This document shows, one piece after another, positions 1 to 64,000 of a stretch of DNA of 64,000 nucleotides (its first letter is position 1; the number at the start of each line of letters is the position of its first letter). The notes under the pieces were generated by a model. The model worked only from the letters and a program-made list of their open reading frames with translations, was not told where the DNA came from and did not search any database. Both the position numbers and the translations under genes were made by a program. Source of the DNA: Clostridia bacterium (GTDB lineage: Bacteria; Bacillota; Clostridia; Christensenellales; Aristaeellaceae); the NCBI GenBank assembly GCA_017519405.1, contig JAFWSH010000014.1:98192-162191 (forward strand). Direction: 5' to 3'.

Positions 1-339
1 GGAGCCGTCGTTTTCCCGCTCCTCGATCCGGGCGGCAACTGTCAGGTCCACGCTGCCCTCCCGGACCGGCGCGCTTTCGCCAGTGGGCGCATAGGGCTCA
101 GCCGGCTCCACCAGCGCCGCCACGAGTTCCGTGGGCAGGGCATAGTAGCCCAACTGGGCCATCTCCTCCATGGTGCGGTCGCTCTCTGCGATCATTTCCC
201 GCAGGACGGGAATGGTGGAGGCCGGGCGGGGGCCGGCCGCGCCGGTATCCTCCGCCAGCGCCGGCTTTCCTGCCGGGCAGCCAAGGAAAAACAGGCACAG
301 AACCGCCATGACGGAAATCAGCTTTGCTGTCCGTTTCAT
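1..339 (-). CDS. Secreted protein of unknown function, 3' end beyond window
   Basis: An open frame runs leftward off the window edge from an ATG at 339, preceded by a GAGGAGG ribosome binding site. The first 113 residues are visible. They begin with a signal peptide: basic MKRTAK, then a hydrophobic stretch, then a Cys at about residue 20 (FFLGC), so it could be a lipoprotein, with an alternative cleavage after PALA. The rest is acidic and mostly helical, with an EEMAQLGYYALP segment. I recognise no family. The C-terminus is missing because of the window edge, not because of a stop. Confidence 0.7.
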   Translation of the reverse strand, partial: MKRTAKLISVMAVLCLFFLGCPAGKPALAEDTGAAGPRPASTIPVLREMIAESDRTMEEMAQLGYYALPTELVAALVEPAEPYAPTGESAPVREGSVDLTVAARIEERENDGS

Positions 340-469
340 TCAACGACTCCTCCTCATCTGCGGCATCACGCAGCGGTGAATTCCGCCGCACCCACCTGTG
401 AAGTATTGTATCACTTCACAGGCCGCCGTGCAAGCATGAGGCCGTGACCCTGTGCCCTGCCTTGCGCCC

Positions 470-595
470 CTACTCCCGGTTCACCAGCCAGGTGCCCGCC
501 ACCATAATCGCCAGCGCGATGAAAAACAGGACGCCCGGGATCTCCCGGAAGGCAAGGAAGGACAGCAGCACGCCGACGAAGGGCGCGACGTCGGG
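470..595 (-). pseudogene. C-terminal remnant of an EamA/DMT-type drug/metabolite transporter
   Basis: About 41 codons ending in TAG at 470 read as the last two membrane helices of an EamA-family permease (VAPFVGVLLSFLAFREIPG, then FFIALAIMVAGTWLVNRE). This order of a conserved Glu-containing loop followed by a Gly-rich final helix is typical of the family's C-terminus. Upstream of about 595 the frame stays open but no longer looks like a membrane protein, so the gene is cut there. It is a dead fragment. Confidence 0.55.
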
Positions 596-946
596 GGATA
601 CATCGGCTTCAGCGAAAGTATGCGGCTGCTGAAGCGCCGGGCGGGGACCACCGGCATCAAGTCCGTCAGCTTCGGCAGCCGGCCGGATGTGCACCGGCTG
701 TATGTGGACGCCGTGGCCGTCACCGGCGGCGTCCGGGGACTGCGCTGCGAAAAACGCCTGGAACTGATCCGGGTGATGACGGACGCGGAGGTGCTGACGG
801 CGCTGTGCGTGGAAAGGGGCGCGCCTCAGTATCTGATGCCGGCCAGGAGGTCCCCCTACCGGGTCTTGGCCGGGGCCTTCCCCCTCTATGCCCGGCCGGA
901 AGCGCTGGCGAGCCCCGGGGACAACCACGCCATCCTGACGCCCTGA
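596..946 (+). pseudogene. C-terminal fragment of an unrecognised protein
   Basis: From about 596 to the TGA at 946 the plus strand encodes a plausible globular C-terminus (SESMRLLKRRAGTTGIKSV, LIRVMTDAEVLTALCVERG, PYRVLAGAFPLYARPEAL). No start codon or ribosome binding site fits. Upstream of 596 the same frame is the antisense of the transporter remnant. It is therefore a gene tail fused at about 590-600 to another gene tail on the opposite strand. A terminator follows 45 bases after its stop, as expected for a real gene end. Family not recognised. Confidence 0.4.
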
Positions 947-990
947 CGGAACGGGCATGCAGTTTCTCTACCCGGGAACGGCACAGGAAA

Positions 991-1034
991 GCGCCGGACC
1001 GCCGGCATGGCCAGCCGGCAGCCCGGCGCTTTTT
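991..1034 (+). terminator. Rho-independent terminator
   Basis: A GC-rich inverted repeat (GCGCCGG at 991, CCGGCGC ending at 1029, with an inner GCCGG/CCGGC pair) is followed directly by TTTTT at 1030-1034. It follows the gene tail ending at 946. On the minus strand it has only three T residues, so it would be a weaker stop for the ATPase gene. Confidence 0.7.
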
Positions 1035-1096
1035 CATTGTCTTTGGATGACGGCGGGGAGGGGTGTTTTCTCCGCCCTCAGCCTCCGGGGCTCCGT

Positions 1097-3736
1097 TTAC
1101 TTCTGTGCACTGCGGCGGATCAGCCAGCGGCGCACGGCTTTCTCGATCTCCACAATGGGCAGCACCGCCAGCGCCAGGGCCATGGCGATCAGATACTCCG
1201 TGATGGTGATGGGCTGGAAGGAGAAGGCCGTGTTCAGGAAGGGGACGAAGATCACCGCGGCGGTGACCAGCAGGGAGAAGGCCAGCGTGCCCCACAGCCA
1301 CAGGTTCTGCTTTTTCAGGCTGAACAGGGACGCGGTGCGGGAGCGCATGTTGAAGGAGTGGAACACCTCGATCATGCTCAGGGTCAGGAAGGCCATGGTC
1401 ATTCCGGCCGGGGACTCGGCGATGGCCCAGGAGCCGCTCTCCAGGCGGTGGCCCACAAAGTAGCTGAAGACCGTCATGGCGGCGATGATCATGCCCTGGA
1501 AGGCGATGTCGAAGCCCAGGCTGTTGGCGAAGATGCTCTCCTTGCGGCTCCTGGGCGGGCGCTGCATGACGTCCTTCTCCGCGTCCTCCATGCCCAGGGC
1601 GATGGCCGGGAAGGTGTCGGTGATCAGGTTGATCCACAGGATGTGCACGGGCTTGAGGATGGAGAAGCCCATCAGCGTGGCGGCAAACACCGCCAGCACC
1701 TCCGCCAGGTTGGCGGAGAGCAGGAACTGGATCGCCTTGCGGATGTTGTCATAGATGCGGCGTCCCTCGCCCACGGCGGAGACGATGGTGGCAAAGTTGT
1801 CGTCGGTGAGGATCATGTCCGCCACGGACTTCGTCACGTCCGTGCCGGTGATGCCCATGCCCACGCCGATGTCCGCGCTCTTGATGGAGGGCGCGTCGTT
1901 CACGCCGTCGCCGGTCATGGCGGTGACCATGCCCAGGTTCTGCCAGGCGTTGACGATGCGCACCTTGTTCTCCGGCTGCACCCGGGCGTAGACGGAGTAG
2001 CGGCGCACGTCGTGGGCGAAGTCCTCGTCGGGGATGGCGTCCAGTTCCGCGCCGGTGATGGCCGACTGTCCCGGGCCCAGGATGCCCAGCTCCCGGGCGA
2101 TGGCGGTGGCGGTCACCTTGTGGTCGCCGGTGATCATGATGGGGCGGATGCCGGCGCTGCGGCACTGCTCGATGGCGTCCTTCACCTCGGGCCGGATGGG
2201 GTCGATCATGCCGCACATGCCGATCCAGGTGAGGTCCTGCTCCAGCACATCCGGCGCGTTGGAGGCGGGCAGCTCGTCATAGATCCGCTGGGCGGCCCCC
2301 AGCACCCGCAGGGCCTGGTCCGCCATGGCCATGTTCTCCTGCAGGATCTCCTCCCGCTCCTTCTCGCTCAGGGGCTCGGCCTTGCCGTCCCGCCAGATGC
2401 GGGTGCAGCGGCGCAGCACCTCGTCCGGGGCGCCCTTGGTGAACTGGATGAAGCCGTGGCCGGCCCGGGCCCGGTGCACGGTGGACATCATCTTGCGCAG
2501 GGAGTCGAAGGGCGCCTCGTCCACCCGGGGCAGGTCCGCGGCCAGCTTGCCCTTGGGCAGGCCGTTCTTGTTGGCGTCGTTCACCAGCGCACACTCGGTG
2601 GCCTCGCCCACGGCCTCGTCCCCCTCCAGCTCCGCGTCGGAGCTCAGGGCCATGGCGGTCATCAGCAGGGTCTCGTCGCCGGTGACCTTTTTCACCACCG
2701 TCATCTTGTTCTGGGTCAGGGTGCCGGTCTTGTCCGAGCAGATGATCTGGGTGCAGCCCAGGGTCTCCACCGCGGTCAGCTTCCGGATGATGGCGTGGTT
2801 CTTGCTCATCTTGGTGACGCCGATGGAGAGCAGGATGGTGACCACCGCGCTCAGGCCCTCGGGGATCGCCGCCACGGCCAGGGAGACGGCCACCATGAAG
2901 GTGTCCAGCACCGCCTTGCCGCCGCTGCGCACCAGGTTCACCACGAACACGAAAGCGCAGATCACCAGGATCATGGCGGACAGCTTCCTGGAGAGCTCGT
3001 TGAGCTTGATCTGCAGGGGGGTCTCCTCCTCCTTGGCGCTGGACAGGGCGTCGGCGATGGCGCCCATCTCCGTGTCCATGCCGGCGGCAGTGACCACCGC
3101 GTGGCCCCGGCCGTAGGTGACGATGGAGCCCATGTAGGCCATGTTCTTCCGGTCGCCCAGGGTCACCTCGCCGTTGTCCCCGGCCGTGAGCACGCCGCTC
3201 TGCTTGTCCACATCGGTGGATTCGCCGGTGAGCGCGGCCTCCTGGGTCTTCATGGAGGCACACTCCACAATCCTGGCGTCCGCGGGGATGGCGTCCCCCG
3301 CCTCCAGCACCAGCAGGTCGCCCCGCACCACCTCATCGGCCCGGATGGTCTTCTGGTGTCCGCCCCGGATGACCTTCGCCGTGGCCGCCGCGATCTGCTG
3401 CAGCGCCTCGATGGCCGCCTCCGCCTTGCTCTCCTGGTAGACCCCCAGGCAGGCGTTGATCAGCACCACCGCCAGGATGATCAGCGCGTCGGTCAGGCTC
3501 TCCCCCGCGTACAGGGCGGTGACGGCGCTGACCACCGCGGCAATGATCAGCACGATGGTCATGGGGTCCTTCAGCTCTCCCAGGAACTTCTTGAACAGGC
3601 TGTCCTTCGGGGGCTCCTTCAGCTTGTTGGGGCCGTCCCGTTTGAGCCGGGCCGCCGCCTCCTCGTCGCTCAGGCCCTGCATGGAGGAGCCCAGCTCCGC
3701 CAGGACCTCCTCGTTTTCCATCAGATAAGGTTTCAC
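1097..3736 (-). CDS. P2-type calcium-transporting ATPase
   Basis: This 879-aa protein has the full architecture of a P2A (SERCA/PMR1-like) ATPase that pumps Ca2+ out of the cytoplasm. In order: N-terminal cation-ATPase domain, actuator loop ALTGES near residue 170, the M4 motif AIPEGL, the phosphorylation site CSDKTGTLT (Asp near 333), the nucleotide-binding KGAPDEVL, the hinge GDGVNDAP near 610, and six C-terminal helices. Residues matching SERCA Ca2+ site II are present: the PEGL Glu, Asn and Glu in SANLAEVL, and Asn, Thr and Asp in WINLITD. Mn2+ transport is possible. The start is a GTG at 3736 with GGGGGG about nine bases upstream; the in-frame ATG at 3721 lacks a ribosome binding site. 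It stands alone. Confidence 0.9.
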   Translation of the reverse strand: MKPYLMENEEVLAELGSSMQGLSDEEAAARLKRDGPNKLKEPPKDSLFKKFLGELKDPMTIVLIIAAVVSAVTALYAGESLTDALIILAVVLINACLGVYQESKAEAAIEALQQIAAATAKVIRGGHQKTIRADEVVRGDLLVLEAGDAIPADARIVECASMKTQEAALTGESTDVDKQSGVLTAGDNGEVTLGDRKNMAYMGSIVTYGRGHAVVTAAGMDTEMGAIADALSSAKEEETPLQIKLNELSRKLSAMILVICAFVFVVNLVRSGGKAVLDTFMVAVSLAVAAIPEGLSAVVTILLSIGVTKMSKNHAIIRKLTAVETLGCTQIICSDKTGTLTQNKMTVVKKVTGDETLLMTAMALSSDAELEGDEAVGEATECALVNDANKNGLPKGKLAADLPRVDEAPFDSLRKMMSTVHRARAGHGFIQFTKGAPDEVLRRCTRIWRDGKAEPLSEKEREEILQENMAMADQALRVLGAAQRIYDELPASNAPDVLEQDLTWIGMCGMIDPIRPEVKDAIEQCRSAGIRPIMITGDHKVTATAIARELGILGPGQSAITGAELDAIPDEDFAHDVRRYSVYARVQPENKVRIVNAWQNLGMVTAMTGDGVNDAPSIKSADIGVGMGITGTDVTKSVADMILTDDNFATIVSAVGEGRRIYDNIRKAIQFLLSANLAEVLAVFAATLMGFSILKPVHILWINLITDTFPAIALGMEDAEKDVMQRPPRSRKESIFANSLGFDIAFQGMIIAAMTVFSYFVGHRLESGSWAIAESPAGMTMAFLTLSMIEVFHSFNMRSRTASLFSLKKQNLWLWGTLAFSLLVTAAVIFVPFLNTAFSFQPITITEYLIAMALALAVLPIVEIEKAVRRWLIRRSAQK

Positions 3737-3842
3737 TCTCTGCAGCCCCCCATTTTCCGGAATGAGTCCGGTGCATTATAGCACAACAGGCCGTCTGTGC
3801 TCAAGTTGCCGGGGCCTGTTTTCTCCCCGGTCTCCTGCCATG

Positions 3843-3875
3843 AAAAAGACCCCGTCCGCCGGATGGGACAGGGTC
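3843..3875 (-). terminator. Terminator of the WYL-like regulator gene
   Basis: Read on the minus strand, GACCCTGTCC pairs with GGACGGGGTC (one G-U pair) around an eight-base loop, followed by TTTTT. It lies just past the stop of the regulator gene at 3882. Confidence 0.85.
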
Positions 3876-3881
3876 CTGGGG

Positions 3882-4538
3882 TTATTCGGCTTGTGCCCGC
3901 TCCTCCGGGGACGCTGCCGCCTGCTTCAGCACCCGCACCCCGGCGATCCCGTTCACGGGAATCTCCCGGGCCGTCTTCTCCCCATCTGTTATGCAGACCA
4001 GCACAGACCGGCCGTTCTGCCGCGCCAGATGGCAGGGGGTGACGCGGAGGCGCGCAGCCTTTTCGCCCGCTGGGGCGTCCATCACCAGCGTGACCTTCCG
4101 GCCCTTGGCGATGGCGCCCGCCAGGTCGTTGGCCACGGCGAAGAAGGCCGGGTTCACCGGAGCGTATGCGCTGCTCCCGGTGGCGGGCGCGTGCAGCGGC
4201 CCCGCCATGGTGGACAGGCGCTCCAGCAGCACCGTGCGCCGGTCGTCGGGGATATCCGAGGCCATCACACAGGCGCTCAGGTAGTCCAGCTCCTCCGCCG
4301 TCATAAGGTGGTCATAGTACCAGCCCTTGTTGAATTTCACGGGATAGCCGGCCTGCTGCAGTGCCGCCAGGTTCTTCCTCACCGTCTTCCGGGTGGCCGT
4401 CAGGCTGTGTTCCTCCTCCAGCAGCTTCATGATGGGCATCTGCCGGATATGCTTCTTTGCGTCCGTGTGTTCCCGGAGAATCGCCAGGATCGCCATGGGT
4501 AACTGCTTCTTCTGCTGTGCCACAGACAGCACCTCCAT
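3882..4538 (-). CDS. WYL-like winged-helix transcriptional regulator
   Basis: The 218-aa product starts with a winged helix-turn-helix (residues about 12-70, with ATRKTVRKNLAALQQAGYPV as the recognition region). It ends with a beta-rich domain (KGRKVTLVMDAP, RVTPCHLARQNGRSVLVC, EIPVNGIAGVRVL) spaced like a WYL ligand-binding domain, although the W-Y-L residues are not intact. It is shorter than the usual roughly 300 aa. The ATG at 4538 follows GGGGGAAGAG. The gene diverges from the large tubulin/GTPase operon. WYL-family repressors such as BrxR/CapW are known to control neighbouring defence operons, so control of that operon is a reasonable inference, unproven here. Confidence 0.7.
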   Translation of the reverse strand: MEVLSVAQQKKQLPMAILAILREHTDAKKHIRQMPIMKLLEEEHSLTATRKTVRKNLAALQQAGYPVKFNKGWYYDHLMTAEELDYLSACVMASDIPDDRRTVLLERLSTMAGPLHAPATGSSAYAPVNPAFFAVANDLAGAIAKGRKVTLVMDAPAGEKAARLRVTPCHLARQNGRSVLVCITDGEKTAREIPVNGIAGVRVLKQAAASPEERAQAE

Positions 4539-4552
4539 TTCTCTTCCCCCTG

Positions 4553-4581
4553 ATTGTATCAGATTCTGCATAATAATGCAA
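4553..4581 (-). promoter_or_regulatory. Sigma-A promoter of the WYL-like regulator
   Basis: On the minus strand TTGCAT (4576-4581) and TACAAT (4553-4558) are separated by exactly 17 bases. The -10 box lies 15 bases upstream of the start codon, giving a very short leader. Confidence 0.7.
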
Positions 4582-4687
4582 CAGCGGACTGCTTGATTTG
4601 GATGGCGAATCAGGTTCTTTTTAATACCGCATTGTCCATATGGAAATATTGCGGGTGATTTAGTACGCACATTTTGATGTTTTTTCT

Positions 4688-4722
4688 GATGAACCGCCCC
4701 GGGATCCGGGCGGGTTGTCATC
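4688..4722. repeat. 35-bp dyad upstream of the large operon
   Basis: GATGAACCGCCC on the left mirrors GGGCGGGTTGTCATC on the right around CGGGATCC, with one or two unpaired bases. No T-run follows on either strand, so it is not a typical terminator. It lies between the divergent regulator and the first operon gene and could be an operator or the scar of a rearrangement. No convincing plus-strand promoter is visible between 4582 and 4731. Confidence 0.45.
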
Positions 4723-4731
4723 ACAGGATGC

Positions 4732-7560
4732 ATGCGGCGAGTGAATCGGTATTCACCGGCAAATCCCGGTTTGCACGACAGGAAGCCCTGTTCTGTTTGT
4801 CTGTGTGATGCAGCCGGGAAGAAACGCGGTGTTGGTGCAGGAACTGCCTGGCGCCAGGCCGGCTGGGGGGCTGGACTGCTGCTTGGCCAGCGAAGAACGG
4901 TTCCGGCTGTGACGATGGCCGGCAACGGCGAGGACAGCTACTCTTACACCTATACCCCCCGGGATCTGTTTGGCACAGACCTGATGGACGGAGACCAGAT
5001 CGTTTACCAGGCCCGGCTCACTGGCGTGGGTATGGACAAGACCACGGAGCCGTTGAGTGTGACGGTGGAAAACCTGGCTCCGGCGAACACAAAGGGGATT
5101 CAGACCAAGAACAACCCCTTCCTGAACCTGGTGACTCACGATCCCTTCACCGCTACTTATGAAGACGAAAAAGAGGATCTTACCCTCGATCTGAGCGGCT
5201 ATTTCAACGAACCGGACGGTGAGGAAATCACCTATACGGCGAAGGAGACTGGCAACGCCAAGCTCTTTGGCGAATTGACCATCGACGAGGATCGCCACAC
5301 CCTCAGGGCTGTCACCAAAGACCAGACCACGGATGCCAAGCAGGAGAGCACCATCCATATCACCGCCAAAGACCCGGAGGGGAAAGAAGCAACGCTGGAC
5401 ATTCCTGCCTCCCTCACAGTGCAGCGTGAGGTGGTCAAGAAAAACTACACGGTGAAAGTCAGTGCCGACACCAATCAGGTGAAGCCCAACGGGAACATCA
5501 AATTCACCGCGAAGCTCTATGACCAGAACGACAAGGAAGTGACAGACAGCAGCAAACTGGCCTGGGTCAATATGGGTACACTGTCCACCACCATGAACTA
5601 TGAACAGGAGAACAGGCAGCCCGAAACCCGGGAACTGAAATGGCAGCTGGAAGGCACAGCGTGGACCTGCGAATACGGTTTTCCTGCCAATTCCGGCACG
5701 CTGACCATCAGCGGCTGGAAGCCGGTGATCCAGAACATCCAGATCGGCACAAACGACTACCCCAAGACTTTCAGCACCGACAGCAGCACGCCGAGACTGA
5801 AGGAAGGCGCGGCTGTGCCGGCGTTCACGGACATCCGGCTCCATGATCCCATCACAGGGGAGACAGAGACAGACTACGAGACATATACGGCGGACTGGGA
5901 TACCACTGTAAACCTTGCAGAACTGGTGGAGGAGCCCGACGGTGAGGCGCTGTCCTTCCATCTGACGGAGCCCGCCAGCGGGAAGAACGAGGTTGTCACA
6001 GCTGTGGTGGATCAGACGACCGGCAAACTGACGCTGAGCACCAGAGGGGTTGACAAGACTGGCGGAACCACGGTGAACGTGGAAGCCCGGGATCCGGAGA
6101 AGAAGTCCTACATTTTCTCCATCCCTGTGGAGGTTACCAATGTCAGGGACACCATGGGAGGGTGGCACCTGTCTGCGTCCCTCACAGAACAAAACGGCAA
6201 GGCACACCCCGACGGGACAGCCCTGAACCAGGGAAGCATCTATAACCTGGTCCTCACGCTGCAGGATTCCGAAGACAATGAAATCAGGAACTACGACAAG
6301 CTGACGCAGCTGGTGAATTGCCTGAACGACAGCGGGCTGACCTTCCAGTTCAAGGCGGATAACGCAACACAGGCCGAACCCGTGGAACTGACCTGGAACA
6401 AGGAGAACGGCAAACTGACGGCGGAGTTCACCACGGGACAGAACAAGGGCGAATACAGCCTGGCGGGGAATGCCACGCTCCAGGGCGGCGACATCGAGTT
6501 CTCCCTGCAGGCGCCCTTCACTTGCAAGCTGGAGAATCTGCCCCCCACGCTGAACACTGAGACCTTCGAGGAGAAGGGATATGGCGAGACAGCCCAGCTG
6601 GAGATTGAACCGCTGCTCTGGCGCCGCAAGAACGACAGCGTGACGGAGATCGACCTGAAGGACCTCTTTACCGACGGCCCCAAGGATCCGCTGCAGTACT
6701 ATGCCGTCCGTCTCAGCGACCTGCTGGCGGCCGAGAAGGAGAAGGCGGCGGCCGGTGCCCAGGAGGGCACAACGATCCCCGAGCCTGCAAGGCCGGAGAA
6801 CGCCGAGGAGATGGGTCAGCGCTGGGGCAGCCTGGTGGGCAGCAAGGGGACTTTGCCCGCTTCCGCCATGATGGCGCTGGTGACAGGGGAGAATGATCCG
6901 GCGGACGAACCCGGGCACATTCTGAAGATCGACAACACCGCCGAAGGCAGCGGCGACCACGCTTACGTGCTGGTGGCTGAGGACCGGGACGGACAGAAAG
7001 CCTATGCCATCTACGACCAGCATGTCATCAGCCAGAAGACGGAGGTCCTCCGGTTGCTCATGTGGATCGGCCTGGGCATTCTCGTCCTCATTATCCTGCA
7101 GCAGCTGTTCTACTGGGTTTTCTACCGCGCCGCCTGGAAGAACAGCCACGGCACAGTGACCACTGTGGTGAACGGCCACAGCACGAACCATACCACCAAC
7201 TTCAGGCGCAGCGGCAAGGGTGAGATGAGGCTGTCCGACCTGCAGGTGACGGTGGGATGTGACCAGGCTATGGCCACTGCACTGAAAAAGGATATTGAAG
7301 GCTACAAACTCCGCCCCGGCAGAAACAACAACGTCATCGTGCGCAGAACCAAAGCGCCCGGCGCCAACTTCACGGTGGCTGTAAATGGGGCGGATATGGG
7401 CAGACACAAGAAGATGAACTGGCCTGCCGGCGGCGTCCTGACCATCAAAGGCACTGCCGCTCAGCCCGGGAAGAGCGTGGATGTCAGGCGGGTCAACATG
7501 CCGCAGGGCGCCGCGCCCAGACCTGCAGCCGCGCCCAGAGCCAACGCCCCCAGGGTGTGA
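4732..7560 (+). CDS. Ectodomain/one-TM/cytosolic-tail protein, probably 5'-truncated
   Basis: From about residue 62 onward this is a string of extracellular Ig/cadherin-like beta-sandwich modules (RDLFGTDLMDGDQIVYQA, VENLAP, DLSGYFNEPDGEEITYTA and similar). One transmembrane helix follows near residues 774-797 (WIGLGILVLIILQQLFYWVF). A cytosolic tail of about 145 residues ends in a Pro/Ala-rich linker and Pro-Arg-Val. The tail is homologous to that of the operon's last protein. The first 61 residues read like non-coding sequence, and no signal peptide is present although the repeats must be exported, so the true 5' end (signal peptide and N-terminal domain) seems lost. ATG at 4732 gives the longest frame and ATG at 4915 is the alternative; neither has a good ribosome binding site. 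Confidence 0.75.
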   Translation: MRRVNRYSPANPGLHDRKPCSVCLCDAAGKKRGVGAGTAWRQAGWGAGLLLGQRRTVPAVTMAGNGEDSYSYTYTPRDLFGTDLMDGDQIVYQARLTGVGMDKTTEPLSVTVENLAPANTKGIQTKNNPFLNLVTHDPFTATYEDEKEDLTLDLSGYFNEPDGEEITYTAKETGNAKLFGELTIDEDRHTLRAVTKDQTTDAKQESTIHITAKDPEGKEATLDIPASLTVQREVVKKNYTVKVSADTNQVKPNGNIKFTAKLYDQNDKEVTDSSKLAWVNMGTLSTTMNYEQENRQPETRELKWQLEGTAWTCEYGFPANSGTLTISGWKPVIQNIQIGTNDYPKTFSTDSSTPRLKEGAAVPAFTDIRLHDPITGETETDYETYTADWDTTVNLAELVEEPDGEALSFHLTEPASGKNEVVTAVVDQTTGKLTLSTRGVDKTGGTTVNVEARDPEKKSYIFSIPVEVTNVRDTMGGWHLSASLTEQNGKAHPDGTALNQGSIYNLVLTLQDSEDNEIRNYDKLTQLVNCLNDSGLTFQFKADNATQAEPVELTWNKENGKLTAEFTTGQNKGEYSLAGNATLQGGDIEFSLQAPFTCKLENLPPTLNTETFEEKGYGETAQLEIEPLLWRRKNDSVTEIDLKDLFTDGPKDPLQYYAVRLSDLLAAEKEKAAAGAQEGTTIPEPARPENAEEMGQRWGSLVGSKGTLPASAMMALVTGENDPADEPGHILKIDNTAEGSGDHAYVLVAEDRDGQKAYAIYDQHVISQKTEVLRLLMWIGLGILVLIILQQLFYWVFYRAAWKNSHGTVTTVVNGHSTNHTTNFRRSGKGEMRLSDLQVTVGCDQAMATALKKDIEGYKLRPGRNNNVIVRRTKAPGANFTVAVNGADMGRHKKMNWPAGGVLTIKGTAAQPGKSVDVRRVNMPQGAAPRPAAAPRANAPRV

Positions 7561-7566
7561 GCATCC

Positions 7567-7601
7567 GGCTGTCACCCCGGCGCTGTGCCGGGGTGACAGC
7601 C
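7567..7601 (+). promoter_or_regulatory. Perfect intercistronic hairpin after the first operon gene
   Basis: GGCTGTCACCCCGGC (7567-7581) pairs perfectly with GCCGGGGTGACAGCC (7587-7601) around a five-base loop, directly after the stop at 7560. The following bases (GCCCACAAAC) contain no T-run, so it should not terminate well. It probably protects the 3' end of a processed upstream message or attenuates transcription before the tubulin-like gene. Confidence 0.7.
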
Positions 7602-7661
7602 GCCCACAAACTTGTACCCAATGTGCCATCAGGCATATGAAAATGGAAGGGAGAATGAACC

Positions 7662-10600
7662 ATGCCAAGAGTCGACAAACTCAATGCGCCACTGTTGGTG
7701 GTGGGCCTGGGAGGCACCGGCGCGGACGGACTGCTACGTGTCAAGAGCCTTTTCCAGCAGCGCCTGAACCCGGAGATCATCGGCGGAGAAGAACAGGATC
7801 ATCCGCCCCGCACGGCGTTCCTGGAAATCGACACCGACTCCACTGTGCTCAGAAAGCGCTACCAGGGTGTTCGGATCAATCAGAACACCGAGTGGTTCAG
7901 CATGCACTGTGACATGAATCACATTCTGGGTGATGCCAACGGCACACGGGTCCCCATGTATTGCAGGGACTGGCTGAGCCCGGTCTTCTACACGGATCCG
8001 CAGATGAGAAGTGCGGCAATCGAGGGCGCCGGTACCTACCGCCAGCTCTCCCGCTTGATGCTCTTCAACAAGGCGGATGATCTGCACACAAAGCTTTCTG
8101 CCACGCTGCACCAGCTTGCTGCATGCCCTCAGGGCGCGCCTGTTGGCGAACGGAACGTCAACGTGGTGGTGATCACGGGCTTCAGCGGCGGCACGGGCTC
8201 GGGCGCTTTCCTGGACTTTGCCTATCTGCTGCGCCATGCAGCGGAGCAGCAGAATATCAGCTACACCCTGGAGCTGTACGTGGTGATGCCGGACATCTTT
8301 GTCAACAAGCTGGCCACCGGCGACGGGAAAAAGCGGATACAGTATGAGGCAAACGGGTTCGCGGCGTTGAAGGAACTGGATTACTGGATGGACTACGACA
8401 GCCGGCGGGAGCCCAATGTCCCCGACGAAGCTTTCACCGTGCAGTACAGCGACAGCCTTGTGGTGTCCTGGAACAGCAAGCCCTTTGATGATGTCACGCT
8501 GTTGTGCGGTTCCAACGTGGAGGGCACCATTCTCCAGAATTCCTACGACATTGCCCTGGACGCGGTGGCCCAGATGCTGCTGTTCATCATGGCGGATGAG
8601 TCTCAGCGTACCGGAACCGATGTGGTGATCAGCAACGGCGCCGATAACTCCACAGCGGATGACACCTACACCTTCCAGTCTGCCAAGAGCAACGAGCATG
8701 CCTTTATCCGTGCGGTGCCCCGGGACTTCCCCCATCTGTATGGCTACCGCTCCATTGGTGCCTTCAGCAATCTGTCCGAGCAGCACAACAAGGTGGTCAT
8801 CGAGACCAGCACCCTGCTGACGGATCTTACGGCGTTCTTCCAGAAGCCGGGCCGGATGCCGGTGATGGAGGGCAAGGACCCGGAGGAATTTGCTGAGCCC
8901 TTCAGGACCAAGATCAGCGATCTGATGGCGGCTTTTGTTGCCCAGACGCCCTACCCGGCAGAGGTCACCGACGGTCTGGCACCCTATGACATGCAGTCCC
9001 TGCGGAACCAGGATGAGGAGCTGGCCCCCCACAAGGTGCAGCTGCCCAAATGGATCAAGGACACCATCACGGAGAAGCCCAAGTGGGTGGAAGCCATTCA
9101 GGCGGATCTGCTGGACTTCTTCAAGCGGACGGCGGCGGAATACGTCCGCAACCGGGGGCCCCAGGCGCTGGAGGTTATGCTGTCCGACACAGACCACGGC
9201 TTCCTCCGCTGGCTCCAGGATCGGGCAGAGATGTACAGCGGCGAGAAGAGCCAGTACGCGAATGCCTACAATGCGGCTCTGCAGAACGCTTCCCAGCGTT
9301 TTGTGGATTTCAAGGGACAGAGCGGCATCATGGGTCTGCTGAGGCAGTCGGGTCTGTTCCGGGATTACCTGGGCTTCCTGAAGCAGGCCTTTGAGTCCTA
9401 CCAGTATCAGGTGTTCTATGCGGCTGCGGAGGAGGCAGTCCGGGCCGTCCGGACCACCGTTGCCACCCAGGTGCTGGAGGGGAGCCTGGCTCAAACGATC
9501 CGTGCCCTGAAGGAGCTGGAACAGGAATACACGCAGCTGTCTGCCGACATGCCCCAGAGCACGGCCATCCCGGGCCGCATGGAGAGCATCCGCAAGGATA
9601 TCAGCCACGCCTATACCGATGAGCACCTCCAGGAGCAGCTGAGGACGGACGCGCTGACGCAGATCTCGGAGATTGCCGTTATGGAGGGCCTGGATCACGA
9701 GACGGCGGTGGAGGAACTGCACGACAGGTTCACCACAGTCCTCAACCGGGCTTTCTTCACCATCAACAACGCCACGCTGCAGGACGAGCTGGCCGGCATC
9801 GCGACCGGCACCGTTCAGAACTACGCTGCCACCACGATTGCCCCCAACCTTGAGATCGGCGCACAGGTGCTCTTTGCCAACCACACGGATTATCATGTGA
9901 CCAAGGGCAATACCGCCTTCATCTCCTTTGTTAGTGTGCCCCGGAATCAGACGGACGTGAAGCAGGGCATCCGGAACTACATCACCCAGAACGACAAGTA
10001 CAGCGGGTCTGTCTTCAAAAACAGTCTGGTGGACGACCAGGTGTTCTGGCTGAATGTGGCGGCGGGTCTGCCGCTGTGCGCCTACCGTTTCCTGGCGGAG
10101 TATGAGCGGGTGTATGAACAGAACAAGGAACGGCCCGGCCTGCATCTGATGCTGGCAGATGACGCCATGCTGGTGCGGCGGAACGAGCGCCGCAGCATCA
10201 AGAACGACTGGACGCTGCTGCCCAGCCCCAACCCCTTCAGAATCCTCCACACTGGCAGCCAGCCCGTGGCACCTGAGCTGCAAACCGCCTGGGCGGCTAC
10301 GGAACACTGCCTGTCGGAGATTGAGAAGAGCGGCACCATCGCCATGGATCTCAGCGACCCTGCCAAGCCCAAGTGCAGCATTCATATCTACATGGATGGC
10401 GGCAGGATGATGGGCGTGGACAAAATGACCGCAAAGGTGTCGGAAGCCATCCAGAGCACCTCCTCCCCCGAGGACTGCCTGACAAAGCTGGAAGCCATCA
10501 GGACCGATCATACGGTCTGCAAGACTTACCAGATCATGGATCCGCACCAGACAGACCAGCCCCAGGCCAATCACCAGATTGCCATCTTTGCCGGGAAGCT

Positions 10601-11261
10601 CGGCCTGGACACCCAGGTTGCCGACCAGAAGGAGCAGGCGTTCCGGGAGCTGTCCTACTGGATTCTGTCCCGCAGACCCGAGCTGATCCAGGTGCTGACC
10701 AGACAGGTGGAGCTGGACGGTGTCCTCAACGCGGCAATCCGCAAGGAGCAGGAGGAAATCGCAAAGCGCAGGAAACTGGCTGAGGCCATCCGGACGGTGG
10801 CGGAGATGTATCTGTTTGAGCGGCTCTCGAACCAGCGCATCAACATCCTGTACCTGAACGACCGGGATGAGCTGGAGACGGCGGGCCAGAGGAATGTCCT
10901 CTTTGACCGGGAGAAGTACTGGGCTCACGAGGAATTCTGGGCCAATTACATTCCGCTGGTGATCCGCATGGTGGAGTGGTACGCCGAGCAGGACCGTACC
11001 CTGGAACCCTTCAGAAGCATCGAGGCCAAGGTGAAGGAGCTGTTCGAACAGGCGAAGAACCTGGAGGACACCCCGGCGGACAACGCCAAGGCCAAAGCGC
11101 TGTTGGAGCGCACGGCGGCGCTGGTCAAGGACATGGAGGACAGGGTCATCGACTTCAAGGTTAACCAGAAGGAACTGCCCAAGGAAGCCTACGACAAAGC
11201 GCTCTTTATCATGAATGAGATGATCAAGACGTATCGCGGCCTGGGCACAATCTTCATGTAA
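7662..11261 (+). CDS. Bacterial tubulin-like GTPase (Tubulin_2-type)
   Basis: This 1199-aa protein opens with a nucleotide-binding beta-alpha unit (LLVVGLGGTGADGLLRVKS, residues about 11-29). Near 174-180 it carries SGGTGSG within VVVITGFSGGTGSGAFLDF, matching the G-box loop of the tubulin/FtsZ superfamily. Both match what is known of the Tubulin_2 family of large tubulin-like proteins found beside other NTPases. The remaining 800 residues are long helical, partly coiled-coil segments that could mediate assembly. No membrane segment is seen. ATG at 7662 follows GGAAGGGAG. It is the likely polymerising or switching core of the operon. Interestingly it begins MPRV, while three operon membrane proteins end in PRV. 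Confidence 0.8.
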   Translation: MPRVDKLNAPLLVVGLGGTGADGLLRVKSLFQQRLNPEIIGGEEQDHPPRTAFLEIDTDSTVLRKRYQGVRINQNTEWFSMHCDMNHILGDANGTRVPMYCRDWLSPVFYTDPQMRSAAIEGAGTYRQLSRLMLFNKADDLHTKLSATLHQLAACPQGAPVGERNVNVVVITGFSGGTGSGAFLDFAYLLRHAAEQQNISYTLELYVVMPDIFVNKLATGDGKKRIQYEANGFAALKELDYWMDYDSRREPNVPDEAFTVQYSDSLVVSWNSKPFDDVTLLCGSNVEGTILQNSYDIALDAVAQMLLFIMADESQRTGTDVVISNGADNSTADDTYTFQSAKSNEHAFIRAVPRDFPHLYGYRSIGAFSNLSEQHNKVVIETSTLLTDLTAFFQKPGRMPVMEGKDPEEFAEPFRTKISDLMAAFVAQTPYPAEVTDGLAPYDMQSLRNQDEELAPHKVQLPKWIKDTITEKPKWVEAIQADLLDFFKRTAAEYVRNRGPQALEVMLSDTDHGFLRWLQDRAEMYSGEKSQYANAYNAALQNASQRFVDFKGQSGIMGLLRQSGLFRDYLGFLKQAFESYQYQVFYAAAEEAVRAVRTTVATQVLEGSLAQTIRALKELEQEYTQLSADMPQSTAIPGRMESIRKDISHAYTDEHLQEQLRTDALTQISEIAVMEGLDHETAVEELHDRFTTVLNRAFFTINNATLQDELAGIATGTVQNYAATTIAPNLEIGAQVLFANHTDYHVTKGNTAFISFVSVPRNQTDVKQGIRNYITQNDKYSGSVFKNSLVDDQVFWLNVAAGLPLCAYRFLAEYERVYEQNKERPGLHLMLADDAMLVRRNERRSIKNDWTLLPSPNPFRILHTGSQPVAPELQTAWAATEHCLSEIEKSGTIAMDLSDPAKPKCSIHIYMDGGRMMGVDKMTAKVSEAIQSTSSPEDCLTKLEAIRTDHTVCKTYQIMDPHQTDQPQANHQIAIFAGKLGLDTQVADQKEQAFRELSYWILSRRPELIQVLTRQVELDGVLNAAIRKEQEEIAKRRKLAEAIRTVAEMYLFERLSNQRINILYLNDRDELETAGQRNVLFDREKYWAHEEFWANYIPLVIRMVEWYAEQDRTLEPFRSIEAKVKELFEQAKNLEDTPADNAKAKALLERTAALVKDMEDRVIDFKVNQKELPKEAYDKALFIMNEMIKTYRGLGTIFM

Positions 11262-11300
11262 GCTGACCGGAATCGTGTCCGCGTAGAGCGAGACATACAC

Positions 11301-11337
11301 GGATCCCGGCTGCACGGCATACCGGCAGCCGGGATCC
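11301..11337 (+). promoter_or_regulatory. Perfect intercistronic hairpin after the tubulin-like gene
   Basis: GGATCCCGGCTGC (11301-11313) and GCAGCCGGGATCC (11325-11337) form a 13-bp perfect stem, and three further inner pairs (CGG/CCG) shorten the loop. No T-run follows. It sits five bases before the GAGGAGG ribosome binding site of the next gene, so it may tune mRNA stability or translation of that cistron. Confidence 0.65.
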
Positions 11338-11357
11338 AATCCTGAGGAGGCACGGAT

Positions 11358-13733
11358 ATGGGAATGATTCAGGTTGCAGGGGCGTGCAAAAAAACGGTGT
11401 TCAGGAAAATCCAGACGCATGTGGAGGAGAAACTGAACCAGACGGAGCGCAAGTCCATCAGCTTCAGGATGATGGATGAGCTCAGCGTGAGCACCCGGCT
11501 GCTGATTCAGGAGCTGATTAACCAAGCGGTTGCGGTGCAGGACACCGAACGCAGACTCGACCTGATCATGGTATGCGATGCCGAGGGGCTTGCCGGCAGG
11601 GGAACTGAGGATGTGATCAATCTGATTGAGAAAATCAGGAACCCTGACCTCGGCCTTTTCCATGTCTCCGTCACACTGATCTGGATGACCGGCGAATACC
11701 AGGAGGGGAGCAGCAAGGCACGGAATGCGAGCCTGGAGAAGCTGGCCCGGAATCAGTCCATCGCCCGTGTGGTGATGCTGACAGACCGATGCTCCAACCT
11801 GGCGTCCTCTGATGAGAACCTGCGGATCCAGGCTGCCGCCCTCGTGATCAGCGCTTATCCCCACCTGACAGCCACCCAGTTTGAGCCGGGACTGTACACC
11901 GTGGGCGTGGGCAGTCAGGAGATCACGCAGGAGAACGTGGCGGATTACGCCAGATCAAAAGCCGCCGAAGCCATTATGAGAAGGAGCCTGACCCTCAAAA
12001 ACAAGCCTGAGATGGAGATGCTCTGCGCACGGGCCTTTGACACAGACGACCGTGCCATGAGCCTCAAGGAGCATGTACAGGAGATCGTAGCGTCGGTGTG
12101 CGTGACCAATTTCTGCTACATCAGCGGAGAGGGTGAGCACCACTCCGGGGCGGAGAAGAATCCCCAGATGGATGTCCTGCTGCAGGATAAAGTGGACGCG
12201 TGGTCCCGGAAGATGAAAGTGCTGATGGCGCGGATGCTTTATCCGGAGGACGCGCGGGACTTTTTCAAGAGCGATGAAGCCAGCCAGTTTGAGATGATGC
12301 TCAGCGGAATCCGTGCCGAATTCGGAGGCGGATTCAACGCCGCCCTGCGTTTCCCGTTATTTGGGGAGGGCAAAAAAGCTGGCCTGGCATACCAACAGTT
12401 CATGAGCGAACGGCAGCGGAATGTGGCTGCATGTGTGGAGGAGCTTTGCCGCAGGTGGCGGGCAACCCGCAGTAACCTGGAGGAGTATGCAAGACAGCTG
12501 ATCGCCAGACGGGACACGCTGCTGAGCACATACCAGTGTGAACCTGCCTTCGCTGACCGCTGTGAACGGCTCGCCCAGACATATATGAAGGACATCCGGG
12601 ACCGTATTGTCTCAAGAATCACGCCAGACCAGAACGATCTGATTTCATGGATTGACGAGCAGGAGGATGGCGACGGCCGCCTGAACGATACGGTGATCCG
12701 GAAGCTTCTGGACTGGGTTCAGGAGCAGGTGATGACTGAGTCCCACACCAGTTTGTTCAGCGATATGGCAGCCTGGGATCTTTCACAGATCAACAGCCGG
12801 GTGCTGTCGCCCATCGGCAATGAGGCGCGGGTCAGCCTGGCCTGCCGCAGGCATGCCGAGATGCCTGCCAGCCGGACCGTCTGCTGCTTCCTGCCGGCTT
12901 TCCTGCCGGATCTGGCCAACAGAAACATCCAGATGTTGGGGACGGAACCCAGGATGATTCGGGTGAACAACCAGAATTACAGGAATATCGAGGCAGTGGC
13001 CCTGGTCTGGCTGGCCGCATCACAGGACATGGAGAAAGAGGCAAAAAACCTCACAGCCTTCGCGCCGGATATGGACGATGACAACCCGGCTGTACACAGG
13101 AACGCTGAGCAGCAACCGGATGTCCTGCAGGACGAGAAACCGGAGGAGCAGGAGCCTGCCGGGAAGAGCGGGCAGGACCAGGGGAAGACAGCCCGGAGCC
13201 CTTGGGGGCTTCAGATCAGCGGCCAGACGGTTTCCATCAACTGGCCGGACAGAACAATAAAGGAAGTCAATATCCAGCTGGACGGAAAAAAAGTTGCCAC
13301 CATCCGGTTTGAAGCGATGGATTACAGCAAAGAGATTCCGCAGGCGGGCACGCCGGGGAAACACACCCTGCGAATCATCAACCCGGACAACGGAGGAGTG
13401 CTGGATGCTGTCGAGTTTTCCGGCAAAAAGGACATCCTCCAGTACGGCAAGAGAAAGACAAAGACCGTCAGTTTGAGCCAGGACGCCGTGCTGGAGACCT
13501 ATGAGTTGTATGTCTATGATGTTGTGCCGGGAGACGGCGCCGGCGGCCAGGGGACACCTCCGCCCTTTGACAGACTCCTGATGCAGCATGGGCGTGACGC
13601 GGTAGCGCTGGGCAACCCCAAGAAAATCGGGCGTGCGCCATATACCTGGTTTGTGGCGGAGATCGCAGAGGTGCCCTATGAGCTGTCGGTGACGGAGGAA
13701 CTGCTGTCCAACTATGAGATTATCAGGGTCTGA
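11358..13733 (+). CDS. Unrecognised 791-aa component of the tubulin/GTPase operon
   Basis: I do not recognise a family. Residues 1 to about 190 look like an alpha/beta domain (RRLDLIMVCDAEGLAGRG, LFHVSVTLIWMTGEY, ARVVMLTDRCSNL) that could resemble a vWA or tubulin-partner fold, without a clear metal-binding DxSxS motif. Residues about 200-480 are helical with coiled-coil character. An acidic, Glu/Gln/Pro-rich linker lies near 560-620. The C-terminal 170 residues are beta-rich (LQISGQTVSINW, VNIQLDGKKVATIRF), Ig- or FHA-like. There is no signal peptide or membrane helix, so it is cytosolic. ATG at 11358 follows GAGGAGG. Its place between the tubulin-like protein and the GTPase suggests an adaptor or scaffold role. 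Confidence 0.8.
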   Translation: MGMIQVAGACKKTVFRKIQTHVEEKLNQTERKSISFRMMDELSVSTRLLIQELINQAVAVQDTERRLDLIMVCDAEGLAGRGTEDVINLIEKIRNPDLGLFHVSVTLIWMTGEYQEGSSKARNASLEKLARNQSIARVVMLTDRCSNLASSDENLRIQAAALVISAYPHLTATQFEPGLYTVGVGSQEITQENVADYARSKAAEAIMRRSLTLKNKPEMEMLCARAFDTDDRAMSLKEHVQEIVASVCVTNFCYISGEGEHHSGAEKNPQMDVLLQDKVDAWSRKMKVLMARMLYPEDARDFFKSDEASQFEMMLSGIRAEFGGGFNAALRFPLFGEGKKAGLAYQQFMSERQRNVAACVEELCRRWRATRSNLEEYARQLIARRDTLLSTYQCEPAFADRCERLAQTYMKDIRDRIVSRITPDQNDLISWIDEQEDGDGRLNDTVIRKLLDWVQEQVMTESHTSLFSDMAAWDLSQINSRVLSPIGNEARVSLACRRHAEMPASRTVCCFLPAFLPDLANRNIQMLGTEPRMIRVNNQNYRNIEAVALVWLAASQDMEKEAKNLTAFAPDMDDDNPAVHRNAEQQPDVLQDEKPEEQEPAGKSGQDQGKTARSPWGLQISGQTVSINWPDRTIKEVNIQLDGKKVATIRFEAMDYSKEIPQAGTPGKHTLRIINPDNGGVLDAVEFSGKKDILQYGKRKTKTVSLSQDAVLETYELYVYDVVPGDGAGGQGTPPPFDRLLMQHGRDAVALGNPKKIGRAPYTWFVAEIAEVPYELSVTEELLSNYEIIRV

Positions 13734-13770
13734 CCATGGCGGCAGACCTTCAGCGAGAGAGGTAGAGATT

Positions 13771-15372
13771 ATGTCGTTTGTGTGTCCCTATTGCCTGAAA
13801 CCCTTTGAGCGGGACGAAGTTCTGTTCTACAAGGATTCCGCTGCGCGGAACCCCATCCGCCGACTGAGCGCGGAGGATCAGGGAGCCGACAGCAGCGCAG
13901 TGGCCGCCAGTCACCAGGACGAGAGCGAACAGCGCAGTTCCGACTTCGCATCCGTGGCAGGCAGAAGAAGGCCCGGCGCCGCAACACGATTCAGGCAGGA
14001 GGAAGTCCAGACTGCCGAAAACCAACCGCAGGAGACGGAATCCGGGTCTGCCACCGGCAAAACGCCGGCTGTCAGCCACCTGGATCTGGGAATCACCATC
14101 CAGGATACCATCCTGGAGCGGAATATGGCCAAATATGGCGGCGGAAGGATATTTACGTGCAAGCGGACAACGGTCTTCTACGGGATCAAACCCCGGCGTG
14201 AGCTGGAGGATCATCCTACGGTGGGCTACGGCTACATCGAGGACCCTGAGGCGGCGGGAATCCCTGACCGCCTGAGAATCTACACCCCGGCGGCGGATGG
14301 CACGCCGGGATGGAGCTGGGCGGTCTATCCAATCTGCCCCAACTGCCGCTGTGACCTGCCGACAGATTACTTCAGCGTTCCGGAAGAGAACATCCATGTG
14401 CTGGCGCTGGCGGGATGCACTGCCGCAGGTAAAACCCAGTACATTACCGTGGCGCTGGAGGACCTTGTAAAAAGGCAAGCGGACAACCTGGAGCTGGTGG
14501 TATCCTGCGAACTGGAGCTGTGCAGCAAGTGGTTTCACCAGATCAACCTGGAGAATTTTGAAAAAACGCGCATCGACGCCACGGATATCAACGTGGAACT
14601 CTTCCCGCTGCTGCTGAAGGTGAGAACCCTCAACGGCGAGACGCATTTTGTTATGTTCTATGACTGCGCCGGTGAGTATGCCGTCAACAAGGACTATGCC
14701 GTCAGTATTGCCAAGTTTCAGCGGGCTGACACCATCCTGCTGATGGTGGATTCGGCCCAGCTCTTTCACAAAGATCTCAACGAGGGCGAGCTGATCAGCC
14801 CTCTGGGATACATGAACGCTGTCCGGGCACTGGTCAACAACAAAATCCTGGAGGGGCAGAAACTGAAGCACGTCATTGTGGCGCTGACCAAGTGCGACGT
14901 CCTGATGGGAAAAGAGGAAGAGGGTCAGGACAACAACTTCATTTTCCATAAATACATCCCAGGAACCAGCATTGAGACGGGATTCTACGAGTCCTCCCTG
15001 AAGTGTCACAGAGGTGCTTTTCAGTATGGGCTGGTAGTGCAGAACGGCCAGCAGATTAACGAAGTGCTGGCAGATGCGGACATCAACGATATCCAACAGG
15101 CCATCGCCAAGCAGCTGGGCGAGCAGATGGATTACACCTTTGACCTGCTGGCCGTCTCCACCTACTCAAGGCAGAGCGATGGGGCCTTCATCAAGACGCA
15201 GACGATTGAGGGATCGAAATTTCATCGCCTGGTGGAGCCCATTCTGGTGGCCATGTACCACTGGTATATGCTGCCGGGGGAGGATGGCCAGATTCCGGTG
15301 AAACCCAGCAAGATCCAGGAGCCGCCGCCTAAGCTGTCCTTCTTCCAGCGGCTTTTCGGGAAGAAACAATAG
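13771..15372 (+). CDS. Zinc-ribbon P-loop GTPase (double-GTPase-2-like)
   Basis: The 533-aa protein starts with a Cys pair (FVCPYCLKPF) completed by a second pair near residue 190 (ICPNCRCDLP). This makes a zinc ribbon split by about 180 residues, much of them polar and disordered. The GTPase core follows: Walker A GCTAAGKT near 214-221, switch II/Walker B FYDCAGE near 296-302, and TKCD near 374-377, the guanine-specificity position of a G protein. This matches the DO-GTPase2-type enzymes described with GTPase-associated (GAP1) proteins in bacterial conflict operons. ATG at 13771 follows AGAGAGG; the longer frame from 13714 overlaps the upstream gene. The partner is the next gene. Confidence 0.8.
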   Translation: MSFVCPYCLKPFERDEVLFYKDSAARNPIRRLSAEDQGADSSAVAASHQDESEQRSSDFASVAGRRRPGAATRFRQEEVQTAENQPQETESGSATGKTPAVSHLDLGITIQDTILERNMAKYGGGRIFTCKRTTVFYGIKPRRELEDHPTVGYGYIEDPEAAGIPDRLRIYTPAADGTPGWSWAVYPICPNCRCDLPTDYFSVPEENIHVLALAGCTAAGKTQYITVALEDLVKRQADNLELVVSCELELCSKWFHQINLENFEKTRIDATDINVELFPLLLKVRTLNGETHFVMFYDCAGEYAVNKDYAVSIAKFQRADTILLMVDSAQLFHKDLNEGELISPLGYMNAVRALVNNKILEGQKLKHVIVALTKCDVLMGKEEEGQDNNFIFHKYIPGTSIETGFYESSLKCHRGAFQYGLVVQNGQQINEVLADADINDIQQAIAKQLGEQMDYTFDLLAVSTYSRQSDGAFIKTQTIEGSKFHRLVEPILVAMYHWYMLPGEDGQIPVKPSKIQEPPPKLSFFQRLFGKKQ

Positions 15373-15442
15373 GACCCAGCCGTAACCTGGCAGAGGAAAC
15401 AACGGGGCGCCGGGAGAACGGATACGGATTGGAGATTGTCGC

Positions 15443-18400
15443 ATGAAGTTCGAACAGTATGCCTATGGCCGCGGCGAGGGCGGATTCGGCTCAGCCGCCA
15501 GTAACGGGGCAGAGCTGCTTCTGCAGGGCGTGACAGGAGAGGACGTACGAAACCAGGCCCGCTTTTCCAAATGGGACGATGAGCGGATGGTGATGGAGCT
15601 CCAGGCTTTCCCCATGGGGGACGGCAGTGAGAGCGAATTCATCCTGAGCGGGTCCTGCTGGGTATCGAAAAACACGCGTCCATACGGCTACATGCACAGC
15701 ATGATCGTGCCGCCGGGGGAGGAGACCAGTCTGGAAACGGCGTTGGAGTTTTTGCTGTGCTCCGACGACTTCTTGGCCCCGGATACGATTCCTGATGCCA
15801 TTGACGGCAAGATTTACCTCCAGACCCGCGAGGTCTCCGACGAAAAGATCCGGAAAGTCTGGGAGAGCGTGGCTCCTATGGCCTCCGAAAAGGTGCTGCA
15901 GGAGCTGAACCTGCACGCTTTCCTGGCCAGATATTGGCAAACCTGCTGGGAACGGCTTGTGTGGCTGGGCGACAGGAGACAGACCTTTACGCCCCTCTTC
16001 GTGGTGGCCACGTCACCGGAACGGTTCCGGGAGGGGGACAGCCCGGAGAAGGATACGGTACTGATAGACGGTGTGGCGTTTTTCCTCCGGCATGTGCTTC
16101 CCCATCTCCCCCCCGCAGTCAAAAACATGGCCAGCGTCAGCTTTTCCAGCATGGATACAGCGCCGGATGCCCAGCGGGGCAGTGCGTGCCTGGTCTGCGT
16201 ACCTACGGGCTCGGCCATCAACCACGCGCCGGTGTACAGGTGCTTCAGCGACAGTGCGCTGGACAATCGGGTTGACGATGTTGTACTGCGGATCGGCCAG
16301 GAGATGCTGGAAAACCGTCTGCCGGAAAGCTACCTGAGGATCCAGAACCTGGAAAACCGCTGCTTCACGGCGGAGCGTGATTTCGACCTGATCTACAGGC
16401 TGGTGAATACGGAGATCATGCTGGAGGACATCGCCTCCGAACAGATGGAGGAGGAGGAACTGCAGTGGCAGATGGCAGCCTGCCTCCGGGAGTTGACCTC
16501 AGTTTCGCCGGAGGCGCTGAAGGGCGAGGCGGATGGTTATACCGTCCAGGGGCTGCTCAAAGATGACGGACTGACGGAAGACGAAATCCACCAGGTGCTC
16601 TTCCCCTTGGAACTGCAGCTTGCTGGACTCATGGCTGAAAAAGGCACAAAGTATCAGGCGGATGTTTTCCGGGTCTGTACAGAACTGTGGAAGAGCATCC
16701 CCAGCCGATGCGGAAAACTGAACGCTGAGGAGCGCCGCCAACTCACCGACGCTTGGGAGAAGGTGCTGACCCGCACATGGGACGAGCTGGAGCGCAGTCC
16801 CAGCATGCCGATACTGACAGCGGCGGGGGACGGTGCCATCAGCCCAGAGCTGCGGAGCCTGCTGGAGCGCCTGCTGAAAAACGGCCAGCAATTCCGGACG
16901 CAGATCACGGCTGAAAACAGAACGACACTGGATCAACTGCTGCTGTTACTGCTGCGTTGCCGCGTTGAGAGCCATTCAGACCTTGGAGACGCCCTCCTGA
17001 ACAAGCTGATGGAGGATGTGGACAAGGACAGCGGCCTGCTGAAACCTGCGCACTATCTGGAACTGCTGAAAAAGGTCTTGGCGGAATCAAAGAAAAACGG
17101 CGCCGTTGTGCCCCCGGAGTTCCGCGAGAAAGCGGTTGGTGATCTGGCGAGCATGGCCAACCGTCAGCTTCAGCTTCTCCGTGAACAGGGAGACGTGGAT
17201 GGCGAAACCCTTTACCAGGTATATGCACTGGACAGGGCCGCGGAGGTGCTCTGCCAGAACGGTTATGCCGGACTGGAATCCCTGGAGTTGTCTCTGGCAA
17301 GAGAGATCAGCCGGAGCGGAGATGACTATCAGCCGGCCTGCTATGCAAAATGTCTGAAAAAGTGGCGGACCATTGGCGAACGCTACAAGCAGATGCCGGA
17401 GCCGCAGAAAACACTGACCGCGGCCTGGGAGACGGTGCTGGCCCGATCCTGGCAGCCCTTGGACTGGCAGGAGGATATCCCCGTGATGCAGGTGGCGGCG
17501 ATGGGGCCGACGGACACCGCCGCAGTACGGCTTTTGGAGCGCTTGCTGAAGGGCAGCCAGGCGTATTCCGGACCGATTACCCCTGCCCGCAGCGGCATTC
17601 TGGACACACTGTTCAAGCTGGTGCAGCGCTGCCGCACAGAGGCACAGTCAGCGCCTGACAGTCGGCTTAACGAACTGGGCGATCAGCTGATGGACTATCT
17701 GGCTGATCACTGCAGCCGGGAGGATCAGCTGCTGACCCCCAGCCGTTACCTGGATCAGCTGGATGAGGGAAAACCGCTGAAAGACAGCGCCCGTGAAGCC
17801 ATGCTGAGCGATCTGGAACGTCTGCTGAAAGAACATGCAGAGCTGGTGCGGGGGCAGGGAATCCAGGACAATCGTGACGCGCTGGAGGAACTGCGATTCC
17901 AGAATGACCTGGAAGCCAGACTATCCAAACCACCCATGCGGCTGCCTGAGGATGTGCGGACCCGCCTGATGGCAGATCTGGAGCGGATGCTGCCGGTCTG
18001 GTGCACGGAGCGGGACCGTGATTTCGAAGCTGCCCTGTACAGAGCGATGCTGGAACGCGCCATCTCTCTGCCCAAGCGGTCGGCGAAACTCTCGAAGGAG
18101 ACAGCGGAGGTGCTGGCGGATGCATATGACAAATGCCTCACCTGCTTTTACAGCGAATGCGGCGAGGATCGCTGCCCCATGGCAGTGATGATGGAGCAGG
18201 ATCCCCAGAAGACCATTCCCTGGGAGGGCAACGTGGCCGGGGCCGTATTGGAGAGCCAGATGATCCCGGCTGGCGCCGAAAAGATGGTGGATCGCCTGAT
18301 TCAGCTGCGGAAATCTGAGGCCACCCAGAAGACCGCCGACCTGTATCGGGAAATCCTGGTGTCAGGGAGTTACAATGTCCCGGAGGACGTCTTCCCGGCT

Positions 18401-20419
18401 TATCTGTCCGGATCCCTCAGCCAGCTGAGGGATGCCCGGCTGCTCATTGTCCGCCAGAACATCGAGGAGGACATGCTTGCGCTGCTGCAGGCCTCCAAGG
18501 ATGTCCGGAACAAGACACAGGTCCGGGATCTGGAGACCTATGCCAACTGGTACCGTGAGATGCGCCGGCCCGGCTACGAGCGTCTGACTGCGGTTACGGA
18601 GGCTCTCTTCAGGGAAAAACTGTCGGACTGCGCCGAGGATGCCAAGGCACAGGTAGGGGTTGTTCAGCTTTTCTGCAATGCCATGGCGGACGACAAGGGC
18701 ACCCGGGAAAATGTGGAAGGGCTGCTGTTTGGCAGATTGCAGGGCAAAAAGCTGAGTGAGCTGATCAGAAATCCGGAAGAGCTGGAGCCCATCCGTGTCT
18801 ACTGCAGCCTGCGGCGTGACCGGCGAAGTCTGGCTTCGAATGCGCTGAGCAAAAGCATCGAGATCAGCGGCCAGGATGGCCTGACCATGGAGGACCTGCC
18901 CTGCGTGATCCAATTCGGAGAATATGCGGGATTGGAGGATATCAGCAGCGACCTCATCAAGGTGCTGCGGGAAGTGGCGGACAGGCCAATGCCGGAGGAT
19001 GTGCGGTCGCAGCTGGCTGTTTACTGCAGGGATCATGGACCTCAGGTCCAGAAACTGGTGATGGACTGCATGAGGCAGCGCGTGGCTGATCCGCAACGGG
19101 AGGACCGGACAGAGGCCGTGACGGATTTGATGGTGCTGCTGCAGGCGGCCGAGGTCAAAACCGAGACTAAACAGAAATATATACTTGAGACGCTGCAGGA
19201 CCTGGTGGAACACCCCGGCCATGTGGAACTCAACCGGGAGACGGTTTCCTCCCTGCTGGAGGCAGTGGCGGAACTCCCGAAGGATCGGATTAAAAAACCC
19301 ATCATGCGGCTCTTTGAGGCCTATTGTTCCGCGGAAACATTTCCCCTCATGGACAGTGTGGCAGAAAAACTGGAAATCAGGGTGGAGGAATGTGGACAGG
19401 ACCAGGCCGGATGGAGGTCCTATTTCCTGACGCGCATCTCGGACGGTGTGCTGGAGGAGCTGCGCAACGGCGCTGCGGACGTCAAAACCCTCCAGAGTAA
19501 GGCCAATGAGGATCCGCAGATCCGGCAGATGGATGATCTGATTGAGGAACTGCGGTTCTCCCGCAGCAGCATAGCCGGCCAAGTGGTGGAGAAGAAGCGG
19601 CAGGAGCTGCGGGCTGCCTGTACAGACGCTGTGAAAAAGGACAACAGCCTGCAGAACCCGGAGATCCTGTCCGAGGTGATCAGCAGTCTCAACAGCGCAC
19701 AGGACAGCGGAATGTTCACCACCTGCCTGGTGGAGGCGGCATTCCGGCATATTCCGGAGCTGCTGGCCGACGACGAGCGCTTCAGCAGCCTGGTGCGGAG
19801 TGAGCAGGCTATCCGCAGCGTCAGACGGTGCTTTCAGCAGCTGGATGTCCGGGAAAATGCGCAGATGCAGGAGAAGCAGCGTGTCGTGGAGGCTGCCTGC
19901 ACCGTGATGAACCGGATGGATCGACTGGCTGACAAGGGCATAACGCCCGGCAGGTTGATCAGTGAACTGTCGGGCATGGGCGAGATCAATCTGCCCGGCT
20001 GGGCTGCAGTTCGGGAGGCAGTCTGTCAATACGGGCACGACAAGCTGGAGGCGGCGGGCGCCGAGGCGCGACTGGTTCCGCATCTTTTGTACAACCTGGA
20101 GTCCACAGGGGATGAGCCCAAGGTTCAGTGGCTGCGCTTCCTGTCCGACGCACTGCCCCTGCAGGGCAAAGGCGGCTGGGAGCAGGCGAATCTGTGGAAA
20201 TCCACAGAGAATGTCCATGGCAAGCTGGCGCTGTGTCTGCAGTTGCTTGGCCAGGACGGGGCGGAGCAGCTGAACAAGTCCTTCGTCTCCTTCCTCAACG
20301 CCAGTGCTATCGGCATGAACGCAAGACGCGGGGCCAGATTCAAGGAACTGAAGAAGCATAGTGCACAGATCGGTGAAAACGGTGGTGTCATACTGACCTG
20401 GCTTCTGCAGAACAAATAA
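15443..20419 (+). CDS. Giant GTPase-associated protein (GAP1-N2/GAP1-M-like)
   Basis: The 1658-aa protein begins with a compact alpha/beta domain (KFEQYAYGRGEGGFGS, then FILSGSCWVS and MHSMIVPPGEETSLETAL) that resembles the N-terminal domain of GTPase-associated protein 1 (GAP1-N2). The remaining roughly 1400 residues are almost entirely helical. Internal repetition is visible: ERLLKNGQQFRTQI and ERLLKGSQAYSGPI occur about 230 residues apart, each preceded by AWE/ARSW-type segments. It therefore looks like an alpha-solenoid scaffold. No catalytic motif or membrane helix is evident. It starts 70 bases after the GTPase gene with GGAG before the ATG. It probably regulates or tethers the GTPase. 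The family assignment is by pattern only. Confidence 0.75.
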   Translation: MKFEQYAYGRGEGGFGSAASNGAELLLQGVTGEDVRNQARFSKWDDERMVMELQAFPMGDGSESEFILSGSCWVSKNTRPYGYMHSMIVPPGEETSLETALEFLLCSDDFLAPDTIPDAIDGKIYLQTREVSDEKIRKVWESVAPMASEKVLQELNLHAFLARYWQTCWERLVWLGDRRQTFTPLFVVATSPERFREGDSPEKDTVLIDGVAFFLRHVLPHLPPAVKNMASVSFSSMDTAPDAQRGSACLVCVPTGSAINHAPVYRCFSDSALDNRVDDVVLRIGQEMLENRLPESYLRIQNLENRCFTAERDFDLIYRLVNTEIMLEDIASEQMEEEELQWQMAACLRELTSVSPEALKGEADGYTVQGLLKDDGLTEDEIHQVLFPLELQLAGLMAEKGTKYQADVFRVCTELWKSIPSRCGKLNAEERRQLTDAWEKVLTRTWDELERSPSMPILTAAGDGAISPELRSLLERLLKNGQQFRTQITAENRTTLDQLLLLLLRCRVESHSDLGDALLNKLMEDVDKDSGLLKPAHYLELLKKVLAESKKNGAVVPPEFREKAVGDLASMANRQLQLLREQGDVDGETLYQVYALDRAAEVLCQNGYAGLESLELSLAREISRSGDDYQPACYAKCLKKWRTIGERYKQMPEPQKTLTAAWETVLARSWQPLDWQEDIPVMQVAAMGPTDTAAVRLLERLLKGSQAYSGPITPARSGILDTLFKLVQRCRTEAQSAPDSRLNELGDQLMDYLADHCSREDQLLTPSRYLDQLDEGKPLKDSAREAMLSDLERLLKEHAELVRGQGIQDNRDALEELRFQNDLEARLSKPPMRLPEDVRTRLMADLERMLPVWCTERDRDFEAALYRAMLERAISLPKRSAKLSKETAEVLADAYDKCLTCFYSECGEDRCPMAVMMEQDPQKTIPWEGNVAGAVLESQMIPAGAEKMVDRLIQLRKSEATQKTADLYREILVSGSYNVPEDVFPAYLSGSLSQLRDARLLIVRQNIEEDMLALLQASKDVRNKTQVRDLETYANWYREMRRPGYERLTAVTEALFREKLSDCAEDAKAQVGVVQLFCNAMADDKGTRENVEGLLFGRLQGKKLSELIRNPEELEPIRVYCSLRRDRRSLASNALSKSIEISGQDGLTMEDLPCVIQFGEYAGLEDISSDLIKVLREVADRPMPEDVRSQLAVYCRDHGPQVQKLVMDCMRQRVADPQREDRTEAVTDLMVLLQAAEVKTETKQKYILETLQDLVEHPGHVELNRETVSSLLEAVAELPKDRIKKPIMRLFEAYCSAETFPLMDSVAEKLEIRVEECGQDQAGWRSYFLTRISDGVLEELRNGAADVKTLQSKANEDPQIRQMDDLIEELRFSRSSIAGQVVEKKRQELRAACTDAVKKDNSLQNPEILSEVISSLNSAQDSGMFTTCLVEAAFRHIPELLADDERFSSLVRSEQAIRSVRRCFQQLDVRENAQMQEKQRVVEAACTVMNRMDRLADKGITPGRLISELSGMGEINLPGWAAVREAVCQYGHDKLEAAGAEARLVPHLLYNLESTGDEPKVQWLRFLSDALPLQGKGGWEQANLWKSTENVHGKLALCLQLLGQDGAEQLNKSFVSFLNASAIGMNARRGARFKELKKHSAQIGENGGVILTWLLQNK

Positions 20420-20473
20420 CACGCCGGGAATGTAGTGGAACCAGTTCCAGGAGACTAAAGAGGGGATGTTACG

Positions 20474-21163
20474 GTGACAAGACAACAGCTGCCGGTCAAT
20501 TGTGTGCAGGCAGTACTGGCGCTGATAAAGCTGATCCTGATCCTGGTCTTCCCCATGCTGGCTGTAGGCCTTCCCCTGGGCAGATTTGAGCAGATGGCGG
20601 GTATCGACGTGTTCATGCTCAATCGGCTGGGAAACCCTATGGGGATCCTGTATCTGTCCCTGTACGCGGTCCTTTTGCTGAGCAGCTTCGGAATGTTCCG
20701 CTCCTTCAGCGGGCTGACGGCCCTGGTGGTGCTTGCTCTTGAAATCGGCTTCATTGCTGCTGCGTGCACACAGGTGTCCACAACCTGGCTGACCAACATG
20801 GTGCTTTCGGATCCTCAGGTCCGGTCGGTCTACAACAACACAAACAATCTGGCAGCCTGGTTGAAAACCGCGATTCCGGGCTTCAGTCTTGAGGGTGTGC
20901 TGAGCTGGCTGTCCGCGACCTTTCCGGATCGCTTCGGCTCCATGGATGCCGCCGCCCTGGCGGAGAATATCTCCCGCCTTATGTCGGATATTCCCAGGTA
21001 TGCGGGGACGGTGGAGGAGATTGCCCGCAGGATCCTGTTGAGGGCCACGCTGCCGGTGGAGATCTCCATGATCCTGACAACGCTCTACGGAATGTTCCAG
21101 TACATCCCGGTATCTGTCGGCGGGGTAAACATTGGCGGATCAGACCGGTTGGGTTTCCGCTGA
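20474..21163 (+). CDS. Four-helix membrane protein, paralogue 1
   Basis: This 229-aa integral membrane protein has helices at about residues 5-30, 56-75, 80-105 and 185-210, with an extended loop between the third and fourth. It starts at a GTG (20474) preceded by AGAGGGG. The first-helix pattern (VQAVLALIKLILILVFPML) and the final SMILTTLYGMFQ clearly match the two following genes, so the three arose by duplication. It differs from them in having a longer third loop and a short tail ending in GGSDRLGFR, without the Pro-Arg-Val end. Role unknown; possibly the membrane channel or anchor subunit of the operon. Confidence 0.75.
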   Translation: MTRQQLPVNCVQAVLALIKLILILVFPMLAVGLPLGRFEQMAGIDVFMLNRLGNPMGILYLSLYAVLLLSSFGMFRSFSGLTALVVLALEIGFIAAACTQVSTTWLTNMVLSDPQVRSVYNNTNNLAAWLKTAIPGFSLEGVLSWLSATFPDRFGSMDAAALAENISRLMSDIPRYAGTVEEIARRILLRATLPVEISMILTTLYGMFQYIPVSVGGVNIGGSDRLGFR

Positions 21164-21249
21164 TCACACTGATCCGGAGAAAACCCGCTGATGCTGACGC
21201 CGTTCAGCCCATGAAGGCAGAACCCATGAAATGGCAGGAGGTGTGCGCC

Positions 21250-21846
21250 ATGTACAAGCCCAATAGTCCCATCAATGTACTTCAGACGATCATTGCCGTT
21301 GTGAAGCTGGTCATCTTCTTCGTCATGCCCATGATACGGCTGACCTTCTTCGGCTTTACCGTTCCGCTGCTGGGAGACTTCATCGGTTTGCGCGGTCTCG
21401 ACCTGAACAACTTCGGGGCGTGGCTCTGCATCCTCCCCATGGTGCTGTATCTGGTGATGCTGGCATTCAGCGTGGGGCCGCTGCAGCAGTACAGCCTGAT
21501 TCCGGCCGCGGTTGCCCTGGTGATTGAAATCATCATCATTGCCTCCGCCGGCAATCTGCTCCCGATTGACACGGTGGCTGCCTGGCTGAAGACCACGTAC
21601 CCCAGCTTCGCCGGCGTGGCGGATGTGGGCAGCGGCATCGCCAAAATGCTGCTCCGCCCCAGCACCTCCTTCATCGTCTCCATGGTGCTGACGGTGCTCT
21701 ATGGCGTGTTCGCTGTCGTCCCGGCGTCGGATTATATCATGGGCATGCTTGGCCTGGGCGGCGGCGTGCGCCACACGGGCGGCACCGGCACGAGCGGCAG
21801 AAGCAGCACGGGCGGCCATGGCGGTGCCCGGACACCCAGGGTATAA
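21250..21846 (+). CDS. Four-helix membrane protein, paralogue 2, ending in Pro-Arg-Val
   Basis: A 198-aa protein whose ATG at 21250 is set by GGAGGT seven bases upstream; the in-frame ATG at 21211 is less likely. Four hydrophobic helices are visible (IIAVVKLVIFFVMPMI, ILPMVLYLVMLAFSV, IPAAVALVIEIIIIA, FIVSMVLTVLYGVFAVV). The MPMI, VGPLQ, IPAA.AL and SMVLT.LY patterns are shared with the next gene. The C-terminus is a 30-residue Gly/Ser/Thr-rich linker ending ARTPRV. No known family. Its location suggests a membrane subunit of the tubulin/GTPase system. Confidence 0.75.
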   Translation: MYKPNSPINVLQTIIAVVKLVIFFVMPMIRLTFFGFTVPLLGDFIGLRGLDLNNFGAWLCILPMVLYLVMLAFSVGPLQQYSLIPAAVALVIEIIIIASAGNLLPIDTVAAWLKTTYPSFAGVADVGSGIAKMLLRPSTSFIVSMVLTVLYGVFAVVPASDYIMGMLGLGGGVRHTGGTGTSGRSSTGGHGGARTPRV

Positions 21847-21948
21847 ACATTTCCGGGGCAGCGCTACAGCCGTGGGAATAAACGTCCCTGCAGCCTCGTT
21901 CTTATGACAGGAAGCAAACCATCACTGAATCATGAGGAGGAAATGACC

Positions 21949-22497
21949 ATGAACACAAACCAAAACTCCATCCTGAACGTCGGCCAGGCAGTCGTTGCCA
22001 TCGCCAAGTTGGTGATGTACTTCACCATGCCCATGATTGCCCTCGTCGTGCCGGTGATTGGCGAGGTGTTTGGCTTGAAGGGACTGGATCTGTACAACTG
22101 GGGCCATGTGGTGCTCTGTCTTGTTGCCATGATCCTGTATGTGGTGATGCTGATCTTTACCCTGGGACCGCTGCAAAAGATCAGTGTGATCCCCGCTGCG
22201 GCAGCGTTGGTGGTTGAGATCATCATCATGTCCACCGCCAGCGGCCTGATCCCCATCAGCGAATGGGTTACCATTCTGAATCAGCACATTCCGGCAGAGT
22301 ATGCCAGCTATGTCTCGATGGCGGAGGCGATCCTGAAGACCTCCATCCGGCCTGCAACAGGTCTGATCATCTCCATGGTCCTGACGCTGGTCTATGCCGT
22401 CCTCCAGTTCTTCCCCATCATCAGCATTCCGGGCAGCTCCGGCAACAACTCCCGTCCGACGCCTCCGGCAGGCGGCACCTTTACGCCCAGGGTTTGA
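21949..22497 (+). CDS. Four-helix membrane protein, paralogue 3, ending in Pro-Arg-Val
   Basis: A 182-aa protein closely similar to the preceding gene: VVAIAKLVMYFTMPMIAL, then GLKGLDLYNWG, FTLGPLQKISVIPAAAALV and IISMVLTLVYAVLQFF. The ATG at 21949 sits eight bases after GAGGAGG; an ATG two codons earlier is too close to the ribosome binding site. The last 20 residues are a Ser/Pro/Gly linker ending FTPRV, the same terminal tripeptide as the preceding protein and the first operon protein. No catalytic residues are evident. Confidence 0.75.
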   Translation: MNTNQNSILNVGQAVVAIAKLVMYFTMPMIALVVPVIGEVFGLKGLDLYNWGHVVLCLVAMILYVVMLIFTLGPLQKISVIPAAAALVVEIIIMSTASGLIPISEWVTILNQHIPAEYASYVSMAEAILKTSIRPATGLIISMVLTLVYAVLQFFPIISIPGSSGNNSRPTPPAGGTFTPRV

Positions 22498-22522
22498 TTG
22501 ACTGCCGAAAGGATTGTTCCTG

Positions 22523-25276
22523 ATGAAGATGCACCAAAGGGTATGTCTGGTCCTTCTGGCCGCAGTGCTGTTGTCGGTCTGTTTTGCTGCGCCGGCAGAG
22601 ACGCCGGTGGAAGGGGACATTGACCTCTATGTGACAACCGCGGCTGTGGAAGGCCGCACGGATTCTCCCGATGTGGATCGTGTGCTGTGGACCCTGCGCT
22701 ACTTCTATCCCGACTATATCAGCGTAAACCTGCACGTGGTTGTGCTGGATGGGCAGGAGGCGCGGGAGACATATCATGGCCTGCTGCCGGAGTATCTCGC
22801 TCAGCCTGCAGACGCGAAGGCTGCGAACGGCGGGGAGACCGTGGACTTGGCGCAGGTGCTGGAAGATGCACGCCCGGAAAGGACACGCCTGCTGGTTTTC
22901 TGCGGTGAGGAGCAGGATCCGCTGACGCTTTTGGGTTACGCTTCCCGGGGGAACGTTCCTGTCCCCTTTGCGGCGATCTCTCCTCTGCCCATCCCGGATG
23001 GGGAGCCGCGGGAGACCGAGAGAAAGACGCCCGGCAATCACAGTGGGGAAGGCGTGACAGCAAGGGCTTCAGCCTCCAGCGACCAGGAGGCAGCGTTTCC
23101 CATGGTCTGGCTCCGGGAGAAGGATGGCAGCCTGCTGGAGGCAGCGCTGGATGCCTATCAGCTGTTGGAGCGCGGGGATTTCCCCCAGATCTGCAGCCTG
23201 GAGCCTGTGGAGAACGGACTCATTCACCTGGCACCGCCGGAGGACCGGCCGCAGAGGCTCAACTGCATCATCGTGGAGGGCACGCCGGAAGGACAGACCG
23301 ACAGTGCGCTTTTCCCCCGGCAGGAGACAGCTGACTGCATCACTGTTTACGCTGGTGCAGCGGTTGAGGAAGAACAGGTGATCCGGGTTGGATCAACGAC
23401 AAAAGTCCTGGTCAACAGGGTGCTGGAGCCATTCCAGATGACGGTCAGCGGTCCGGATGAAAAGGAAACCTTCAGAAGCACGGACCACCCAGCCTTAACA
23501 GTGGGCATGGTGAAAACCGACGGGGAAAACAGCGCTTTCTTCGGAGAAACACAGTACTGGACCATCGGTTCACTTGTCGGTGAACAGCAAACACCGGAGA
23601 CACGATGGGCATCAGGGGAGGACAGTGCGCCGAGCGTCACGCTGGACCTTACCCGTCTGACCACCGGGGATTGGCCTGTGGCGGTCACAGCCAATCTGGA
23701 TGAGTGCCCGGGGCTGGACTACAGCTGTGTGATCAACCTGCAGGTGAAGAATGACGCGCCCGCCATCAAGGGGGAGCAGACTAGAACTCCTGAGGCGGAC
23801 TGGTGGCTGGACACGCCTGTGATGCCGAAGGAAGAGACACAACCTGCCGTCTTCCCGCTGAGGGATTGCTTCACGGACGATGGCGGCGCTGAGAATTTGA
23901 CTTTCCACGTTACCCCTGAGGCGGCCTGGTACAGCGTCGCCGATGGTACGCTGACGGTTGACCTGGAGCATATTCCCCGGGACGAGATGCAGACCCTCAC
24001 AGTGACAGCGGAGGACAGCGCCGGACAGAAGAGCGAGGAGCTGACCTTCCAGCTGACAGCCCGGTCGGTGCGGGAAGAACTTAAGAAGGCCGAAATCACG
24101 CTGATCCCCACGGTGCAGGAACGGATCCTCAGCACAGAATTCACGTACCAGCTGCCCGAGAGCCTGCAGAGCTACCTGAACCGGCTCGGGGAGGAACAGG
24201 CGGCATTCCTGGCTGCCCTGACACCCTCGCTGACTCTGGGTGACGAGAGCCTGGAAGTGACGATACCTGACACCTGGAATGGGCTGAAGTGCATCTATTC
24301 AGTGGCGGACAAAGGTCCATTGCGCACCGGCAGCTATACACTCACCGCGGCGGTTTCCCTGGATGAAGGAGCCGACGAAAGCACAAGGAAGGAAGATATC
24401 ACTGAAAGCACAAGGAAGGAAGACATCACTGTTGAGAATGTGGGCCCGTCCCTGGAGGTAGCGAGCCCTTTGCCGGTCTCGCTGCTGATTCCCGGACCGC
24501 TCTTCCTGCAGAGGGATGTGCCGGAAGCAGAGCAGCAGAAGGCGTATCCGCTGGGACAGCTCATCAAAACAGAGGCGCTGGATAAGATTACGGTAACCCC
24601 AAAGGAGGGGGATATGCGGCTCTTCCGGAATGGCAGCGAGTGGCTGCTGACGGATGAGACAGAGGAACAGATGCCGGAGGGCTGGAAGGCCGCGGACCAG
24701 CTGGTCTGGGATACCACCAATGGGGGAGAGGCGCCCACCCTCATCATTCGCCACCGGGGTTACGGGGAGACCAAACAGACGCTGGAGTTCAAGGATCAGG
24801 ACAACGGCCAGGCGAAGCTTACGCTGACAATTACCGCACTCTACCGGAATGATGCCATGCTGCGGCTGATCCTGTGGATTGTCATCGGCATAGTGGCGGC
24901 GGTCATCGTTGCAGCGGTCATCCGACAGCTGCTGAAGCCCCGCTTCACGCCGGACAGCAAACTGCAAGTCCGGTTCGGACAGTATAAGGGTATGCTGCCG
25001 CTGGTGAGCTGGGGCAAAAAGGGTATCAGTCTGACCGATGTGTTGATCTATACCGGCATCCCCTATGCGGGCGAGCTGCCCCCCAAACTCAACAAGCTGA
25101 TGCTGATGCCGGGAGGGAATAAGTGCGGCCTCATGCTGTGCAATGCCGCCAGGTGTGACGTCATGGTGACCAAGGATGGTGCCGATCAGGACAGTAACAA
25201 GATCCGGATCGACAGCGGCAACGAGGTGAAGATTGGTCTGGAGGACGGCTCCAGCCTCATCCTCAGCATCGACTGA
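22523..25276 (+). CDS. Secreted-ectodomain membrane protein, last gene of the operon
   Basis: The 917-aa product has a signal peptide (MKMHQRVCLVLLAAVLLSVC, likely cleaved after AAPA). An N-terminal alpha/beta domain of about 150 residues (IDLYVTTAAVEG, ETVDLAQVLEDA, TRLLVFCGEEQ) may be a degenerate vWA domain without an obvious metal site. Several Ig/cadherin-like modules follow, then one transmembrane helix near 779-800 (LRLILWIVIGIVAAVIVAAV) and a cytosolic tail of about 117 residues. The tail matches that of the operon's first protein (SLTDVLIYTG with RLSDLQVTVG; KLMLMPGGNK with YKLRPGRNNN). The ATG at 22523 lies ten bases past AAAGGA. It looks like the intact version of the receptor-like architecture that has lost its front half in the first gene. 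Confidence 0.8.
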   Translation: MKMHQRVCLVLLAAVLLSVCFAAPAETPVEGDIDLYVTTAAVEGRTDSPDVDRVLWTLRYFYPDYISVNLHVVVLDGQEARETYHGLLPEYLAQPADAKAANGGETVDLAQVLEDARPERTRLLVFCGEEQDPLTLLGYASRGNVPVPFAAISPLPIPDGEPRETERKTPGNHSGEGVTARASASSDQEAAFPMVWLREKDGSLLEAALDAYQLLERGDFPQICSLEPVENGLIHLAPPEDRPQRLNCIIVEGTPEGQTDSALFPRQETADCITVYAGAAVEEEQVIRVGSTTKVLVNRVLEPFQMTVSGPDEKETFRSTDHPALTVGMVKTDGENSAFFGETQYWTIGSLVGEQQTPETRWASGEDSAPSVTLDLTRLTTGDWPVAVTANLDECPGLDYSCVINLQVKNDAPAIKGEQTRTPEADWWLDTPVMPKEETQPAVFPLRDCFTDDGGAENLTFHVTPEAAWYSVADGTLTVDLEHIPRDEMQTLTVTAEDSAGQKSEELTFQLTARSVREELKKAEITLIPTVQERILSTEFTYQLPESLQSYLNRLGEEQAAFLAALTPSLTLGDESLEVTIPDTWNGLKCIYSVADKGPLRTGSYTLTAAVSLDEGADESTRKEDITESTRKEDITVENVGPSLEVASPLPVSLLIPGPLFLQRDVPEAEQQKAYPLGQLIKTEALDKITVTPKEGDMRLFRNGSEWLLTDETEEQMPEGWKAADQLVWDTTNGGEAPTLIIRHRGYGETKQTLEFKDQDNGQAKLTLTITALYRNDAMLRLILWIVIGIVAAVIVAAVIRQLLKPRFTPDSKLQVRFGQYKGMLPLVSWGKKGISLTDVLIYTGIPYAGELPPKLNKLMLMPGGNKCGLMLCNAARCDVMVTKDGADQDSNKIRIDSGNEVKIGLEDGSSLILSID
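24377..24430 (+). repeat. 27-bp tandem duplication inside the last operon gene
   Basis: Two adjacent 27-base copies (24377-24403 and 24404-24430) differ at one base. They encode the nonapeptide ESTRKEDIT twice, keeping the frame. The position is a linker between ectodomain modules, so it is probably a recent neutral slippage event. Confidence 0.85.
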
Positions 25277-25300
25277 GGACGCTGAGATCCTGAAAACAAC

Positions 25301-25339
25301 AAACGACAGACGGCGTATGACATGCCGTCTGTCGTTTTT
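25301..25339 (+). terminator. Terminator of the nine-gene operon
   Basis: A 14-bp stem (AAACGACAGACGGC, 25301-25314, with GCCGTCTGTCGTTT, 25324-25337) around a nine-base loop runs into a TTTTT tract at 25335-25339. It follows the last stop at 25276 by 24 bases and closes the operon. Confidence 0.9.
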
Positions 25340-25386
25340 CAGCGATACCGGATACGGAGTGGATGACTGGGGCCGGGGGAAGGCGC

Positions 25387-25617
25387 TCAGCCCTTCACCG
25401 CACCGGCCGCCACGCCCTTGACAATATGCTTCTGGCAGGCCAGATAGAAGACGACGATGGGCAGGAGGCTCAGCACAATCAGCGCCATGGTGGCCCCCAG
25501 ATCCACCCGGCCGTAGCTGCCCTGGAGATACTGGATGTGGATCGGGATGGTCTTGTACTTGGTGACGTCCAGCACCAGACAGGGGAGGAGATAGTCGTTC
25601 CACACCCACATACACGG
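25387..25617 (-). pseudogene. C-terminal remnant of a carbohydrate ABC transporter permease (MalG/UgpE-type)
   Basis: About 75 codons encode the last membrane helices of a binding-protein-dependent sugar permease: VWNDYLLPCLVL, then the hydrophobic MALIVLSLLPIVVFYLACQK and the family's typical ending HIVKGVAAGAVKG. The N-terminal helices and the EAA loop are absent. The frame joins directly, out of frame, to a hydrolase fragment on the same strand near 25618. It is a nonfunctional tail. Confidence 0.7.
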
Positions 25618-25904
25618 TGACGGCCACGTCGTCCTTCAGGAGCGCAAAGGCGTCGGAGTAGTCATAGTTCCGGCCGATGACCAGCGGGCCGTCCGTGTAG
25701 TCCCCCCCAGCAGAAGGCCGCGCTGCACTTCGGCAGGCCGCCGATGCGCTCCGCCGCGTTCACCGCCTGCAGCAAGGCTACCGTCAGCCCCGAGGTCTCG
25801 GTCGCGCCCTCCTCCGCAGATCCGGCAGCCTTCAGCGGCAGCATGGCGCAGACCAGCAGCAAAGCCACAATGACCCTTCTGAGTCTCATCTGTATCCATC
25901 TCAT
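25618..25904 (-). pseudogene. N-terminal remnant of a linear amide C-N (Ntn) hydrolase, frameshifted
   Basis: A signal peptide (RRVIVALLLVCAMLPLKAAG) is followed by KCSAAFCWG. Then, after a one-base shift in a run of seven C residues (25702-25708 on the plus strand), come DYTDGPLVIGRNYDYSD and DDVAVTVY. This pattern, a Cys that becomes the N-terminal nucleophile followed by GRNYDY, is that of the choloylglycine hydrolase/penicillin V acylase family. Only about 90 residues remain before the join with the permease tail. The frameshift and the truncation each inactivate it. Either ATG (25904 or 25889) could be the old start. Confidence 0.65.
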
Positions 25905-25958
25905 TTGTCACACCACGGGCGGCCGGCGGGAAAACAGGCGCTGCCCGGCCGTCCGGAC

Positions 25959-26840
25959 TCATTCGTCCTCTTCAATGATGTCATACACGAACACCTCATG
26001 GATTTCCCGGTCATAGCCTTCATAGAATCCGGACGGCATTCCGGCAATGATTCTGGCACCTCTGTTGTACAGAACAAGCAGCCGGCCACGGCTTTTGTCA
26101 AACGTCAGGCCTTCGATCTCCCCTTGCCGTGTCACGTCGTCAAAGGCCTTCTCCGGCATGACACGCCCCGTCTTTTTGTCCGCGGAAACCGCGACCCGGT
26201 ACATGTGATCCGGCGCATTTTCATCGGCGTCCCCGTCGTCGCTGGTCACATACAGATCCCCGCCATAACAGGCAATGCCCTGCAGCCACCGGGGGCCCGG
26301 CTGCATCTCCAGCTTCCCTTTGTAATCCCCCGTTTCCAGGTCGTACATATACAGATAGCCGCTGGATGCGTCATCAATCCAGGAGGTCATGTAGACAGTT
26401 TTGGAGTCAGGATCCACGGCGATGCCGCTGCACTCCGTCTGCCCGGTATCCCCGCGGAAGGGAAAAACCCGCTTGAGGCGCAGCGTATCCCCGTCATAGA
26501 CTGCGACCTGTATGTTTTTCCCCACCCCGTCCATAAAGTATTCGACCCCAAGATACAGCTCGTTGTGATAGACATCAATGTCCCCGATATGGTTGACTTC
26601 CAGCGCATAGCCGACAAACGGCTCCGTGTTCCGGGCAACGAGATGCCAGCCGCTGTCGTATTTTTCCAGCGTCCCGGAGCCGCTCACCCAGTAATACCCC
26701 TGTTCTGTGCATATGCCCTGCCGTCCGCCGACTTCGTGAATCTCCGCCAGCTCATACCGGGATCCGGCGCTCGCCCGGCCGCATCCCCACAGGAGAACCA
26801 GCGCCAGCAGGCCAATCAGCATTCTGCGTGTTTTGCTCAT
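25959..26840 (-). CDS. Secreted or lipoprotein beta-propeller-like protein
   Basis: The 293-aa protein has a signal sequence (MLIGLLALVLLWGCGRAS) whose WGC could be a lipobox. The rest is beta-strand blades recalling PQQ/YncE-type propellers: GYYWVSGSGTLEKYDSGW, DIDVYHNELYLGVEYF, SGIAVDPDSKTVYMTSWID, GEIEGLTFDKSRGRLLVLYN. It would sit outside the membrane; the ligand is unknown. The ATG at 26840 lies five bases past GGGGGA, and an in-frame ATG at 26855 is less well placed. The gene stands alone between decayed genes. Confidence 0.7.
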   Translation of the reverse strand: MSKTRRMLIGLLALVLLWGCGRASAGSRYELAEIHEVGGRQGICTEQGYYWVSGSGTLEKYDSGWHLVARNTEPFVGYALEVNHIGDIDVYHNELYLGVEYFMDGVGKNIQVAVYDGDTLRLKRVFPFRGDTGQTECSGIAVDPDSKTVYMTSWIDDASSGYLYMYDLETGDYKGKLEMQPGPRWLQGIACYGGDLYVTSDDGDADENAPDHMYRVAVSADKKTGRVMPEKAFDDVTRQGEIEGLTFDKSRGRLLVLYNRGARIIAGMPSGFYEGYDREIHEVFVYDIIEEDE

Positions 26841-26965
26841 ATTTTCCCCCGTCATGTCGGTTCATCTGCCCGGCTGCGCAGCAGCCGGCGGGGAAAGCAT
26901 ACCATATTTCCCCGGCATTTTCCATCACTTTTCCGCCCCGGCGGATGCCCTGTCCTGATTTGCTC

Positions 26966-26994
26966 TTGCGCCCGCGTCAGGGATCATATATAAT
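26966..26994 (+). promoter_or_regulatory. Sigma-A promoter
   Basis: TTGCGC (26966-26971) and a consensus TATAAT (26989-26994) are separated by 17 bases. The predicted transcript starts near 27001 and leads into the gene at 27058. Confidence 0.75.
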
Positions 26995-27057
26995 GCCCCT
27001 AACACAAGGCGGGGCCGTGGCGTGCGGGACAGCCGGTTCTGCCGGGGAGGAAGATGC

Positions 27058-27588
27058 ATGGTCTGGGTCATTGCGATTGCGGCGCTCCTGGCGTTCCTCT
27101 TCTTCGGCTTCCCGGGGAGAAGGAACAGCGCTTCCTCATCCGACAGTACGAAAGGTGCATCCGCCGGCGTACACAGCCCATTCGCCGAGCGTGCCTCAAC
27201 CGATGAGAAAGTCCCCGCCTGCCTGCGGGGCATTCATCCGGATCCGGCCTCCTTCTGGAGCACCGAGGAATTCTTTGTCAGGCTGGGGGAGGCGTGTGCC
27301 GCCATCACGGACAGGAAGCTCACCTGCTCCATGGATCTTCGGCCCAACGGCGACTTTACGGTGCTGATTACTTTTGCCTCAACGGCCGGCAGGTTTTTCC
27401 CGGCCCTCTTCGACGACATCGCCTCCTGGTTTTCCGGCACAGACCCTCAGCTTACTTCTGCGTCCTGCACATGTCAGCAAATCCGGGATGCCGTTAGTGA
27501 CGACGCCCCCACCGCTTTGGTGGAGACCGACGACGGCTGGGACAGAAAGAGCGTCATCATCGTCTGGAATCCCTCTGGTATGCCGTAA
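27058..27588 (+). CDS. Membrane-anchored protein of unknown function, possibly frameshifted at its end
   Basis: A 176-aa protein with an N-terminal anchor helix (VWVIAIAALLAFLFFGF), a low-complexity linker and a small domain (FWSTEEFFVRLGEACAAI, CSMDLRPNGDFTVLITF, FDDIASWFSGTD). The ATG at 27058 follows GGGGAGGAAG and a good promoter. The frame stops at 27586 (after VIIVWNPSGMP). A different frame continues plausibly (LWYAVKPGSSGSETAVN ... FRKWIKAGRKPPM) to TGA at 27701, so a one-base shift near 27571-27575 may have shortened it. Family not recognised. Confidence 0.6.
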   Translation: MVWVIAIAALLAFLFFGFPGRRNSASSSDSTKGASAGVHSPFAERASTDEKVPACLRGIHPDPASFWSTEEFFVRLGEACAAITDRKLTCSMDLRPNGDFTVLITFASTAGRFFPALFDDIASWFSGTDPQLTSASCTCQQIRDAVSDDAPTALVETDDGWDRKSVIIVWNPSGMP

Positions 27589-27726
27589 AGCCCGGCTCCA
27601 GCGGAAGTGAGACGGCCGTCAACTCCTCCGGCGACGTGCTGTTCACCGCCACGGCGGAATTCCGGAAGTGGATCAAGGCCGGCCGAAAGCCGCCCATGTG
27701 AGTGCCCCACCCGGTGCCCGATACCG

Positions 27727-27750
27727 AAAAAACGCCCCCCGGCGGGGGCG
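27727..27750 (-). terminator. Terminator of the oxidoreductase/isomerase operon
   Basis: On the minus strand CGCCCCC and GGGGGCG form a tight stem followed by TTTTTT. It lies 61 bases past the stop of the oxidoreductase gene. Confidence 0.85.
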
Positions 27751-27810
27751 GAAGAAGGGAGCGGGTCCGTGGGCAGGCTTTGCAGCTGGCATAAGCTCGC
27801 CACGGGCGGT

Positions 27811-28992
27811 TCAGTGCGTGCCGCCGTAGGTGTCGCTCAGATCGGCCACCACGGCTTTGGAGGGGTCAATCGTCTTGCGGCGGGAGGTGGCGATGCGCTT
27901 TTTCAGCTCCTCATAGTACAGGTCCTCGTCGATGGGCAGGGTCACCTCCCGGCCCAGGAAGGTGGACAGGTGCATGGCGTTGCTGAGCATCAGGCCCCGG
28001 ATGCCCTCCCGGCCGTCTGCCACCAGGGGTTCGCCCCGCAGGATTGCCCCGCCCCAGGCGTTCACCACCCCGGTGTGCTGCGGATTCAGGCCGTCTGTCT
28101 CCACCACGCCTTTTTTTGCGGGCATGCTGGCGAAGGGCTCCTTGTTGGTGGCGCTGAATTCCGGCTCGGAAACGCTGTACTCCTCCAGATAGAGCTGGTT
28201 GTGCTCCACCAGCAGCTTGGCCCGGTCCATCTGGATCTCAAAGCGGTTGGAGCCGTGGGCGTCGCCGGTTGTGGTGACAAACACGCCGGTGGCGCCGTTT
28301 TCGTATTCCACATAGGTGGTGACGTCGTCCTCCACCTCAATGTCATGCCACAGGCCGAACTTCATGTGGGTGTCCACCTTCACGGGCAGGCCGCAGATCC
28401 ACTGCCACAGGTCCAACTGATGGGGGCACTGGTTCAGCAGCACGCCGCCGCCCTCGCCGGACCAGGTGGCCCGCCAGTCGCCGGAGTCGTAATAGCACTG
28501 GGACCGGTACCAGTCCGTGATGATCCAGTTGGTGCGGCGGATGCGCCCGTATTGGCCGGACTGCACCAGCTCCCGCATCTTGCGGTAGACGCAGTTGGTG
28601 CGCTGGTTGAACATCAGGCCGAACACCACCTCCGGGTGCCGGTCCGCCATGGCGTTCATCTCCCGCACCTGCTTGGTGTAGACGCCCGCGGGCTTTTCCA
28701 CCATCACGTGGATGGAGCGCTTCATGCACTCCATGGCCAGCCCGGGGTGGGCGTAGTGGGGGGTGGCCACAATGCAGGCGTCGATAAGCCCGCTGTCCAG
28801 CATGGCCTCCGCGGTATCAAAGAAGGCCACCTGCTCCCCCAGGCGCTGCGCGGCCCACGCCTTGCGGGCGGGGTTGATGTCCGCCACCGCGGTCAGCACA
28901 AAGTCGGGGCACTCGCCGTCCACCACCCGGCAGGCGTGGCCGCTGCCCATGTTGCCGATGCCGATGATGCCCAGCCGAATCTTCTTCTCCAT
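27811..28992 (-). CDS. Gfo/Idh/MocA-family oxidoreductase
   Basis: The 393-aa protein begins with a Rossmann fold (LGIIGIGNMGSGHACRV), followed by IVATPHYAHP and the family-typical VEKPAGVYTKQ, in which the Lys contributes to catalysis and NAD(P) binding. The C-terminal alpha/beta domain carries NQCPHQLDLWQWICG, with the His used as proton relay in this family. It would oxidise or reduce a sugar, inositol or related polyol. The ATG at 28992 follows GAGGAGG. It lies 27 bases after the isomerase gene on the same transcript, a pairing typical of inositol- or glycoside-type catabolic operons. The substrate cannot be deduced. Confidence 0.88.
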   Translation of the reverse strand: MEKKIRLGIIGIGNMGSGHACRVVDGECPDFVLTAVADINPARKAWAAQRLGEQVAFFDTAEAMLDSGLIDACIVATPHYAHPGLAMECMKRSIHVMVEKPAGVYTKQVREMNAMADRHPEVVFGLMFNQRTNCVYRKMRELVQSGQYGRIRRTNWIITDWYRSQCYYDSGDWRATWSGEGGGVLLNQCPHQLDLWQWICGLPVKVDTHMKFGLWHDIEVEDDVTTYVEYENGATGVFVTTTGDAHGSNRFEIQMDRAKLLVEHNQLYLEEYSVSEPEFSATNKEPFASMPAKKGVVETDGLNPQHTGVVNAWGGAILRGEPLVADGREGIRGLMLSNAMHLSTFLGREVTLPIDEDLYYEELKKRIATSRRKTIDPSKAVVADLSDTYGGTH

Positions 28993-29019
28993 GGTGCTTC
29001 CTCCTCTGTTTACAGCATA

Positions 29020-29859
29020 TTACAGCAGCTTTTTCAGTGCGTCGCAGGCCGCGTCGAAAGCCGCGTCGCTGCTGGGGTAACAGAAAGCGTCGATCTGGGT
29101 CCTCTGCCCGGCCTGCTCCAGGTTCCTCAGTCCGTCGAACACGCTCAGGTGGGGCTCCACCGTCACGGCCTTCCCGCCCAGGGAGCGGAAATCCCCCAGG
29201 ATCTCCGGCACATGGCCGATGCCGTGTCCGGAGGGCACCACCTTGCCGTCGGGCAGGGCGTCCTTGATGTGCAGGTAGCTGATCCGGTGCCGGAGCAGGG
29301 CCCAGGCGGCCAGCGTGTCCTGTCCGCACTGGACAAAGTTGGCGGGGTCGAAGATGCCCTGCAGGGCGGGGAACGTCTCCAGCAGATCGGCGCAGCGGTC
29401 CGCCATGTCCCCGTAGATGCCCTTCTCGTTCTCGTGGCACAGGGCGACGCCGCTGCCCTCCGCCGCCTCCAGCATCTGCCCCATCCAGTCCATCACCTTG
29501 CCGCGGCAGGCCTCCTTCTGCCCGTCGGAGACATAGAAGGAGAACATCCGCAGGTTCCTCGCCCCCAGGACCTCCGCCAGCTCCAGCGTGTGCCGCAGCT
29601 TTTCCAGGTGGGCGGGGAAGTCCTCCGTCTGGATGGAGATCTTGCCGATGGGCGAGCCCATGGACCAGACGGCGAGCCCGGCGTCATCCAGCTTCCGGCG
29701 CACTTCCCGGGCCTTGTCCAGGCTGATGTCCGAGATGTTCTGCCCGTCCACCCCCCGGATCTCCAGCCCGGCCAGGCCGTTGCGCCGCAGGGCGGCAATC
29801 TGCCCGTCCACCTGCCCGCTGGCCTCGTCGGCGAAGGCATAAATCCTCAGTTCCTCCAT
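29020..29859 (-). CDS. Sugar phosphate isomerase/epimerase-like TIM barrel
   Basis: This 279-aa protein fits the xylose-isomerase-like TIM-barrel (AP_endonuc_2) family. Candidate metal ligands lie at strand ends: Glu in GLEIRGVDG, Glu in LCHENEKGIYGD, Asp in GIFDPANFVQCG, His in ISYLHIKD, His in SGHGIGHV and Glu in VTVEPH. Its start ATG at 29859 follows GGAGGT. It is the first gene of a two-gene operon with the oxidoreductase. The pair probably interconverts a keto-sugar or keto-inositol. Confidence 0.85.
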   Translation of the reverse strand: MEELRIYAFADEASGQVDGQIAALRRNGLAGLEIRGVDGQNISDISLDKAREVRRKLDDAGLAVWSMGSPIGKISIQTEDFPAHLEKLRHTLELAEVLGARNLRMFSFYVSDGQKEACRGKVMDWMGQMLEAAEGSGVALCHENEKGIYGDMADRCADLLETFPALQGIFDPANFVQCGQDTLAAWALLRHRISYLHIKDALPDGKVVPSGHGIGHVPEILGDFRSLGGKAVTVEPHLSVFDGLRNLEQAGQRTQIDAFCYPSSDAAFDAACDALKKLL

Positions 29860-29939
29860 GTTCCTCTACCTCCTGTCTCTCCTGTGGCGGATTCCCTGTG
29901 CATCTGTCTGACGTAACTGACCGTTGTTGCTTCGGCTCT

Positions 29940-29968
29940 ATTGTAGCGCAGATGGGGGGCTGTGTAAA
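29940..29968 (-). promoter_or_regulatory. Promoter of the isomerase/oxidoreductase operon
   Basis: On the minus strand TTTACA (29963-29968) and TACAAT (29940-29945) are 17 bases apart. The leader to the ATG at 29859 is about 75 bases. Confidence 0.7.
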
Positions 29969-29994
29969 TGCAATATGACGGCCGTTTTATTGCA
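29969..29994. promoter_or_regulatory. Operator-like dyad next to the -35 box
   Basis: TGCAATA (29969-29975) and TATTGCA (29988-29994) form an inverted repeat with a 12-base spacer. It abuts the upstream side of the -35 element, the usual place for an activator (AraC- or CRP-type) site. No local regulator gene is adjacent. Confidence 0.55.
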
Positions 29995-30039
29995 ATAATT
30001 GTCCTGTTGAAGGCACGCATCAACGCCCCGGTTTTCTGC

Positions 30040-30603
30040 TCAGATCCCGTAAACCGCCACGCCTGCCAGCGCCGCGATGCCGATCAGGGCGATGGGGGAG
30101 ATCCCCTTCCCCCTGATCCGCCTGGAACCGAAGTAGATTGCGGCCAGCACCGCCGTCACGGCAAGGGAAACCCAGTCCGGCGAACCCTGACGGACGCCGC
30201 CCATGCAGTTCTGCAGGATCATGAAGACGCCGGTCTCCAGGACAATCCCAGTGATGCACGGTTTCAGACCCCGGAGCACCGCCTGGGCATATGGGTTCTT
30301 CAGCAGCTTTTTCAGCAGCACCATCACCAGCCAGATGACGACAAAGGCCGGAAGGACCACCGCCGCGGTGGCGATGAGCGCGCCGGGCAGCCCCGCCTGA
30401 GAGCTCCCCACATAGGTGGCCAGGTTGACCATGATGGAGCCGGGGGTGCTCTCGCTGACGGCAATCATATAGGTGAGCATCTCATCATCCAGCCAGCCAT
30501 AGGACAGCACCACACTCCGGATCAGGGGAATCGCGGCGTAGGCGCCGCCGAAGGAGAACAGCCCCACCTGCAGAAAGCCGATGAGCAGTTGCAGAAAGAT
30601 CAC
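30040..30603 (-). CDS. Chromate transporter family protein, second half
   Basis: A 187-aa membrane protein of the CHR family with the GLFSFGGAYAAIPLI and SESTPGSIMVNLATYVG motifs typical of the roughly 190-aa half-proteins encoded in pairs. The start is a GTG at 30603 whose GTGA overlaps the stop of the upstream half, implying translational coupling; GGGGAAG lies just upstream. The two halves probably assemble as a heterodimer exporting chromate or a related oxyanion, but in anaerobes the physiological substrate is usually unknown. Confidence 0.85.
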   Translation of the reverse strand: MIFLQLLIGFLQVGLFSFGGAYAAIPLIRSVVLSYGWLDDEMLTYMIAVSESTPGSIMVNLATYVGSSQAGLPGALIATAAVVLPAFVVIWLVMVLLKKLLKNPYAQAVLRGLKPCITGIVLETGVFMILQNCMGGVRQGSPDWVSLAVTAVLAAIYFGSRRIRGKGISPIALIGIAALAGVAVYGI

Positions 30604-31175
30604 GGCTTCCCCGCCCCCTTTCCGCGGAGCTGCCGGCACAGGAACACAGAAAGGCTGACGACCGCCGCCGCCAGCATCAGGGCGATGGAGGAAACCCGCA
30701 GCGCCAGCAGGTCGATGAGCAGCATCCCGACGGCGGCGCAGCCCATGATGGCCAGCGGCAGCGGCTTCTTTTCCGTGTGCCGGATCATCTTCAGCGCCGC
30801 ATCCAGGATCAGGATGCCCACGGCGAGCTTGATGCCCTGAAAGGCGTGGGCGATCCAGGTGATTTCCAGAAACCGGTCCAGGAACGTGGAGATCAGCAGG
30901 ATCACCAGGAACGACGGAACCACCACCCCGACGGTGGCAGCCGCTGCGCCGGGCAGGCCCTTTTGCTTATAGCCCACAAAGGTTGCGCAGTTGATGGCGA
31001 TCGGCCCCGGGGTGGATTCCGCGATGACCGTGATGTCCATCATCTCATCCCGGGTGATCCAGCGCTTTCTCTCCACGCAGGTGTCGTCGATGAGGGAGAT
31101 CATGGCGTAACCGCCGCCGAAGGTGAACAGGCCGATCCTGAAAAAGGTCAGAAACAGGTCCAGCAGTATAGGCAT
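30600..31175 (-). CDS. Chromate transporter family protein, first half
   Basis: A 191-aa half-size CHR protein with FRIGLFTFGGGYAMISLID and IAESTPGPIAINCATFVG, in register with the motifs of its downstream partner but in opposite predicted topology, as usual for these pairs. The ATG at 31175 follows GAGGAG; the longer frame begins with a TTG. It overlaps the second half by four bases. Confidence 0.85.
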   Translation of the reverse strand: MPILLDLFLTFFRIGLFTFGGGYAMISLIDDTCVERKRWITRDEMMDITVIAESTPGPIAINCATFVGYKQKGLPGAAAATVGVVVPSFLVILLISTFLDRFLEITWIAHAFQGIKLAVGILILDAALKMIRHTEKKPLPLAIMGCAAVGMLLIDLLALRVSSIALMLAAAVVSLSVFLCRQLRGKGAGKP

Positions 31176-31369
31176 GGATTCACTCCTCAATGGTTCCTCC
31201 GGTGATCATGGGCTGCGCCGGTTCACCGGGCCAGGGCAGCGCCCATGTCGAAGGCCTTTTTGCACTCCAGGGGGAAAATGATCTCATTCTCAATAGATTC
31301 GATGATCCTCCCCCGAATCCCTTTTTGAGGACCCGGACCTCTTTTCCCGGCCCCCGGAGCACGCCGCCT
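31176..31369. other. Intergenic stretch with a possible minus-strand gene tail
   Basis: No intact gene is seen. On the minus strand the frame ending at TGA 31223 reads IIESIENEIIFPLECKKAFD and MGAALAR, and a neighbouring frame upstream reads GGVLRGPGKEVRVLKKGFG. Together they look like the decayed, frameshifted tail of a gene of unknown family. Confidence 0.3.
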
Positions 31370-31397
31370 TTGCAAAACAGCCGGGCTGTGGTATGAT
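31370..31397 (+). promoter_or_regulatory. Extended -10 promoter of the CotH gene
   Basis: TTGCAA (31370-31375), 16 bases, then TATGAT (31392-31397) preceded by the extended -10 TG dinucleotide. The leader to the ATG at 31508 is about 105 bases. Confidence 0.6.
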
Positions 31398-31507
31398 GGA
31401 GCAGCACAAAATCCCGTGGAGTGGAGCCGAGAAAATGAGCGAAATCACCGTCAGCGCCGTGCACCTGAGCACCCGGCACCGCATGGATCAGGAATGAGGG
31501 AAAAGTC

Positions 31508-33211
31508 ATGAGGAAGCGAGCATTCTTTCTGGCCCTGCTGGCCGTCCTTGTCTGGGCCTGCTCCTGCAGTATGGCGGAGGAGGCTGTTCCCGTGCGCTTC
31601 CGGATCGACGGGACGCAGACCGTGAATGCATGGGAGGACGGGGCGGGCACAGCCCATGTGTTCCTGCCGTCCTTCGCGGCTGAAGGGGCTGTCACAGCGC
31701 TTCTCCCGGAGGGCGTGGAGGCTTCCGTCGGCGGTGTTCCCCTGGCATCCGGGATGGACTGCGGTGTGTTCGAGCCGGACAGGGAATACGATCTGACCTG
31801 CAGCCAAGGCAGTGCCCGGAAGATCATTTTTCACTCATCCGCTGCTGTCGCCGCCCTGTTTGTCAACACCGGGGCGGAGGAAATGGCCCGCGTAAACGCG
31901 GACAAGAATTATGAGACAGCGGCGGCCGTATCGCTGTATGACGCGGATGGTGCGCTGGTATACGCCCGCCCCTCCGGCTGCCGGATCGGCGGAAGGGGTA
32001 GTTCCACCTGGCTGAAGAACAAAAAGCCGTACAACCTGAAGCTGGATCGCGCTGAAGGGCTGCTGGGCATGGGTGCGGCCAAAAAATGGTCGCTGCTGGC
32101 CAACGCCTTCGACGAGACCAACCTGCGAAACAAGGTAATCCTGGACTTTGCCCGGGAGATCGCCCCCTATTGCGGGTTTGCGCCGGCGTGTGCCTTTGTG
32201 GAGCTCTACCTGAACGGGGATTATCAGGGCCTGTACCTGCTGTGCCAGAGCGTAAAGGATACCGCCTCCGCCTTTGTGAAGCCATCGGACAAAGACTGCT
32301 ATGAAATTGAGCTGATGATGCCGGGCAAGCTGGACCCGGACGGGGACGCCGTGTCCCTCAACCCGGCCATGTCGGCGGAGATCAAGGCGCCGTCTGACTG
32401 TACGTCGGAACAGAAGGCACAGGTGCAGCACATGGTGGAAGCAATTTCCATGTGGATCGGCGCCGACGGGGACGAGATGCCCGGCATCCGTCCGGATGTG
32501 GAATCCTGGGCCCGGAAGATGCTGATTGAGATCGTATTCGAAAACTATGACAGCCCCAATGCCAGCCAGTTCTTCTGGGGCAGCCTGCGGGACGGGACGG
32601 TTTTCGCCGGCCCGTGCTGGGATTACGATCTGTCCATGGGCATCTACTATACCGACTGGAGCACACCCCATGCCATCATGGCCTTCAAGGACTGGAACCT
32701 GGGGGCGGACGTCTCCTGGTATCACGGCGCCTGGGGGAAACCGGCTATCCGGGATCGCGTGCTGGCGCTGTATCGGGATGAATACCACGGGAAACTGGTG
32801 GAGCTGGTGGAGAAACGCATCCCCGGGGAGGCCGGCCTGATTGCCGCGGCCGCACGCAGCGACCGGATCCGCTGGCCCGAATACCGGCAGCGCCATGACA
32901 GCTTTGACCGGGCCGTGGCGGAACTGACGGCATTCATGCGGGAGCGGATCCGCTTCCTGGACGCCCTGTGGATCGACGGCAGGGCATATCACATCGTCAC
33001 CATGAGGCTGCCCAACACCCGCATGCTGCACTGCTACGTCCCCGATGGGGAGAGCTGCCGGGAACTGCCGGAGCCCTGGGAGGTGAGCATGCCCGGGGAG
33101 GGGATGGACGGCGTCACGGTCTGGTATCGCCAGGACAACGATGCGCCCTTCGACCCGGACACGGAGATCACGGAAGACCTGTCGCTCTATGCCGTAATGC
33201 CGGGTGCGTGA
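31508..33211 (+). CDS. CotH-family secreted kinase-like protein
   Basis: The 567-aa protein has a signal peptide (AFFLALLAVLVWACSCS) and then a CotH domain. It shows the diagnostic GRGSSTWLKNKKPYNLKLD and LGMGAAKKWSLLANAFDETN motifs, with R, GxSTW and K defining the atypical kinase nucleotide site. A later WDYDLSMG would supply the catalytic metal-binding Asp. CotH of Bacillus phosphorylates spore-coat proteins. Secreted homologues in Clostridia often associate with surface or cellulosome-like proteins, so the partner is open. A beta-rich C-terminal domain follows residue 480. ATG at 31508 follows GAGGGAAAAG. Confidence 0.85.
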   Translation: MRKRAFFLALLAVLVWACSCSMAEEAVPVRFRIDGTQTVNAWEDGAGTAHVFLPSFAAEGAVTALLPEGVEASVGGVPLASGMDCGVFEPDREYDLTCSQGSARKIIFHSSAAVAALFVNTGAEEMARVNADKNYETAAAVSLYDADGALVYARPSGCRIGGRGSSTWLKNKKPYNLKLDRAEGLLGMGAAKKWSLLANAFDETNLRNKVILDFAREIAPYCGFAPACAFVELYLNGDYQGLYLLCQSVKDTASAFVKPSDKDCYEIELMMPGKLDPDGDAVSLNPAMSAEIKAPSDCTSEQKAQVQHMVEAISMWIGADGDEMPGIRPDVESWARKMLIEIVFENYDSPNASQFFWGSLRDGTVFAGPCWDYDLSMGIYYTDWSTPHAIMAFKDWNLGADVSWYHGAWGKPAIRDRVLALYRDEYHGKLVELVEKRIPGEAGLIAAAARSDRIRWPEYRQRHDSFDRAVAELTAFMRERIRFLDALWIDGRAYHIVTMRLPNTRMLHCYVPDGESCRELPEPWEVSMPGEGMDGVTVWYRQDNDAPFDPDTEITEDLSLYAVMPGA

Positions 33212-33268
33212 TCCCGCGGAAACGGGCTCCTGCCTACAAAAAAAACATTCATCACCCTGCGTCAGGTA

Positions 33269-33299
33269 TTGCTTGTGACGCGGCGTCATGTGGCAGAAT
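33269..33299 (+). promoter_or_regulatory. MerR-type promoter with 19-bp spacer and internal dyad
   Basis: TTGCTT (33269-33274) and CAGAAT (33294-33299) are 19 bases apart, the overlong spacing typical of MerR-activated promoters. The spacer contains the perfect 13-bp palindrome TGACGCGGCGTCA (33276-33288). The MerR gene itself starts 25 bases downstream, so autoregulation is likely. Confidence 0.75.
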
Positions 33300-33323
33300 C
33301 CATGGCGAAGGAGGTGAAAGGCT

Positions 33324-34049
33324 ATGTCGACATACACAACGGGAGAGATTGCAAAGCGCTGCGGCGTCACGGTCCGAACGGTCCAGTACTATGATGCCCG
33401 GGGCATCCTGGTTCCCAGTGGGCTCTCCGAGGGCGGGAGACGGCTCTACTCGGAAGACGATATGAAGCGCATGAAGATCATCTGCTTCCTCCGGGAGCTG
33501 GATCTATCCATCGATACCATCGCTCAGATCCTGCAGGAGGAGCATCCCGAGAAGGTGGTTTCCCTGCTGATTGAGCAGCAGGAGAAGGCGCTCTCGGAGG
33601 AGATCTCCCAGAAGCAGGAAACACTGGAAAAACTGCGGGAGCTGAAAAACGGGCTGAAAGGCCGGGCGGCATTCTCCCTGGAATCCATCGGCGACATAGC
33701 CATCCTGATGGAAGGCAGGAAAAAACTGAAAAGCATGCGCTGGATGATGATTCTGACCGGCATCCCGGTGACGGCGCTGCAATGGTTCTCCATCATTTTC
33801 TGGATCGTCAAAGGGGTGTGGTGGCCGTTCATCGTCTGGGTATTGGCGGCCGCTGTCTGGGGGACGCTGGTCAGCCGGTACTACTTCCGCCATGTGGCAT
33901 ACATCTGCCCGGAATGCCACGAGGTGTTCAGGCCGGCGCTCAAGGAAGCCTTCTGGGCGAATCACACCCCCACAACCCGAAAGCTGACCTGCACCGCCTG
34001 CGGCCACAGGGGCTTCTGTGTGGAGATCTGGGGAGGTGACAGGGCATGA
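33324..34049 (+). CDS. MerR-family regulator fused to membrane helices and a zinc ribbon
   Basis: Residues 1-70 are a MerR winged helix (YTTGEIAKRCGVTVRTVQYY, then ARGILVPSG and GRRLYSEDD). A dimerising coiled coil covers about 75-115. Unusually, two hydrophobic helices follow (MILTGIPVTALQWFSIIFWI and WPFIVWVLAAAVWGTLV), and then a zinc ribbon (YICPECHEVF ... LTCTACGHRG). The protein is thus a membrane-bound MerR. The ATG at 33324 has a near-perfect AAGGAGGTGA. The stop overlaps the next gene's start by four bases, tying it to a membrane metalloprotease-like protein. It probably senses an envelope signal. Confidence 0.85.
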   Translation: MSTYTTGEIAKRCGVTVRTVQYYDARGILVPSGLSEGGRRLYSEDDMKRMKIICFLRELDLSIDTIAQILQEEHPEKVVSLLIEQQEKALSEEISQKQETLEKLRELKNGLKGRAAFSLESIGDIAILMEGRKKLKSMRWMMILTGIPVTALQWFSIIFWIVKGVWWPFIVWVLAAAVWGTLVSRYYFRHVAYICPECHEVFRPALKEAFWANHTPTTRKLTCTACGHRGFCVEIWGGDRA

Positions 34050-34873
34050 CGGCGTTTGAGGAGATCGTCATCGGCAAAAGCAGCATCCCTGCCCTGGCCG
34101 TCACCGTTGTGCTGATGATCGCGATGCCCGTGGCCTTCCTTCTCTTCTGGCGGAGGCGGCATAAGCAGCAGACGAATATCAGCTGGCTGATCGCAGGCGC
34201 CATCGGGTTCATCCTTTCCGCCCGGGTGCTGGAGCTGGGCGTGCACTATTGCTGCATTGTGGCGGACAATCCCGTCTCCCGGTTCATCAATGGGAATAAC
34301 GCCGCTTTCGTCCTCTACGGAGTCACCATGGCCGGCGTCTTCGAGGAGTGCTGCCGGCATGTGGTGCTCAAGTACATCATGAAAAAGAACCGCACGCCTC
34401 AAAATGCGGTTCTGTATGGCATCGGCCACGGCGGAATCGAGGTCCTGGCTGTCCTTTTGCCTGCCGTCGTGCTGTATCTCGTCATTGCGGTCCTGTTCTC
34501 CCGGGGAGATGTGGCGGAAGCCATGCGTCAGCTGCAGATCACGGAGGAAACCGCTGCCGCTGCGCTTTCCTCGGTCCAGGCGGCCGCGGCGTTCGATTAC
34601 GCCATGATGGCGATGAATGCCCTGGAGCGGGTGTTCGCAATGCTGCTGCACATCGGGCTCACGGTCATTGTGTTCCACGGCGTGGTCACCGGGAAAAAAG
34701 CCTGTCTGCCCCTAGCCATTGTGCTGCATATGCTGATGGACACGTTCCCCGCGCTATATCAGCGTGGCCTGGTGCCCCTGTGGTCGGTGGAAGTCTGGGC
34801 GGCCTTCTGGACGGCGGCCGTCGGGTTCATTGCTGTCAGGCTGTACAACAGAATGACAGCGCAGCCGGGGTGA
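34046..34873 (+). CDS. YhfC-family intramembrane metalloprotease-like protein
   Basis: The 275-aa polytopic protein has about eight helices and the conserved polar motifs of the YhfC/CPBP-like group: EECCRHVVLKYIMKK (Glu-Glu and Arg), GIGHGGIEVL (His) and HIGLTVIVFHGV (two His). These are probably metal ligands or catalytic residues. The ATG overlaps the stop of the membrane MerR gene (ATGA), so the two are co-translated and probably work together in envelope stress or antimicrobial resistance. The substrate is unknown. Confidence 0.8.
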   Translation: MTAFEEIVIGKSSIPALAVTVVLMIAMPVAFLLFWRRRHKQQTNISWLIAGAIGFILSARVLELGVHYCCIVADNPVSRFINGNNAAFVLYGVTMAGVFEECCRHVVLKYIMKKNRTPQNAVLYGIGHGGIEVLAVLLPAVVLYLVIAVLFSRGDVAEAMRQLQITEETAAAALSSVQAAAAFDYAMMAMNALERVFAMLLHIGLTVIVFHGVVTGKKACLPLAIVLHMLMDTFPALYQRGLVPLWSVEVWAAFWTAAVGFIAVRLYNRMTAQPG

Positions 34874-35116
34874 TCCTGCTTCCATGGCAGCAATGAAACA
34901 GCAGACCTGCAGTTCGGTTCATCCGGGCCGGATTGCAGGCCTGTTTGTGTTGTACAGAAGCTGCCGGGGTTTCTTTGTCCATACGGCGTCGGCGGATGAA
35001 GGCGTGATTCGGATTGCCGGGAGAACGGGCGTCCCGGAAAAGAGCCGAGAAGGAAAAAGCTGCCGCGTCGCCTTTCAGAGGCTGCGGCAGCTTTCCGGCT
35101 CTCAGCTGATCTGCTT
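34874..35116 (-). terminator. Gene-free stretch with a minus-strand terminator at 35054-35094
   Basis: AAAGCTGCCGC (35056-35066) pairs with GCGGCAGCTTT (35084-35094). On the minus strand the stem runs into TTTTT, so it terminates the gene remnant ending at 35117. On the plus strand only three T residues follow. I see no coding sequence in the rest of this 243-bp stretch. Confidence 0.7.
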
Positions 35117-35204
35117 TTACCTGGAGCGGTTGACGTAGACGATGGCATCCACCTTGGCAGGCTTAATCCCATTGGCTTCGTAGCAGTTCACAAGGTCCGA
35201 AACA
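35117..35204 (-). pseudogene. 3' remnant of an unrecognised gene cut by the IS110 element
   Basis: The minus strand encodes IVSDLVNCYEANGIKPAKVD and then AIVYVNRSR before TAA at 35117, followed by a good terminator. Coding character disappears at about 35205, where the AT-rich left flank of the IS110 transposase begins. The parent family is not recognised; only about 29 codons remain. Confidence 0.5.
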
Positions 35205-35386
35205 ATATACGATGATTACTCTCATATCAAACACCCACTTGGAAAAGATAATCAAAAACTTCCTGTATAATCCAAACAGATCCTGACAGGAGGCAGGATG
35301 TTGAAACCAGGAGTACCCCACAGTAAAATGGAGATCGCTGACCGGCCAAAGTTGGCGAACAACATAAAACTGGAGGGGGTACCAAC
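35205..35386 (+). ncRNA. IS110 left-end non-coding region, candidate bridge RNA
   Basis: The 182 bases before the transposase contain no ORF but have a TATAAT at 35266-35271 and several short self-complementary segments, for example ATCCTGACAGGAGGCAGGAT at 35280-35299. In IS110 elements the non-coding end next to the transposase encodes the bridge RNA that pairs with donor and target DNA. The position fits that; the RNA fold was not computed. Confidence 0.4.
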
Positions 35387-36090
35387 ATGAATAATACTCA
35401 GAACCAGAAGATTGCGCAAGTGACAGATAAGACCTTGATCGTAGGAGTTGACATCGGAAGTGAAAATCATTATGCCAGGGCAATCCTGGCCAGGGGGTTT
35501 GAGGTAAGCAAGAAGCCTTTTCCTTTCACCAACACGGAAGAGGGCTTCGAAAGCTTTGTAAACTGGACCCACAATCTGGCTACAGCACACAAGCTGACCA
35601 AGATCATGGTGGCAATGGAACCGACAGGGCATTACTGGTTTGCATTCGTGGCTTTCCTGAAGAAGTATGACGTCCAGGTGGTGCTGGTTGCTCCGCAGCA
35701 CGTCAAGCACAGTAAGGAGATAGACGATAACACTCAGGAAAAGGATGACCGAAAGGATCCGATTGTCATCGCAAGGCTGGTTCCGGAAGGCAGGTATCTC
35801 ATCCCGTATATTCCGGAGGATATCTTTGCAGAACTCAGAGTAGCGTTCAATCGTCGCTGTGAACTGGTAGAGGAACAGGTTCGGATCGCCAACCGTATGA
35901 TCCGCTGGTTCGACATTTACTTTCTGGAATACCGGAAGGTATACGGAAGGATAGATGCGAAAACCGGAATCATGATTCTTAAACGGGCATCGCTCCCGGC
36001 GGACATTCTTGACATTGGCGTAGATGGAATCTGCCAGATCTGGAAGGATGCAAAGCTGAGGGGCTACGGGTCAAAGAAAGCCAAGCAGAT
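35387..36090 (+). pseudogene. IS110-family DEDD transposase, 3'-truncated
   Basis: About 234 codons remain of a roughly 400-aa enzyme. The RuvC-like DEDD domain is present: Asp in IVGVDIGSENHYA, Glu in MVAMEPTGHYW, and Asp residues in KDDRKDPIVIARLV. A coiled-coil segment (RRCELVEEQVRIANRMIRWF) leads to YGSKKAKQI, after which the frame enters the antisense of another gene and runs on to a meaningless stop at 36382. The Tnp_20 domain with the catalytic Ser is absent, so it cannot recombine. ATG at 35387 follows GGAGGGGGT. Confidence 0.8.
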
Positions 36091-36367
36091 CCCCGCCCGG
36101 GTACCCGCATTCCGCCAGGAGCCTTTGGGCCAGCGGATCGCGCAGGTCCTGCGCCAGCATCTTGGGGCGATACAGATACAGCAGCGCGCTTGTGTTCCGC
36201 CACCGCAGCGGCAGAATCCGCAGGCCCTTGCGGCCCAGGCGCTGGTTCAGCCGGCGCAGCTCATCAATCATCTGGGCATGCGTCTCAAAGGCGCAGTTGA
36301 ACATGTTCCCGGTCTTCAGGCAGGCCATCGTCGGGGCACAGCAGCGGATCACCATCTCTTCAGACAT
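36091..36367 (-). pseudogene. DUF3793 family protein, 3'-truncated
   Basis: The 5' part of a DUF3793 gene: MSEEMVIRCCAPTMACLKTG, then NMFNC, LRRLNQRLGRKGLRILPLRW and LLYLYRPKMLAQDL. The ATG at 36367 lies four bases past GGAGGT. Coding is lost at about 36090, where it meets the broken IS110 transposase. In Clostridia DUF3793 genes commonly lie beside feoAB and flavodoxin genes. The dyad GTTAG-N6-CTAAC just upstream fits an iron-type regulator. Confidence 0.75.
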
Positions 36368-36383
36368 CGCGACCTCCATTAAT

Positions 36384-36399
36384 GTTAGCCATTGCTAAC
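36384..36399. promoter_or_regulatory. DtxR-like operator, site 1
   Basis: GTTAGCCATTGCTAAC is a GTTAG-N6-CTAAC dyad 17 bases upstream of the DUF3793 start codon. Its half-sites resemble those of DtxR/IdeR-type metal repressors (TTAGG...CCTAA). The same pattern recurs at 40010, 40056 and 45651. Confidence 0.65.
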
Positions 36400-36469
36400 T
36401 CACGGTTGAAAGAAATGCCGCTCTTCACTGGAAAATGCCAAGGAACGAGCGGCCCGGTGCCGGCAGCTT

Positions 36470-36727
36470 TCAGCCTCTCCCGAAGTGGAAGAAGCCCTTC
36501 TTCTCAACCGTCTCCTCCGCGATGGAGAGCGGCGTGTAGCCGGCGCCGGCGATGGCCCGCTTCACCGCCTCGGGGTCGAGGCGGGCGTCGGACAGGATGA
36601 CGGTCTCCTTCTTCGTGCGGGAGGAGGTGACCTTTTTGACCGGGAGGGCGGCGCGGATGGCGTCGTTGATATGCGCCTCGCACATACCGCAGGCCATGCC
36701 GTCCACAGATACGATGGTCCTGATCAT
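36470..36727 (-). CDS. Heavy-metal-associated (HMA) domain protein
   Basis: An 85-aa cytosolic protein with the ferredoxin-like HMA fold and its metal-binding loop GMACGMCEAHI (CxxC with the preceding Met). The Lys/Arg-rich KKVTSSRTKKE replaces the usual mid-domain spacer, and AGYTPLSI lies near the end, as in copper chaperones. The ATG overlaps the stop of the upstream methyltransferase by four bases, making it the last gene of the metal-regulated minus operon. It probably binds Cu+, Zn2+ or another soft metal. Confidence 0.8.
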   Translation of the reverse strand: MIRTIVSVDGMACGMCEAHINDAIRAALPVKKVTSSRTKKETVILSDARLDPEAVKRAIAGAGYTPLSIAEETVEKKGFFHFGRG

Positions 36728-37359
36728 GTTCTTATCGCTCCCTTCTTGCCGGTGACGGTATAGATCATGGCCCGGATCTGCCGGGATTCCGTCACGGTGA
36801 AGCCGGCTTTCTCCATCATCCGGGCGATGCCGCGGCGGTTGGTGGTATGGCAGTCGCCGCTGCGGGCCAGCCGGAAAAGAATGTGATTGTCGATCCAGCC
36901 GCCGACGCCGCCGATGCCGGTGTCCGAGAGGATATACAGCCCGCCGGGCTTCAGCACGCGCAGTGCCTCCGCCATGGCCTTGTCCGGATAGGGATAGTGG
37001 TGAAAGCTCTGGGAGCAGGTCACGATGTCGAAGCTGGCATCCGGGAAGGGCAGCCTGTCCGCCGGGCCGACGATGAATTCCGCACCCTGGATCTGCTTGC
37101 CCTCCGCCATGCGGATCATCTCGGGGGACAGGTCCAGCCCCGCGTATCGGGCCGGGCGCTGCCTTGCCAGCAGGTCGATCAGAAAGCCCGTGCCGCAGCC
37201 CACGTCCAGCAGCGCCTCATAAGGGACAGCCTTCAGCTGCGCGGCGATGTCCCGGCAGCTGATCTTGCCCTCCCGGGAATAGTAAACCGTATCCCGGGCG
37301 TCATACTCCGCCGCCTGATGGTCAAAATGCTTTCTGGAAAGCGCTTCATAGTCCTTCAT
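36724..37359 (-). CDS. Class I SAM-dependent methyltransferase
   Basis: The 211-aa protein carries motif I LLDVGCGTGFLIDLL, an acidic residue after strand 2 (YAGLDLSPEMI), DIVTCSQSFHHYP and LRVLKPGGLYILSD, in UbiE/COQ5-like order (Methyltransf_11). ATG at 37359 is preceded by GGGAGA at about 12 bases; the longer frame to 37578 is antisense to the next gene and was not used. It is the fourth gene of the operon led by the BAAT-type hydrolase. The substrate is unknown. Confidence 0.85.
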   Translation of the reverse strand: MKDYEALSRKHFDHQAAEYDARDTVYYSREGKISCRDIAAQLKAVPYEALLDVGCGTGFLIDLLARQRPARYAGLDLSPEMIRMAEGKQIQGAEFIVGPADRLPFPDASFDIVTCSQSFHHYPYPDKAMAEALRVLKPGGLYILSDTGIGGVGGWIDNHILFRLARSGDCHTTNRRGIARMMEKAGFTVTESRQIRAMIYTVTGKKGAIRT

Positions 37360-37399
37360 CCGCGGTTTTCTCCCTTTCTCCGGCGCCGGTGTCTGCGGT

Positions 37400-38080
37400 T
37401 TATTTGACGCAGCGGAAGACGCCGATCCCCTCGATGCGCGAAACCTCCGCGGTCCGATACAGCGCCCCCAGCCTTTCCCGGAGGCTTTCCTCCGTCTCAT
37501 AGGGCGGCGTGAACCATCCCTTGGGCTGATACAGATGCCGGATGAACCAGTCCGTCCGGCGGCAGCCGCCCTGCACATAGAAGCAGCCGCAGAAGGTGCC
37601 GCCCGGCTTCAGGACGCGGAACGTTTCCCTGTAGGCCGCCGCCTTGTCCGGGAAGGCGTGGAAGCCGTTGAGGGAAAGCACGATGTCAAAGGTCCCGTCC
37701 GCAAAGGGCAGCGCGCCCACATCGCCCTGCTGGAAGCGGACGTTGCCCAGCTTCAGGGCGTTTGCCTTCGCCCGGGCCGATGCCATCATGTCCGGCGAGT
37801 AATCCAGACAGGTGATGTCGGCCCCGGGGAGCCCCTGATAGACCGGCATGGTCAGCACCCCCGTGCCCACGGGCACCTCCAGCAGCCTGCCGGAAAAGTC
37901 TTCCGGAATGCCGGACAGCGCCCGCTCCAGGTACTGCGTGTTCTTCTCTCTGCCCATGTTCCACACGGCCCCGCAGATGATCCTCCCGGGGAGCGTGGAG
38001 CAGGTGATCATGCCGTCGTAGAAGCCGGCGTTGGTGCCGGCCAGATGATAGGCGCTTCTGATCTGTTCCTTTCTGTTCAT
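37400..38080 (-). CDS. Class I SAM-dependent methyltransferase
   Basis: A 226-aa methyltransferase with LLEVPVGTGVLTMPVYQ as motif I (Pro-Val instead of the usual Gly-Cys), ITCLDYSPDMMASARAKA, FQQGDVGALPF and FRVLKPGGTFCGCF. ATG at 38080 is eight bases past AGGGTGA. An alternative GTG at 38092 would overlap the upstream stop but lacks a ribosome binding site. It sits between the MBL hydrolase and another methyltransferase, so two successive methylations of one small molecule are conceivable. Confidence 0.85.
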   Translation of the reverse strand: MNRKEQIRSAYHLAGTNAGFYDGMITCSTLPGRIICGAVWNMGREKNTQYLERALSGIPEDFSGRLLEVPVGTGVLTMPVYQGLPGADITCLDYSPDMMASARAKANALKLGNVRFQQGDVGALPFADGTFDIVLSLNGFHAFPDKAAAYRETFRVLKPGGTFCGCFYVQGGCRRTDWFIRHLYQPKGWFTPPYETEESLRERLGALYRTAEVSRIEGIGVFRCVK

Positions 38081-38088
38081 TGGCCGCG

Positions 38089-38979
38089 TCACCCTGAAGT
38101 GCTGCGCCAGATGCTCTCATCCTGCTTTTCCAGCCGGACCGTGCAGGCCCTCTCCTCCGTATCCTCCGTCTCCACATACCCGTCCCGGGGGGCCTTGGGG
38201 TCGTGGGGCTTCTGCTTTTTGAAGCCGTTGCACACCCGGTCCCGGTGGGCAAAGGCGAAATCCAGGTTGTCCGTCCAGCCGGTGTGCCCGGTGATGATCC
38301 TGGGGGAGAGCTGCCGGTCCCGCAGCGTCTTTTCCAGCGCGGCCAGGGAGCGCTTGGACAGCCCGATATCCTCCGCCAGCACGTTGATGAAGCTGTACCC
38401 GCCGTCCGCGCCGAACCAGAGGGTGTCCCCGGTGAAGAGATACTCGTTGTCGATCAGATAGACCATATGTCCCCAGGTGTGGCCCGGCACCAGCAGACAT
38501 TCCACCCGGATGCCGCCGATGTCCAGCACCTGTCCGTCCTGCAGCAGGGTCCGGGGATTGTCGGTCACCACCATGGGCAGCTTGTACAGGTGGAAGTACA
38601 CCCCGCGGCGCACCTCGCCCTCCAGGTAGCGGTTCTCGATTTCGCTGAGATAGATCGTCGCCTCCCGGAACAGCCCCTCGCTGTCCCGCTCCAGCGCGCC
38701 CACGTGGTCGGTGTCCTGATGGGTGACCAGAATGTGGCGGATGGACGCCGGGTCGATGCCCAGCCAGCCCATCTTCTCCCGCAGCCGGTCATAGTTGTAG
38801 CCCGCGTCGATCATGATGGTCGTGCCGTTCTTCGTGTAGAAGAAAATGTTGGCGATCCACTCCCGCACGCAGGCGACACGATCGTCGATCCATCCGGTGT
38901 TCAGGGGCTTGAAGATCTCCTTGCCCCGGAACATCAGGCTCATGACCCGCTTCTGAAACCGGGAATCCTTCTTCGACAT
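38089..38979 (-). CDS. Metallo-beta-lactamase-fold hydrolase
   Basis: The 296-aa protein shows the MBL metal-site order: THQDTDHVG (HxxxDH variant with Gln), PGHTWGHM, FTGDTLWFG and a late TGHTG. The first His-x-His position reads His-Gln, so the site may hold its first metal atypically. No signal peptide. The ATG at 38979 is 25 bases after the upstream hydrolase gene. In an operon with a thioesterase-like enzyme and two methyltransferases it could cleave an ester, lactone or thioester. Confidence 0.8.
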   Translation of the reverse strand: MSKKDSRFQKRVMSLMFRGKEIFKPLNTGWIDDRVACVREWIANIFFYTKNGTTIMIDAGYNYDRLREKMGWLGIDPASIRHILVTHQDTDHVGALERDSEGLFREATIYLSEIENRYLEGEVRRGVYFHLYKLPMVVTDNPRTLLQDGQVLDIGGIRVECLLVPGHTWGHMVYLIDNEYLFTGDTLWFGADGGYSFINVLAEDIGLSKRSLAALEKTLRDRQLSPRIITGHTGWTDNLDFAFAHRDRVCNGFKKQKPHDPKAPRDGYVETEDTEERACTVRLEKQDESIWRSTSG

Positions 38980-39004
38980 AGCCTGTGCCTTCTTTCTCCT
39001 GGGA

Positions 39005-39925
39005 TCACCACGCCTGCAGCGCTGCCTGCAGCCGCCTGTCGATGTCGATTCTCGTGGCTTTGCACTCCTTCGGATGCTCCCGTCCGGCCCGGAACATGAG
39101 CTTCACCAGCAGACCGGAGCCCAGGGGCAGCATGGCGCGCAGCATGCTGTCCGGGAAGACAAAGTGCGTGCCGTGGGGATAGAGCAGTGCCTCCCAGGTG
39201 CAGTCATGGGGCAGCCGCGAGAGCCGCTCCTCCATGCGGCGGATGTAGCGGCAGGTGTCCCACAGCACATCGTCCTGCGCGCCCACAAAGAGGATCCTGC
39301 CGCGGATCCGTTCGACCTTGATCCTCTCTTCTTCCCGGATCGGGTGCAGGCGCTCGGATTCGTCGAACATCTGCCTCGCGGCAGACCGGTCGCCGCCGGC
39401 CCTGGCCTCCGCCTGCAGCTGCTGCCAGTACTCCGGATGCCGATAGGCATAGGGGAGAAAGGGCAGCGGCTTGCCCTGCCAGCTGACGGAGGATTCCCCG
39501 TCGCCGGGACGCTCCGCGGCGCCGTCCTTGCCGTCCCGGTAGAAGCCCTCCATCACGAAATCCGAGGGCGACATGGCGATGGTCAGGGTGATCTCCGGAT
39601 AATACGACGCGGCCACCAGCGCCAGCATGCCGGTGGTGGAGGCTCCGGCGATGCCGATCTTCTCCATGCCCCGGCCTTTCAGGAAGGCGATGGCCTTTCC
39701 GAAGCGCTCCAGAGGGTAGTTGTGATGGCCGTAATCCTTTTTGCCGGCGGACATGCACAGCGCATGACAGCCGTTGCGGATCAGCCACCCCGCCCCGCAC
39801 CGGGCCATGTGGTCCGTGGAGGAATCGCCCAGCATCAGGATCACGGCCTTCCGGCTGCCCGCCGGGCCGCCGTAATATGCGCCGACAAAGCCGTCCTGTT
39901 CCGCCGTAAAGATTCGCCTGGTCAT
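39005..39925 (-). CDS. Alpha/beta hydrolase, acyl-CoA thioester hydrolase/BAAT C-terminal type
   Basis: The 306-aa hydrolase has nucleophile elbow GIAGASTTGMLAL (GxSxxG), a candidate acid in LFVGAQDDVLWD and His in YPHGTHFVFPD, the arrangement of the BAAT/acyl-CoA thioesterase C-terminal domain. The ATG at 39925 follows GGAGGAG. It is the first gene behind a promoter carrying two DtxR-like dyads, hence probably metal-controlled. It could hydrolyse or transfer an acyl group of a metal-related metabolite. Confidence 0.8.
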   Translation of the reverse strand: MTRRIFTAEQDGFVGAYYGGPAGSRKAVILMLGDSSTDHMARCGAGWLIRNGCHALCMSAGKKDYGHHNYPLERFGKAIAFLKGRGMEKIGIAGASTTGMLALVAASYYPEITLTIAMSPSDFVMEGFYRDGKDGAAERPGDGESSVSWQGKPLPFLPYAYRHPEYWQQLQAEARAGGDRSAARQMFDESERLHPIREEERIKVERIRGRILFVGAQDDVLWDTCRYIRRMEERLSRLPHDCTWEALLYPHGTHFVFPDSMLRAMLPLGSGLLVKLMFRAGREHPKECKATRIDIDRRLQAALQAW

Positions 39926-40009
39926 CCTGCCGGTCTCCTCCGTTTCGTATGTCTTCCGCGTGACCCGGGAAGGCAGCGGCTGCCGGCCCTTCGCAGGGAA
40001 CAGCTGCTT

Positions 40010-40025
40010 ATTAGACTCAACTAAC
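40010..40025. promoter_or_regulatory. DtxR-like operator, site 2
   Basis: ATTAGACTCAACTAAC keeps the TTAG-N6-CTAA core. It lies in the leader of the BAAT-hydrolase operon, 46 bases centre-to-centre from site 3, so cooperative binding is possible. Confidence 0.5.
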
Positions 40026-40055
40026 CATCCGCTAAAAAGAAAAGGCTTCCAGGCT

Positions 40056-40071
40056 GTTAGTGATGTCTAAC
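40056..40071. promoter_or_regulatory. DtxR-like operator, site 3
   Basis: GTTAGTGATGTCTAAC is a perfect GTTAG-N6-CTAAC dyad. It overlaps the predicted transcription start of the minus-strand promoter at 40078-40106, an ideal place for repression. Confidence 0.65.
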
Positions 40072-40077
40072 GATGAC

Positions 40078-40106
40078 ACTATAACACAAGTTCGTTCAGT
40101 TGGCAA
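40078..40106 (-). promoter_or_regulatory. Promoter of the BAAT-hydrolase/methyltransferase/HMA operon
   Basis: On the minus strand TTGCCA (40101-40106) and TATAGT (40078-40083) are 17 bases apart. The transcript would begin near 40071 inside the DtxR-like dyad. Confidence 0.7.
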
Positions 40107-40299
40107 GATGAAAATTTGTGATGTGACTGCCGTCGAATTCCGATCGCTCAATCATCGCACAGACGCCTTGGAGCGGTGTCTGTGCCCGTTTCGCGCTAAC
40201 GGACGCAGCTTGCTTGCCTTCGGTACTCCACACAGCGGACACGATTCACTCGTCCACCTCAGCCGCGTGTCCGAATCCACAGACCATAGTCACCAACAG
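40107..40299. other. Gene-free stretch
   Basis: No coding frame, RNA gene or repeat is recognisable in these roughly 190 bases. Short complementary blocks occur (for example GCACAGACGCC with GGTGTCTGTGC near 40158-40185), but no complete functional element. Confidence 0.4.
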
Positions 40300-40546
40300 A
40301 AAAACCCTCCCGCAGGGGGAGGGCTCCGCTGATTGCGCCAGTCCAGATCCGCACCGGTATAGCGCGCTTTGGGCTCGATTTCTGAAAGATCCGCGCCAAT
40401 AGCATCTGATGCAGGATCATCAGCACCGTCATGACAATGCCAGTCCATTCGTGTCCCGCCTCGCCCGTGACCTGACAGCTCATCAGCAGAAGCAGGCCGA
40501 CGCCCAGCAGGACGTCCACTGCATGTTTGGAATGCTTTGCGCGCAT
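40259..40546 (-). pseudogene. DUF4405-type cytochrome fragment, 3'-truncated
   Basis: The first 50 codons read KHAVDVLLGVGLLLLMSCQ, VTGEAGHEWTGIVMT and VLMILHQ. This has the paired membrane helices and His residues (HEW, LHQ) of DUF4405/flavinylation-associated cytochromes. After about 40396 the frame continues without membrane character and runs through the terminator at 40300, so the helices after the second have been deleted. ATG at 40546 follows GGAGAG, 14 bases after the flavodoxin stop, making it the last member of the redox operon. Confidence 0.55.
40300..40323 (-). terminator. Terminator of the redox operon
   Basis: On the minus strand CCCTCCC (40317-40323) pairs with GGGAGGG (40305-40311) around five bases, followed by TTTTT. 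Confidence 0.85.
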
Positions 40547-40559
40547 AGTTCTCTCCGCC

Positions 40560-41132
40560 TCAGGGCTCAATGCCCAGACCCTTGGCCCAGTTGACCAGCT
40601 CCTCCACGGTGGTACTGCCGGTGAACCGCCTGCCCTCCAGCCAGGTGCCCGCGTCGGCCTGCGCCTCCAGGTGCTTCATGCTGTTGCCCAGCCCGGAGCT
40701 GCCGGAGGTGAAGAACACCGCCAGGGTCTTGCCGGTCAGATCCACATGCTCCACAAAGTTGGAAACAATGCAGGGCACATCGCCCCACCAGATGGGATAG
40801 CCAATCAGCACGGTGTCATACGCCGCCAGGTCGGGCAGCTCTCCCGCGATGGCGGGACGGCAGGAGGGATCATCCATCTCGATGGAGGTGCGGCTTCTGC
40901 TGTCGTTGTAGTTCAGGTCGGCGTCGGTATAGGGCTCCTCAGGCACGATCTCATACAGGTCAGCGGAAAGGCCTTCCGCCAGTTTCTCCGCGGCGCCCCT
41001 GGTGGTGCCGGTGGCGGAGAAGTATACGACCAGGATGTGGCTGCCGGGCGCGGCGGCTTCATCGGCCGACGCGGCGGGAAGGCAGGAGAGCATCAGCAGC
41101 AGGGCGGTCAGGAGCGCAGTCAGTTTTTTCAT
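40560..41132 (-). CDS. Exported flavodoxin
   Basis: A 190-aa flavodoxin-fold protein with an N-terminal signal sequence (LTALLTALLLMLSCLPAASA). The FMN phosphate loop reads YFSATGTTRGAAEKL, the first isoalloxazine loop YPIWWGDVPCIV and the second FFTSGSSGLGNS. An exported flavodoxin should carry electrons at the outer membrane face. ATG at 41132 follows GAGGAGG. It is co-transcribed with a permease, DUF362 protein and DUF4405 fragment, consistent with an extracytosolic flavin-based redox chain. Confidence 0.88.
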   Translation of the reverse strand: MKKLTALLTALLLMLSCLPAASADEAAAPGSHILVVYFSATGTTRGAAEKLAEGLSADLYEIVPEEPYTDADLNYNDSRSRTSIEMDDPSCRPAIAGELPDLAAYDTVLIGYPIWWGDVPCIVSNFVEHVDLTGKTLAVFFTSGSSGLGNSMKHLEAQADAGTWLEGRRFTGSTTVEELVNWAKGLGIEP

Positions 41133-41149
41133 GGGAAATCCTCCTCTTT

Positions 41150-42055
41150 TCAGAACAAGTCCACGAGCAAGCCCGTACACAGGGAGAACAGCATGACGAA
41201 CGCCAGATAGATGAGAAACCGTTTCCAGCCCAGCACAATCTTCATCGCGCCCAGGTTGGTGATCTTGGTGGCGGGGCCGGTCAGCATGAAGGCCGCCGCG
41301 CTGCCCATGCTCATGCCGTCCGCCAGCCATTCGTTCAGCAGCGGAATGGTGCCCCCGCCGCACATGTACACCGGCACCCCGATGGTGGCCGCCATCAGCA
41401 CGCCGAAGCCGCTGTTCTTTCCGAACAGGCCGCTGACGAACTCGCCGGGCACGTGGATCTGGTACAGGGCCGTCAGCAGGATGCCCAGGGCGAACATGGG
41501 GCCGGTGGCCTTGATGTTGCGCCAGATATTTTTGAGGAATCGAAGCAGCAGGTTGGGATCGGTGTCCCGGTTTTTTCCCTCATGGAAACCGGTGAAGTCA
41601 AAGAAGCTTTTGCCCTTTCCGCTGTAGAACAGCCGGATGAGCCAGCCCGCCGCGCAGCCGCACAGGAAGCAGCTGACGCAGCGGATGATCAGCGCCGTCC
41701 GGCCCAGCGCGCCGCTGTAGAAGATCAGCTGCGGGTTCAGCAGAATGCTGGACATCATGAAGGCGGCCAGGACATCGTCCTCTGCGCCCTGCTCCGAGAA
41801 GGACGCGGCGATGGGGATCGTGCCGTACATGCACAGCGGGGAGGCGATGCCCAGCAGACTGGCCGGGATGACGCCCAGCCAGCCCATTTTGCGCCGGCCG
41901 ATGCTGGCAAACGCGCTATGGATGTGCTTCTTGCCAAACACGGAGACCGCGCTGCCCAGCACGATGCCCAGCGCCCAGTACGGCGCGATCTGCCGGATCT
42001 GGATATCCAGGTAGTACCACAGATAGACGGCTTCTCTCTGAATCCAGTCTCCCAT
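41150..42055 (-). CDS. ArsP/YraQ-type permease
   Basis: The 301-aa protein has about eight helices and the signatures of the PF03773 permease family: SPLCMYGTIPIAASF (Cys between helices), SSILLNPQLIFYSG, and the mirror-image GVPVYMCGGGTIPLLNEWL and LTGPATKITNLGAMK. Family members export organoarsenicals or other thiol-reactive solutes, or act in metal handling; the Cys residues here are compatible with that. ATG at 42055 overlaps the ribosome-binding region in the end of the DUF362 gene, with GGAGAATAA upstream. Confidence 0.82.
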   Translation of the reverse strand: MGDWIQREAVYLWYYLDIQIRQIAPYWALGIVLGSAVSVFGKKHIHSAFASIGRRKMGWLGVIPASLLGIASPLCMYGTIPIAASFSEQGAEDDVLAAFMMSSILLNPQLIFYSGALGRTALIIRCVSCFLCGCAAGWLIRLFYSGKGKSFFDFTGFHEGKNRDTDPNLLLRFLKNIWRNIKATGPMFALGILLTALYQIHVPGEFVSGLFGKNSGFGVLMAATIGVPVYMCGGGTIPLLNEWLADGMSMGSAAAFMLTGPATKITNLGAMKIVLGWKRFLIYLAFVMLFSLCTGLLVDLF

Positions 42056-42058
42056 GGC

Positions 42059-43051
42059 TTATTCTCCGATGACCACCAGACGGTAGTTCCGGCTGCCCAG
42101 GCCGTTGCGCTCGCCGACCGTCAGGGTGTAAAGGCCGTTCTGCCGCTCGATGCGGCGGCGAAGGCTGCCGCTGTCCGGCATGGCGTAGACCAGATCGATG
42201 GCGGCCTGGTCGATGGCCAGCGGATCGGTGGAGGCCAGGATGCCGATGTCGTGCATGTCCGGCTCAGCGGGGCTGCCGTCGCAGTCGCAGTCCACGGACA
42301 GGCGGTTCATCACGCTGATGTAGAGGATGCTGCCGCCCATGTACTGGTCCACGCCCTTGGCCGCGTCCGCCATGGCCTCCAGGAAGGGATCCTGCTCGCC
42401 CCAGATGCTGCCGCTGGTCTTCGTGCCGCCGGAGTGGATCCACACCTTACCCATGGCCGAGCCGAAGCCGATGGAGATGTTCTTGATGGCCCCGCCGAAG
42501 CCCGCCATGGCGTGGCCCTTGAAGTGGGTCAGCACCAGATAGGAATCGTAGTTGGCGAAGTGGCTGCCCACATAATCCACGTTGATGCGGACGCCGCCCT
42601 CGATCGGGATTTCCATGCTGCCTTCCTCGTCCAGGATGTCCAGCGCAGCCACGTCCGTGAGGCCGTTGTCCTTCGCCTGCTGCCGGTGCATGGCGGTGGA
42701 GGCGCGGCTGCCGCCATAGGCGGTGTTGCACTCCACGATGGTGCCGTCCACCAGGTGGACCAGGTCGGCGATCAGTTCCGGCCGCAGGTAATTGCTGCGC
42801 TCGCTCTCGCCGGTGGACATTTTCACGCCCACGCGGCCGGAGAGCGGCACACCCAGCGTCTGGTAGGCCTTGACGAGACTCTCCGGGGAAATATCGCTGA
42901 TGAAGTAAACCACCGGCGCGGATTCGTCCGCCGTGCAGTAAGGGAGGTCGGCGGTGTCCAGGGTGACGCCGCCGTTGGTGACCAATGTGTCCGCAAAAGC
43001 GGTGGTGCAAAGCATGCAAAGGAGCAATGTAACGGCTAACAGTCTTTTCAT
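42059..43051 (-). CDS. Secreted DUF362 protein
   Basis: The 330-aa protein has a signal peptide (RLLAVTLLLCMLCTTAFA) and a DUF362 domain (VGVKMSTGESERSNYLRPEL, ECNTAYGGSR, HFKGHAMAGFGGAIKN, STDPLAIDQAAIDL). The Cys-rich ferredoxin module found in longer homologues is absent, apart from VDCDCDG. Start ATG 43051 is six bases past AAGGAGG. Its neighbours (flavodoxin, permease, aldo/keto reductase) suggest redox work outside the membrane. Confidence 0.82.
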   Translation of the reverse strand: MKRLLAVTLLLCMLCTTAFADTLVTNGGVTLDTADLPYCTADESAPVVYFISDISPESLVKAYQTLGVPLSGRVGVKMSTGESERSNYLRPELIADLVHLVDGTIVECNTAYGGSRASTAMHRQQAKDNGLTDVAALDILDEEGSMEIPIEGGVRINVDYVGSHFANYDSYLVLTHFKGHAMAGFGGAIKNISIGFGSAMGKVWIHSGGTKTSGSIWGEQDPFLEAMADAAKGVDQYMGGSILYISVMNRLSVDCDCDGSPAEPDMHDIGILASTDPLAIDQAAIDLVYAMPDSGSLRRRIERQNGLYTLTVGERNGLGSRNYRLVVIGE

Positions 43052-43145
43052 GGCCATCCTCCTTACCGGTTCATTTTTGCACAATCACCAATCTTATTAC
43101 AGGGCCAGGGTTGCTCCGATCCTCTTTTTCATGGTGATCTCCTCC

Positions 43146-44183
43146 TCAGATTTTCTGATTCCCGGTTGACCAGACATGCTTCTCCCCGACGTTCGCCGGC
43201 TTGTTCTGGGCCATCACGCCCGCCAGCGGATGCGGCACATAGGGCGCTTCCAGGTACGCAATTTCTTCTTCGGCCAGCTCCAGCTCCGTCGCTTTGGCCG
43301 CGCCGTCCACGTGGTGGAACTTCGTTGCGCCGACCACAGGAGACGCAACCTTGGTGAGCAGCCAGGCCAGGGAGATCTCCGTCATGCTCACGCCGCGCTT
43401 CTCCGCCAGCTCCGCCACCCGGTCAATGATGACGCCGTCCTGCCGGGCGGTCGCGTCGTACTTGAATTTGGCATAGGTGTCCGTCTCCAGCCGCCGGGAG
43501 GTTTCGCCGGGCTTGCGGGACAGCCTGCCCGCCGCCAGCGCGCTGTAGGGCGTCAAGGCGATGCCTTCCTCATGGCAGTAGGGCACCATCTCCCGCTCCT
43601 CCTCCCGGAAGATCAGGTTGTAATGACCCTGGACGGAGATGAACCTTGCCCAGCCCTCCCGCTCGGCGATGGCGTTGGCCTTGGCCAGCTGCCAGGCAAA
43701 GCAGTTGGAGATGCCGATGTACCGCGCTTTGCCTGCCAGAACAACCCGGTTCAGGCCGTCCAGAATGTCCTCAATGGGCGTCTGCCAGTCCCACATGTGG
43801 TAAATGTACAGATCCACATGATCCATGCCCAGGTTCTGCAGGCTTTTGTTGATCATGCGCTCGATGTGCTGCTGCCCGGTGACGCCGCTCTCGATCTCCT
43901 CCTGGGTGCGGGGCAGGAACTTGGTGGCCACCACCACCTCGTCCCGCCCGGCGAAATCCCGCAGGGCGCGGCCGACGTACTGCTCGCTGGTGCCGCTCTG
44001 GTAGGCGATGGCGGTGTCGAAGAAGTTGACCCCCATCTCCAGTCCATGCCGGATGATCTCCCGGGAGTGTTCCTCGTCCAGCGTCCAGGCGTGCTGTCCC
44101 TGGCCGGCATCGCCGAAGCCCATACAGCCCATGCAGATCCGTGAAACGGTCAGGTCGGAGTTGCCCAGCTTTGTGTATTTCAT
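43146..44183 (-). CDS. Aldo/keto reductase
   Basis: A full-length 345-aa NADPH-dependent aldo/keto reductase. The tetrad is visible: Asp in NFFDTAIAYQSG with its Tyr, Lys in VVVATKFLP and His in LYIYHMWDWQ. The cofactor-binding C-terminal region reads SPVVGATKFHHVD. ATG at 44183 lies three bases after the TetR stop, with GGAGG inside the end of the regulator gene, so the two are translationally coupled. It reduces a carbonyl compound; the natural inducer of the TetR protein may be its substrate. Confidence 0.9.
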   Translation of the reverse strand: MKYTKLGNSDLTVSRICMGCMGFGDAGQGQHAWTLDEEHSREIIRHGLEMGVNFFDTAIAYQSGTSEQYVGRALRDFAGRDEVVVATKFLPRTQEEIESGVTGQQHIERMINKSLQNLGMDHVDLYIYHMWDWQTPIEDILDGLNRVVLAGKARYIGISNCFAWQLAKANAIAEREGWARFISVQGHYNLIFREEEREMVPYCHEEGIALTPYSALAAGRLSRKPGETSRRLETDTYAKFKYDATARQDGVIIDRVAELAEKRGVSMTEISLAWLLTKVASPVVGATKFHHVDGAAKATELELAEEEIAYLEAPYVPHPLAGVMAQNKPANVGEKHVWSTGNQKI

Positions 44184-44186
44184 GGA

Positions 44187-44819
44187 TTAAGCCTCCTTCA
44201 CGTTCAGCAGCTTTTTCAGACAGGTATAGGTCAGGTCATAAGCGGACTGATATACATACGGGATCTTCGCCTGCTCCATCGCGGTCTTCTGCTTCTCCGT
44301 CACGCTGGTATAGGGGTAGATGCCGTAGATAAAGGGAAAGAAAGCGTACAGGAATTGCTGCCTTGCGTCCCCGTCCATCTCAGGCACATACTTTTCCACC
44401 ATGCGGCTCACGGCGTTCAGGGACGCGCCATAGGCAGCCTTGAACTCCGCCAGCCGCTCCGGGCGGGAATTGGCCTCCATATCATAAAGATTCATGGACA
44501 GCAACCGAAGCAGCCGGGGCCGGTCCGCGAGTGTACGGGCAAGGGTTTGCGCCAGCTCGTCACGCGTCATGGCGGCCCGTTCGGCCATCACCGCGTCCAT
44601 CGCCTCCACCCACTGCTCATACTCCCTCTGCAGCAGGGCCAGGAAGATCTCTTCCTTCGTCTCAAAGTAGTTGTAGATGGAGGTGCGGGTGAAGCTGGTG
44701 GCCGCGCCGATCTCCTTGATGGTGATCTCTTTGAAGCTCATGGTTTCGTAGAGCCTCGCGCAAGCCTCAACAATCTCTTCCTTACGGGCTGCCGTCAGCG
44801 CCGGTGAACCTCTTGACAT
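44187..44819 (-). CDS. TetR/AcrR-family repressor of the redox operon
   Basis: The 210-aa regulator has an N-terminal helix-turn-helix (FKEITIKEIGAATSFTRTSI, YNYFETKEEIFLALL) and a TetR_C-type ligand domain (FFPFIYGIYPYTSVTEKQK). ATG at 44819 follows GGGAGGG. Two TGACAC-type dyads overlap its promoter, so it represses itself and the downstream reductase, DUF362, permease and flavodoxin genes. Confidence 0.88.
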   Translation of the reverse strand: MSRGSPALTAARKEEIVEACARLYETMSFKEITIKEIGAATSFTRTSIYNYFETKEEIFLALLQREYEQWVEAMDAVMAERAAMTRDELAQTLARTLADRPRLLRLLSMNLYDMEANSRPERLAEFKAAYGASLNAVSRMVEKYVPEMDGDARQQFLYAFFPFIYGIYPYTSVTEKQKTAMEQAKIPYVYQSAYDLTYTCLKKLLNVKEA

Positions 44820-44843
44820 GGACGATCCCTCCCCAAATAAAAC

Positions 44844-44893
44844 TGACACAGTGTCACCATTGAAAGAATATCACATAGCTGACACTGCGTCAA
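44844..44893 (-). promoter_or_regulatory. TetR promoter with two operators
   Basis: On the minus strand TTGACG (44888-44893) and TATTCT (44865-44870) are 17 bases apart. The dyad TGACACAGTGTCA (44844-44856) lies around +10 to +20, and TGACACTGCGTCA (44880-44892) covers the -35 box. Their centres are 36 bases apart. Confidence 0.8.
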
Positions 44894-45488
44894 TATATAA
44901 TTTGGCCCAATCCTGTTAAACAATTCGACTTTTGGGCGCAGGAAGGTGAACCACTTAAGCGATCGGAGGGACACCTGATGACGCCAAATGAAAAAAGCTG
45001 CCTAACCACTATTTGTAAAGCCGGGAGGAGCTGTATTTGCGGGGGAATCCTGCTGATTGTGCCATCTCCTTGCTGACGAGCGGTGAAAACGGTCATAACA
45101 GCAGAGTGGTATTCTTCTATTCTTTTGCTAAGCCTTTTCATGGTTCACCCACCGAATATCATTGAACCTGATATTGCTCCAGGCCAATATCCCGGATAGC
45201 ATCTTCCGGTTTTTTCCTGGTGTTATCATATGTGCAGCTCTGCTCCCGTTACCTACAAATGCGACAGCCGTTGGCAGAAACGTTAGATGGCGCAGAAACC
45301 AAGCCAGTCAATAAAGAAGAAAGATGCCGGAAAGTGCTTATTTCAAGCCGCTTTCCGGCATCTGTAATCTCATGCTCGTTCTGATTGATCTACCGCCTGT
45401 ATAGAACAAGCTGCAATGTGAACAAAACCATGGTTTTCATCTGCTGAACCGCTCAACACTCAGATTGAGACGGAAGGCGATCTAACGC
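44894..45488. other. Gene-free stretch with one long hairpin
   Basis: No convincing gene is seen. The minus-strand frame 44890-45141 has no family signature and overlaps the TetR promoter. A perfect 13-bp stem (AGATGCCGGAAAG 45322-45334, CTTTCCGGCATCT 45351-45363) is followed on the minus strand by TTCTTCTTT, so it may be a weak terminator. Confidence 0.4.
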
Positions 45489-45640
45489 TTAAGAGGATTT
45501 CATGAATGCCCTCAGACAGTATATTTCGATTGCATCTTGATTATGAATGCTTCTTTTGCTATAATAGTAAGCGTAGACTAACTCCATTCGCCCATCATTC
45601 GCGTAATCCGAATGGACGAGTGCATGGCGGGCGATGCTCT
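45489..45640 (-). pseudogene. C-terminal remnant, possibly of a LysR-type regulator
   Basis: About 50 codons (GRMELVYAYYYSKRSIHNQD, IEIYCLRAFMKSS, stop at 45489) resemble the end of a LysR effector domain, where a final strand is followed by an aromatic-rich helix. The upstream part is missing, and a plus-strand promoter for the next operon lies within the fragment. The family assignment is weak. Confidence 0.35.
45537..45565 (+). promoter_or_regulatory. Promoter of the ABC transporter/methyltransferase operon
   Basis: TTGATT (45537-45542) and TATAAT (45560-45565) are 17 bases apart. The predicted start near 45572 gives a leader of about 120 bases that includes the DtxR-like dyad at 45651. 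Confidence 0.65.
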
Positions 45641-45650
45641 TTCCAGAGTG

Positions 45651-45666
45651 GTTAGCCATATCTAAC
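45651..45666. promoter_or_regulatory. DtxR-like operator, site 4
   Basis: GTTAGCCATATCTAAC is a perfect GTTAG-N6-CTAAC dyad, 28 bases before the first start codon of the ABC transporter operon and about 80 bases downstream of the predicted promoter. A roadblock or an unseen nearer promoter is possible. Confidence 0.65.
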
Positions 45667-45693
45667 ATCATGCGCAGGTTTGAGGTGTTGCCT

Positions 45694-46614
45694 ATGTCAC
45701 TCAAGTATGAAGTTTTGAAACAGCTGGTCCGGTGGAGCGGCCTCAAGCGGATGTGGGTGGGGAAGAGCACGGAGGAGCTGCTGGAAAACCGCAGACGGCA
45801 GAACGCGAAGAACCGGATCCCGGCATTGCGGGACGACGCGTTTGACATCAGCCTGACGGAGGTCATGGGCTTTCCGGTGCTGAAGCTGATCCACAAAAGG
45901 AAGGCCGACCGTGCCAATCTGTTCCTCATTGGCGGCGGCATGATCAGCGCGCCGAGGCCCGCGTCCGTCAGAAAGGCACTGCGGTTTGCGAAGGAAACAG
46001 GGCTGGATCTGTTCATCCCTTACTATCCGCTGTGCACGGATTATCCGCTGACCAGGGCCTATGAGATGATCCACGAGACCTACAAGGTGATGCTCAGGGA
46101 TTATGCCCCAGAGCGCATCTCCGTGCTGGGCACATCCTCCGGCGGAAATCTGGCGCTGGGGATGGTACCGTACATCAATGACGGGCACGGGGATACGCCT
46201 ATACCGGGATATATCATGGCCCTCTCTCCCGGCACCTGTGTCTCCACTGAGGAGGAGTGGCAGCGGATGCTGGCGCTGGATAAAAAGGACGTGGCCATTC
46301 CGGCCCAGTACATGAAGACCGCGGTGGAGATCATGCGCCACGGGGACAGCAGCGTGCCGGACTACATGATCTGGCTGCAGCGGGGCGACTTTACGGGCTG
46401 TCCCCGGGTGACCTTCATCTACGGCTCCGATGAGACGCTGTATGCCTGCGCGCCGTCCTTTGAGGCTGCCATGAAGAAATACGGTGTGGATTATCAGATG
46501 ATTGTCGGCGAGGGCATGTTCCACTGCTATCCGGTCTTTCCCATCGTGAAAGAGGCCAGGGAGGGCTGGAAGCTGATGGTGCGGCTGATGAAGGAGGCGA
46601 CATCGAATGAATAA
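45694..46614 (+). CDS. Alpha/beta hydrolase (HSL-like)
   Basis: The 306-aa enzyme has the oxyanion-hole motif LFLIGGGMIS, nucleophile elbow LGTSSGGNLAL, candidate Asp in IYGSDETLYA and His in EGMFHCYPVF. These are arranged as in hormone-sensitive-lipase-type esterases, with GGGM replacing HGGG. ATG at 45694 follows GAGGTG; earlier in-frame ATGs lie before the operator. It leads the operon, and its stop overlaps the next start. It probably hydrolyses an ester of the compound handled by the ABC transporter. Confidence 0.85.
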   Translation: MSLKYEVLKQLVRWSGLKRMWVGKSTEELLENRRRQNAKNRIPALRDDAFDISLTEVMGFPVLKLIHKRKADRANLFLIGGGMISAPRPASVRKALRFAKETGLDLFIPYYPLCTDYPLTRAYEMIHETYKVMLRDYAPERISVLGTSSGGNLALGMVPYINDGHGDTPIPGYIMALSPGTCVSTEEEWQRMLALDKKDVAIPAQYMKTAVEIMRHGDSSVPDYMIWLQRGDFTGCPRVTFIYGSDETLYACAPSFEAAMKKYGVDYQMIVGEGMFHCYPVFPIVKEAREGWKLMVRLMKEATSNE

Positions 46615-47311
46615 GGAGCTGGATTGGCCCAGGATCGCCCATCTGCTGAAGATCGGCATCGCCGCGGCCCTGATGGTGCTGGCGGGGGACATGCTGCTGG
46701 GCTGGGGAATGCATGACCCGGCAAAGGGCGGCCTGGAGGGCTTCCTCTCCGCCTATCTGAACCTGTCCGACGGCCGGATCTTCTGGTCCGCGCTGCTGGG
46801 GCTGATCGGGATCCCGCTGGAGGCGCTGTGCTATTTCGCCGTGCACCGGATGATCGCGCCGTACTCTGCCCGCATGGCGCACGCGTACCGCAGCGGCATT
46901 CTGGGTGTCCTGGCCTTCGGCGGCTGCGGCGTGCACGTTCCCTGCCTGGCCTGCGTGTTCTTCTACAAGTACATGATGGCGGCCGGCCCGGAGACGGCAT
47001 TGGACACCACCGTCCGCTTCGGCCTGTACTTCCTGCTGCCCGGGATGATCCTGTTCTTCATCTTCTGGCTGGTGCATCAGATCGCCCACATCGCCGCCTT
47101 TTCCAAAGGGCTGACGCCTTACCCCAAATGGTGCTGGATCTTCTGCCCGGCGGTGGGCATGGCGCTGACCATGCTGCTGAAGCTCTTCCCGGAGACGCCG
47201 CTGCGCAACGCCCTGACGGCCGGCTGGATCAGCATCGGGAACCTGTGGATGTTTGTCGGCCTGCTGGCCGTGATGAAAAAAGCAAAAGGAGGTTCGGGAA
47301 ATGAAGAATAA
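46607..47311 (+). CDS. DUF6796-type membrane protein
   Basis: A 234-aa protein with about six helices. The pattern of an N-terminal ALMVLAGDMLLGW helix, FFYKYMMAAGP and a C-terminal NLWMFVGLLAVM is like the two other DUF6796-type proteins in this operon (54981 and 56765). Its start overlaps the hydrolase stop by eight bases and its end overlaps the first ABC gene by 11. No catalytic motif is recognised; a CGVHVPCLAC Cys/His cluster could bind a metal. Confidence 0.7.
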   Translation: MNKELDWPRIAHLLKIGIAAALMVLAGDMLLGWGMHDPAKGGLEGFLSAYLNLSDGRIFWSALLGLIGIPLEALCYFAVHRMIAPYSARMAHAYRSGILGVLAFGGCGVHVPCLACVFFYKYMMAAGPETALDTTVRFGLYFLLPGMILFFIFWLVHQIAHIAAFSKGLTPYPKWCWIFCPAVGMALTMLLKLFPETPLRNALTAGWISIGNLWMFVGLLAVMKKAKGGSGNEE

Positions 47312-49100
47312 GAAACCAAATGACCTGCAGGTGCTGCTGGGTTATGCGGGCAGGCACAAGGGGCTCACCTTCCTGGGGCTGGGCCTGTCGGCCGTGGCCA
47401 TGGTGCTGGGGATGCTTCCTTACATCTGCATCTGGCTGGTGGCCCGGGATCTGATCGCCGTGGCCCCCAACTGGACGGAGGCGGTGGGAATCGCCCGGTA
47501 CGGCTGGATGGCCTTCGCCTTTGCCCTGGCGGGCATCATCGTCTATTTCTGCGCCCTGATGTGCACCCACCTGGCGGCCTTCCGCACGGCGTCCAACATC
47601 CGCAAGCAGGGCATGGCACATCTGATGAAAGCGCCACTGGGCTTTTTTGACAGCAACGCCTCCGGGCTTTTGCGCAACCGCCTGGACGGCGCGGCCGCCG
47701 AAACCGAAACCCTGCTGGCCCATAACCTGGCGGACATCGTGGGCACCGTCGCCATGTTCATTGCGATGCTGGTGCTGATGTTTGTGTTCGACTGGCGGAT
47801 GGGCGCCGCCTGCCTGCTGGCGGCGGTGGTGTCCATCGGGGCGCTGGGCACCATGATGGGCGGCAAAAACGCCGGGCTGATGGCGGAGTATCAGGCCGCC
47901 CAGGACACCATGAGCAAGGCGGGCACAGAGTACGTTCGGGGCATTCCGGTGGTGAAGGTGTTCCAGCAGACCGTATATTCCTTCAAGGCCTTCAAGCAGG
48001 CCATCGAGGATTACAGCGCCAAGGCGGAGCATTACCAGGCTGACGTATGCAAGGTGCCCCAGGCCGTCAACCTGACCGCGACAGAGGGCGCCTTCGTCTT
48101 TCTGGTTCCCGTCGCCCTGCTGCTGGCTCCCGCCGCCCTGAGCGCCGGCACCTTTGCGGGCTTCGTGACCAACTTTGCTTTCTACGCCGTGTTCTCGGCC
48201 ATCATCTCCACCGCCCTGGCCCGGATCATGTTCGCCGCCAGCGGCATGATGCTGGCCAGGACCGCTCTGGGCCGGATCGACCAGGTGATGAGTGCGCCGA
48301 CGCTGAAAATCACCGACCATCCGAAAGCCCCCGGGGACAACAGCGTGGTCTTTGACGACGTATCCTTCACCTACGACGGGGCGGAGCTGCCCGCGCTGGA
48401 TCACGTGTCCTTCTCTGTAAGGCCCGGCCAGACCGTGGCGCTGGTGGGCCCCTCCGGCGGCGGCAAGACCACAGCGGCCAGCCTGATTCCCCGGTTCTGG
48501 GACGTCTCCTCCGGCGCGGTGAAGGTGGGCGGCGTGGACGTGCGGGACACCGATCCCCATGTGCTGATGGATCAGGTGGCCTTCGTATTCCAGAACAACC
48601 GGCTGTTCAAAGCCAGTATCCTGGAGAACGTGCGCGTCTCCCGTCCGGACGCCACCCGGCAGGAAGTGGAAAAAGCGCTCTCCGCCGCGCAGTGTGACGA
48701 TATCATCGCCAAGCTGCCGGACGGCATCGACACCGTGATCGGCACGGAGGGCACTTATCTCTCCGGCGGCGAGCAGCAGCGGGTGGCGCTGGCCAGAGCC
48801 ATCCTGAAAAACGCGCCGATTGTGGTGCTGGACGAGGCCACGGCCTTTGCCGATCCTGAAAACGAGGCCCTGATCCAGAAGGCCTTCGCCACGCTGACGC
48901 GGGGCCGCACAGTGATCATGATCGCCCATCGTCTGTCCACGGTGGTGAACGCGGATCAGATCATCGTGCTGAACGAAGGCAGGGTGGCTGAGCAGGGCAC
49001 TCACGCTGAGCTGGTGAGCAGGAACGGCCTGTACGCCCGGATGTGGCGGGATTACAACCAGGCCGTGCAATGGAAAATCACCGCGGAGGAGGCGAAATAA
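47301..49100 (+). CDS. ABC transporter, fused permease/ATPase, siderophore-importer-like subunit 1
   Basis: A 599-aa type IV (exporter-fold) half-transporter: six helices to about residue 310, then an ATPase with Walker A GPSGGGKTTA, Q-loop FVFQNN, signature LSGGEQQRVALARA, Walker B IVVLDEATAFADPENE and switch His IAHRLS. The FADPENE D-loop, instead of the usual SALD/SLD, is one I associate with YbtP/IrtA-type half-transporters that import iron-siderophores despite the exporter fold. It forms a pair with the next gene. ATG 47301 follows GGAGG. The upstream metal-type operator supports a metallophore role. Confidence 0.85.
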   Translation: MKNKKPNDLQVLLGYAGRHKGLTFLGLGLSAVAMVLGMLPYICIWLVARDLIAVAPNWTEAVGIARYGWMAFAFALAGIIVYFCALMCTHLAAFRTASNIRKQGMAHLMKAPLGFFDSNASGLLRNRLDGAAAETETLLAHNLADIVGTVAMFIAMLVLMFVFDWRMGAACLLAAVVSIGALGTMMGGKNAGLMAEYQAAQDTMSKAGTEYVRGIPVVKVFQQTVYSFKAFKQAIEDYSAKAEHYQADVCKVPQAVNLTATEGAFVFLVPVALLLAPAALSAGTFAGFVTNFAFYAVFSAIISTALARIMFAASGMMLARTALGRIDQVMSAPTLKITDHPKAPGDNSVVFDDVSFTYDGAELPALDHVSFSVRPGQTVALVGPSGGGKTTAASLIPRFWDVSSGAVKVGGVDVRDTDPHVLMDQVAFVFQNNRLFKASILENVRVSRPDATRQEVEKALSAAQCDDIIAKLPDGIDTVIGTEGTYLSGGEQQRVALARAILKNAPIVVLDEATAFADPENEALIQKAFATLTRGRTVIMIAHRLSTVVNADQIIVLNEGRVAEQGTHAELVSRNGLYARMWRDYNQAVQWKITAEEAK

Positions 49101-50843
49101 ATGTTTGGAAAAGCGTTTCAGCGCCGTTACGCCCTCACCGACCAGGGCGTGAAGAACACGAAGAAGGGCGCCTACTGGACGGTGATCGTCAATCTGGTGG
49201 TCATGGGCGGCATGGGGATCCTGTACCTGATGATGAGCAGGTACATGGACACGCTGACGACAGGCGCGCCGCTGCCCCATGCGTGGATATACATCCTGCT
49301 GGTGCTGGCCTTTGTTGTTCTCTCTCTGGCCACCCATATCCAGCAGTACAAGGCCACCTACGGCCTGGTGTACGGTGAGGTGAAGGCCACCCGCCTGAGC
49401 CTGGCGGAGCGACTGCGGAAGCTGCCGCTTGGTTACTTTGGCAAGCGCGACCTGGCCGACCTGACCGAAACCATCATGGGCGACGTGAACCGGCTGGAGC
49501 ATGTGTGGTCCCACTGCCTGGGATACCTGTACGGCTCCTGTGTTTCCACAGCCCTCATCGCCATCGCTCTGTTCTGCTATGACTGGCGGCTGGCGATCGC
49601 CGTGCTGTGGGGCGTGCCGGTGGCCTTCGCACTGCTCTTCGGCAGCCGGAAGCTGTCCCGGCGGAATTCCGAGAAGCTGAAGCAGGACAGCCTGCAGGTG
49701 TCCGACGGTATCCAGGAAACGCTGGAAAACATCCGGGAGATCCGGGCCACCAACCAGGAGGAGCGCTTTCTGCAAGCATTGAACGACAAGATCGACCGGC
49801 ACGAAAAGACCAACATCCACGGCGAACTGGTCACAGGCCTGTTCGTCAACGGGGCCAGCGTGATCATGCGTCTGGGCGTGGCCACCACTATCCTGACCGG
49901 CACCGGGCTGATCCTCTCCGGGCAGATCGACTTTATGCTGCTCTTCATGTTCCTGCTGGTGATCACCCGGGTGTACGCGCCTTTCGACCAGGCCCTGGCC
50001 CTGATCGCCGAAATGTTCATGAGCCAGGTGTCCGCAAACCGGCTGAACGAAATCTACGATACGCCCACGGCGGAAGGCGCGGAACGCTTTGCACCCAGAG
50101 AACATGATATCGAATTCAGGAATGTCGTCTTCTCCTATGACGACAAGCAGGTGCTCAAGGGCGTCAGCTTCACGGCGAAGGAGGGCGAGGTCACCGCCCT
50201 GGTGGGGCCCTCCGGCGGCGGCAAAAGCACCTGCGCAAGGCTGGCGGCCAGACTGTGGGACATCGATCAGGGACAGATCACGGTGGGCGGCGTGGATATT
50301 GCCACTGTTGACCCGGAAGTCCTGCTGACCGACTACTCGATGGTGTTCCAGGATGTGGTGCTGTTTGACGACACGGTGATGGAAAACATCCGTCTGGGCA
50401 GGCACGGCGCCACCGATGAGGAGGTGCGGGCCGCAGCCAGGGCCGCCAACTGTGATGAGTTTGTGGAGAAGCTGCCCCAAGGATTCCAGACACCCATCGG
50501 GGAAAACGGCGCGAAGCTCTCCGGCGGCGAGCGCCAGCGCATCTCCATCGCCCGGGCGCTGCTGAAAAACGCGCCGATTGTGCTGCTGGATGAGGCGACC
50601 GCATCCCTGGACGTGGAAAATGAAACCAAGGTACAGGGAGCATTGTCCCGCCTGCTGCAGGGCAAAACCGTGCTGGTGATCGCCCACCGGATGCGCACGG
50701 TGGAGGCCGCCGACAAGATCGTGGTGCTCGCCGATGGCAAGGTGGCCGAGGAAGGCAGCCCCGCGGAGCTGATGGCGAAGGACAAGAGCATCTTCCGCCG
50801 CATGACACAGCTGCAGGCAGCCAGTGCGGGCTGGAGCATTTAA
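49101..50843 (+). CDS. ABC transporter, fused permease/ATPase, siderophore-importer-like subunit 2
   Basis: The 580-aa partner has six helices and an ATPase with GPSGGGKSTCARL, MVFQDVVLFDDTV, LSGGERQRISIARAL, IVLLDEATASLDVEN and IAHRMR. Its start ATG directly abuts the stop of subunit 1, so the pair is made in equal amounts and should form a heterodimer. Both ATP sites look intact. The cargo is inferred, not shown: a metal chelate or a small modified peptide. A multidrug exporter is the main alternative. Confidence 0.85.
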   Translation: MFGKAFQRRYALTDQGVKNTKKGAYWTVIVNLVVMGGMGILYLMMSRYMDTLTTGAPLPHAWIYILLVLAFVVLSLATHIQQYKATYGLVYGEVKATRLSLAERLRKLPLGYFGKRDLADLTETIMGDVNRLEHVWSHCLGYLYGSCVSTALIAIALFCYDWRLAIAVLWGVPVAFALLFGSRKLSRRNSEKLKQDSLQVSDGIQETLENIREIRATNQEERFLQALNDKIDRHEKTNIHGELVTGLFVNGASVIMRLGVATTILTGTGLILSGQIDFMLLFMFLLVITRVYAPFDQALALIAEMFMSQVSANRLNEIYDTPTAEGAERFAPREHDIEFRNVVFSYDDKQVLKGVSFTAKEGEVTALVGPSGGGKSTCARLAARLWDIDQGQITVGGVDIATVDPEVLLTDYSMVFQDVVLFDDTVMENIRLGRHGATDEEVRAAARAANCDEFVEKLPQGFQTPIGENGAKLSGGERQRISIARALLKNAPIVLLDEATASLDVENETKVQGALSRLLQGKTVLVIAHRMRTVEAADKIVVLADGKVAEEGSPAELMAKDKSIFRRMTQLQAASAGWSI

Positions 50844-50904
50844 GGGGAGATCCGGATCGTGCGCTTTGATCCGGAGGGTGTCGGCATCCGGGAGGGAAAC
50901 GAAC

Positions 50905-51097
50905 ATGTGCCGGTATGGAATCACGATATCGCCATGCAAAACTCCACGCATGCCTGATCCGCGAGGGAACGTGCGTGGAATCACCCTGCTGCGATTACTG
51001 TATTGTGGGAGACCGCCATCCCCTCGCACAGGACTATGACCTGGTGAGGAAGGAAAACGGCCTGCTGGTCAGCGTGAGGAAAAAGGAGGAAACGTGA
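50905..51097 (+). pseudogene. Small MCRYG-type Cys-rich protein, apparently frameshifted
   Basis: A strong GGAGGGAAAC site precedes ATG 50905, which starts MCRYGI, the N-terminus of a family of small Cys-rich proteins in Clostridia. After a few codons this frame loses sense, while the next frame reads RYRHAKLHACLIREGTCVE and CCDYCIVGDRHPLAQDYDLV to a stop at 51097. A one-base shift near 50915-50925 would join them into a protein of about 63 residues with five Cys. The second frame has its own ATG (50915), but without a ribosome binding site. Confidence 0.5.
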
Positions 51098-51100
51098 ATC

Positions 51101-51880
51101 ATGAAGCCTGATTACAAGAACTGGATGCCCAAGGGCATGGTGCATGCCTTCCTGTTTGCGTTCCTGGGCTGCGGTGTCGCGGCGGCGGTCTTTCAGCTGC
51201 TGCCGGAGGGCACGCTGAGAACGGTGCTGACCATCGCCTTCGGGGTGATCGCTGTTGTTTTCTGCGGGCTGACCCTCTGGGCTGTCCAGATGTACCGGGC
51301 CTTTGACTACAACGGCAGGCGTCAGATGTCAAGGCAGATCATTGAGGGCACAGCGGCCTGTGTGAAGCTGCCCGAGGGCGGCAAATGCCTGGATGTGGGC
51401 TGCGGCAGCGGCGCGCTGGGCATCGCCGTGGGCAAGCGCAATCCTCAGGCTGAGATCATCGGCATCGACCGCTGGGGCAAGGAGTACGCCTCCTTCAGCA
51501 AGGAGCTCTGCGAGCGCAACGCCCGGGCCGAGGGTGTCGCCCGGATCACCTTCCGCCAGGGCGACGCTACGCATCTGGACTTCCCGGACGAGACCTTCGA
51601 CGCCGTGGTGAGCAACTACGTCTACCACAACATCCCCGGCGACCGGCAAAAGTATCTGCTGGAGACCCTGCGCACGCTGAAGAAGGGCGGCACCTTCGTC
51701 ATCCATGACATTTTCTCCCGCACGAAGTACGGCGACATGCAGGCCTTCGTGCGGAAGCTCCGGGACATGGGCTATGAAAAGGTGGAACTGACCGACACGA
51801 CCGACGGCAGGTTCATGAGGAAGGCCGAAGCCGCCTGGATGGGGCTGAGCGGCTCGGCGCTGCTGACCGGCAGGAAGTGA
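51101..51880 (+). CDS. Membrane-anchored class I SAM methyltransferase
   Basis: The 259-aa enzyme starts with two hydrophobic helices (VHAFLFAFLGCGVAAAVF and LTIAFGVIAVVFCGLTLW) and continues as a methyltransferase: CLDVGCGSGALGIAVG, IIGIDRWGKEYASFS, FRQGDATHLDFPDE, VVSNYVYHNIPG and LKKGGTFVIHD. Membrane-tethered methyltransferases of this type occur beside ABC transporters in Clostridia. ATG 51101 follows AAGGAGGA. The probable substrate is the molecule moved by the upstream transporter. Confidence 0.85.
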   Translation: MKPDYKNWMPKGMVHAFLFAFLGCGVAAAVFQLLPEGTLRTVLTIAFGVIAVVFCGLTLWAVQMYRAFDYNGRRQMSRQIIEGTAACVKLPEGGKCLDVGCGSGALGIAVGKRNPQAEIIGIDRWGKEYASFSKELCERNARAEGVARITFRQGDATHLDFPDETFDAVVSNYVYHNIPGDRQKYLLETLRTLKKGGTFVIHDIFSRTKYGDMQAFVRKLRDMGYEKVELTDTTDGRFMRKAEAAWMGLSGSALLTGRK

Positions 51881-51890
51881 GGGAGCGCTG

Positions 51891-52514
51891 ATGTTCTGGG
51901 ACCGGGTCGCGGGGGTGTATGATCTGTTTGTGAATGTGGTGAACCGGAAAACCCACCGGGCGCTGCGGCGCCTCATCGCGGAGCTGATCGGGCCGGAGGA
52001 TCGTGTGCTGGAGTGCGCCTGCGGGACAGGCTTGCTGACGGAAGTGATTGCCGGGAGGTGCAAGGCCCTGACGGCCACGGATTTCGCGCCGAAGATGCTG
52101 CGGCGGGCGGAGAAGAACTGCGCGGCCTGTGGGAACATCACCTTCCGCCGGGCGGACATCACCGCGCTGGCCGAGCCGGACGGGGCCTACGACAAGGTGG
52201 TGGCCGGGAATGTGATCCATCTGCTGGACGAGCCACTGAAGGCCCTGGGTGAGCTGAACCGGGTGTGCCGGGACGGCGGACAGCTGATCATCCCCACCTA
52301 CATGAACAGGGACCGGAAAGGGAAAACCAGTACCTTTGCCTCCGCGGTGGGGAAGGCCGGGGCGGATTTCAAGCGGCAGTTCACCCTGGACAGCTACCGG
52401 CAGTTCTTTCTGGACGCGGGCTACAGCGATGTGCGGATCACCTTGGCCGAGGGCCGCATCCCCTGTGCCGTGGCTGTGATGACGAAAAAGCGGGACGGAG
52501 GAGAAGCGTCATGA
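51891..52514 (+). CDS. Class I SAM-dependent methyltransferase
   Basis: A 207-aa soluble methyltransferase with VLECACGTGLLTEVIA (motif I, Cys before Gly), ALTATDFAPKMLRRA, FRRADITALAEP, YDKVVAGNVIHLLDEP and CRDGGQLIIPTYM. It lies ten bases after the membrane-anchored methyltransferase and overlaps the next gene by four bases (ATGA). Confidence 0.87.
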   Translation: MFWDRVAGVYDLFVNVVNRKTHRALRRLIAELIGPEDRVLECACGTGLLTEVIAGRCKALTATDFAPKMLRRAEKNCAACGNITFRRADITALAEPDGAYDKVVAGNVIHLLDEPLKALGELNRVCRDGGQLIIPTYMNRDRKGKTSTFASAVGKAGADFKRQFTLDSYRQFFLDAGYSDVRITLAEGRIPCAVAVMTKKRDGGEAS

Positions 52515-53143
52515 AGCAATACACGCCCGAAAAGCTGGTGGCCATCAGCCGCTACTGCCGGTATGTCCCGACGCTGCCTGCGGCGATGCAGTCGGACATT
52601 TTTGCCCGGATCCGGGAGCTGACCGGGGAGGAAAAGCGGTACTGCGACCAGGGCAACTACAAGCACATGGCGCAGATCTTCACTGCCATCGCCCTCTATC
52701 AGACCCTGCAGAAGCACGGCAGGAGCGAGAAGGAAGCTTTCAGGATCACCTCGGAGGAGATGTGGAGGGCGCTGACGCCGAAAGCATTCCAGAAGATGGC
52801 CAGGCTGCCCTTCTTTCTGCCGCTGATGAAGAAGATCCTGCCCTTCGGCTTCCGGCACGGCTCCGGGACGGGCTGGCGCTATGAATGGCACCTGGACGAT
52901 CCGAAGGACCGCTTCCATTTTGAATGCCGGGAGTGCGTCTACCGCCACATCTTCGAGGAGCAGGGCCTGATGAAGCTGGGCGCCATGTTCTGCCATGCCG
53001 ACATCATCAATTACGGTGAGCTTCCCTATACCGATTTCCGGCGCACAAAGACCCTCTGCCAGGGAGGGGACTGCTGCGATTTCGACTTTGTCCGCCACAG
53101 AACCGACGCCGGGGACGGCTGGGAAAGAACCGAAAGCATTTGA
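52511..53143 (+). CDS. L-2-amino-thiazoline-4-carboxylic acid hydrolase-like protein
   Basis: The 210-aa protein matches the ATC-hydrolase family pattern: a helical N-terminal half, then FHFECRECVYRHIFEEQG, LGAMFCHADIINYG and a final FRRTKTLCQGGDCCDFDF in which the Cys pair is strongly conserved. The prototype opens the thiazoline ring of 2-amino-thiazoline-4-carboxylate on the way to cysteine; most homologues are uncharacterised. The start overlaps the methyltransferase stop. A second, divergent copy lies at 55649. A ring-opening enzyme beside a siderophore-type importer hints at thiazoline metallophores as substrates. Confidence 0.8.
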   Translation: MKQYTPEKLVAISRYCRYVPTLPAAMQSDIFARIRELTGEEKRYCDQGNYKHMAQIFTAIALYQTLQKHGRSEKEAFRITSEEMWRALTPKAFQKMARLPFFLPLMKKILPFGFRHGSGTGWRYEWHLDDPKDRFHFECRECVYRHIFEEQGLMKLGAMFCHADIINYGELPYTDFRRTKTLCQGGDCCDFDFVRHRTDAGDGWERTESI

Positions 53144-53157
53144 AAGGGGTAAGCATC

Positions 53158-53348
53158 ATGGGACTGTTCAAAAACTACGTCAGCCAGACACGGAAGCCGG
53201 AGGGCTTCCTGGGCAAGATGATGCTTAGCGGCATGAATTCCGGCCACGCCAAAATGGCGGACTGGGGCCTTTCCCATCTTCCTGCCATCACCATGCATCG
53301 AAGCCCTGGATTGCGGTGATTGCGAAAAAAGCAGGCTCGGAGGGATAA
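53158..53348 (+). pseudogene. Methyltransferase with internal deletion
   Basis: A ribosome binding site and ATG 53158 start GLFKNYVSQTRKPEGFLGKM and SGMNSGHAKMADWGLSHL, the typical N-terminus of a class I SAM methyltransferase. After about 46 codons the SAM-binding core is missing, and a different frame gives SKPWIAVIAKKAGSEG with a stop at 53348, like the enzyme's last strand. About 150 codons have been removed from the middle. The frame from the ATG stops at 53319. Confidence 0.65.
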
Positions 53349-53349
53349 C

Positions 53350-53862
53350 ATGCTACTGACCATCTTCCTGGCCGTCGCGTTCTGCGCGGCGATCACGCTC
53401 CTGTTGATATCGGCCGTGGCTTTCATTCAGTATGATGGCACAAACAAGTGGTTTTTCTCATCAGCCCCGAAGGAAGCCCTGGAGCTGCTGAAGCCCAGAA
53501 ACAAAGAATTGTTTTACGGAGCAAAGGCAATGGGATGGGGACTGGTGATCATCAGTATCCTGATGATACTGGGCGTGGGCATCATTGCCGTCTGGGATGG
53601 TTTTCGAAGCGGCTTTTCTCTTTTGCAGTTCTTCATGCGCTATGTTTTGATCTTTACGATCTACAAAGCCTACGACATGATCTTCTTTGACTGGTTTCTG
53701 CTGTGCCGTTCCCATTTCTTCCAGCATTACTGCCCTGAGGTAGCGCCCGTGTACAATGGCCGGAAATATGGGTACAACCTCAAAAGTCAGCTGCTGAAGC
53801 TCCTGGTCATCTTTCCGGCAGCTTCGGCCGTTGCGGCGTGGATCTGTACGCTGTTCAGATAA
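53350..53862 (+). CDS. Small membrane protein, unknown function
   Basis: The 170-aa protein has four helices (FLAVAFCAAITLLLISAVAF, GLVIISILMILGVGIIAVW, FMRYVLIFTIYKAYDMIFFD, LLKLLVIFPAASAVAAWICT). The Asp-Trp pair after helix 3 (FFDWFLLC) resembles FFDWLFID of the protein at 54469, so they are probably distant paralogues. ATG 53350 follows GGAGGGAT. Its role in the operon is unknown. Confidence 0.75.
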   Translation: MLLTIFLAVAFCAAITLLLISAVAFIQYDGTNKWFFSSAPKEALELLKPRNKELFYGAKAMGWGLVIISILMILGVGIIAVWDGFRSGFSLLQFFMRYVLIFTIYKAYDMIFFDWFLLCRSHFFQHYCPEVAPVYNGRKYGYNLKSQLLKLLVIFPAASAVAAWICTLFR

Positions 53863-53875
53863 GGAGGCGCTGATC

Positions 53876-54466
53876 ATGAAGCTGAGTTTCAGGGAATACG
53901 ACGCCATGCAGTCCGGCTGGCGCAAATGGATCAACGAGCACATGAAAATCGGCGGCTTCAAGGCCTGGGGCATGGATTTCGCCGGGAAGGACATCCTGGA
54001 GGTGGGCTGCGGGTCCGGCTTTTCCGCGTCCCTGATCGTCAAGGACCATCCGAAAAGCTATACCGGCATGGACATCATGCCGGAGCAGCTGGAAAAGGCG
54101 GAGGCGCTGGGGCTGCCCGGCGCGCGGTTTGTCCGGGGGGACGCGGCCGATCTGAGCCGGTTTGCGGACGGGAGCTTCGACATGATCGTGGACTTCATGA
54201 TCCTGCACCATGTGGAGGGCTGGCGGCGGTTTCTGGATGAGGCGTTCCGGGTGCTGCGGCCCGGCGGCGAGATGTATATCAACGACCTGACGAGAAAAGG
54301 GGTTCACCTGACGGACGCACTCTTCCACTGGGATCACGCGGAGGAGCCGCTGTTCTCGATGAAGGAGTTTGAAGCGCAGGCCCTGAGGAGCGGCTTCGTG
54401 ACCGTCAAACGGTGCAATTACGCGGGGCTCGACTTCTGCTTCAAGTTTGAAAAAGGGAAGGGGTAA
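53876..54466 (+). CDS. Class I SAM-dependent methyltransferase
   Basis: A 196-aa methyltransferase with ILEVGCGSGFSASLIV, YTGMDIMPEQLEKAEA, FVRGDAADLSRFADGSFDMI, LHHVEGWRRFLDE and LRPGGEMYINDLT. ATG at 53876 follows AAGGAGG at seven bases; the longer frame overlaps the upstream gene. It lies between two related small membrane proteins. Confidence 0.87.
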   Translation: MKLSFREYDAMQSGWRKWINEHMKIGGFKAWGMDFAGKDILEVGCGSGFSASLIVKDHPKSYTGMDIMPEQLEKAEALGLPGARFVRGDAADLSRFADGSFDMIVDFMILHHVEGWRRFLDEAFRVLRPGGEMYINDLTRKGVHLTDALFHWDHAEEPLFSMKEFEAQALRSGFVTVKRCNYAGLDFCFKFEKGKG

Positions 54467-54468
54467 GC

Positions 54469-54981
54469 ATGTTCTGGACCATTGTTATGGAAATCCTGAT
54501 CCTGTGGGGCTGCTATGCGGCCTATATGGCGGTGCTGGTGCACAGGCGCGGCCCCGTCGGGGGCATCTTCTTCTATCCGCAGGCGATGATCGACCGGGTC
54601 AAAGCCCTGGGCCTGATCACCGAAGCGGAATTCCGCAGCAGAAAGAGGTTCGCCTTCGGCCTGCTCATCGCCTGGATGCTGGTGATCCCCGGCGTCATGA
54701 TCCTCGGGATCAACGGCGCGAGGACTTATTGGGACTGCTGCTGGCAGTTTTACGCGCTGTTCCTCGGCGCGGAATTCTTCGACTGGCTGTTCATCGACAC
54801 CATCTGGGTGGCCCTGTCCGACTGGTGGCTGATCCCCGGCACGGAGGATCTCAACGACACCTGGCACAGCGTCCATGTGAAGCAATGGAAGCTGCTGAAG
54901 CTGATCCCGTTCTCGGTGCCGCTGGCGGCGGTGGTGGGCGGATTATACTGGCTGATCGGAAGCATCATGGGAGCGAGGTGA
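54469..54981 (+). CDS. Small membrane protein, unknown function
   Basis: The 170-aa protein has four helices. Conserved polar features are RVKALGLITEAEFRSRKRF in the first loop, FFDWLFIDTIWVALSDWWLI in helix 3 and the His-containing NDTWHSVHVKQW before the last helix. ATG 54469 follows AGGGAAGGGG three bases past the methyltransferase stop, and its TGA overlaps the next start. Unknown family; possibly a membrane enzyme working with the methyltransferases. Confidence 0.75.
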   Translation: MFWTIVMEILILWGCYAAYMAVLVHRRGPVGGIFFYPQAMIDRVKALGLITEAEFRSRKRFAFGLLIAWMLVIPGVMILGINGARTYWDCCWQFYALFLGAEFFDWLFIDTIWVALSDWWLIPGTEDLNDTWHSVHVKQWKLLKLIPFSVPLAAVVGGLYWLIGSIMGAR

Positions 54982-55640
54982 TGGACCGAATGAAGAAGCA
55001 CCCGAAGGCCGCGCTGCTCTGCGGCATTCTGGGCTGCCTGTGCTACGGCGGTGGGGACTGGCTGATGATGGTTGGCAATCCCGCGTATCACGGCACGCTG
55101 TCCTGGCTGACGGAAGGCGTGGCGTCCATCCCGCAATGGCGGTTCAACCTGGCCATGGCCCTGGCTTTTCCCGGGATCATCCTGTACGGCATCGCCCTAT
55201 TCGCGGTGGAGGGATCCATCCGGGAGGAGAGGCATCGCAGGGTCTACCACTGGCTCAACGCCTTCGGCCTGACGCCCTGGATCGCCCTGCACCTGTTCTA
55301 CGTCATGATCCTGACGCTGTTTGCCTGGATGCACGGGAACGGTTACGCCGATTCCGCACTGCCCGTCTGCGAGGGGCTGTTCCGTCAGCTCGCCTGGCTG
55401 GTGCCGGTGAGCGAGGGGCTGATGCTGCCGGTGTTCCTGTACTGGTTCTGGCTGCAGTTCAGCGGAAAGACGGTTTTCCCCAGGTGGATGGCCTTCACCA
55501 ATGTGCTGGTGATCTATGCCGTGCTGAAGGGCATCTCCCTGCTGCTGCCGGTGAGCGCCTTCCGCCTGGGCTTCACCAACGGGCTGATGAGCGAGAGCAT
55601 GATCCTCTGGTTCGGGATCATGCTGCTCAACGGGAGGTGA
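54981..55640 (+). CDS. DUF6796-type membrane protein
   Basis: A 219-aa protein with about seven helices, beginning KAALLCGILGCLCYGGGDWL and containing GTLSWLTEGVASIPQWRF, LNAFGLTPWIALHLFYVMIL and a late FTNGLMSESMILWFGIMLL. This is the layout of DUF6796 proteins, of which the operon has three. The ATG overlaps the upstream stop and is preceded by GAGGTG. Function unknown. Confidence 0.75.
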   Translation: MDRMKKHPKAALLCGILGCLCYGGGDWLMMVGNPAYHGTLSWLTEGVASIPQWRFNLAMALAFPGIILYGIALFAVEGSIREERHRRVYHWLNAFGLTPWIALHLFYVMILTLFAWMHGNGYADSALPVCEGLFRQLAWLVPVSEGLMLPVFLYWFWLQFSGKTVFPRWMAFTNVLVIYAVLKGISLLLPVSAFRLGFTNGLMSESMILWFGIMLLNGR

Positions 55641-55648
55641 GAGCGCCG

Positions 55649-56263
55649 ATGGAGAAAACCATCCGGAAATACGGCAAGGTGTACCGCAAAGCACTGGCTT
55701 TCCGAAATATTCAGAATGTCGAAGAAAAAACCGCGGCCTATCAGTCGCGGCTGCGGGAAATGTACGCCTCTGACAGCTTTAAGGCGCACAGCGTCTATCC
55801 CACCGTCAATACGGCCCATGTCTATGCCGTGATCGCCATGTGTCTGGAACTGAAGGACCTCGGCCTCTCCGACGGGGAAATCATCGGGACGATCAACCAT
55901 GGGTTTACGCGCCGGCGGAACTTCTTCCGGCGGATCATCCGCGTCATTGATCTGCTGCCGAACAGCTTCAGTATCGCGAAAAAATGGAATATATCCGATC
56001 ATGACAGACGGGTCAGAGATGGCAGCATCACCTATGACCGATTTGACGTCGGCGAAGACAGAATCGAATACCGCATCTCCAGATGCGTGTACGTCGAAAT
56101 GTTCGAGGCCTGGGGCATCCGCAGTCTGTGCAAGATCTTCTGCATGACGGACACAACCTCGTATGAAAACCTGCACCGGCACGTGACTTTCATCCGGCAT
56201 TCGGACCTGTCGGATGGGGACACCTGCCACGATGAAATCATCCGGAGGAGGAGGAAACCATGA
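55649..56263 (+). CDS. Second ATC-hydrolase-like protein
   Basis: The 204-aa protein aligns in layout with the ATC-hydrolase-like protein at 52511: a helical N-terminal half, then RIEYRISRCVYVEMFEAWGI, KIFCMTDTTSYENL, FIRHSDLSDGDTCHDEII. The terminal conserved Gly-x-x-x-Cys-x-Asp/His survives, but the first Cys of the CC pair is replaced (DTCHD), so activity may differ. ATG 55649 follows GGGAGGTGA. Confidence 0.7.
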   Translation: MEKTIRKYGKVYRKALAFRNIQNVEEKTAAYQSRLREMYASDSFKAHSVYPTVNTAHVYAVIAMCLELKDLGLSDGEIIGTINHGFTRRRNFFRRIIRVIDLLPNSFSIAKKWNISDHDRRVRDGSITYDRFDVGEDRIEYRISRCVYVEMFEAWGIRSLCKIFCMTDTTSYENLHRHVTFIRHSDLSDGDTCHDEIIRRRRKP

Positions 56264-56751
56264 ACTGGCCGAGAATCATCCTGGACGGACTGTCCATGTC
56301 CCTGCTGTTCAACGCGGTGGCCGGGCTCGGCTTCCTGCTGGTGCCGCAGGCGTACAGCACCATGTTCCCGAAGGAGATCAGACAGGCGGCGGCTCCTTTT
56401 GTGGTGAAGAAGGATGTACGCACCATGAAGCTGATCCTGTATCCGCTGTATCTGGTGCTGTTTGTCTATTGGGCCATCAGCGCGCATTTTGCGGGGATGA
56501 CCGGCTTTAGGAACCTGTTTTGGGCGGGCTATGCGGAAATGACCATGGTGAGCCTTTCCGACTTCATCATCCTGGACTGCTGGCTGCCACCCAAAGCCAA
56601 ACCTTTCATCAAGGGGGCAGAGCACTGCAAGGCCTGGGAGCATTGGGAGTGGCTGAAGACGCTGGCCATCCCGGAGCACGGCCTGCTGTGGACGCTGATC
56701 GTCTGTCCCATCGCCGGGCTGGCGGTGGCTGGACTGAATATGCTTTTCTGA
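56260..56751 (+). CDS. Small membrane protein, unknown function
   Basis: A 163-aa protein with four helices (LSMSLLFNAVAGLGFLLVP, LILYPLYLVLFVYWAISA, MVSLSDFIILDCWL, LLWTLIVCPIAGLAVAGL) and a charged His/Trp-rich loop (HCKAWEHWEWLKTLAIPEHG). It overlaps the upstream gene by four bases. Its SDFIILDCW helix is reminiscent of the SDWWLI/FFDWL motifs in the other small membrane proteins of this operon. Confidence 0.75.
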   Translation: MNWPRIILDGLSMSLLFNAVAGLGFLLVPQAYSTMFPKEIRQAAAPFVVKKDVRTMKLILYPLYLVLFVYWAISAHFAGMTGFRNLFWAGYAEMTMVSLSDFIILDCWLPPKAKPFIKGAEHCKAWEHWEWLKTLAIPEHGLLWTLIVCPIAGLAVAGLNMLF

Positions 56752-56764
56752 CGGAGGATGAATC

Positions 56765-57385
56765 ATGAGCACCATGAAAATCGCGTTTCTGCTTGCCATC
56801 GCCGGACACCTGCTCTGCGGCGTGTCCGACTGCCTGCTGACCTATCTGCCCCACGGGCGGTTCCGCTTTGAGGACATGAAGGACAACGGGAAGCTGTCCG
56901 CAGCGTTCCGGGATCTGCCGCTGCGGAATCCGCTGCTGTCCATGCTGCTGGGCTGCCTGGCCATGTTCCTCTTTGGCTTTGGCTATCTGGCGCTGGCGGA
57001 CTGGATGCGCGCTTTCTCGGCGCCCTGCGCCCTGCTGATGCAGATCAGCACGGTCATGGTGCTGACCTTCGGCATGGCGCACCATGTGTTCTGCGGCGTG
57101 CCGGAGTGGCTGTATGTGAAGCTGGGCCGGACGGAGGAGGCCCGGCAGCTGATCACGGAGTTTTTCAAAACGACATCCGTCACCCTGATCGTCTGCTATC
57201 TCGGCTTCCTGATCTTCGGCGTGTCGCTCTTTGTCCCGGTGGTCAGCGGGTGGACGCCGCTACCCCGCTGGGCCTGTGTGTTCAACATCCTCCCGCTGAT
57301 GCTGGCCCTGCTGCCCGCGCGGGTGGGCGGCTCGGGCAACTGGGCCGGAGCGGTCATGTTCCTGGGGCTCATCTTCCTTCTGTAA
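56765..57385 (+). CDS. DUF6796-type membrane protein, last gene of the operon
   Basis: The 206-aa, seven-helix protein begins IAFLLAIAGHLLCGVSDCLL and contains FTYLP-type loops, FGMAHHVFCGVPEWLYVKLG and LPLMLALLPARVGGSGNWAG, in DUF6796 style. ATG 56765 follows ACGGAGGATG. After its stop a 28-base hairpin (CCGGACCGATC / GATCGCTGTCCGG, 57392-57419) lacks a T-run. A further RBS-led frame starting MMPYKGAYDTSHS at about 57469 is cut after 14 codons by the adjoining reductase remnant. Confidence 0.75.
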   Translation: MSTMKIAFLLAIAGHLLCGVSDCLLTYLPHGRFRFEDMKDNGKLSAAFRDLPLRNPLLSMLLGCLAMFLFGFGYLALADWMRAFSAPCALLMQISTVMVLTFGMAHHVFCGVPEWLYVKLGRTEEARQLITEFFKTTSVTLIVCYLGFLIFGVSLFVPVVSGWTPLPRWACVFNILPLMLALLPARVGGSGNWAGAVMFLGLIFLL

Positions 57386-57501
57386 TGCTACCCGGACCGA
57401 TCCCATGATCGCTGTCCGGCAAACCGCAGATTGCGATGACGAAGAAGACAGAAAGGTGGCTTGATTGAAATGATGCCATACAAAGGAGCTTACGATACCA
57501 G

Positions 57502-58345
57502 TCACTCTGCTTCATAGGTGGGCCGCCAGAGGGCGAACCCGGCCAGCGCCTCCTCCGTGCGGGTGTAGTAGCGCTTTCCCTTGTTGAGTTTGGCGATCTC
57601 CGCCATCTCGTCGTCCGTCAGGCTGTAGTCCAGGATGTCCAGGTTGTCCCGGATGTGGGCCACGTTCTTGCTGCCGGGGATGACCACGAAGCCCATCTGG
57701 ATATGCCAGCGGAGGATGACCTGGGCGGGGGCCTTGCCGTACTTCTCCCCCAGCGCCCGGAAAACCGGCTCCTCGATCAGGCTCCGGTCGCCGTGTCCCA
57801 GGGGGATACCAGCTCATGAGCCGGATGCCGTACTTGTCCAGTGTGATGCGAAGCTCGTCCTGGGCGAAGTAGGGGTGCGCCTCCACCTGGATGAACTGCG
57901 GCACGATCTCCCACTTTGTCTCCAGCTCGGCGATGTACTTGCCCTCGAAATTGGAGATGCCGATGGCCCTCGCCTTGCCCTCCCGGTACGCCTTCTCCAG
58001 CTGCCGGTAGCCGGCCAGCCAGTTGCCCGCGGGCTGGTGGATGTAGAGCAGATCCACATAGTCCACGCCCAGCCGGGCCAGGGTTTCCTCCACCGCATGG
58101 GGGTTTTCGTATTCAGAGGGCCAGAGCTTGGTGGACAGGAAGATCTCCTCCCGCTTTACGCCGCTCTCCCGCAGGCCGCGGCCCACGGCGCGCTCGTTCA
58201 CATAGGCGTTGGCGGTGTCGATCAGGCGGTAGCCCATCTTCAGCGCCTCCCGCACGCTGTTCTGCGCGTCCGCCGGAGCCAGCATGAAGGTGCCGATGCC
58301 AACCGTCGGGCAGGTCAGGCCGTTGTTCAGCTTGATGCTTTCCAT
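57502..58345 (-). pseudogene. Aldo/keto reductase with a single-base frameshift
   Basis: The first 180 codons give a normal aldo/keto reductase: GLTCPTVGIGTFML, the Asp/Tyr pair in RLIDTANAYVNERAVG, Lys in FLSTKLW, His in DLLYIHQPAG, and QVEAHPYFAQDEL. After GIRLMSWYP the frame breaks at a run of five G on the plus strand (57801-57805). Dropping one base restores LGHGDRSLIEEPVFRALGE through FVVIPGSKNVAHIRDNLDIL to the stop at 57502. The enzyme would be about 280 aa. The mutation is recent or a sequencing error. Confidence 0.8.
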
Positions 58346-58358
58346 GAGAATTCCTCCT

Positions 58359-59132
58359 TCAGTTGTGGGCGATCCACTGCCCGTCGATTTTCGTGAAGTG
58401 GGCGTTGACCGGAAGCGTCCAGCTGCCGGACGCGCCGTAGACCCTTGCCGTCAGGGTGACGGAGGCGGTCAGCACCTCGGCCTCCGCGCCGGTGTTCGCT
58501 TTTTTCATGTTCATTCCCTCCAGCCATGGTTCGATCAGGGCTCGGGTCTGCTCCGGATCCTCCTGGGCCACCTTGCCCCGGATGGCCAGCCCCTGCAGCA
58601 CGGTGCTCCCCGGCAGGGCGGCCTCGATCACCCGCTGGGTGCCGCTCTGGCCGCTGCCCTCGTGGGTGTTGAAGGGGATCACGGTCTTGCCAGTCAGGTC
58701 GTATGCCTCGATGAAGGAGTAAATCGCCTGGGGCATCCGGCCGTGCCAGATGGGGTAGCCGATGAAGATCACGTCGTAGTCCGCCATGTTCTCCACCTGC
58801 GCGGCCAGTGCCGGGCGGGCGTCGGTGTCGATCTCCTCCTGGGCCACCCGCAGCATGGAGGCGTAGTCCTCGGGATAGGGCGTGACGGTCTGAATTTCAA
58901 ACAGGTCGCCGCCGGTCAGCTCGGCAATGACCGCCGCCATCATGGCGGTGTTGCCCTTCTCAATGTAGCCCGCATAGGCCGTGCTGGCGGAGCCCTCCCG
59001 GGCCACGCCCACGTTGTAGTTCTCCCCGGCGCGGGAGAGGAAGGCTACCAGTACCTGGGGCGCGGCTTCCTCCGCCAGGGCGGACGGGAGCAGCAGGGCC
59101 AGGAGCAGGATGACGGCAAGCAGCTTCCTCAT
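58359..59132 (-). CDS. Exported flavodoxin with a C-terminal extension
   Basis: The 257-aa protein starts with a signal peptide (LLAVILLLALLLPSALA). A flavodoxin-like domain follows, of the long-chain PF12682 type: VAFLSRAGENYNVG, EKGNTAMMAAVIAELTGG, GYPIWHGRMPQAIYSFIEAY, FNTHEGSGQSGTQRV. About 70 residues after the domain form a beta-rich extension (VLTASVTLTARVYG, LPVNAHFTKIDGQWIAHN) seen in related secreted proteins. ATG 59132 follows GGAGGAA. It lies 11 bases downstream of a cytosolic flavodoxin gene under a TetR-type promoter. Confidence 0.85.
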   Translation of the reverse strand: MRKLLAVILLLALLLPSALAEEAAPQVLVAFLSRAGENYNVGVAREGSASTAYAGYIEKGNTAMMAAVIAELTGGDLFEIQTVTPYPEDYASMLRVAQEEIDTDARPALAAQVENMADYDVIFIGYPIWHGRMPQAIYSFIEAYDLTGKTVIPFNTHEGSGQSGTQRVIEAALPGSTVLQGLAIRGKVAQEDPEQTRALIEPWLEGMNMKKANTGAEAEVLTASVTLTARVYGASGSWTLPVNAHFTKIDGQWIAHN

Positions 59133-59143
59133 GGTCTTCCTCC

Positions 59144-59656
59144 TTACACGCTCTTCTTCGCCCAGACTGCCGCCTGCTTCTCGGCAGAAGCCGCGCTGCC
59201 GCCGTGGATGGAGAGCCCGGGCAGCACCGTCGCGCCGGGGCAGGCGGCCCTGATGTCCCGCTCGCTGGAGCCCAGCCCGCTGCCCTCGTTGGTGCAGAAG
59301 GGCACGATCTTCTTCCCGGTCCAGTCGAAGGCCTCCAGCACCGTGAACATGAACATGGGCATGGTGCCCCACCAGTTGGGATAGCCGATGAAGATCGTGT
59401 CGTAGCCCTCCAGACTCTCCGGCAGGCGCTTCACGGCGGGGCGCTCGTTGCCGCGCTGCTCGGCCTGGGCCTCCTTGATGCAGGTCATGTAGGACGCGGA
59501 ATACTCGCGCACCGGCTCCACCTCGAACAGGTCGCCGCCCACAGCCTCCCGGATGAACTCCGCCACCCGCTCGGTGTTGCCCTTGCTGATGCTCTGGATG
59601 CTGCCGTTCACATAGTTCTCGCCCTTGCGGGAGTAGTACAGGATCAGGTTTGCCAT
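59144..59656 (-). CDS. Cytosolic flavodoxin
   Basis: A 170-aa flavodoxin: LILYYSRKGENYVNG as the FMN phosphate loop, SKGNTERVAEFIREAVGG, IFIGYPNWWGTMPMFMFTVL and FCTNEGSGLGSSERDIR. It has no signal peptide, unlike its downstream paralogue, so the pair could shuttle electrons on the two sides of the membrane. ATG 59656 follows GAGGAGAAC. It is the first gene of the operon divergent from a TetR regulator. Confidence 0.88.
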   Translation of the reverse strand: MANLILYYSRKGENYVNGSIQSISKGNTERVAEFIREAVGGDLFEVEPVREYSASYMTCIKEAQAEQRGNERPAVKRLPESLEGYDTIFIGYPNWWGTMPMFMFTVLEAFDWTGKKIVPFCTNEGSGLGSSERDIRAACPGATVLPGLSIHGGSAASAEKQAAVWAKKSV

Positions 59657-59682
59657 CGCGTTCTCCTCCTCAGCAACCCGGG

Positions 59683-59732
59683 TTGCTTAATTCTTACGGT
59701 TTGATTATAATGGACCGTAAGCACAGAAACAA
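59683..59732. promoter_or_regulatory. Face-to-face overlapping promoters with a TetR operator
   Basis: Plus strand: TTGCTT (59683-59688), 17 bases, TATAAT (59706-59711). Minus strand: TTGTTT (59727-59732), 17 bases, TATAAT (59704-59709). The two -10 boxes share the same ATTATAAT. The inverted repeat TTACGGT (59694-59700) / ACCGTAA (59714-59720) encloses both. A repressor bound here would block the regulator and the flavodoxin operon together. Confidence 0.8.
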
Positions 59733-59805
59733 TGGTCACTTTTTCCACGATGAACCCTTATGCCACCTTTTCCGCAAAAGCGTTGCATAAAGTTTGGAGG
59801 ACGGC

Positions 59806-60399
59806 ATGAAGCTGACGGGAACCGAGGATCTGCGGGTGCAGAAAACCATCAGGGCCATCCGCACGGTTTTTGAGCAGATGATCTGCGAGATGGACTACCA
59901 CGAGATGACGGTGAAGGAGCTGTGCGAGCGGGCGAAGATCAACAAGAAGACCTTCTACCGCTACTACCCCGCCCTGGACGACCTGCTGCTGGAACTGCAG
60001 GTGGAGATCTCCTCCGAGTACATCGAGCAGATCTCCCGCTACCGCCTGCCGGAGGAGCTGGACAAGGTCAACGAGGCCTTTTTCCGCTACTCCGTCGGCA
60101 AGGGCGAGGTCTATGAGAAGATCACCTGCGCAGCGAGCTATGTCTCCATCCGCGACACGATGATCGACCGGGTGAACGCGGCCACCTGGCACAAAAGCGC
60201 GTGGTTCAACAACACCCCCGAATGGCAGCGGCACATGGTCATCGTCTATGTCCAGTTCACGATCGTGGAGCTGTACAGGCAGTGGGTGGTGGACGGCAAA
60301 AAGACCCCCGTGGAGGAGGTCATCGCCATGAGCAACCGGCTGATCTGCACGGGGCTGGACGGGTTCCGGAATCCAATTGTTTCCATAAAGACACGCTGA
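59806..60399 (+). CDS. TetR/AcrR-family regulator of the flavodoxin operon
   Basis: The 197-aa regulator has a TetR helix-turn-helix (YHEMTVKELCERAKINKKTF, YRYYPALDDLLLELQ) and a DhaS/TetR_C-like C-terminal domain (FTIVELYRQWVVDGKKTP, SNRLICTGLDGF). ATG 59806 follows GGAGG at five bases; the TTG at 59794 is a poorer start. It diverges from the two flavodoxin genes and surely binds the shared dyad. Its inducer is unknown. Confidence 0.88.
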   Translation: MKLTGTEDLRVQKTIRAIRTVFEQMICEMDYHEMTVKELCERAKINKKTFYRYYPALDDLLLELQVEISSEYIEQISRYRLPEELDKVNEAFFRYSVGKGEVYEKITCAASYVSIRDTMIDRVNAATWHKSAWFNNTPEWQRHMVIVYVQFTIVELYRQWVVDGKKTPVEEVIAMSNRLICTGLDGFRNPIVSIKTR

Positions 60400-60625
60400 A
60401 GCACGCCGGGCAGGTAGCGAGTCATGAGGCCGGAGGAGCCGGGGATCCACAGTCTCCGGCGACGCGGCTTCGACGCCCGGTCGGTGTCCGATGGCCTTCG
60501 GGCTGCTGGAGAATACCATTCCGCTCATGGTGTTCACCATGGGCGATCCCTCTGAAAAAAACCAAGCCCAACGCCTGGCATTTCAGGCGCATGCCAATGG
60601 AAGTATTTGTGAGGATATAAATCTC
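60400..60625. other. Gene-free stretch
   Basis: A frame on the plus strand (60491 onward) runs antisense into the next gene and has no family signature. No terminator with a T-run or RNA gene is visible between the TetR stop and the convergent gene. Confidence 0.4.
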
Positions 60626-61075
60626 TCAAAAGCCGTTCCGCTCAAAGAGCGGCATCACCCGGGCAATATAATCCTCCAGAAGCCGCCTGTCCTCCGGCCA
60701 GATCTCACGGACATAGTGATCATAGTTCCGGACCATGACTTCCGCAATCCCACGCGCCGCGGGCGCAAGGACGAGATAGTGTTCCGGCACCTCCCCGCGG
60801 TTGGCCTGATCGATGATCTCCTGATAGAAGGATTTTGCGTCTCCGGTCCATTCCGCAATCGGCCAGCAGATCATCAGGGTGTACAGTTCGCCCCAGTGCG
60901 AGCCGCCCGCACAGGTGATCAGGCGCTCATGCTTTTTCAGCAGGGCCAGGTCCTCCTGCGGATAATCACCGCGGTATTTTGCACCGTAATCATTATCATA
61001 GCCGCATCGGGCGACAGAAAGCATGTGATAGATGTAATTGGCTTTGCGGTCGGCGATCATCCTGATCCTGTTCAT
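60626..61075 (-). CDS. Protein of unknown function
   Basis: The 149-aa protein is soluble and helical, with many aromatic and charged residues (DRKANYIYHMLSVARCGYDN, GSHWGELYTLMICWPIAEWT, GIAEVMVRNYDHYVREIWPE). ATG 61075 lies nine bases past GGAG; a GTG at 61090 is the alternative start. A minus-strand TACAAT occurs near 61105, but its -35 is weak. No family recognised. It may be the surviving core of a longer gene. Confidence 0.6.
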   Translation of the reverse strand: MNRIRMIADRKANYIYHMLSVARCGYDNDYGAKYRGDYPQEDLALLKKHERLITCAGGSHWGELYTLMICWPIAEWTGDAKSFYQEIIDQANRGEVPEHYLVLAPAARGIAEVMVRNYDHYVREIWPEDRRLLEDYIARVMPLFERNGF

Positions 61076-61417
61076 TCTCGTCATCTCCACAAACTCAAAG
61101 TTATCGATTGTACTTTGCTCCTGCAGTAATTAACTAAGCCAGACCCACCACAAAACAAGCAGCAAAGCAAAGAAAACTATAAGCAGATTCTGTCATGCCA
61201 AGAATTACAGTAGATATCAGTAAACAATTCCTATTATAATCAGACCCATTCCTGATCGTCTGCAAAACGCCGGCTTGTTTTCTGCAGAAACTTTATCGAT
61301 ATCAGATGGCAATTCGCTGACAATCAAGGAGACCACAGCCTCAGGATCTCTTATTATACTTGACGAACCCGGGCGGCAATTAAACACCCGGGAGACGCTT
61401 GTATCGGCGGAGACCTG
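61076..61417. other. AT-rich stretch, no gene seen
   Basis: About 340 bases, clearly richer in A and T than the surroundings, with stop codons in all frames. It separates an unknown gene from a surface-protein fragment that lacks its 5' end. This fits a rearrangement or assembly joint. No terminal repeats were found. Confidence 0.4.
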
Positions 61418-63721
61418 ATGGAATCCAACGGTAGGATCACGATCGACGGCGGCACCTATCTGATCAACAACATCGACGGCGCGGGTATCGGAAGCGCCGA
61501 CCGCAGCAGTTCAGGAGAAGAGATCGTCATCAACGGCGGTAACGTCTCTGTAAATGTACTGGGCAAAAACGGCGCGGGCATCGGCTCGGGCGCCACACAG
61601 TCTGGCGGCGGACGATCCTTCGGCTCCGTACTCATCAACGGCGGCGATGTGACGGTGCACCAGATGGAAGCGGAAAGAGACACTTCTTCGGATGAGCATC
61701 GCGCACACGCCCTCGGCAATTCGGCCGGTGACTACAATTCGTATCAGGGCGGTAAAATCTATGATGCCATCGGCATTGCCGACAACATGCGCCTGACGAT
61801 CCGGACGCGATCCAACAAAACGGACCATGTGGAGACCAGCATCAAGGAAGTCATCAGCAAGGCCTACTATGTCCATGCGGAGCCCTGCCCCCACGAGCGC
61901 TACGGCTACACCTTCACGGGCTGGTATCAGGTGGTGGACGGCGTGGTCTCCGGGACCCCCTTCGACTTTGACACCGCCGTCACCGGGCCCATCGAGCTGC
62001 GGGCCGGGTGGCAGGTGGTGACTGAGCACACCGTCACCTTCGACCCGGACGGCGGCAGCGAGGTGGCGGCGCAGCGGGTGCTCAGCGGCGAGACGGCCGT
62101 CGTGCCCGAGGCGCCGGTCAAGGCCGGCTATACCTTCGTGGGCTGGTACCTCACCGACGGCACCGAGGTGGCGGAGACGCCCTTCGACTTCACCACGCCC
62201 ATCCTGGAAACCACCGTGCTGAAGGCCGTGTGGCGGGAGGTCATCACCGTGACCCTCCTGCCCGGCGACGGCACGGGCGAGGCGGTGGTCATCAGCAGCG
62301 CCGACGAGGCCGGCTGGTCGGAGACCCCGGAGGCGGGCAAGTTCTGCCGGAACAGCAGCGGCGTCCAATTCATGATGCCGGGCATGCCGGAGACCTTCAC
62401 CCCGCCGGAGGGCCTGAGCTTCGACGGCTGGCAGGCGGAGGGCCGGGACCTCCTCATGGAGGCCGGCTGGCCCCTGCTGCCCCTGGATCAGGACGCCTAC
62501 ACCCTCACCGCCCAGTGGTCCAGGCACTACAGCATCACCTGGGCGGAGATGGCGGTGGACGCCTCCTGGATGAGCACCGAAGTGACAGAGGCCCCGGCGG
62601 GCAAGACCGTGGACGTGATGGTGCTGCTCAGCGAGACGCTGTATGACGGCGGCAACGGCCTGCGGCTGCAGTCCCTCACCCTCACCGGCGAGGGGATGGA
62701 TCCTGTCACCATCACCACCGACCGCCACGGCGAGACCCTGGCCTTCCTCACCCCCATCGACGCGAAAAATGGCAGCGTGCTCTACTTCAGCCCGTCCTTC
62801 ACCATGCCCGCCGCGGACGTGACCGTGACGGCCAACTTCCGCGCCTTCACCCCCTGGGCGCTGCTGCAGGAGCGCGTGAACGCCGGCGGCACCGTGACCC
62901 TGGAGCAGGACTATACAGCATCCGCCTCAGATGCGGCGCTGACCATCCCCGAGGGCGTCACCGTGACCCTGGACCTGCAGGGCCATACCCTCAGCCGGGG
63001 CAAGTCCGGCGCCGTGAAGAACGGCAATGTGATCACCGTGGAGGGCACCCTGGTCCTGGAGGACAGCGCCGGCGGCGGCACCATCACCGGCGGCTATAAC
63101 CAGGGCTCCGGCGGCGGCGTGCGGGTGCTGGGAAACCTGACCATGAACGGCGGCACCATCACCGGCAACCAGGCCAGCAGCGGCAGCAGCATCCCCGCGG
63201 TGGGCGGCGGCGTGTACGTGATGGGCACAGCCTCCGTGAACGGCGGCGTTATCACGGGCAACACGGTCAAGGGTGTGGCGAACAACCTGTACCTGCCCCA
63301 GGGCAAGACCATCGCGGTGGGCGAAACCGTCCTCCCGGGTTCGCAGATCAGCGTGACCACGGAGACGGCGCCCACGGCCACGGCACCGGTCGCCTTCACC
63401 GGCGGCCCGGTGGGCGGGAACACGGCATGCTTCTCCAGCGACGCCGGCTATGCCCTGGGCACCCGGAACGGGAGAGCTTGCCTCGTTACCCTGGCGGAGT
63501 TCGCGCCGAATTTCACCCTGCCCACCGGCCTGACCGAGATCGAGGCCGAAGCCTTTGAGGGCGCGGCCATGACCATGGTGTCCGTCCCGGCTGACTGCAC
63601 GGCCATCGGCGACCGTGCCTTCGCGGATTGCCCGAACCTGACGCAGATTTTCATCACGCCCAACGTCACCCTGGGCGAGGATGTGTTTGACGGCTGCGGG
63701 CTGGTGTACGATGCGGTCAAC
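61418..63721 (+). pseudogene. Fragment of a large surface repeat protein (InlB-type B repeats, beta helix, BspA-like repeat)
   Basis: The frame begins inside a GAGIGSG-type beta-helix region (ITIDGGTYLINNIDGAGIGS) with no signal peptide, although GGAGACCTG-ATG could initiate. It continues with InlB/Flg_new B repeats (GYTFTGWYQVVDG, VTFDPDGGSEV, GYTFVGWYLTDG), a right-handed beta helix of TGGYNQGSGGGV and NGGTITGN motifs, and a BspA-type leucine-rich repeat (LTEIEAEAFEGAAM, TAIGDRAFADCP). At about 63720 the reading frame enters the Hsp20 terminator and continues antisense to Hsp20 to 63907. Both natural ends are therefore missing. The intact protein would be a cell-surface adhesin. Confidence 0.7.
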
Positions 63722-63769
63722 AAAAAACAAGCCCGCAGCCCGGCTCGTAAGAACCAGACTGCAGGCTTG
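63722..63769 (-). terminator. Terminator of the Hsp20 gene
   Basis: On the minus strand CAAGCCTGCAG (63759-63769) pairs with CTGCGGGCTTG (63728-63738, one mismatch), followed by TTTTTT at 63722-63727. Confidence 0.8.
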
Positions 63770-63777
63770 CAGCGTGT

Positions 63778-64000
63778 TTATCCTTCAATCAAAATCTGTT
63801 TCTTTTCAGGAACCTTCGGAGCTTCCTTCTTAGGAATCATCAGGCTCAGTACACCATTCTCGAACTTGGCTTTTATGTCATCTTCAGTAATGCTCTCACC
63901 CACGTAGAAGCTGCGCTGCATGGTGCCGACGTAACGCTCCTGACGAAGCATCTTACCCTTGTTCTCCTTGTTCAAACTCTTCTCGGTGGAGATGGTCAGG
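63778..64000 (-). CDS. Hsp20/small heat-shock protein, 5' part beyond window
   Basis: The last 73 codons of an alpha-crystallin-type chaperone enter from the right edge in an open frame (LTISTEKSLNKENKGKM). They continue with RYVGTMQRSFYVGESITED, KAKFENGVLSLMIPKKE and the C-terminal KKQILIEG, whose I-x-I/L anchor is typical. The GVLSL motif (A-x-x-x-n-GVL) identifies the family. It prevents aggregation of unfolded proteins. The start codon is outside the window. Confidence 0.88.
   Translation of the reverse strand, partial: LTISTEKSLNKENKGKMLRQERYVGTMQRSFYVGESITEDDIKAKFENGVLSLMIPKKEAPKVPEKKQILIEG

Follow-up and report, generated by a model that had tools for sequence, protein, structure and literature searches.

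A nine-gene tubulin/GTPase operon from a Clostridia bacterium, very probably a variant of the membrane-associated FtsZl1(Tubulin_2)-vWA-DO-GTPase class

Does an operon that combines a tubulin-like protein, a GTPase and a set of membrane proteins in a Clostridia bacterium represent a new biological system, or a variant of a class already in print? We addressed this question in a stretch of 64,000 nucleotides of contig JAFWSH010000014.1 (the window). An earlier note had proposed a single nine-gene unit here, and this held: nine + strand ORFs with short gaps (4732-25276, ORF list of the window) form a real operon on one strand, closed by a hairpin terminator with a T-run. The start given for the unit, 4732, stood, and the end did not, since R2 stops at 25276 and 25339 lies inside the terminator. 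The hairpin was read by eye, the automated terminator scan having covered the window up to 23999; scanning the window for Rfam families and tRNAs gave no match. The features are as follows.

4732..7560, + strand: R1, vWA-receptor orthologue, 5'-truncated, with Ig-like repeats, one TM, a cytosolic beta-rich domain and the tail ...APRV
7662..11261, + strand: TUB, FtsZl1/Tubulin_2 protein of 1199 aa, by Pfam match and alignment
11358..13733, + strand: O3 (ORF3), probable tubulin paralogue without GTP signature, helical middle, FNIII-like C-terminus, from profile-profile comparison and the fold of a family member
13768..15372, + strand: GTP, zinc-ribbon DO-GTPase2 whose C-terminal tail is aromatic-basic; its ORF is open from 13714, upstream of the start given
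15443..20419, + strand: GAP, 1658 aa, in the GAP1 position, without GAP1-N2 match
20474..21163, + strand: M1, 4-TM protein with a short C-terminus ...LGFR
21211..21846, + strand: M2, 4-TM protein, tail ...TPRV
21904..22497, + strand: M3, 4-TM protein, tail ...TPRV
22514..25276, + strand: R2, paralogue of receptor R1, with a signal-like N-terminus, a large ectodomain and one TM, vWA not found
25301..25341, + strand: intrinsic terminator, 14-bp perfect stem (25301-25314 / 25324-25337), 9-nt loop and T-run, read by eye

Profile searches supported the earlier assignments of both the tubulin and the GTPase. TUB matched Pfam Tubulin_2 (PF13809) with an E value of 1.1e-46, and the alignment showed its nucleotide motifs GLGGTG and SGGTGSG to be intact, while GTP matched DO-GTPase2 (PF19993) with 31.5 bits (cut-off 27, E=1.8e-7) and carries the Walker A motif GCTAAGKT, TKCD and two CxxC pairs (CPYC and CPNC), as expected of the zinc-ribbon P-loop GTPase that had been claimed. 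Parts of Makarova and Koonin 2010 (PMC2875224) count the FtsZl1/Tubulin_2 proteins among the most diverged tubulins; sequence search of the PDB returned no credible relative, and searches of open-licence PMC literature no experimental paper on them. A phage, plasmid or division tubulin was rejected: no phage record matched TUB, and the plasmid matches at E 1e-5 were only three and distant, from Meiothermus, Allomeiothermus and Thermus, and covered 24-26% of the query.

The designation of the 1658-aa protein as GAP1-like proved to have gene position as its sole basis, Pfam GAP1 not being matched. GAP1-N2 gave no hit in any of 13 family GAP proteins, among them that of the window, or in any of six family genomes searched (own genome included), whereas it hit in both Bacilli genomes (2/2). 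Alignment of GAP with GAP1-N2 by hhalign gave 0.1-1.5%, the weak alignments running from N-terminus to N-terminus over 179-314 columns, and the identification of GAP as GAP1-N2 was dropped, this similarity not being significant. A large protein directly downstream of GTP, one of the features of the DO-GTPase class, is present.

The 791-aa O3 protein had been left unrecognised. Its family is probably that of a tubulin paralogue lacking the GTP signature and carrying FNIII-like domains. In profile-profile comparison with 13 other operon alignments, some of them overlapping, O3 matched T2 at 92.8%, p215 at 26.7%, TUB at 10.2% and the others at no more than 1.9%; T2 in turn matched the family TUB at 96.3% and the Bacilli TUB at 81.7%. 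The O3-T2 link falls in the central part of both proteins (O3 columns 314-529), outside the presumed nucleotide domain, and the N-terminal stretches alone gave only 15-17% for O3-T2 and 0.1-2.5% for O3-TUB. The T2 protein of locus L080 also had a sub-threshold Pfam match to Tubulin_2 (E=8.5e-5; 22.4 bits, cut-off 27). Counted over alignment rows, duplicate loci included, G[GS]TG occurred in 0/56 T2, 0/28 O3 and 99/103 TUB. T2 is the second tubulin of the Bacilli operons, and O3 occupies its place.

The window's own O3 gave a poor structural model (pLDDT 46.3), and the fold search used a family member, from locus L041 (pLDDT 77.5). Among its top 50 PDB matches, 44 were tubulin or microtubule entries (E 0.02-0.09, with probabilities of 0.85-0.99 for all but one of them), a count in which chain identity was judged by title and length and on which the over-representation of tubulin in the PDB bears. 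No match of any kind had an E value below 0.001, and rank 1 was IniA, at probability 0.38. Contactin FN domains were also among the matches; no Pfam fn3 domain exceeded its cut-off. A reading of O3 as a vWA protein or a GTPase was rejected, having neither profile support nor a vWA entry in the PDB top 50; a viral-library fold search with the O3 family listed a vWA-named phage fold at rank 19 (probability 0.69). A protein search with O3 in 60 genomes, its own included, matched its own alone.

Turning to the membrane proteins, the earlier note had described two single-pass receptor-like proteins with Ig/cadherin-type ectodomains. By eye, the R2 sequence is hydrophobic at its N-terminus and again in a single segment close to its end, whereas R1 is 5'-truncated and showed neither signal peptide nor vWA; the ectodomains drew no Pfam domain above cut-off. 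By tblastn, the 1235-aa R1 orthologue of genome G151 began to match the window at position 4930, with its residue 424, and ORF1 thus opens with ~66 codons that have no homology to it; residues 1-421 of this orthologue matched nowhere in the window's own genome (80.3% complete). In R1 of the window, the signal peptide and vWA head kept by relatives are missing. A vWA domain is present in 11 of the 22 receptor-family members, and the intact relative L091, whose TUB is 52% identical to the window's over 171 residues, encodes a receptor of 2010 aa with a vWA match of E=1.2e-10. No vWA protein belonging to the window's copy emerged from Pfam analysis of the operon proteins, own-genome searches or receptor alignments, and the sole PF00092 match in the genome sits on another contig.

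The system in this genome might accordingly be read as a decaying remnant, which we consider unlikely. R1 is short of the signal peptide and vWA head that the close relative L091 keeps, and contig C20 has another copy of the tubulin gene with a frameshift and a premature end; however, the other eight genes of the operon are open, TUB and GTP retain their motifs, and the genome is a draft, 80.3% complete, so that a misjoin near 4930 is possible as the source of the short R1. The absence of V6, a multi-TM vWA protein, is no sign of decay, because a search of nine genomes gave a full-length match to V6 in only one.

The three four-helix membrane proteins were confirmed as paralogues (M1-M3, 26-40% identical by tblastn). 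Three window proteins, R1, M2 and M3, end in -PRV and have no aromatic among the last three residues, and M1 ends in GFR. Across relatives, short putatively cytosolic tails, mostly aromatic-ended, on the receptor, 4-TM and multi-TM vWA proteins are a newly described feature; their ends are acidic-aromatic, such as -DDF and -DEW, in a number of rumen Clostridia, -PRV, -PSI or -PML in the window and near relatives, and marked by a terminal or near-terminal Phe in Bacilli. In the named loci, an aromatic was found in the last three residues of 56/56 V6 proteins, a set filtered at 380-560 aa and E <1e-20 that omits a 338-aa V6-like ORF of L107 (ending VMLS), and of 64/68 receptors, with 3/73 for TUB, 3/57 for T2, 1/56 for p215, 1/63 for GTP and 0/34 for pGAP. 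This statistic is not specific to V6, because 64 of those 68 receptors share it; the receptor ends of the named loci, ...EYLV, we take for a candidate folded strand. Against expectation from composition, aromatic ends numbered 55/55 versus 11.7 for V6 with the rumen locus omitted, and in Clostridia 8/9 (2.1 expected) for V6, 8/11 (2.8) for M and 8/13 (2.7) for R1, all in sets drawn from outside the window. The V6 of G091 ends in ...KNA.

Covariation of tails within systems was assessed with 5000 label permutations, taking one protein per family and system and omitting window M1 and M2, three extra G221 V6 proteins and the G267 receptor fragment. For the last 3, 4 and 6 residues, respectively, the p values were 0.056, 0.0036 and 0.0054 for R1-M (n=11), 0.03, 0.04 and 0.14 for R1-O3 (n=12), 0.14, 0.07 and 0.03 for R1-R2 (n=10), 0.06, 0.10 and 0.14 for M-V6 (n=6), and 0.75, 0.74 and 0.45 for M-R2 (n=10); R1-V6 tails (n=6) did not covary (0.63, 0.78 and 0.86), and R1-TUB and R1-GTP gave p >=0.82. 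Because these p values ignore shared ancestry, the covariation is suggestive only.

The survey of gene neighbourhoods found the genes together in other genomes; with the profile matches for tubulin and GTPase, neither outcome that the earlier note named as refuting its proposal was seen. The order R-TUB-O3-GTP-GAP occurred in 12 of 22 tubulin loci taken from the same family, with M and R2 following in 9 of the 12, and a related seven-gene order, R-TUB-T2-V6-p215-GTP-pGAP, was shared by 55 of the 80 named loci (Bacilli); one of the latter type, L085, scanned gene by gene with Pfam, encodes two vWA proteins, DO-GTPase2, GAP1-N2 and GAP1-M. Matches over cut-off were present in 31/300 family genomes and in none of the 11 other same-genus genomes on the list; an order-wide search gave 5/396. 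A conserved WYL regulator upstream was rejected: the window's match (E=0.007) fell below cut-off and that of G144 was clear, and phmmer with the G144 protein returned only itself and its duplicate locus.

This patchy spread bears on two proposals for what the system does. Parts of Kaur 2020 (PMC7159879) file the class as an immune or conflict system, which would stay off until an invader appears and the tubulin/GTPase complex deploys an effector; we regard this as a real possibility, short of an even chance. The spread agrees with it, as does another tubulin type of the family (L036), where one multi-TM product matches a BSP-type metallopeptidase (E=2.8e-7) and is a possible effector. However, no recognisable effector was found in the window operon, PADLOC, run over all nine proteins, matched nothing but DpdK, and that weakly (E=0.034), PHROGs gave no match for the seven operon proteins searched, no phage record matched TUB, as noted, and searches of open-licence PMC literature yielded no defence test. 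Alternatively, the operon may encode a cytoskeleton that remodels membranes or organises the envelope, with receptors anchoring it to the wall (Makarova and Koonin 2010, parts of PMC2875224), a reading that is credible but which we would not yet call probable. FtsZl1, vWA, GTPase and membrane proteins are the gene set described there, the order is kept in the 55 of 80 named loci, and the conserved tails are putative membrane-side tethers, but patchy presence in the window's own genus and family speaks against it.

Very probably, then, the operon is a Clostridia-branch variant of the membrane-associated FtsZl1(Tubulin_2)-vWA-DO-GTPase class, and for this variant we tentatively propose a mechanism that, as a whole, remains doubtful. 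Signal-peptide receptors (R1, with a metal-binding-type vWA in relatives, R2, and V6 in some relatives) would sense something extracellular or within the wall, and the short tails that R1, V6 and the 4-TM proteins expose to the cytosol would keep a cytosolic assembly bound to the membrane. This assembly may consist of GTP-driven TUB paired with O3, which has lost the GTP signature and carries FNIII-like domains, TUB turnover being regulated by, or capped on, the dead partner; the zinc-ribbon DO-GTPase, with its aromatic-basic tail, and its partner GAP would serve as the switch. Signalling would, we infer, run from the extracellular side to the cytosol. Variant identity and mechanism, blended into one judgement, are on balance favoured. 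An integrin-to-cytoskeleton counterpart, in which vWA/Ig receptors and tetraspans are clamped by a lineage-shifting C-terminal peptide code to a DO-GTPase-gated co-polymer of active tubulin and dead tubulin-FNIII, seems to us improbable. With a probable dead-tubulin partner and conserved tails, a prediction drawn from sequence becomes testable, and two questions arise: what reads the tails, and whether active and inactive tubulin co-assemble at a membrane receptor.

How does this operon compare with known systems? The earlier note took the coupling of tubulin and GTPase to membrane sensors to be new. That claim fails, because both papers, in the parts covered here, had predicted membrane or extracellular coupling: FtsZl1-vWA-GTPase operons with secreted or TM proteins as a membrane-remodelling machine, filament formation and membrane remodelling by the FtsZl1 class being likewise a prediction (Makarova and Koonin 2010, PMC2875224), and DO-GTPase/GAP1-N2 systems with tubulins, extracellular vWA and FNIII proteins as acting near the membrane on extracellular ligands (Kaur 2020, PMC7159879). 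The reading as a new system was set aside, the class having been in print since 2010 and again in 2020. What is new here is the probable dead tubulin O3, the Clostridia module of 4-TM proteins and second receptor, the tails, and the headless R1 of the window; the PMC7159879 text, as far as it was available to a search, contained neither "C-terminal tail" nor "inactive tubulin".

With the FtsZl1 operons, as parts of PMC2875224 describe them, the window shares an FtsZ-like protein of ~1050-1200 aa, a distinct P-loop GTPase, secreted/TM proteins and, in relatives, the vWA receptor; its own copy is without vWA and has O3, M1-M3 and R2 in addition. Of the class features, Tubulin_2 and the diverged P-loop GTPase are present and vWA in the operon is absent, the vWA protein being found in the majority, not all, of these operons (same source). 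No OmpA-type or protein-kinase match was seen among the window's nine genes. With the firmicute tubulin theme in the corresponding parts of Kaur 2020, the window shares the zinc-ribbon DO-GTPase, a protein in the GAP1 position, tubulin, a putative FNIII-like component and membrane receptors; in contrast, its GAP is without GAP1-N2, two expected vWA-domain genes are missing, the putative second tubulin is apparently fused to an FNIII-like part (O3), and the operon adds 4-TM proteins as well as another receptor that lacks vWA. The Paenibacillus/Brevibacillus operon (L085 and L080, for example) differs in its clear GAP1-N2 and GAP1-M and in V6 and p215 between T2 and the GTPase, with M and R2 not labelled, but shares the order R-TUB-T2 ... 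GTP-GAP, with O3 at the T2 site in the window.

Nine open reading frames occupied the + strand from 4732 to 25276 with short gaps, in the order R1 (receptor), TUB (tubulin-like), O3 (unrecognised), GTP (zinc-ribbon GTPase), GAP (1658 aa), M1, M2 and M3 (4-TM proteins) and R2 (second receptor). The tubulin and GTPase calls of the earlier note were borne out by Pfam, as TUB matched PF13809 (E=1.1e-46) and GTP matched PF19993 (31.5 bits, cut-off 27); the remaining seven proteins had no match above cut-off. PADLOC returned only a weak DpdK match (0.034) for all nine proteins, NCBIfam nothing close to a cut-off for the eight given, and PHROGs no match for the seven given. Directly upstream lies a small divergent gene (3882-4541, - strand), whose WYL match is weak and below cut-off (E=0.007). 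In relative G144, the system has an unambiguous WYL-WCX gene upstream of it. Downstream, one feature was read by eye from the sequence:

Window 25301-25341: 14-bp hairpin, then a T-run.

The window's contig, C4, belongs to a 2.27-Mb genome (37 contigs, 80.3% complete). Tubulin_2 matches were found in 47 of 300 family genomes (31 over cut-off) and in none of the 11 other listed genomes of the genus. Fetching 39 regions, mostly around the stronger matches, yielded 22 tubulin-bearing family loci besides the window; profiles for the comparison were made from the window proteins. The neighbourhood survey proposed earlier showed that the genes do co-occur: receptor-TUB-O3-GTP-GAP was present in 12 of the 22 loci (11 inside one region, and G296 split over two adjoining regions), with tandem TUB genes in two of the 12, V6 (a multi-TM vWA protein of relatives) interposed in one, and M and R2 downstream of GAP in nine. 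Two further loci were cut by a contig end past O3 or GTP, four were contig fragments, a broken copy or a remnant on contig C20 of the window's own genome, and four (L034, L036, L037, L046) were of a different type, with no O3, GTP or GAP found. Records matching contigs of this family were labelled Clostridia, Clostridiales or Eubacteriales, and rumen or gut was the origin of many.

In the different type, the tubulin gene is followed by one for a ~700-aa TM protein and one for a ~1300-aa protein that bears several TMs near its N-terminus, as in this region:

L036:10439-16452: other-type tubulin region.

A Pfam scan of L036 and L046 gave a BSP-type metallopeptidase match (E=2.8e-7) in a multi-TM protein of the former; the latter gave no more than a peptidase match below cut-off. 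On C20:49001-69000 (L033), a second tubulin (10113-12586), 55-64% identical to the window TUB, is frameshifted and stops near residue 830; an M-like ORF (17371-18033) lies ~5 kb away on the opposite strand, and O3, GTP and GAP gave no match in the 60 kb fetched. Tandem tubulin genes precede O3 in L040 (1203 and 1208 aa) and L049, and the L049 and L052 tubulins carry C-terminal zinc-ribbon-like CxxC repeats.

A TUB-alignment scan of named genomes, partly overlapping the family loci, revealed the order R-TUB-T2-V6-p215-GTP-pGAP in 55 of the best 80 loci among 319 relatives, these 55 being Bacilli by record title. One of these named loci, L085, had two vWA proteins, DO-GTPase2, GAP1-N2 (E=1.7e-42) and GAP1-M by Pfam. 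O3 occupies the place of T2, in our reading the second tubulin described by Kaur 2020; Tubulin_2 matched the L080 T2 below cut-off (E=8.5e-5) and did not match the L085 T2. In profile-profile comparison with 13 other operon alignments, O3 scored 92.8% against T2 (E=4e-7, over 208 columns central to both proteins), versus 26.7% against p215, 10.2% against TUB and at most 1.9% against the others; N-terminal stretches alone gave only 15-17% for the O3-T2 link. T2 itself scored 96.3% against the family TUB and 81.7% against the Bacilli TUB. Using slightly different patterns, the G[GS]TG signature was found in 99 of 103 TUB rows, 0 of 56 T2 rows and 0 of 28 O3 rows, some of the last from duplicate loci.

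The predicted model of the window O3 was poor (pLDDT 46.3), and that of the L041 family member was usable (77.5). Tubulin or microtubule entries, phage tubulin PhuZ included, made up 44 of the top 50 PDB matches of the latter (E 0.02-0.09), and contactin FN domains were also matched. Given that PDB entries are over-rich in tubulin and that none of the E-values fell below 0.001, we rate a tubulin fold as probable, for the O3 family rather than directly for the window's protein. We read O3 as Kaur's second tubulin and FNIII component joined in one inactive tubulin.

R1 and R2 are paralogues within a large receptor family, of which 11 of 22 members had vWA and one a YtkA match. In the family alignment, all 12 R1-position relatives open with a hydrophobic stretch and then a MIDAS-type motif, which reads DxSxS in 11 of them and DMTAS in that of L045. 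Similarity between the window R1 and its G151 orthologue starts only at residue 424 of the latter (window position 4930), and the missing part had no match anywhere in the window's own genome. In close relative L091 (TUB 52% identical over 171 residues), the receptor has 2010 aa, a signal-like start and vWA (E=1.2e-10). PF00092 had a single match in the own genome, on another contig, and the V6 profile two, covering the vWA stretch only. Therefore, the window copy lacks the vWA head, through deletion or misassembly. V6 absence is common, a full-length match occurring in one of nine genomes searched. Clostridia contig L057 (3756-15631) encodes four multi-TM proteins resembling V6, of which one lies on the opposite strand, with tails DLW, DEW or GEW in three and DDWDQ in one.

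The window tails of R1 (APRV), M2 (TPRV) and M3 (TPRV) are alike; O3 ends in IIRV, M1 in LGFR, and R2, TUB, GTP and GAP end differently. Several rumen relatives carry acidic-aromatic tails on R1, V6 and M (e.g., DDFDF, GSDDF, DDEW), and G151 has GPSI on R1 and HPML on M. In named loci, an aromatic lay within the last three residues of all 56 V6 proteins examined (18 clusters), where composition alone predicts 11.7 of 55, and of 64 of 68 receptors, whose aromatics we take to lie in a folded end. R1-M tails covaried within systems (p=0.0036, four residues, ancestry uncontrolled), and R1-V6 and M-V6 tails did not significantly. By hydropathy alone, the tail-bearing ends are predicted to be cytosolic. 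No mention of such a tail turned up in section 29 of Kaur 2020 (PMC7159879) or in a term search of that paper. The GTPase has a tail of another kind:

Window 15290-15369: GTP C-terminal tail.

Of 13 family rows, 11, that of the window among them, end aromatic-basic by our reading; none of the 13 has a hydrophobic last residue. Such tails recur in most family GTPases (SFFQRLFGKKQ, GLFGWRKNK, GGFFGWLFRRR) and could bind the membrane.

The operon anatomy fits a membrane-held assembly, in which the receptors would lie outside the cell with their tails inside, and an active tubulin, a probably inactive one and the GTPase with its large partner would form the assembly; the tails may recruit it, O3 may regulate TUB, and signals would travel inward. 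For the output, envelope or membrane remodelling was predicted for the FtsZl1-vWA-GTPase class by Makarova and Koonin 2010 (PMC2875224), and defence was proposed by Kaur 2020; either may apply here. No effector was recognised in the window operon, although the other tubulin type of the family encodes the multi-TM protein with a metallopeptidase match (L036). Searches of the open-licence PMC literature found no experimental study of this kind of system.

The GAP1-N2 systems of Kaur 2020 have that domain, whereas it was found neither in 13 family GAP proteins nor in 6 family genomes; the GAP1-like call of the earlier note has no profile support, and filing as a GAP1-N2 system was rejected. The note's claim of novelty also gives way, since the system is closely related to, and would work like, both published predictions. 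The window operon is a variant of this published predicted class.
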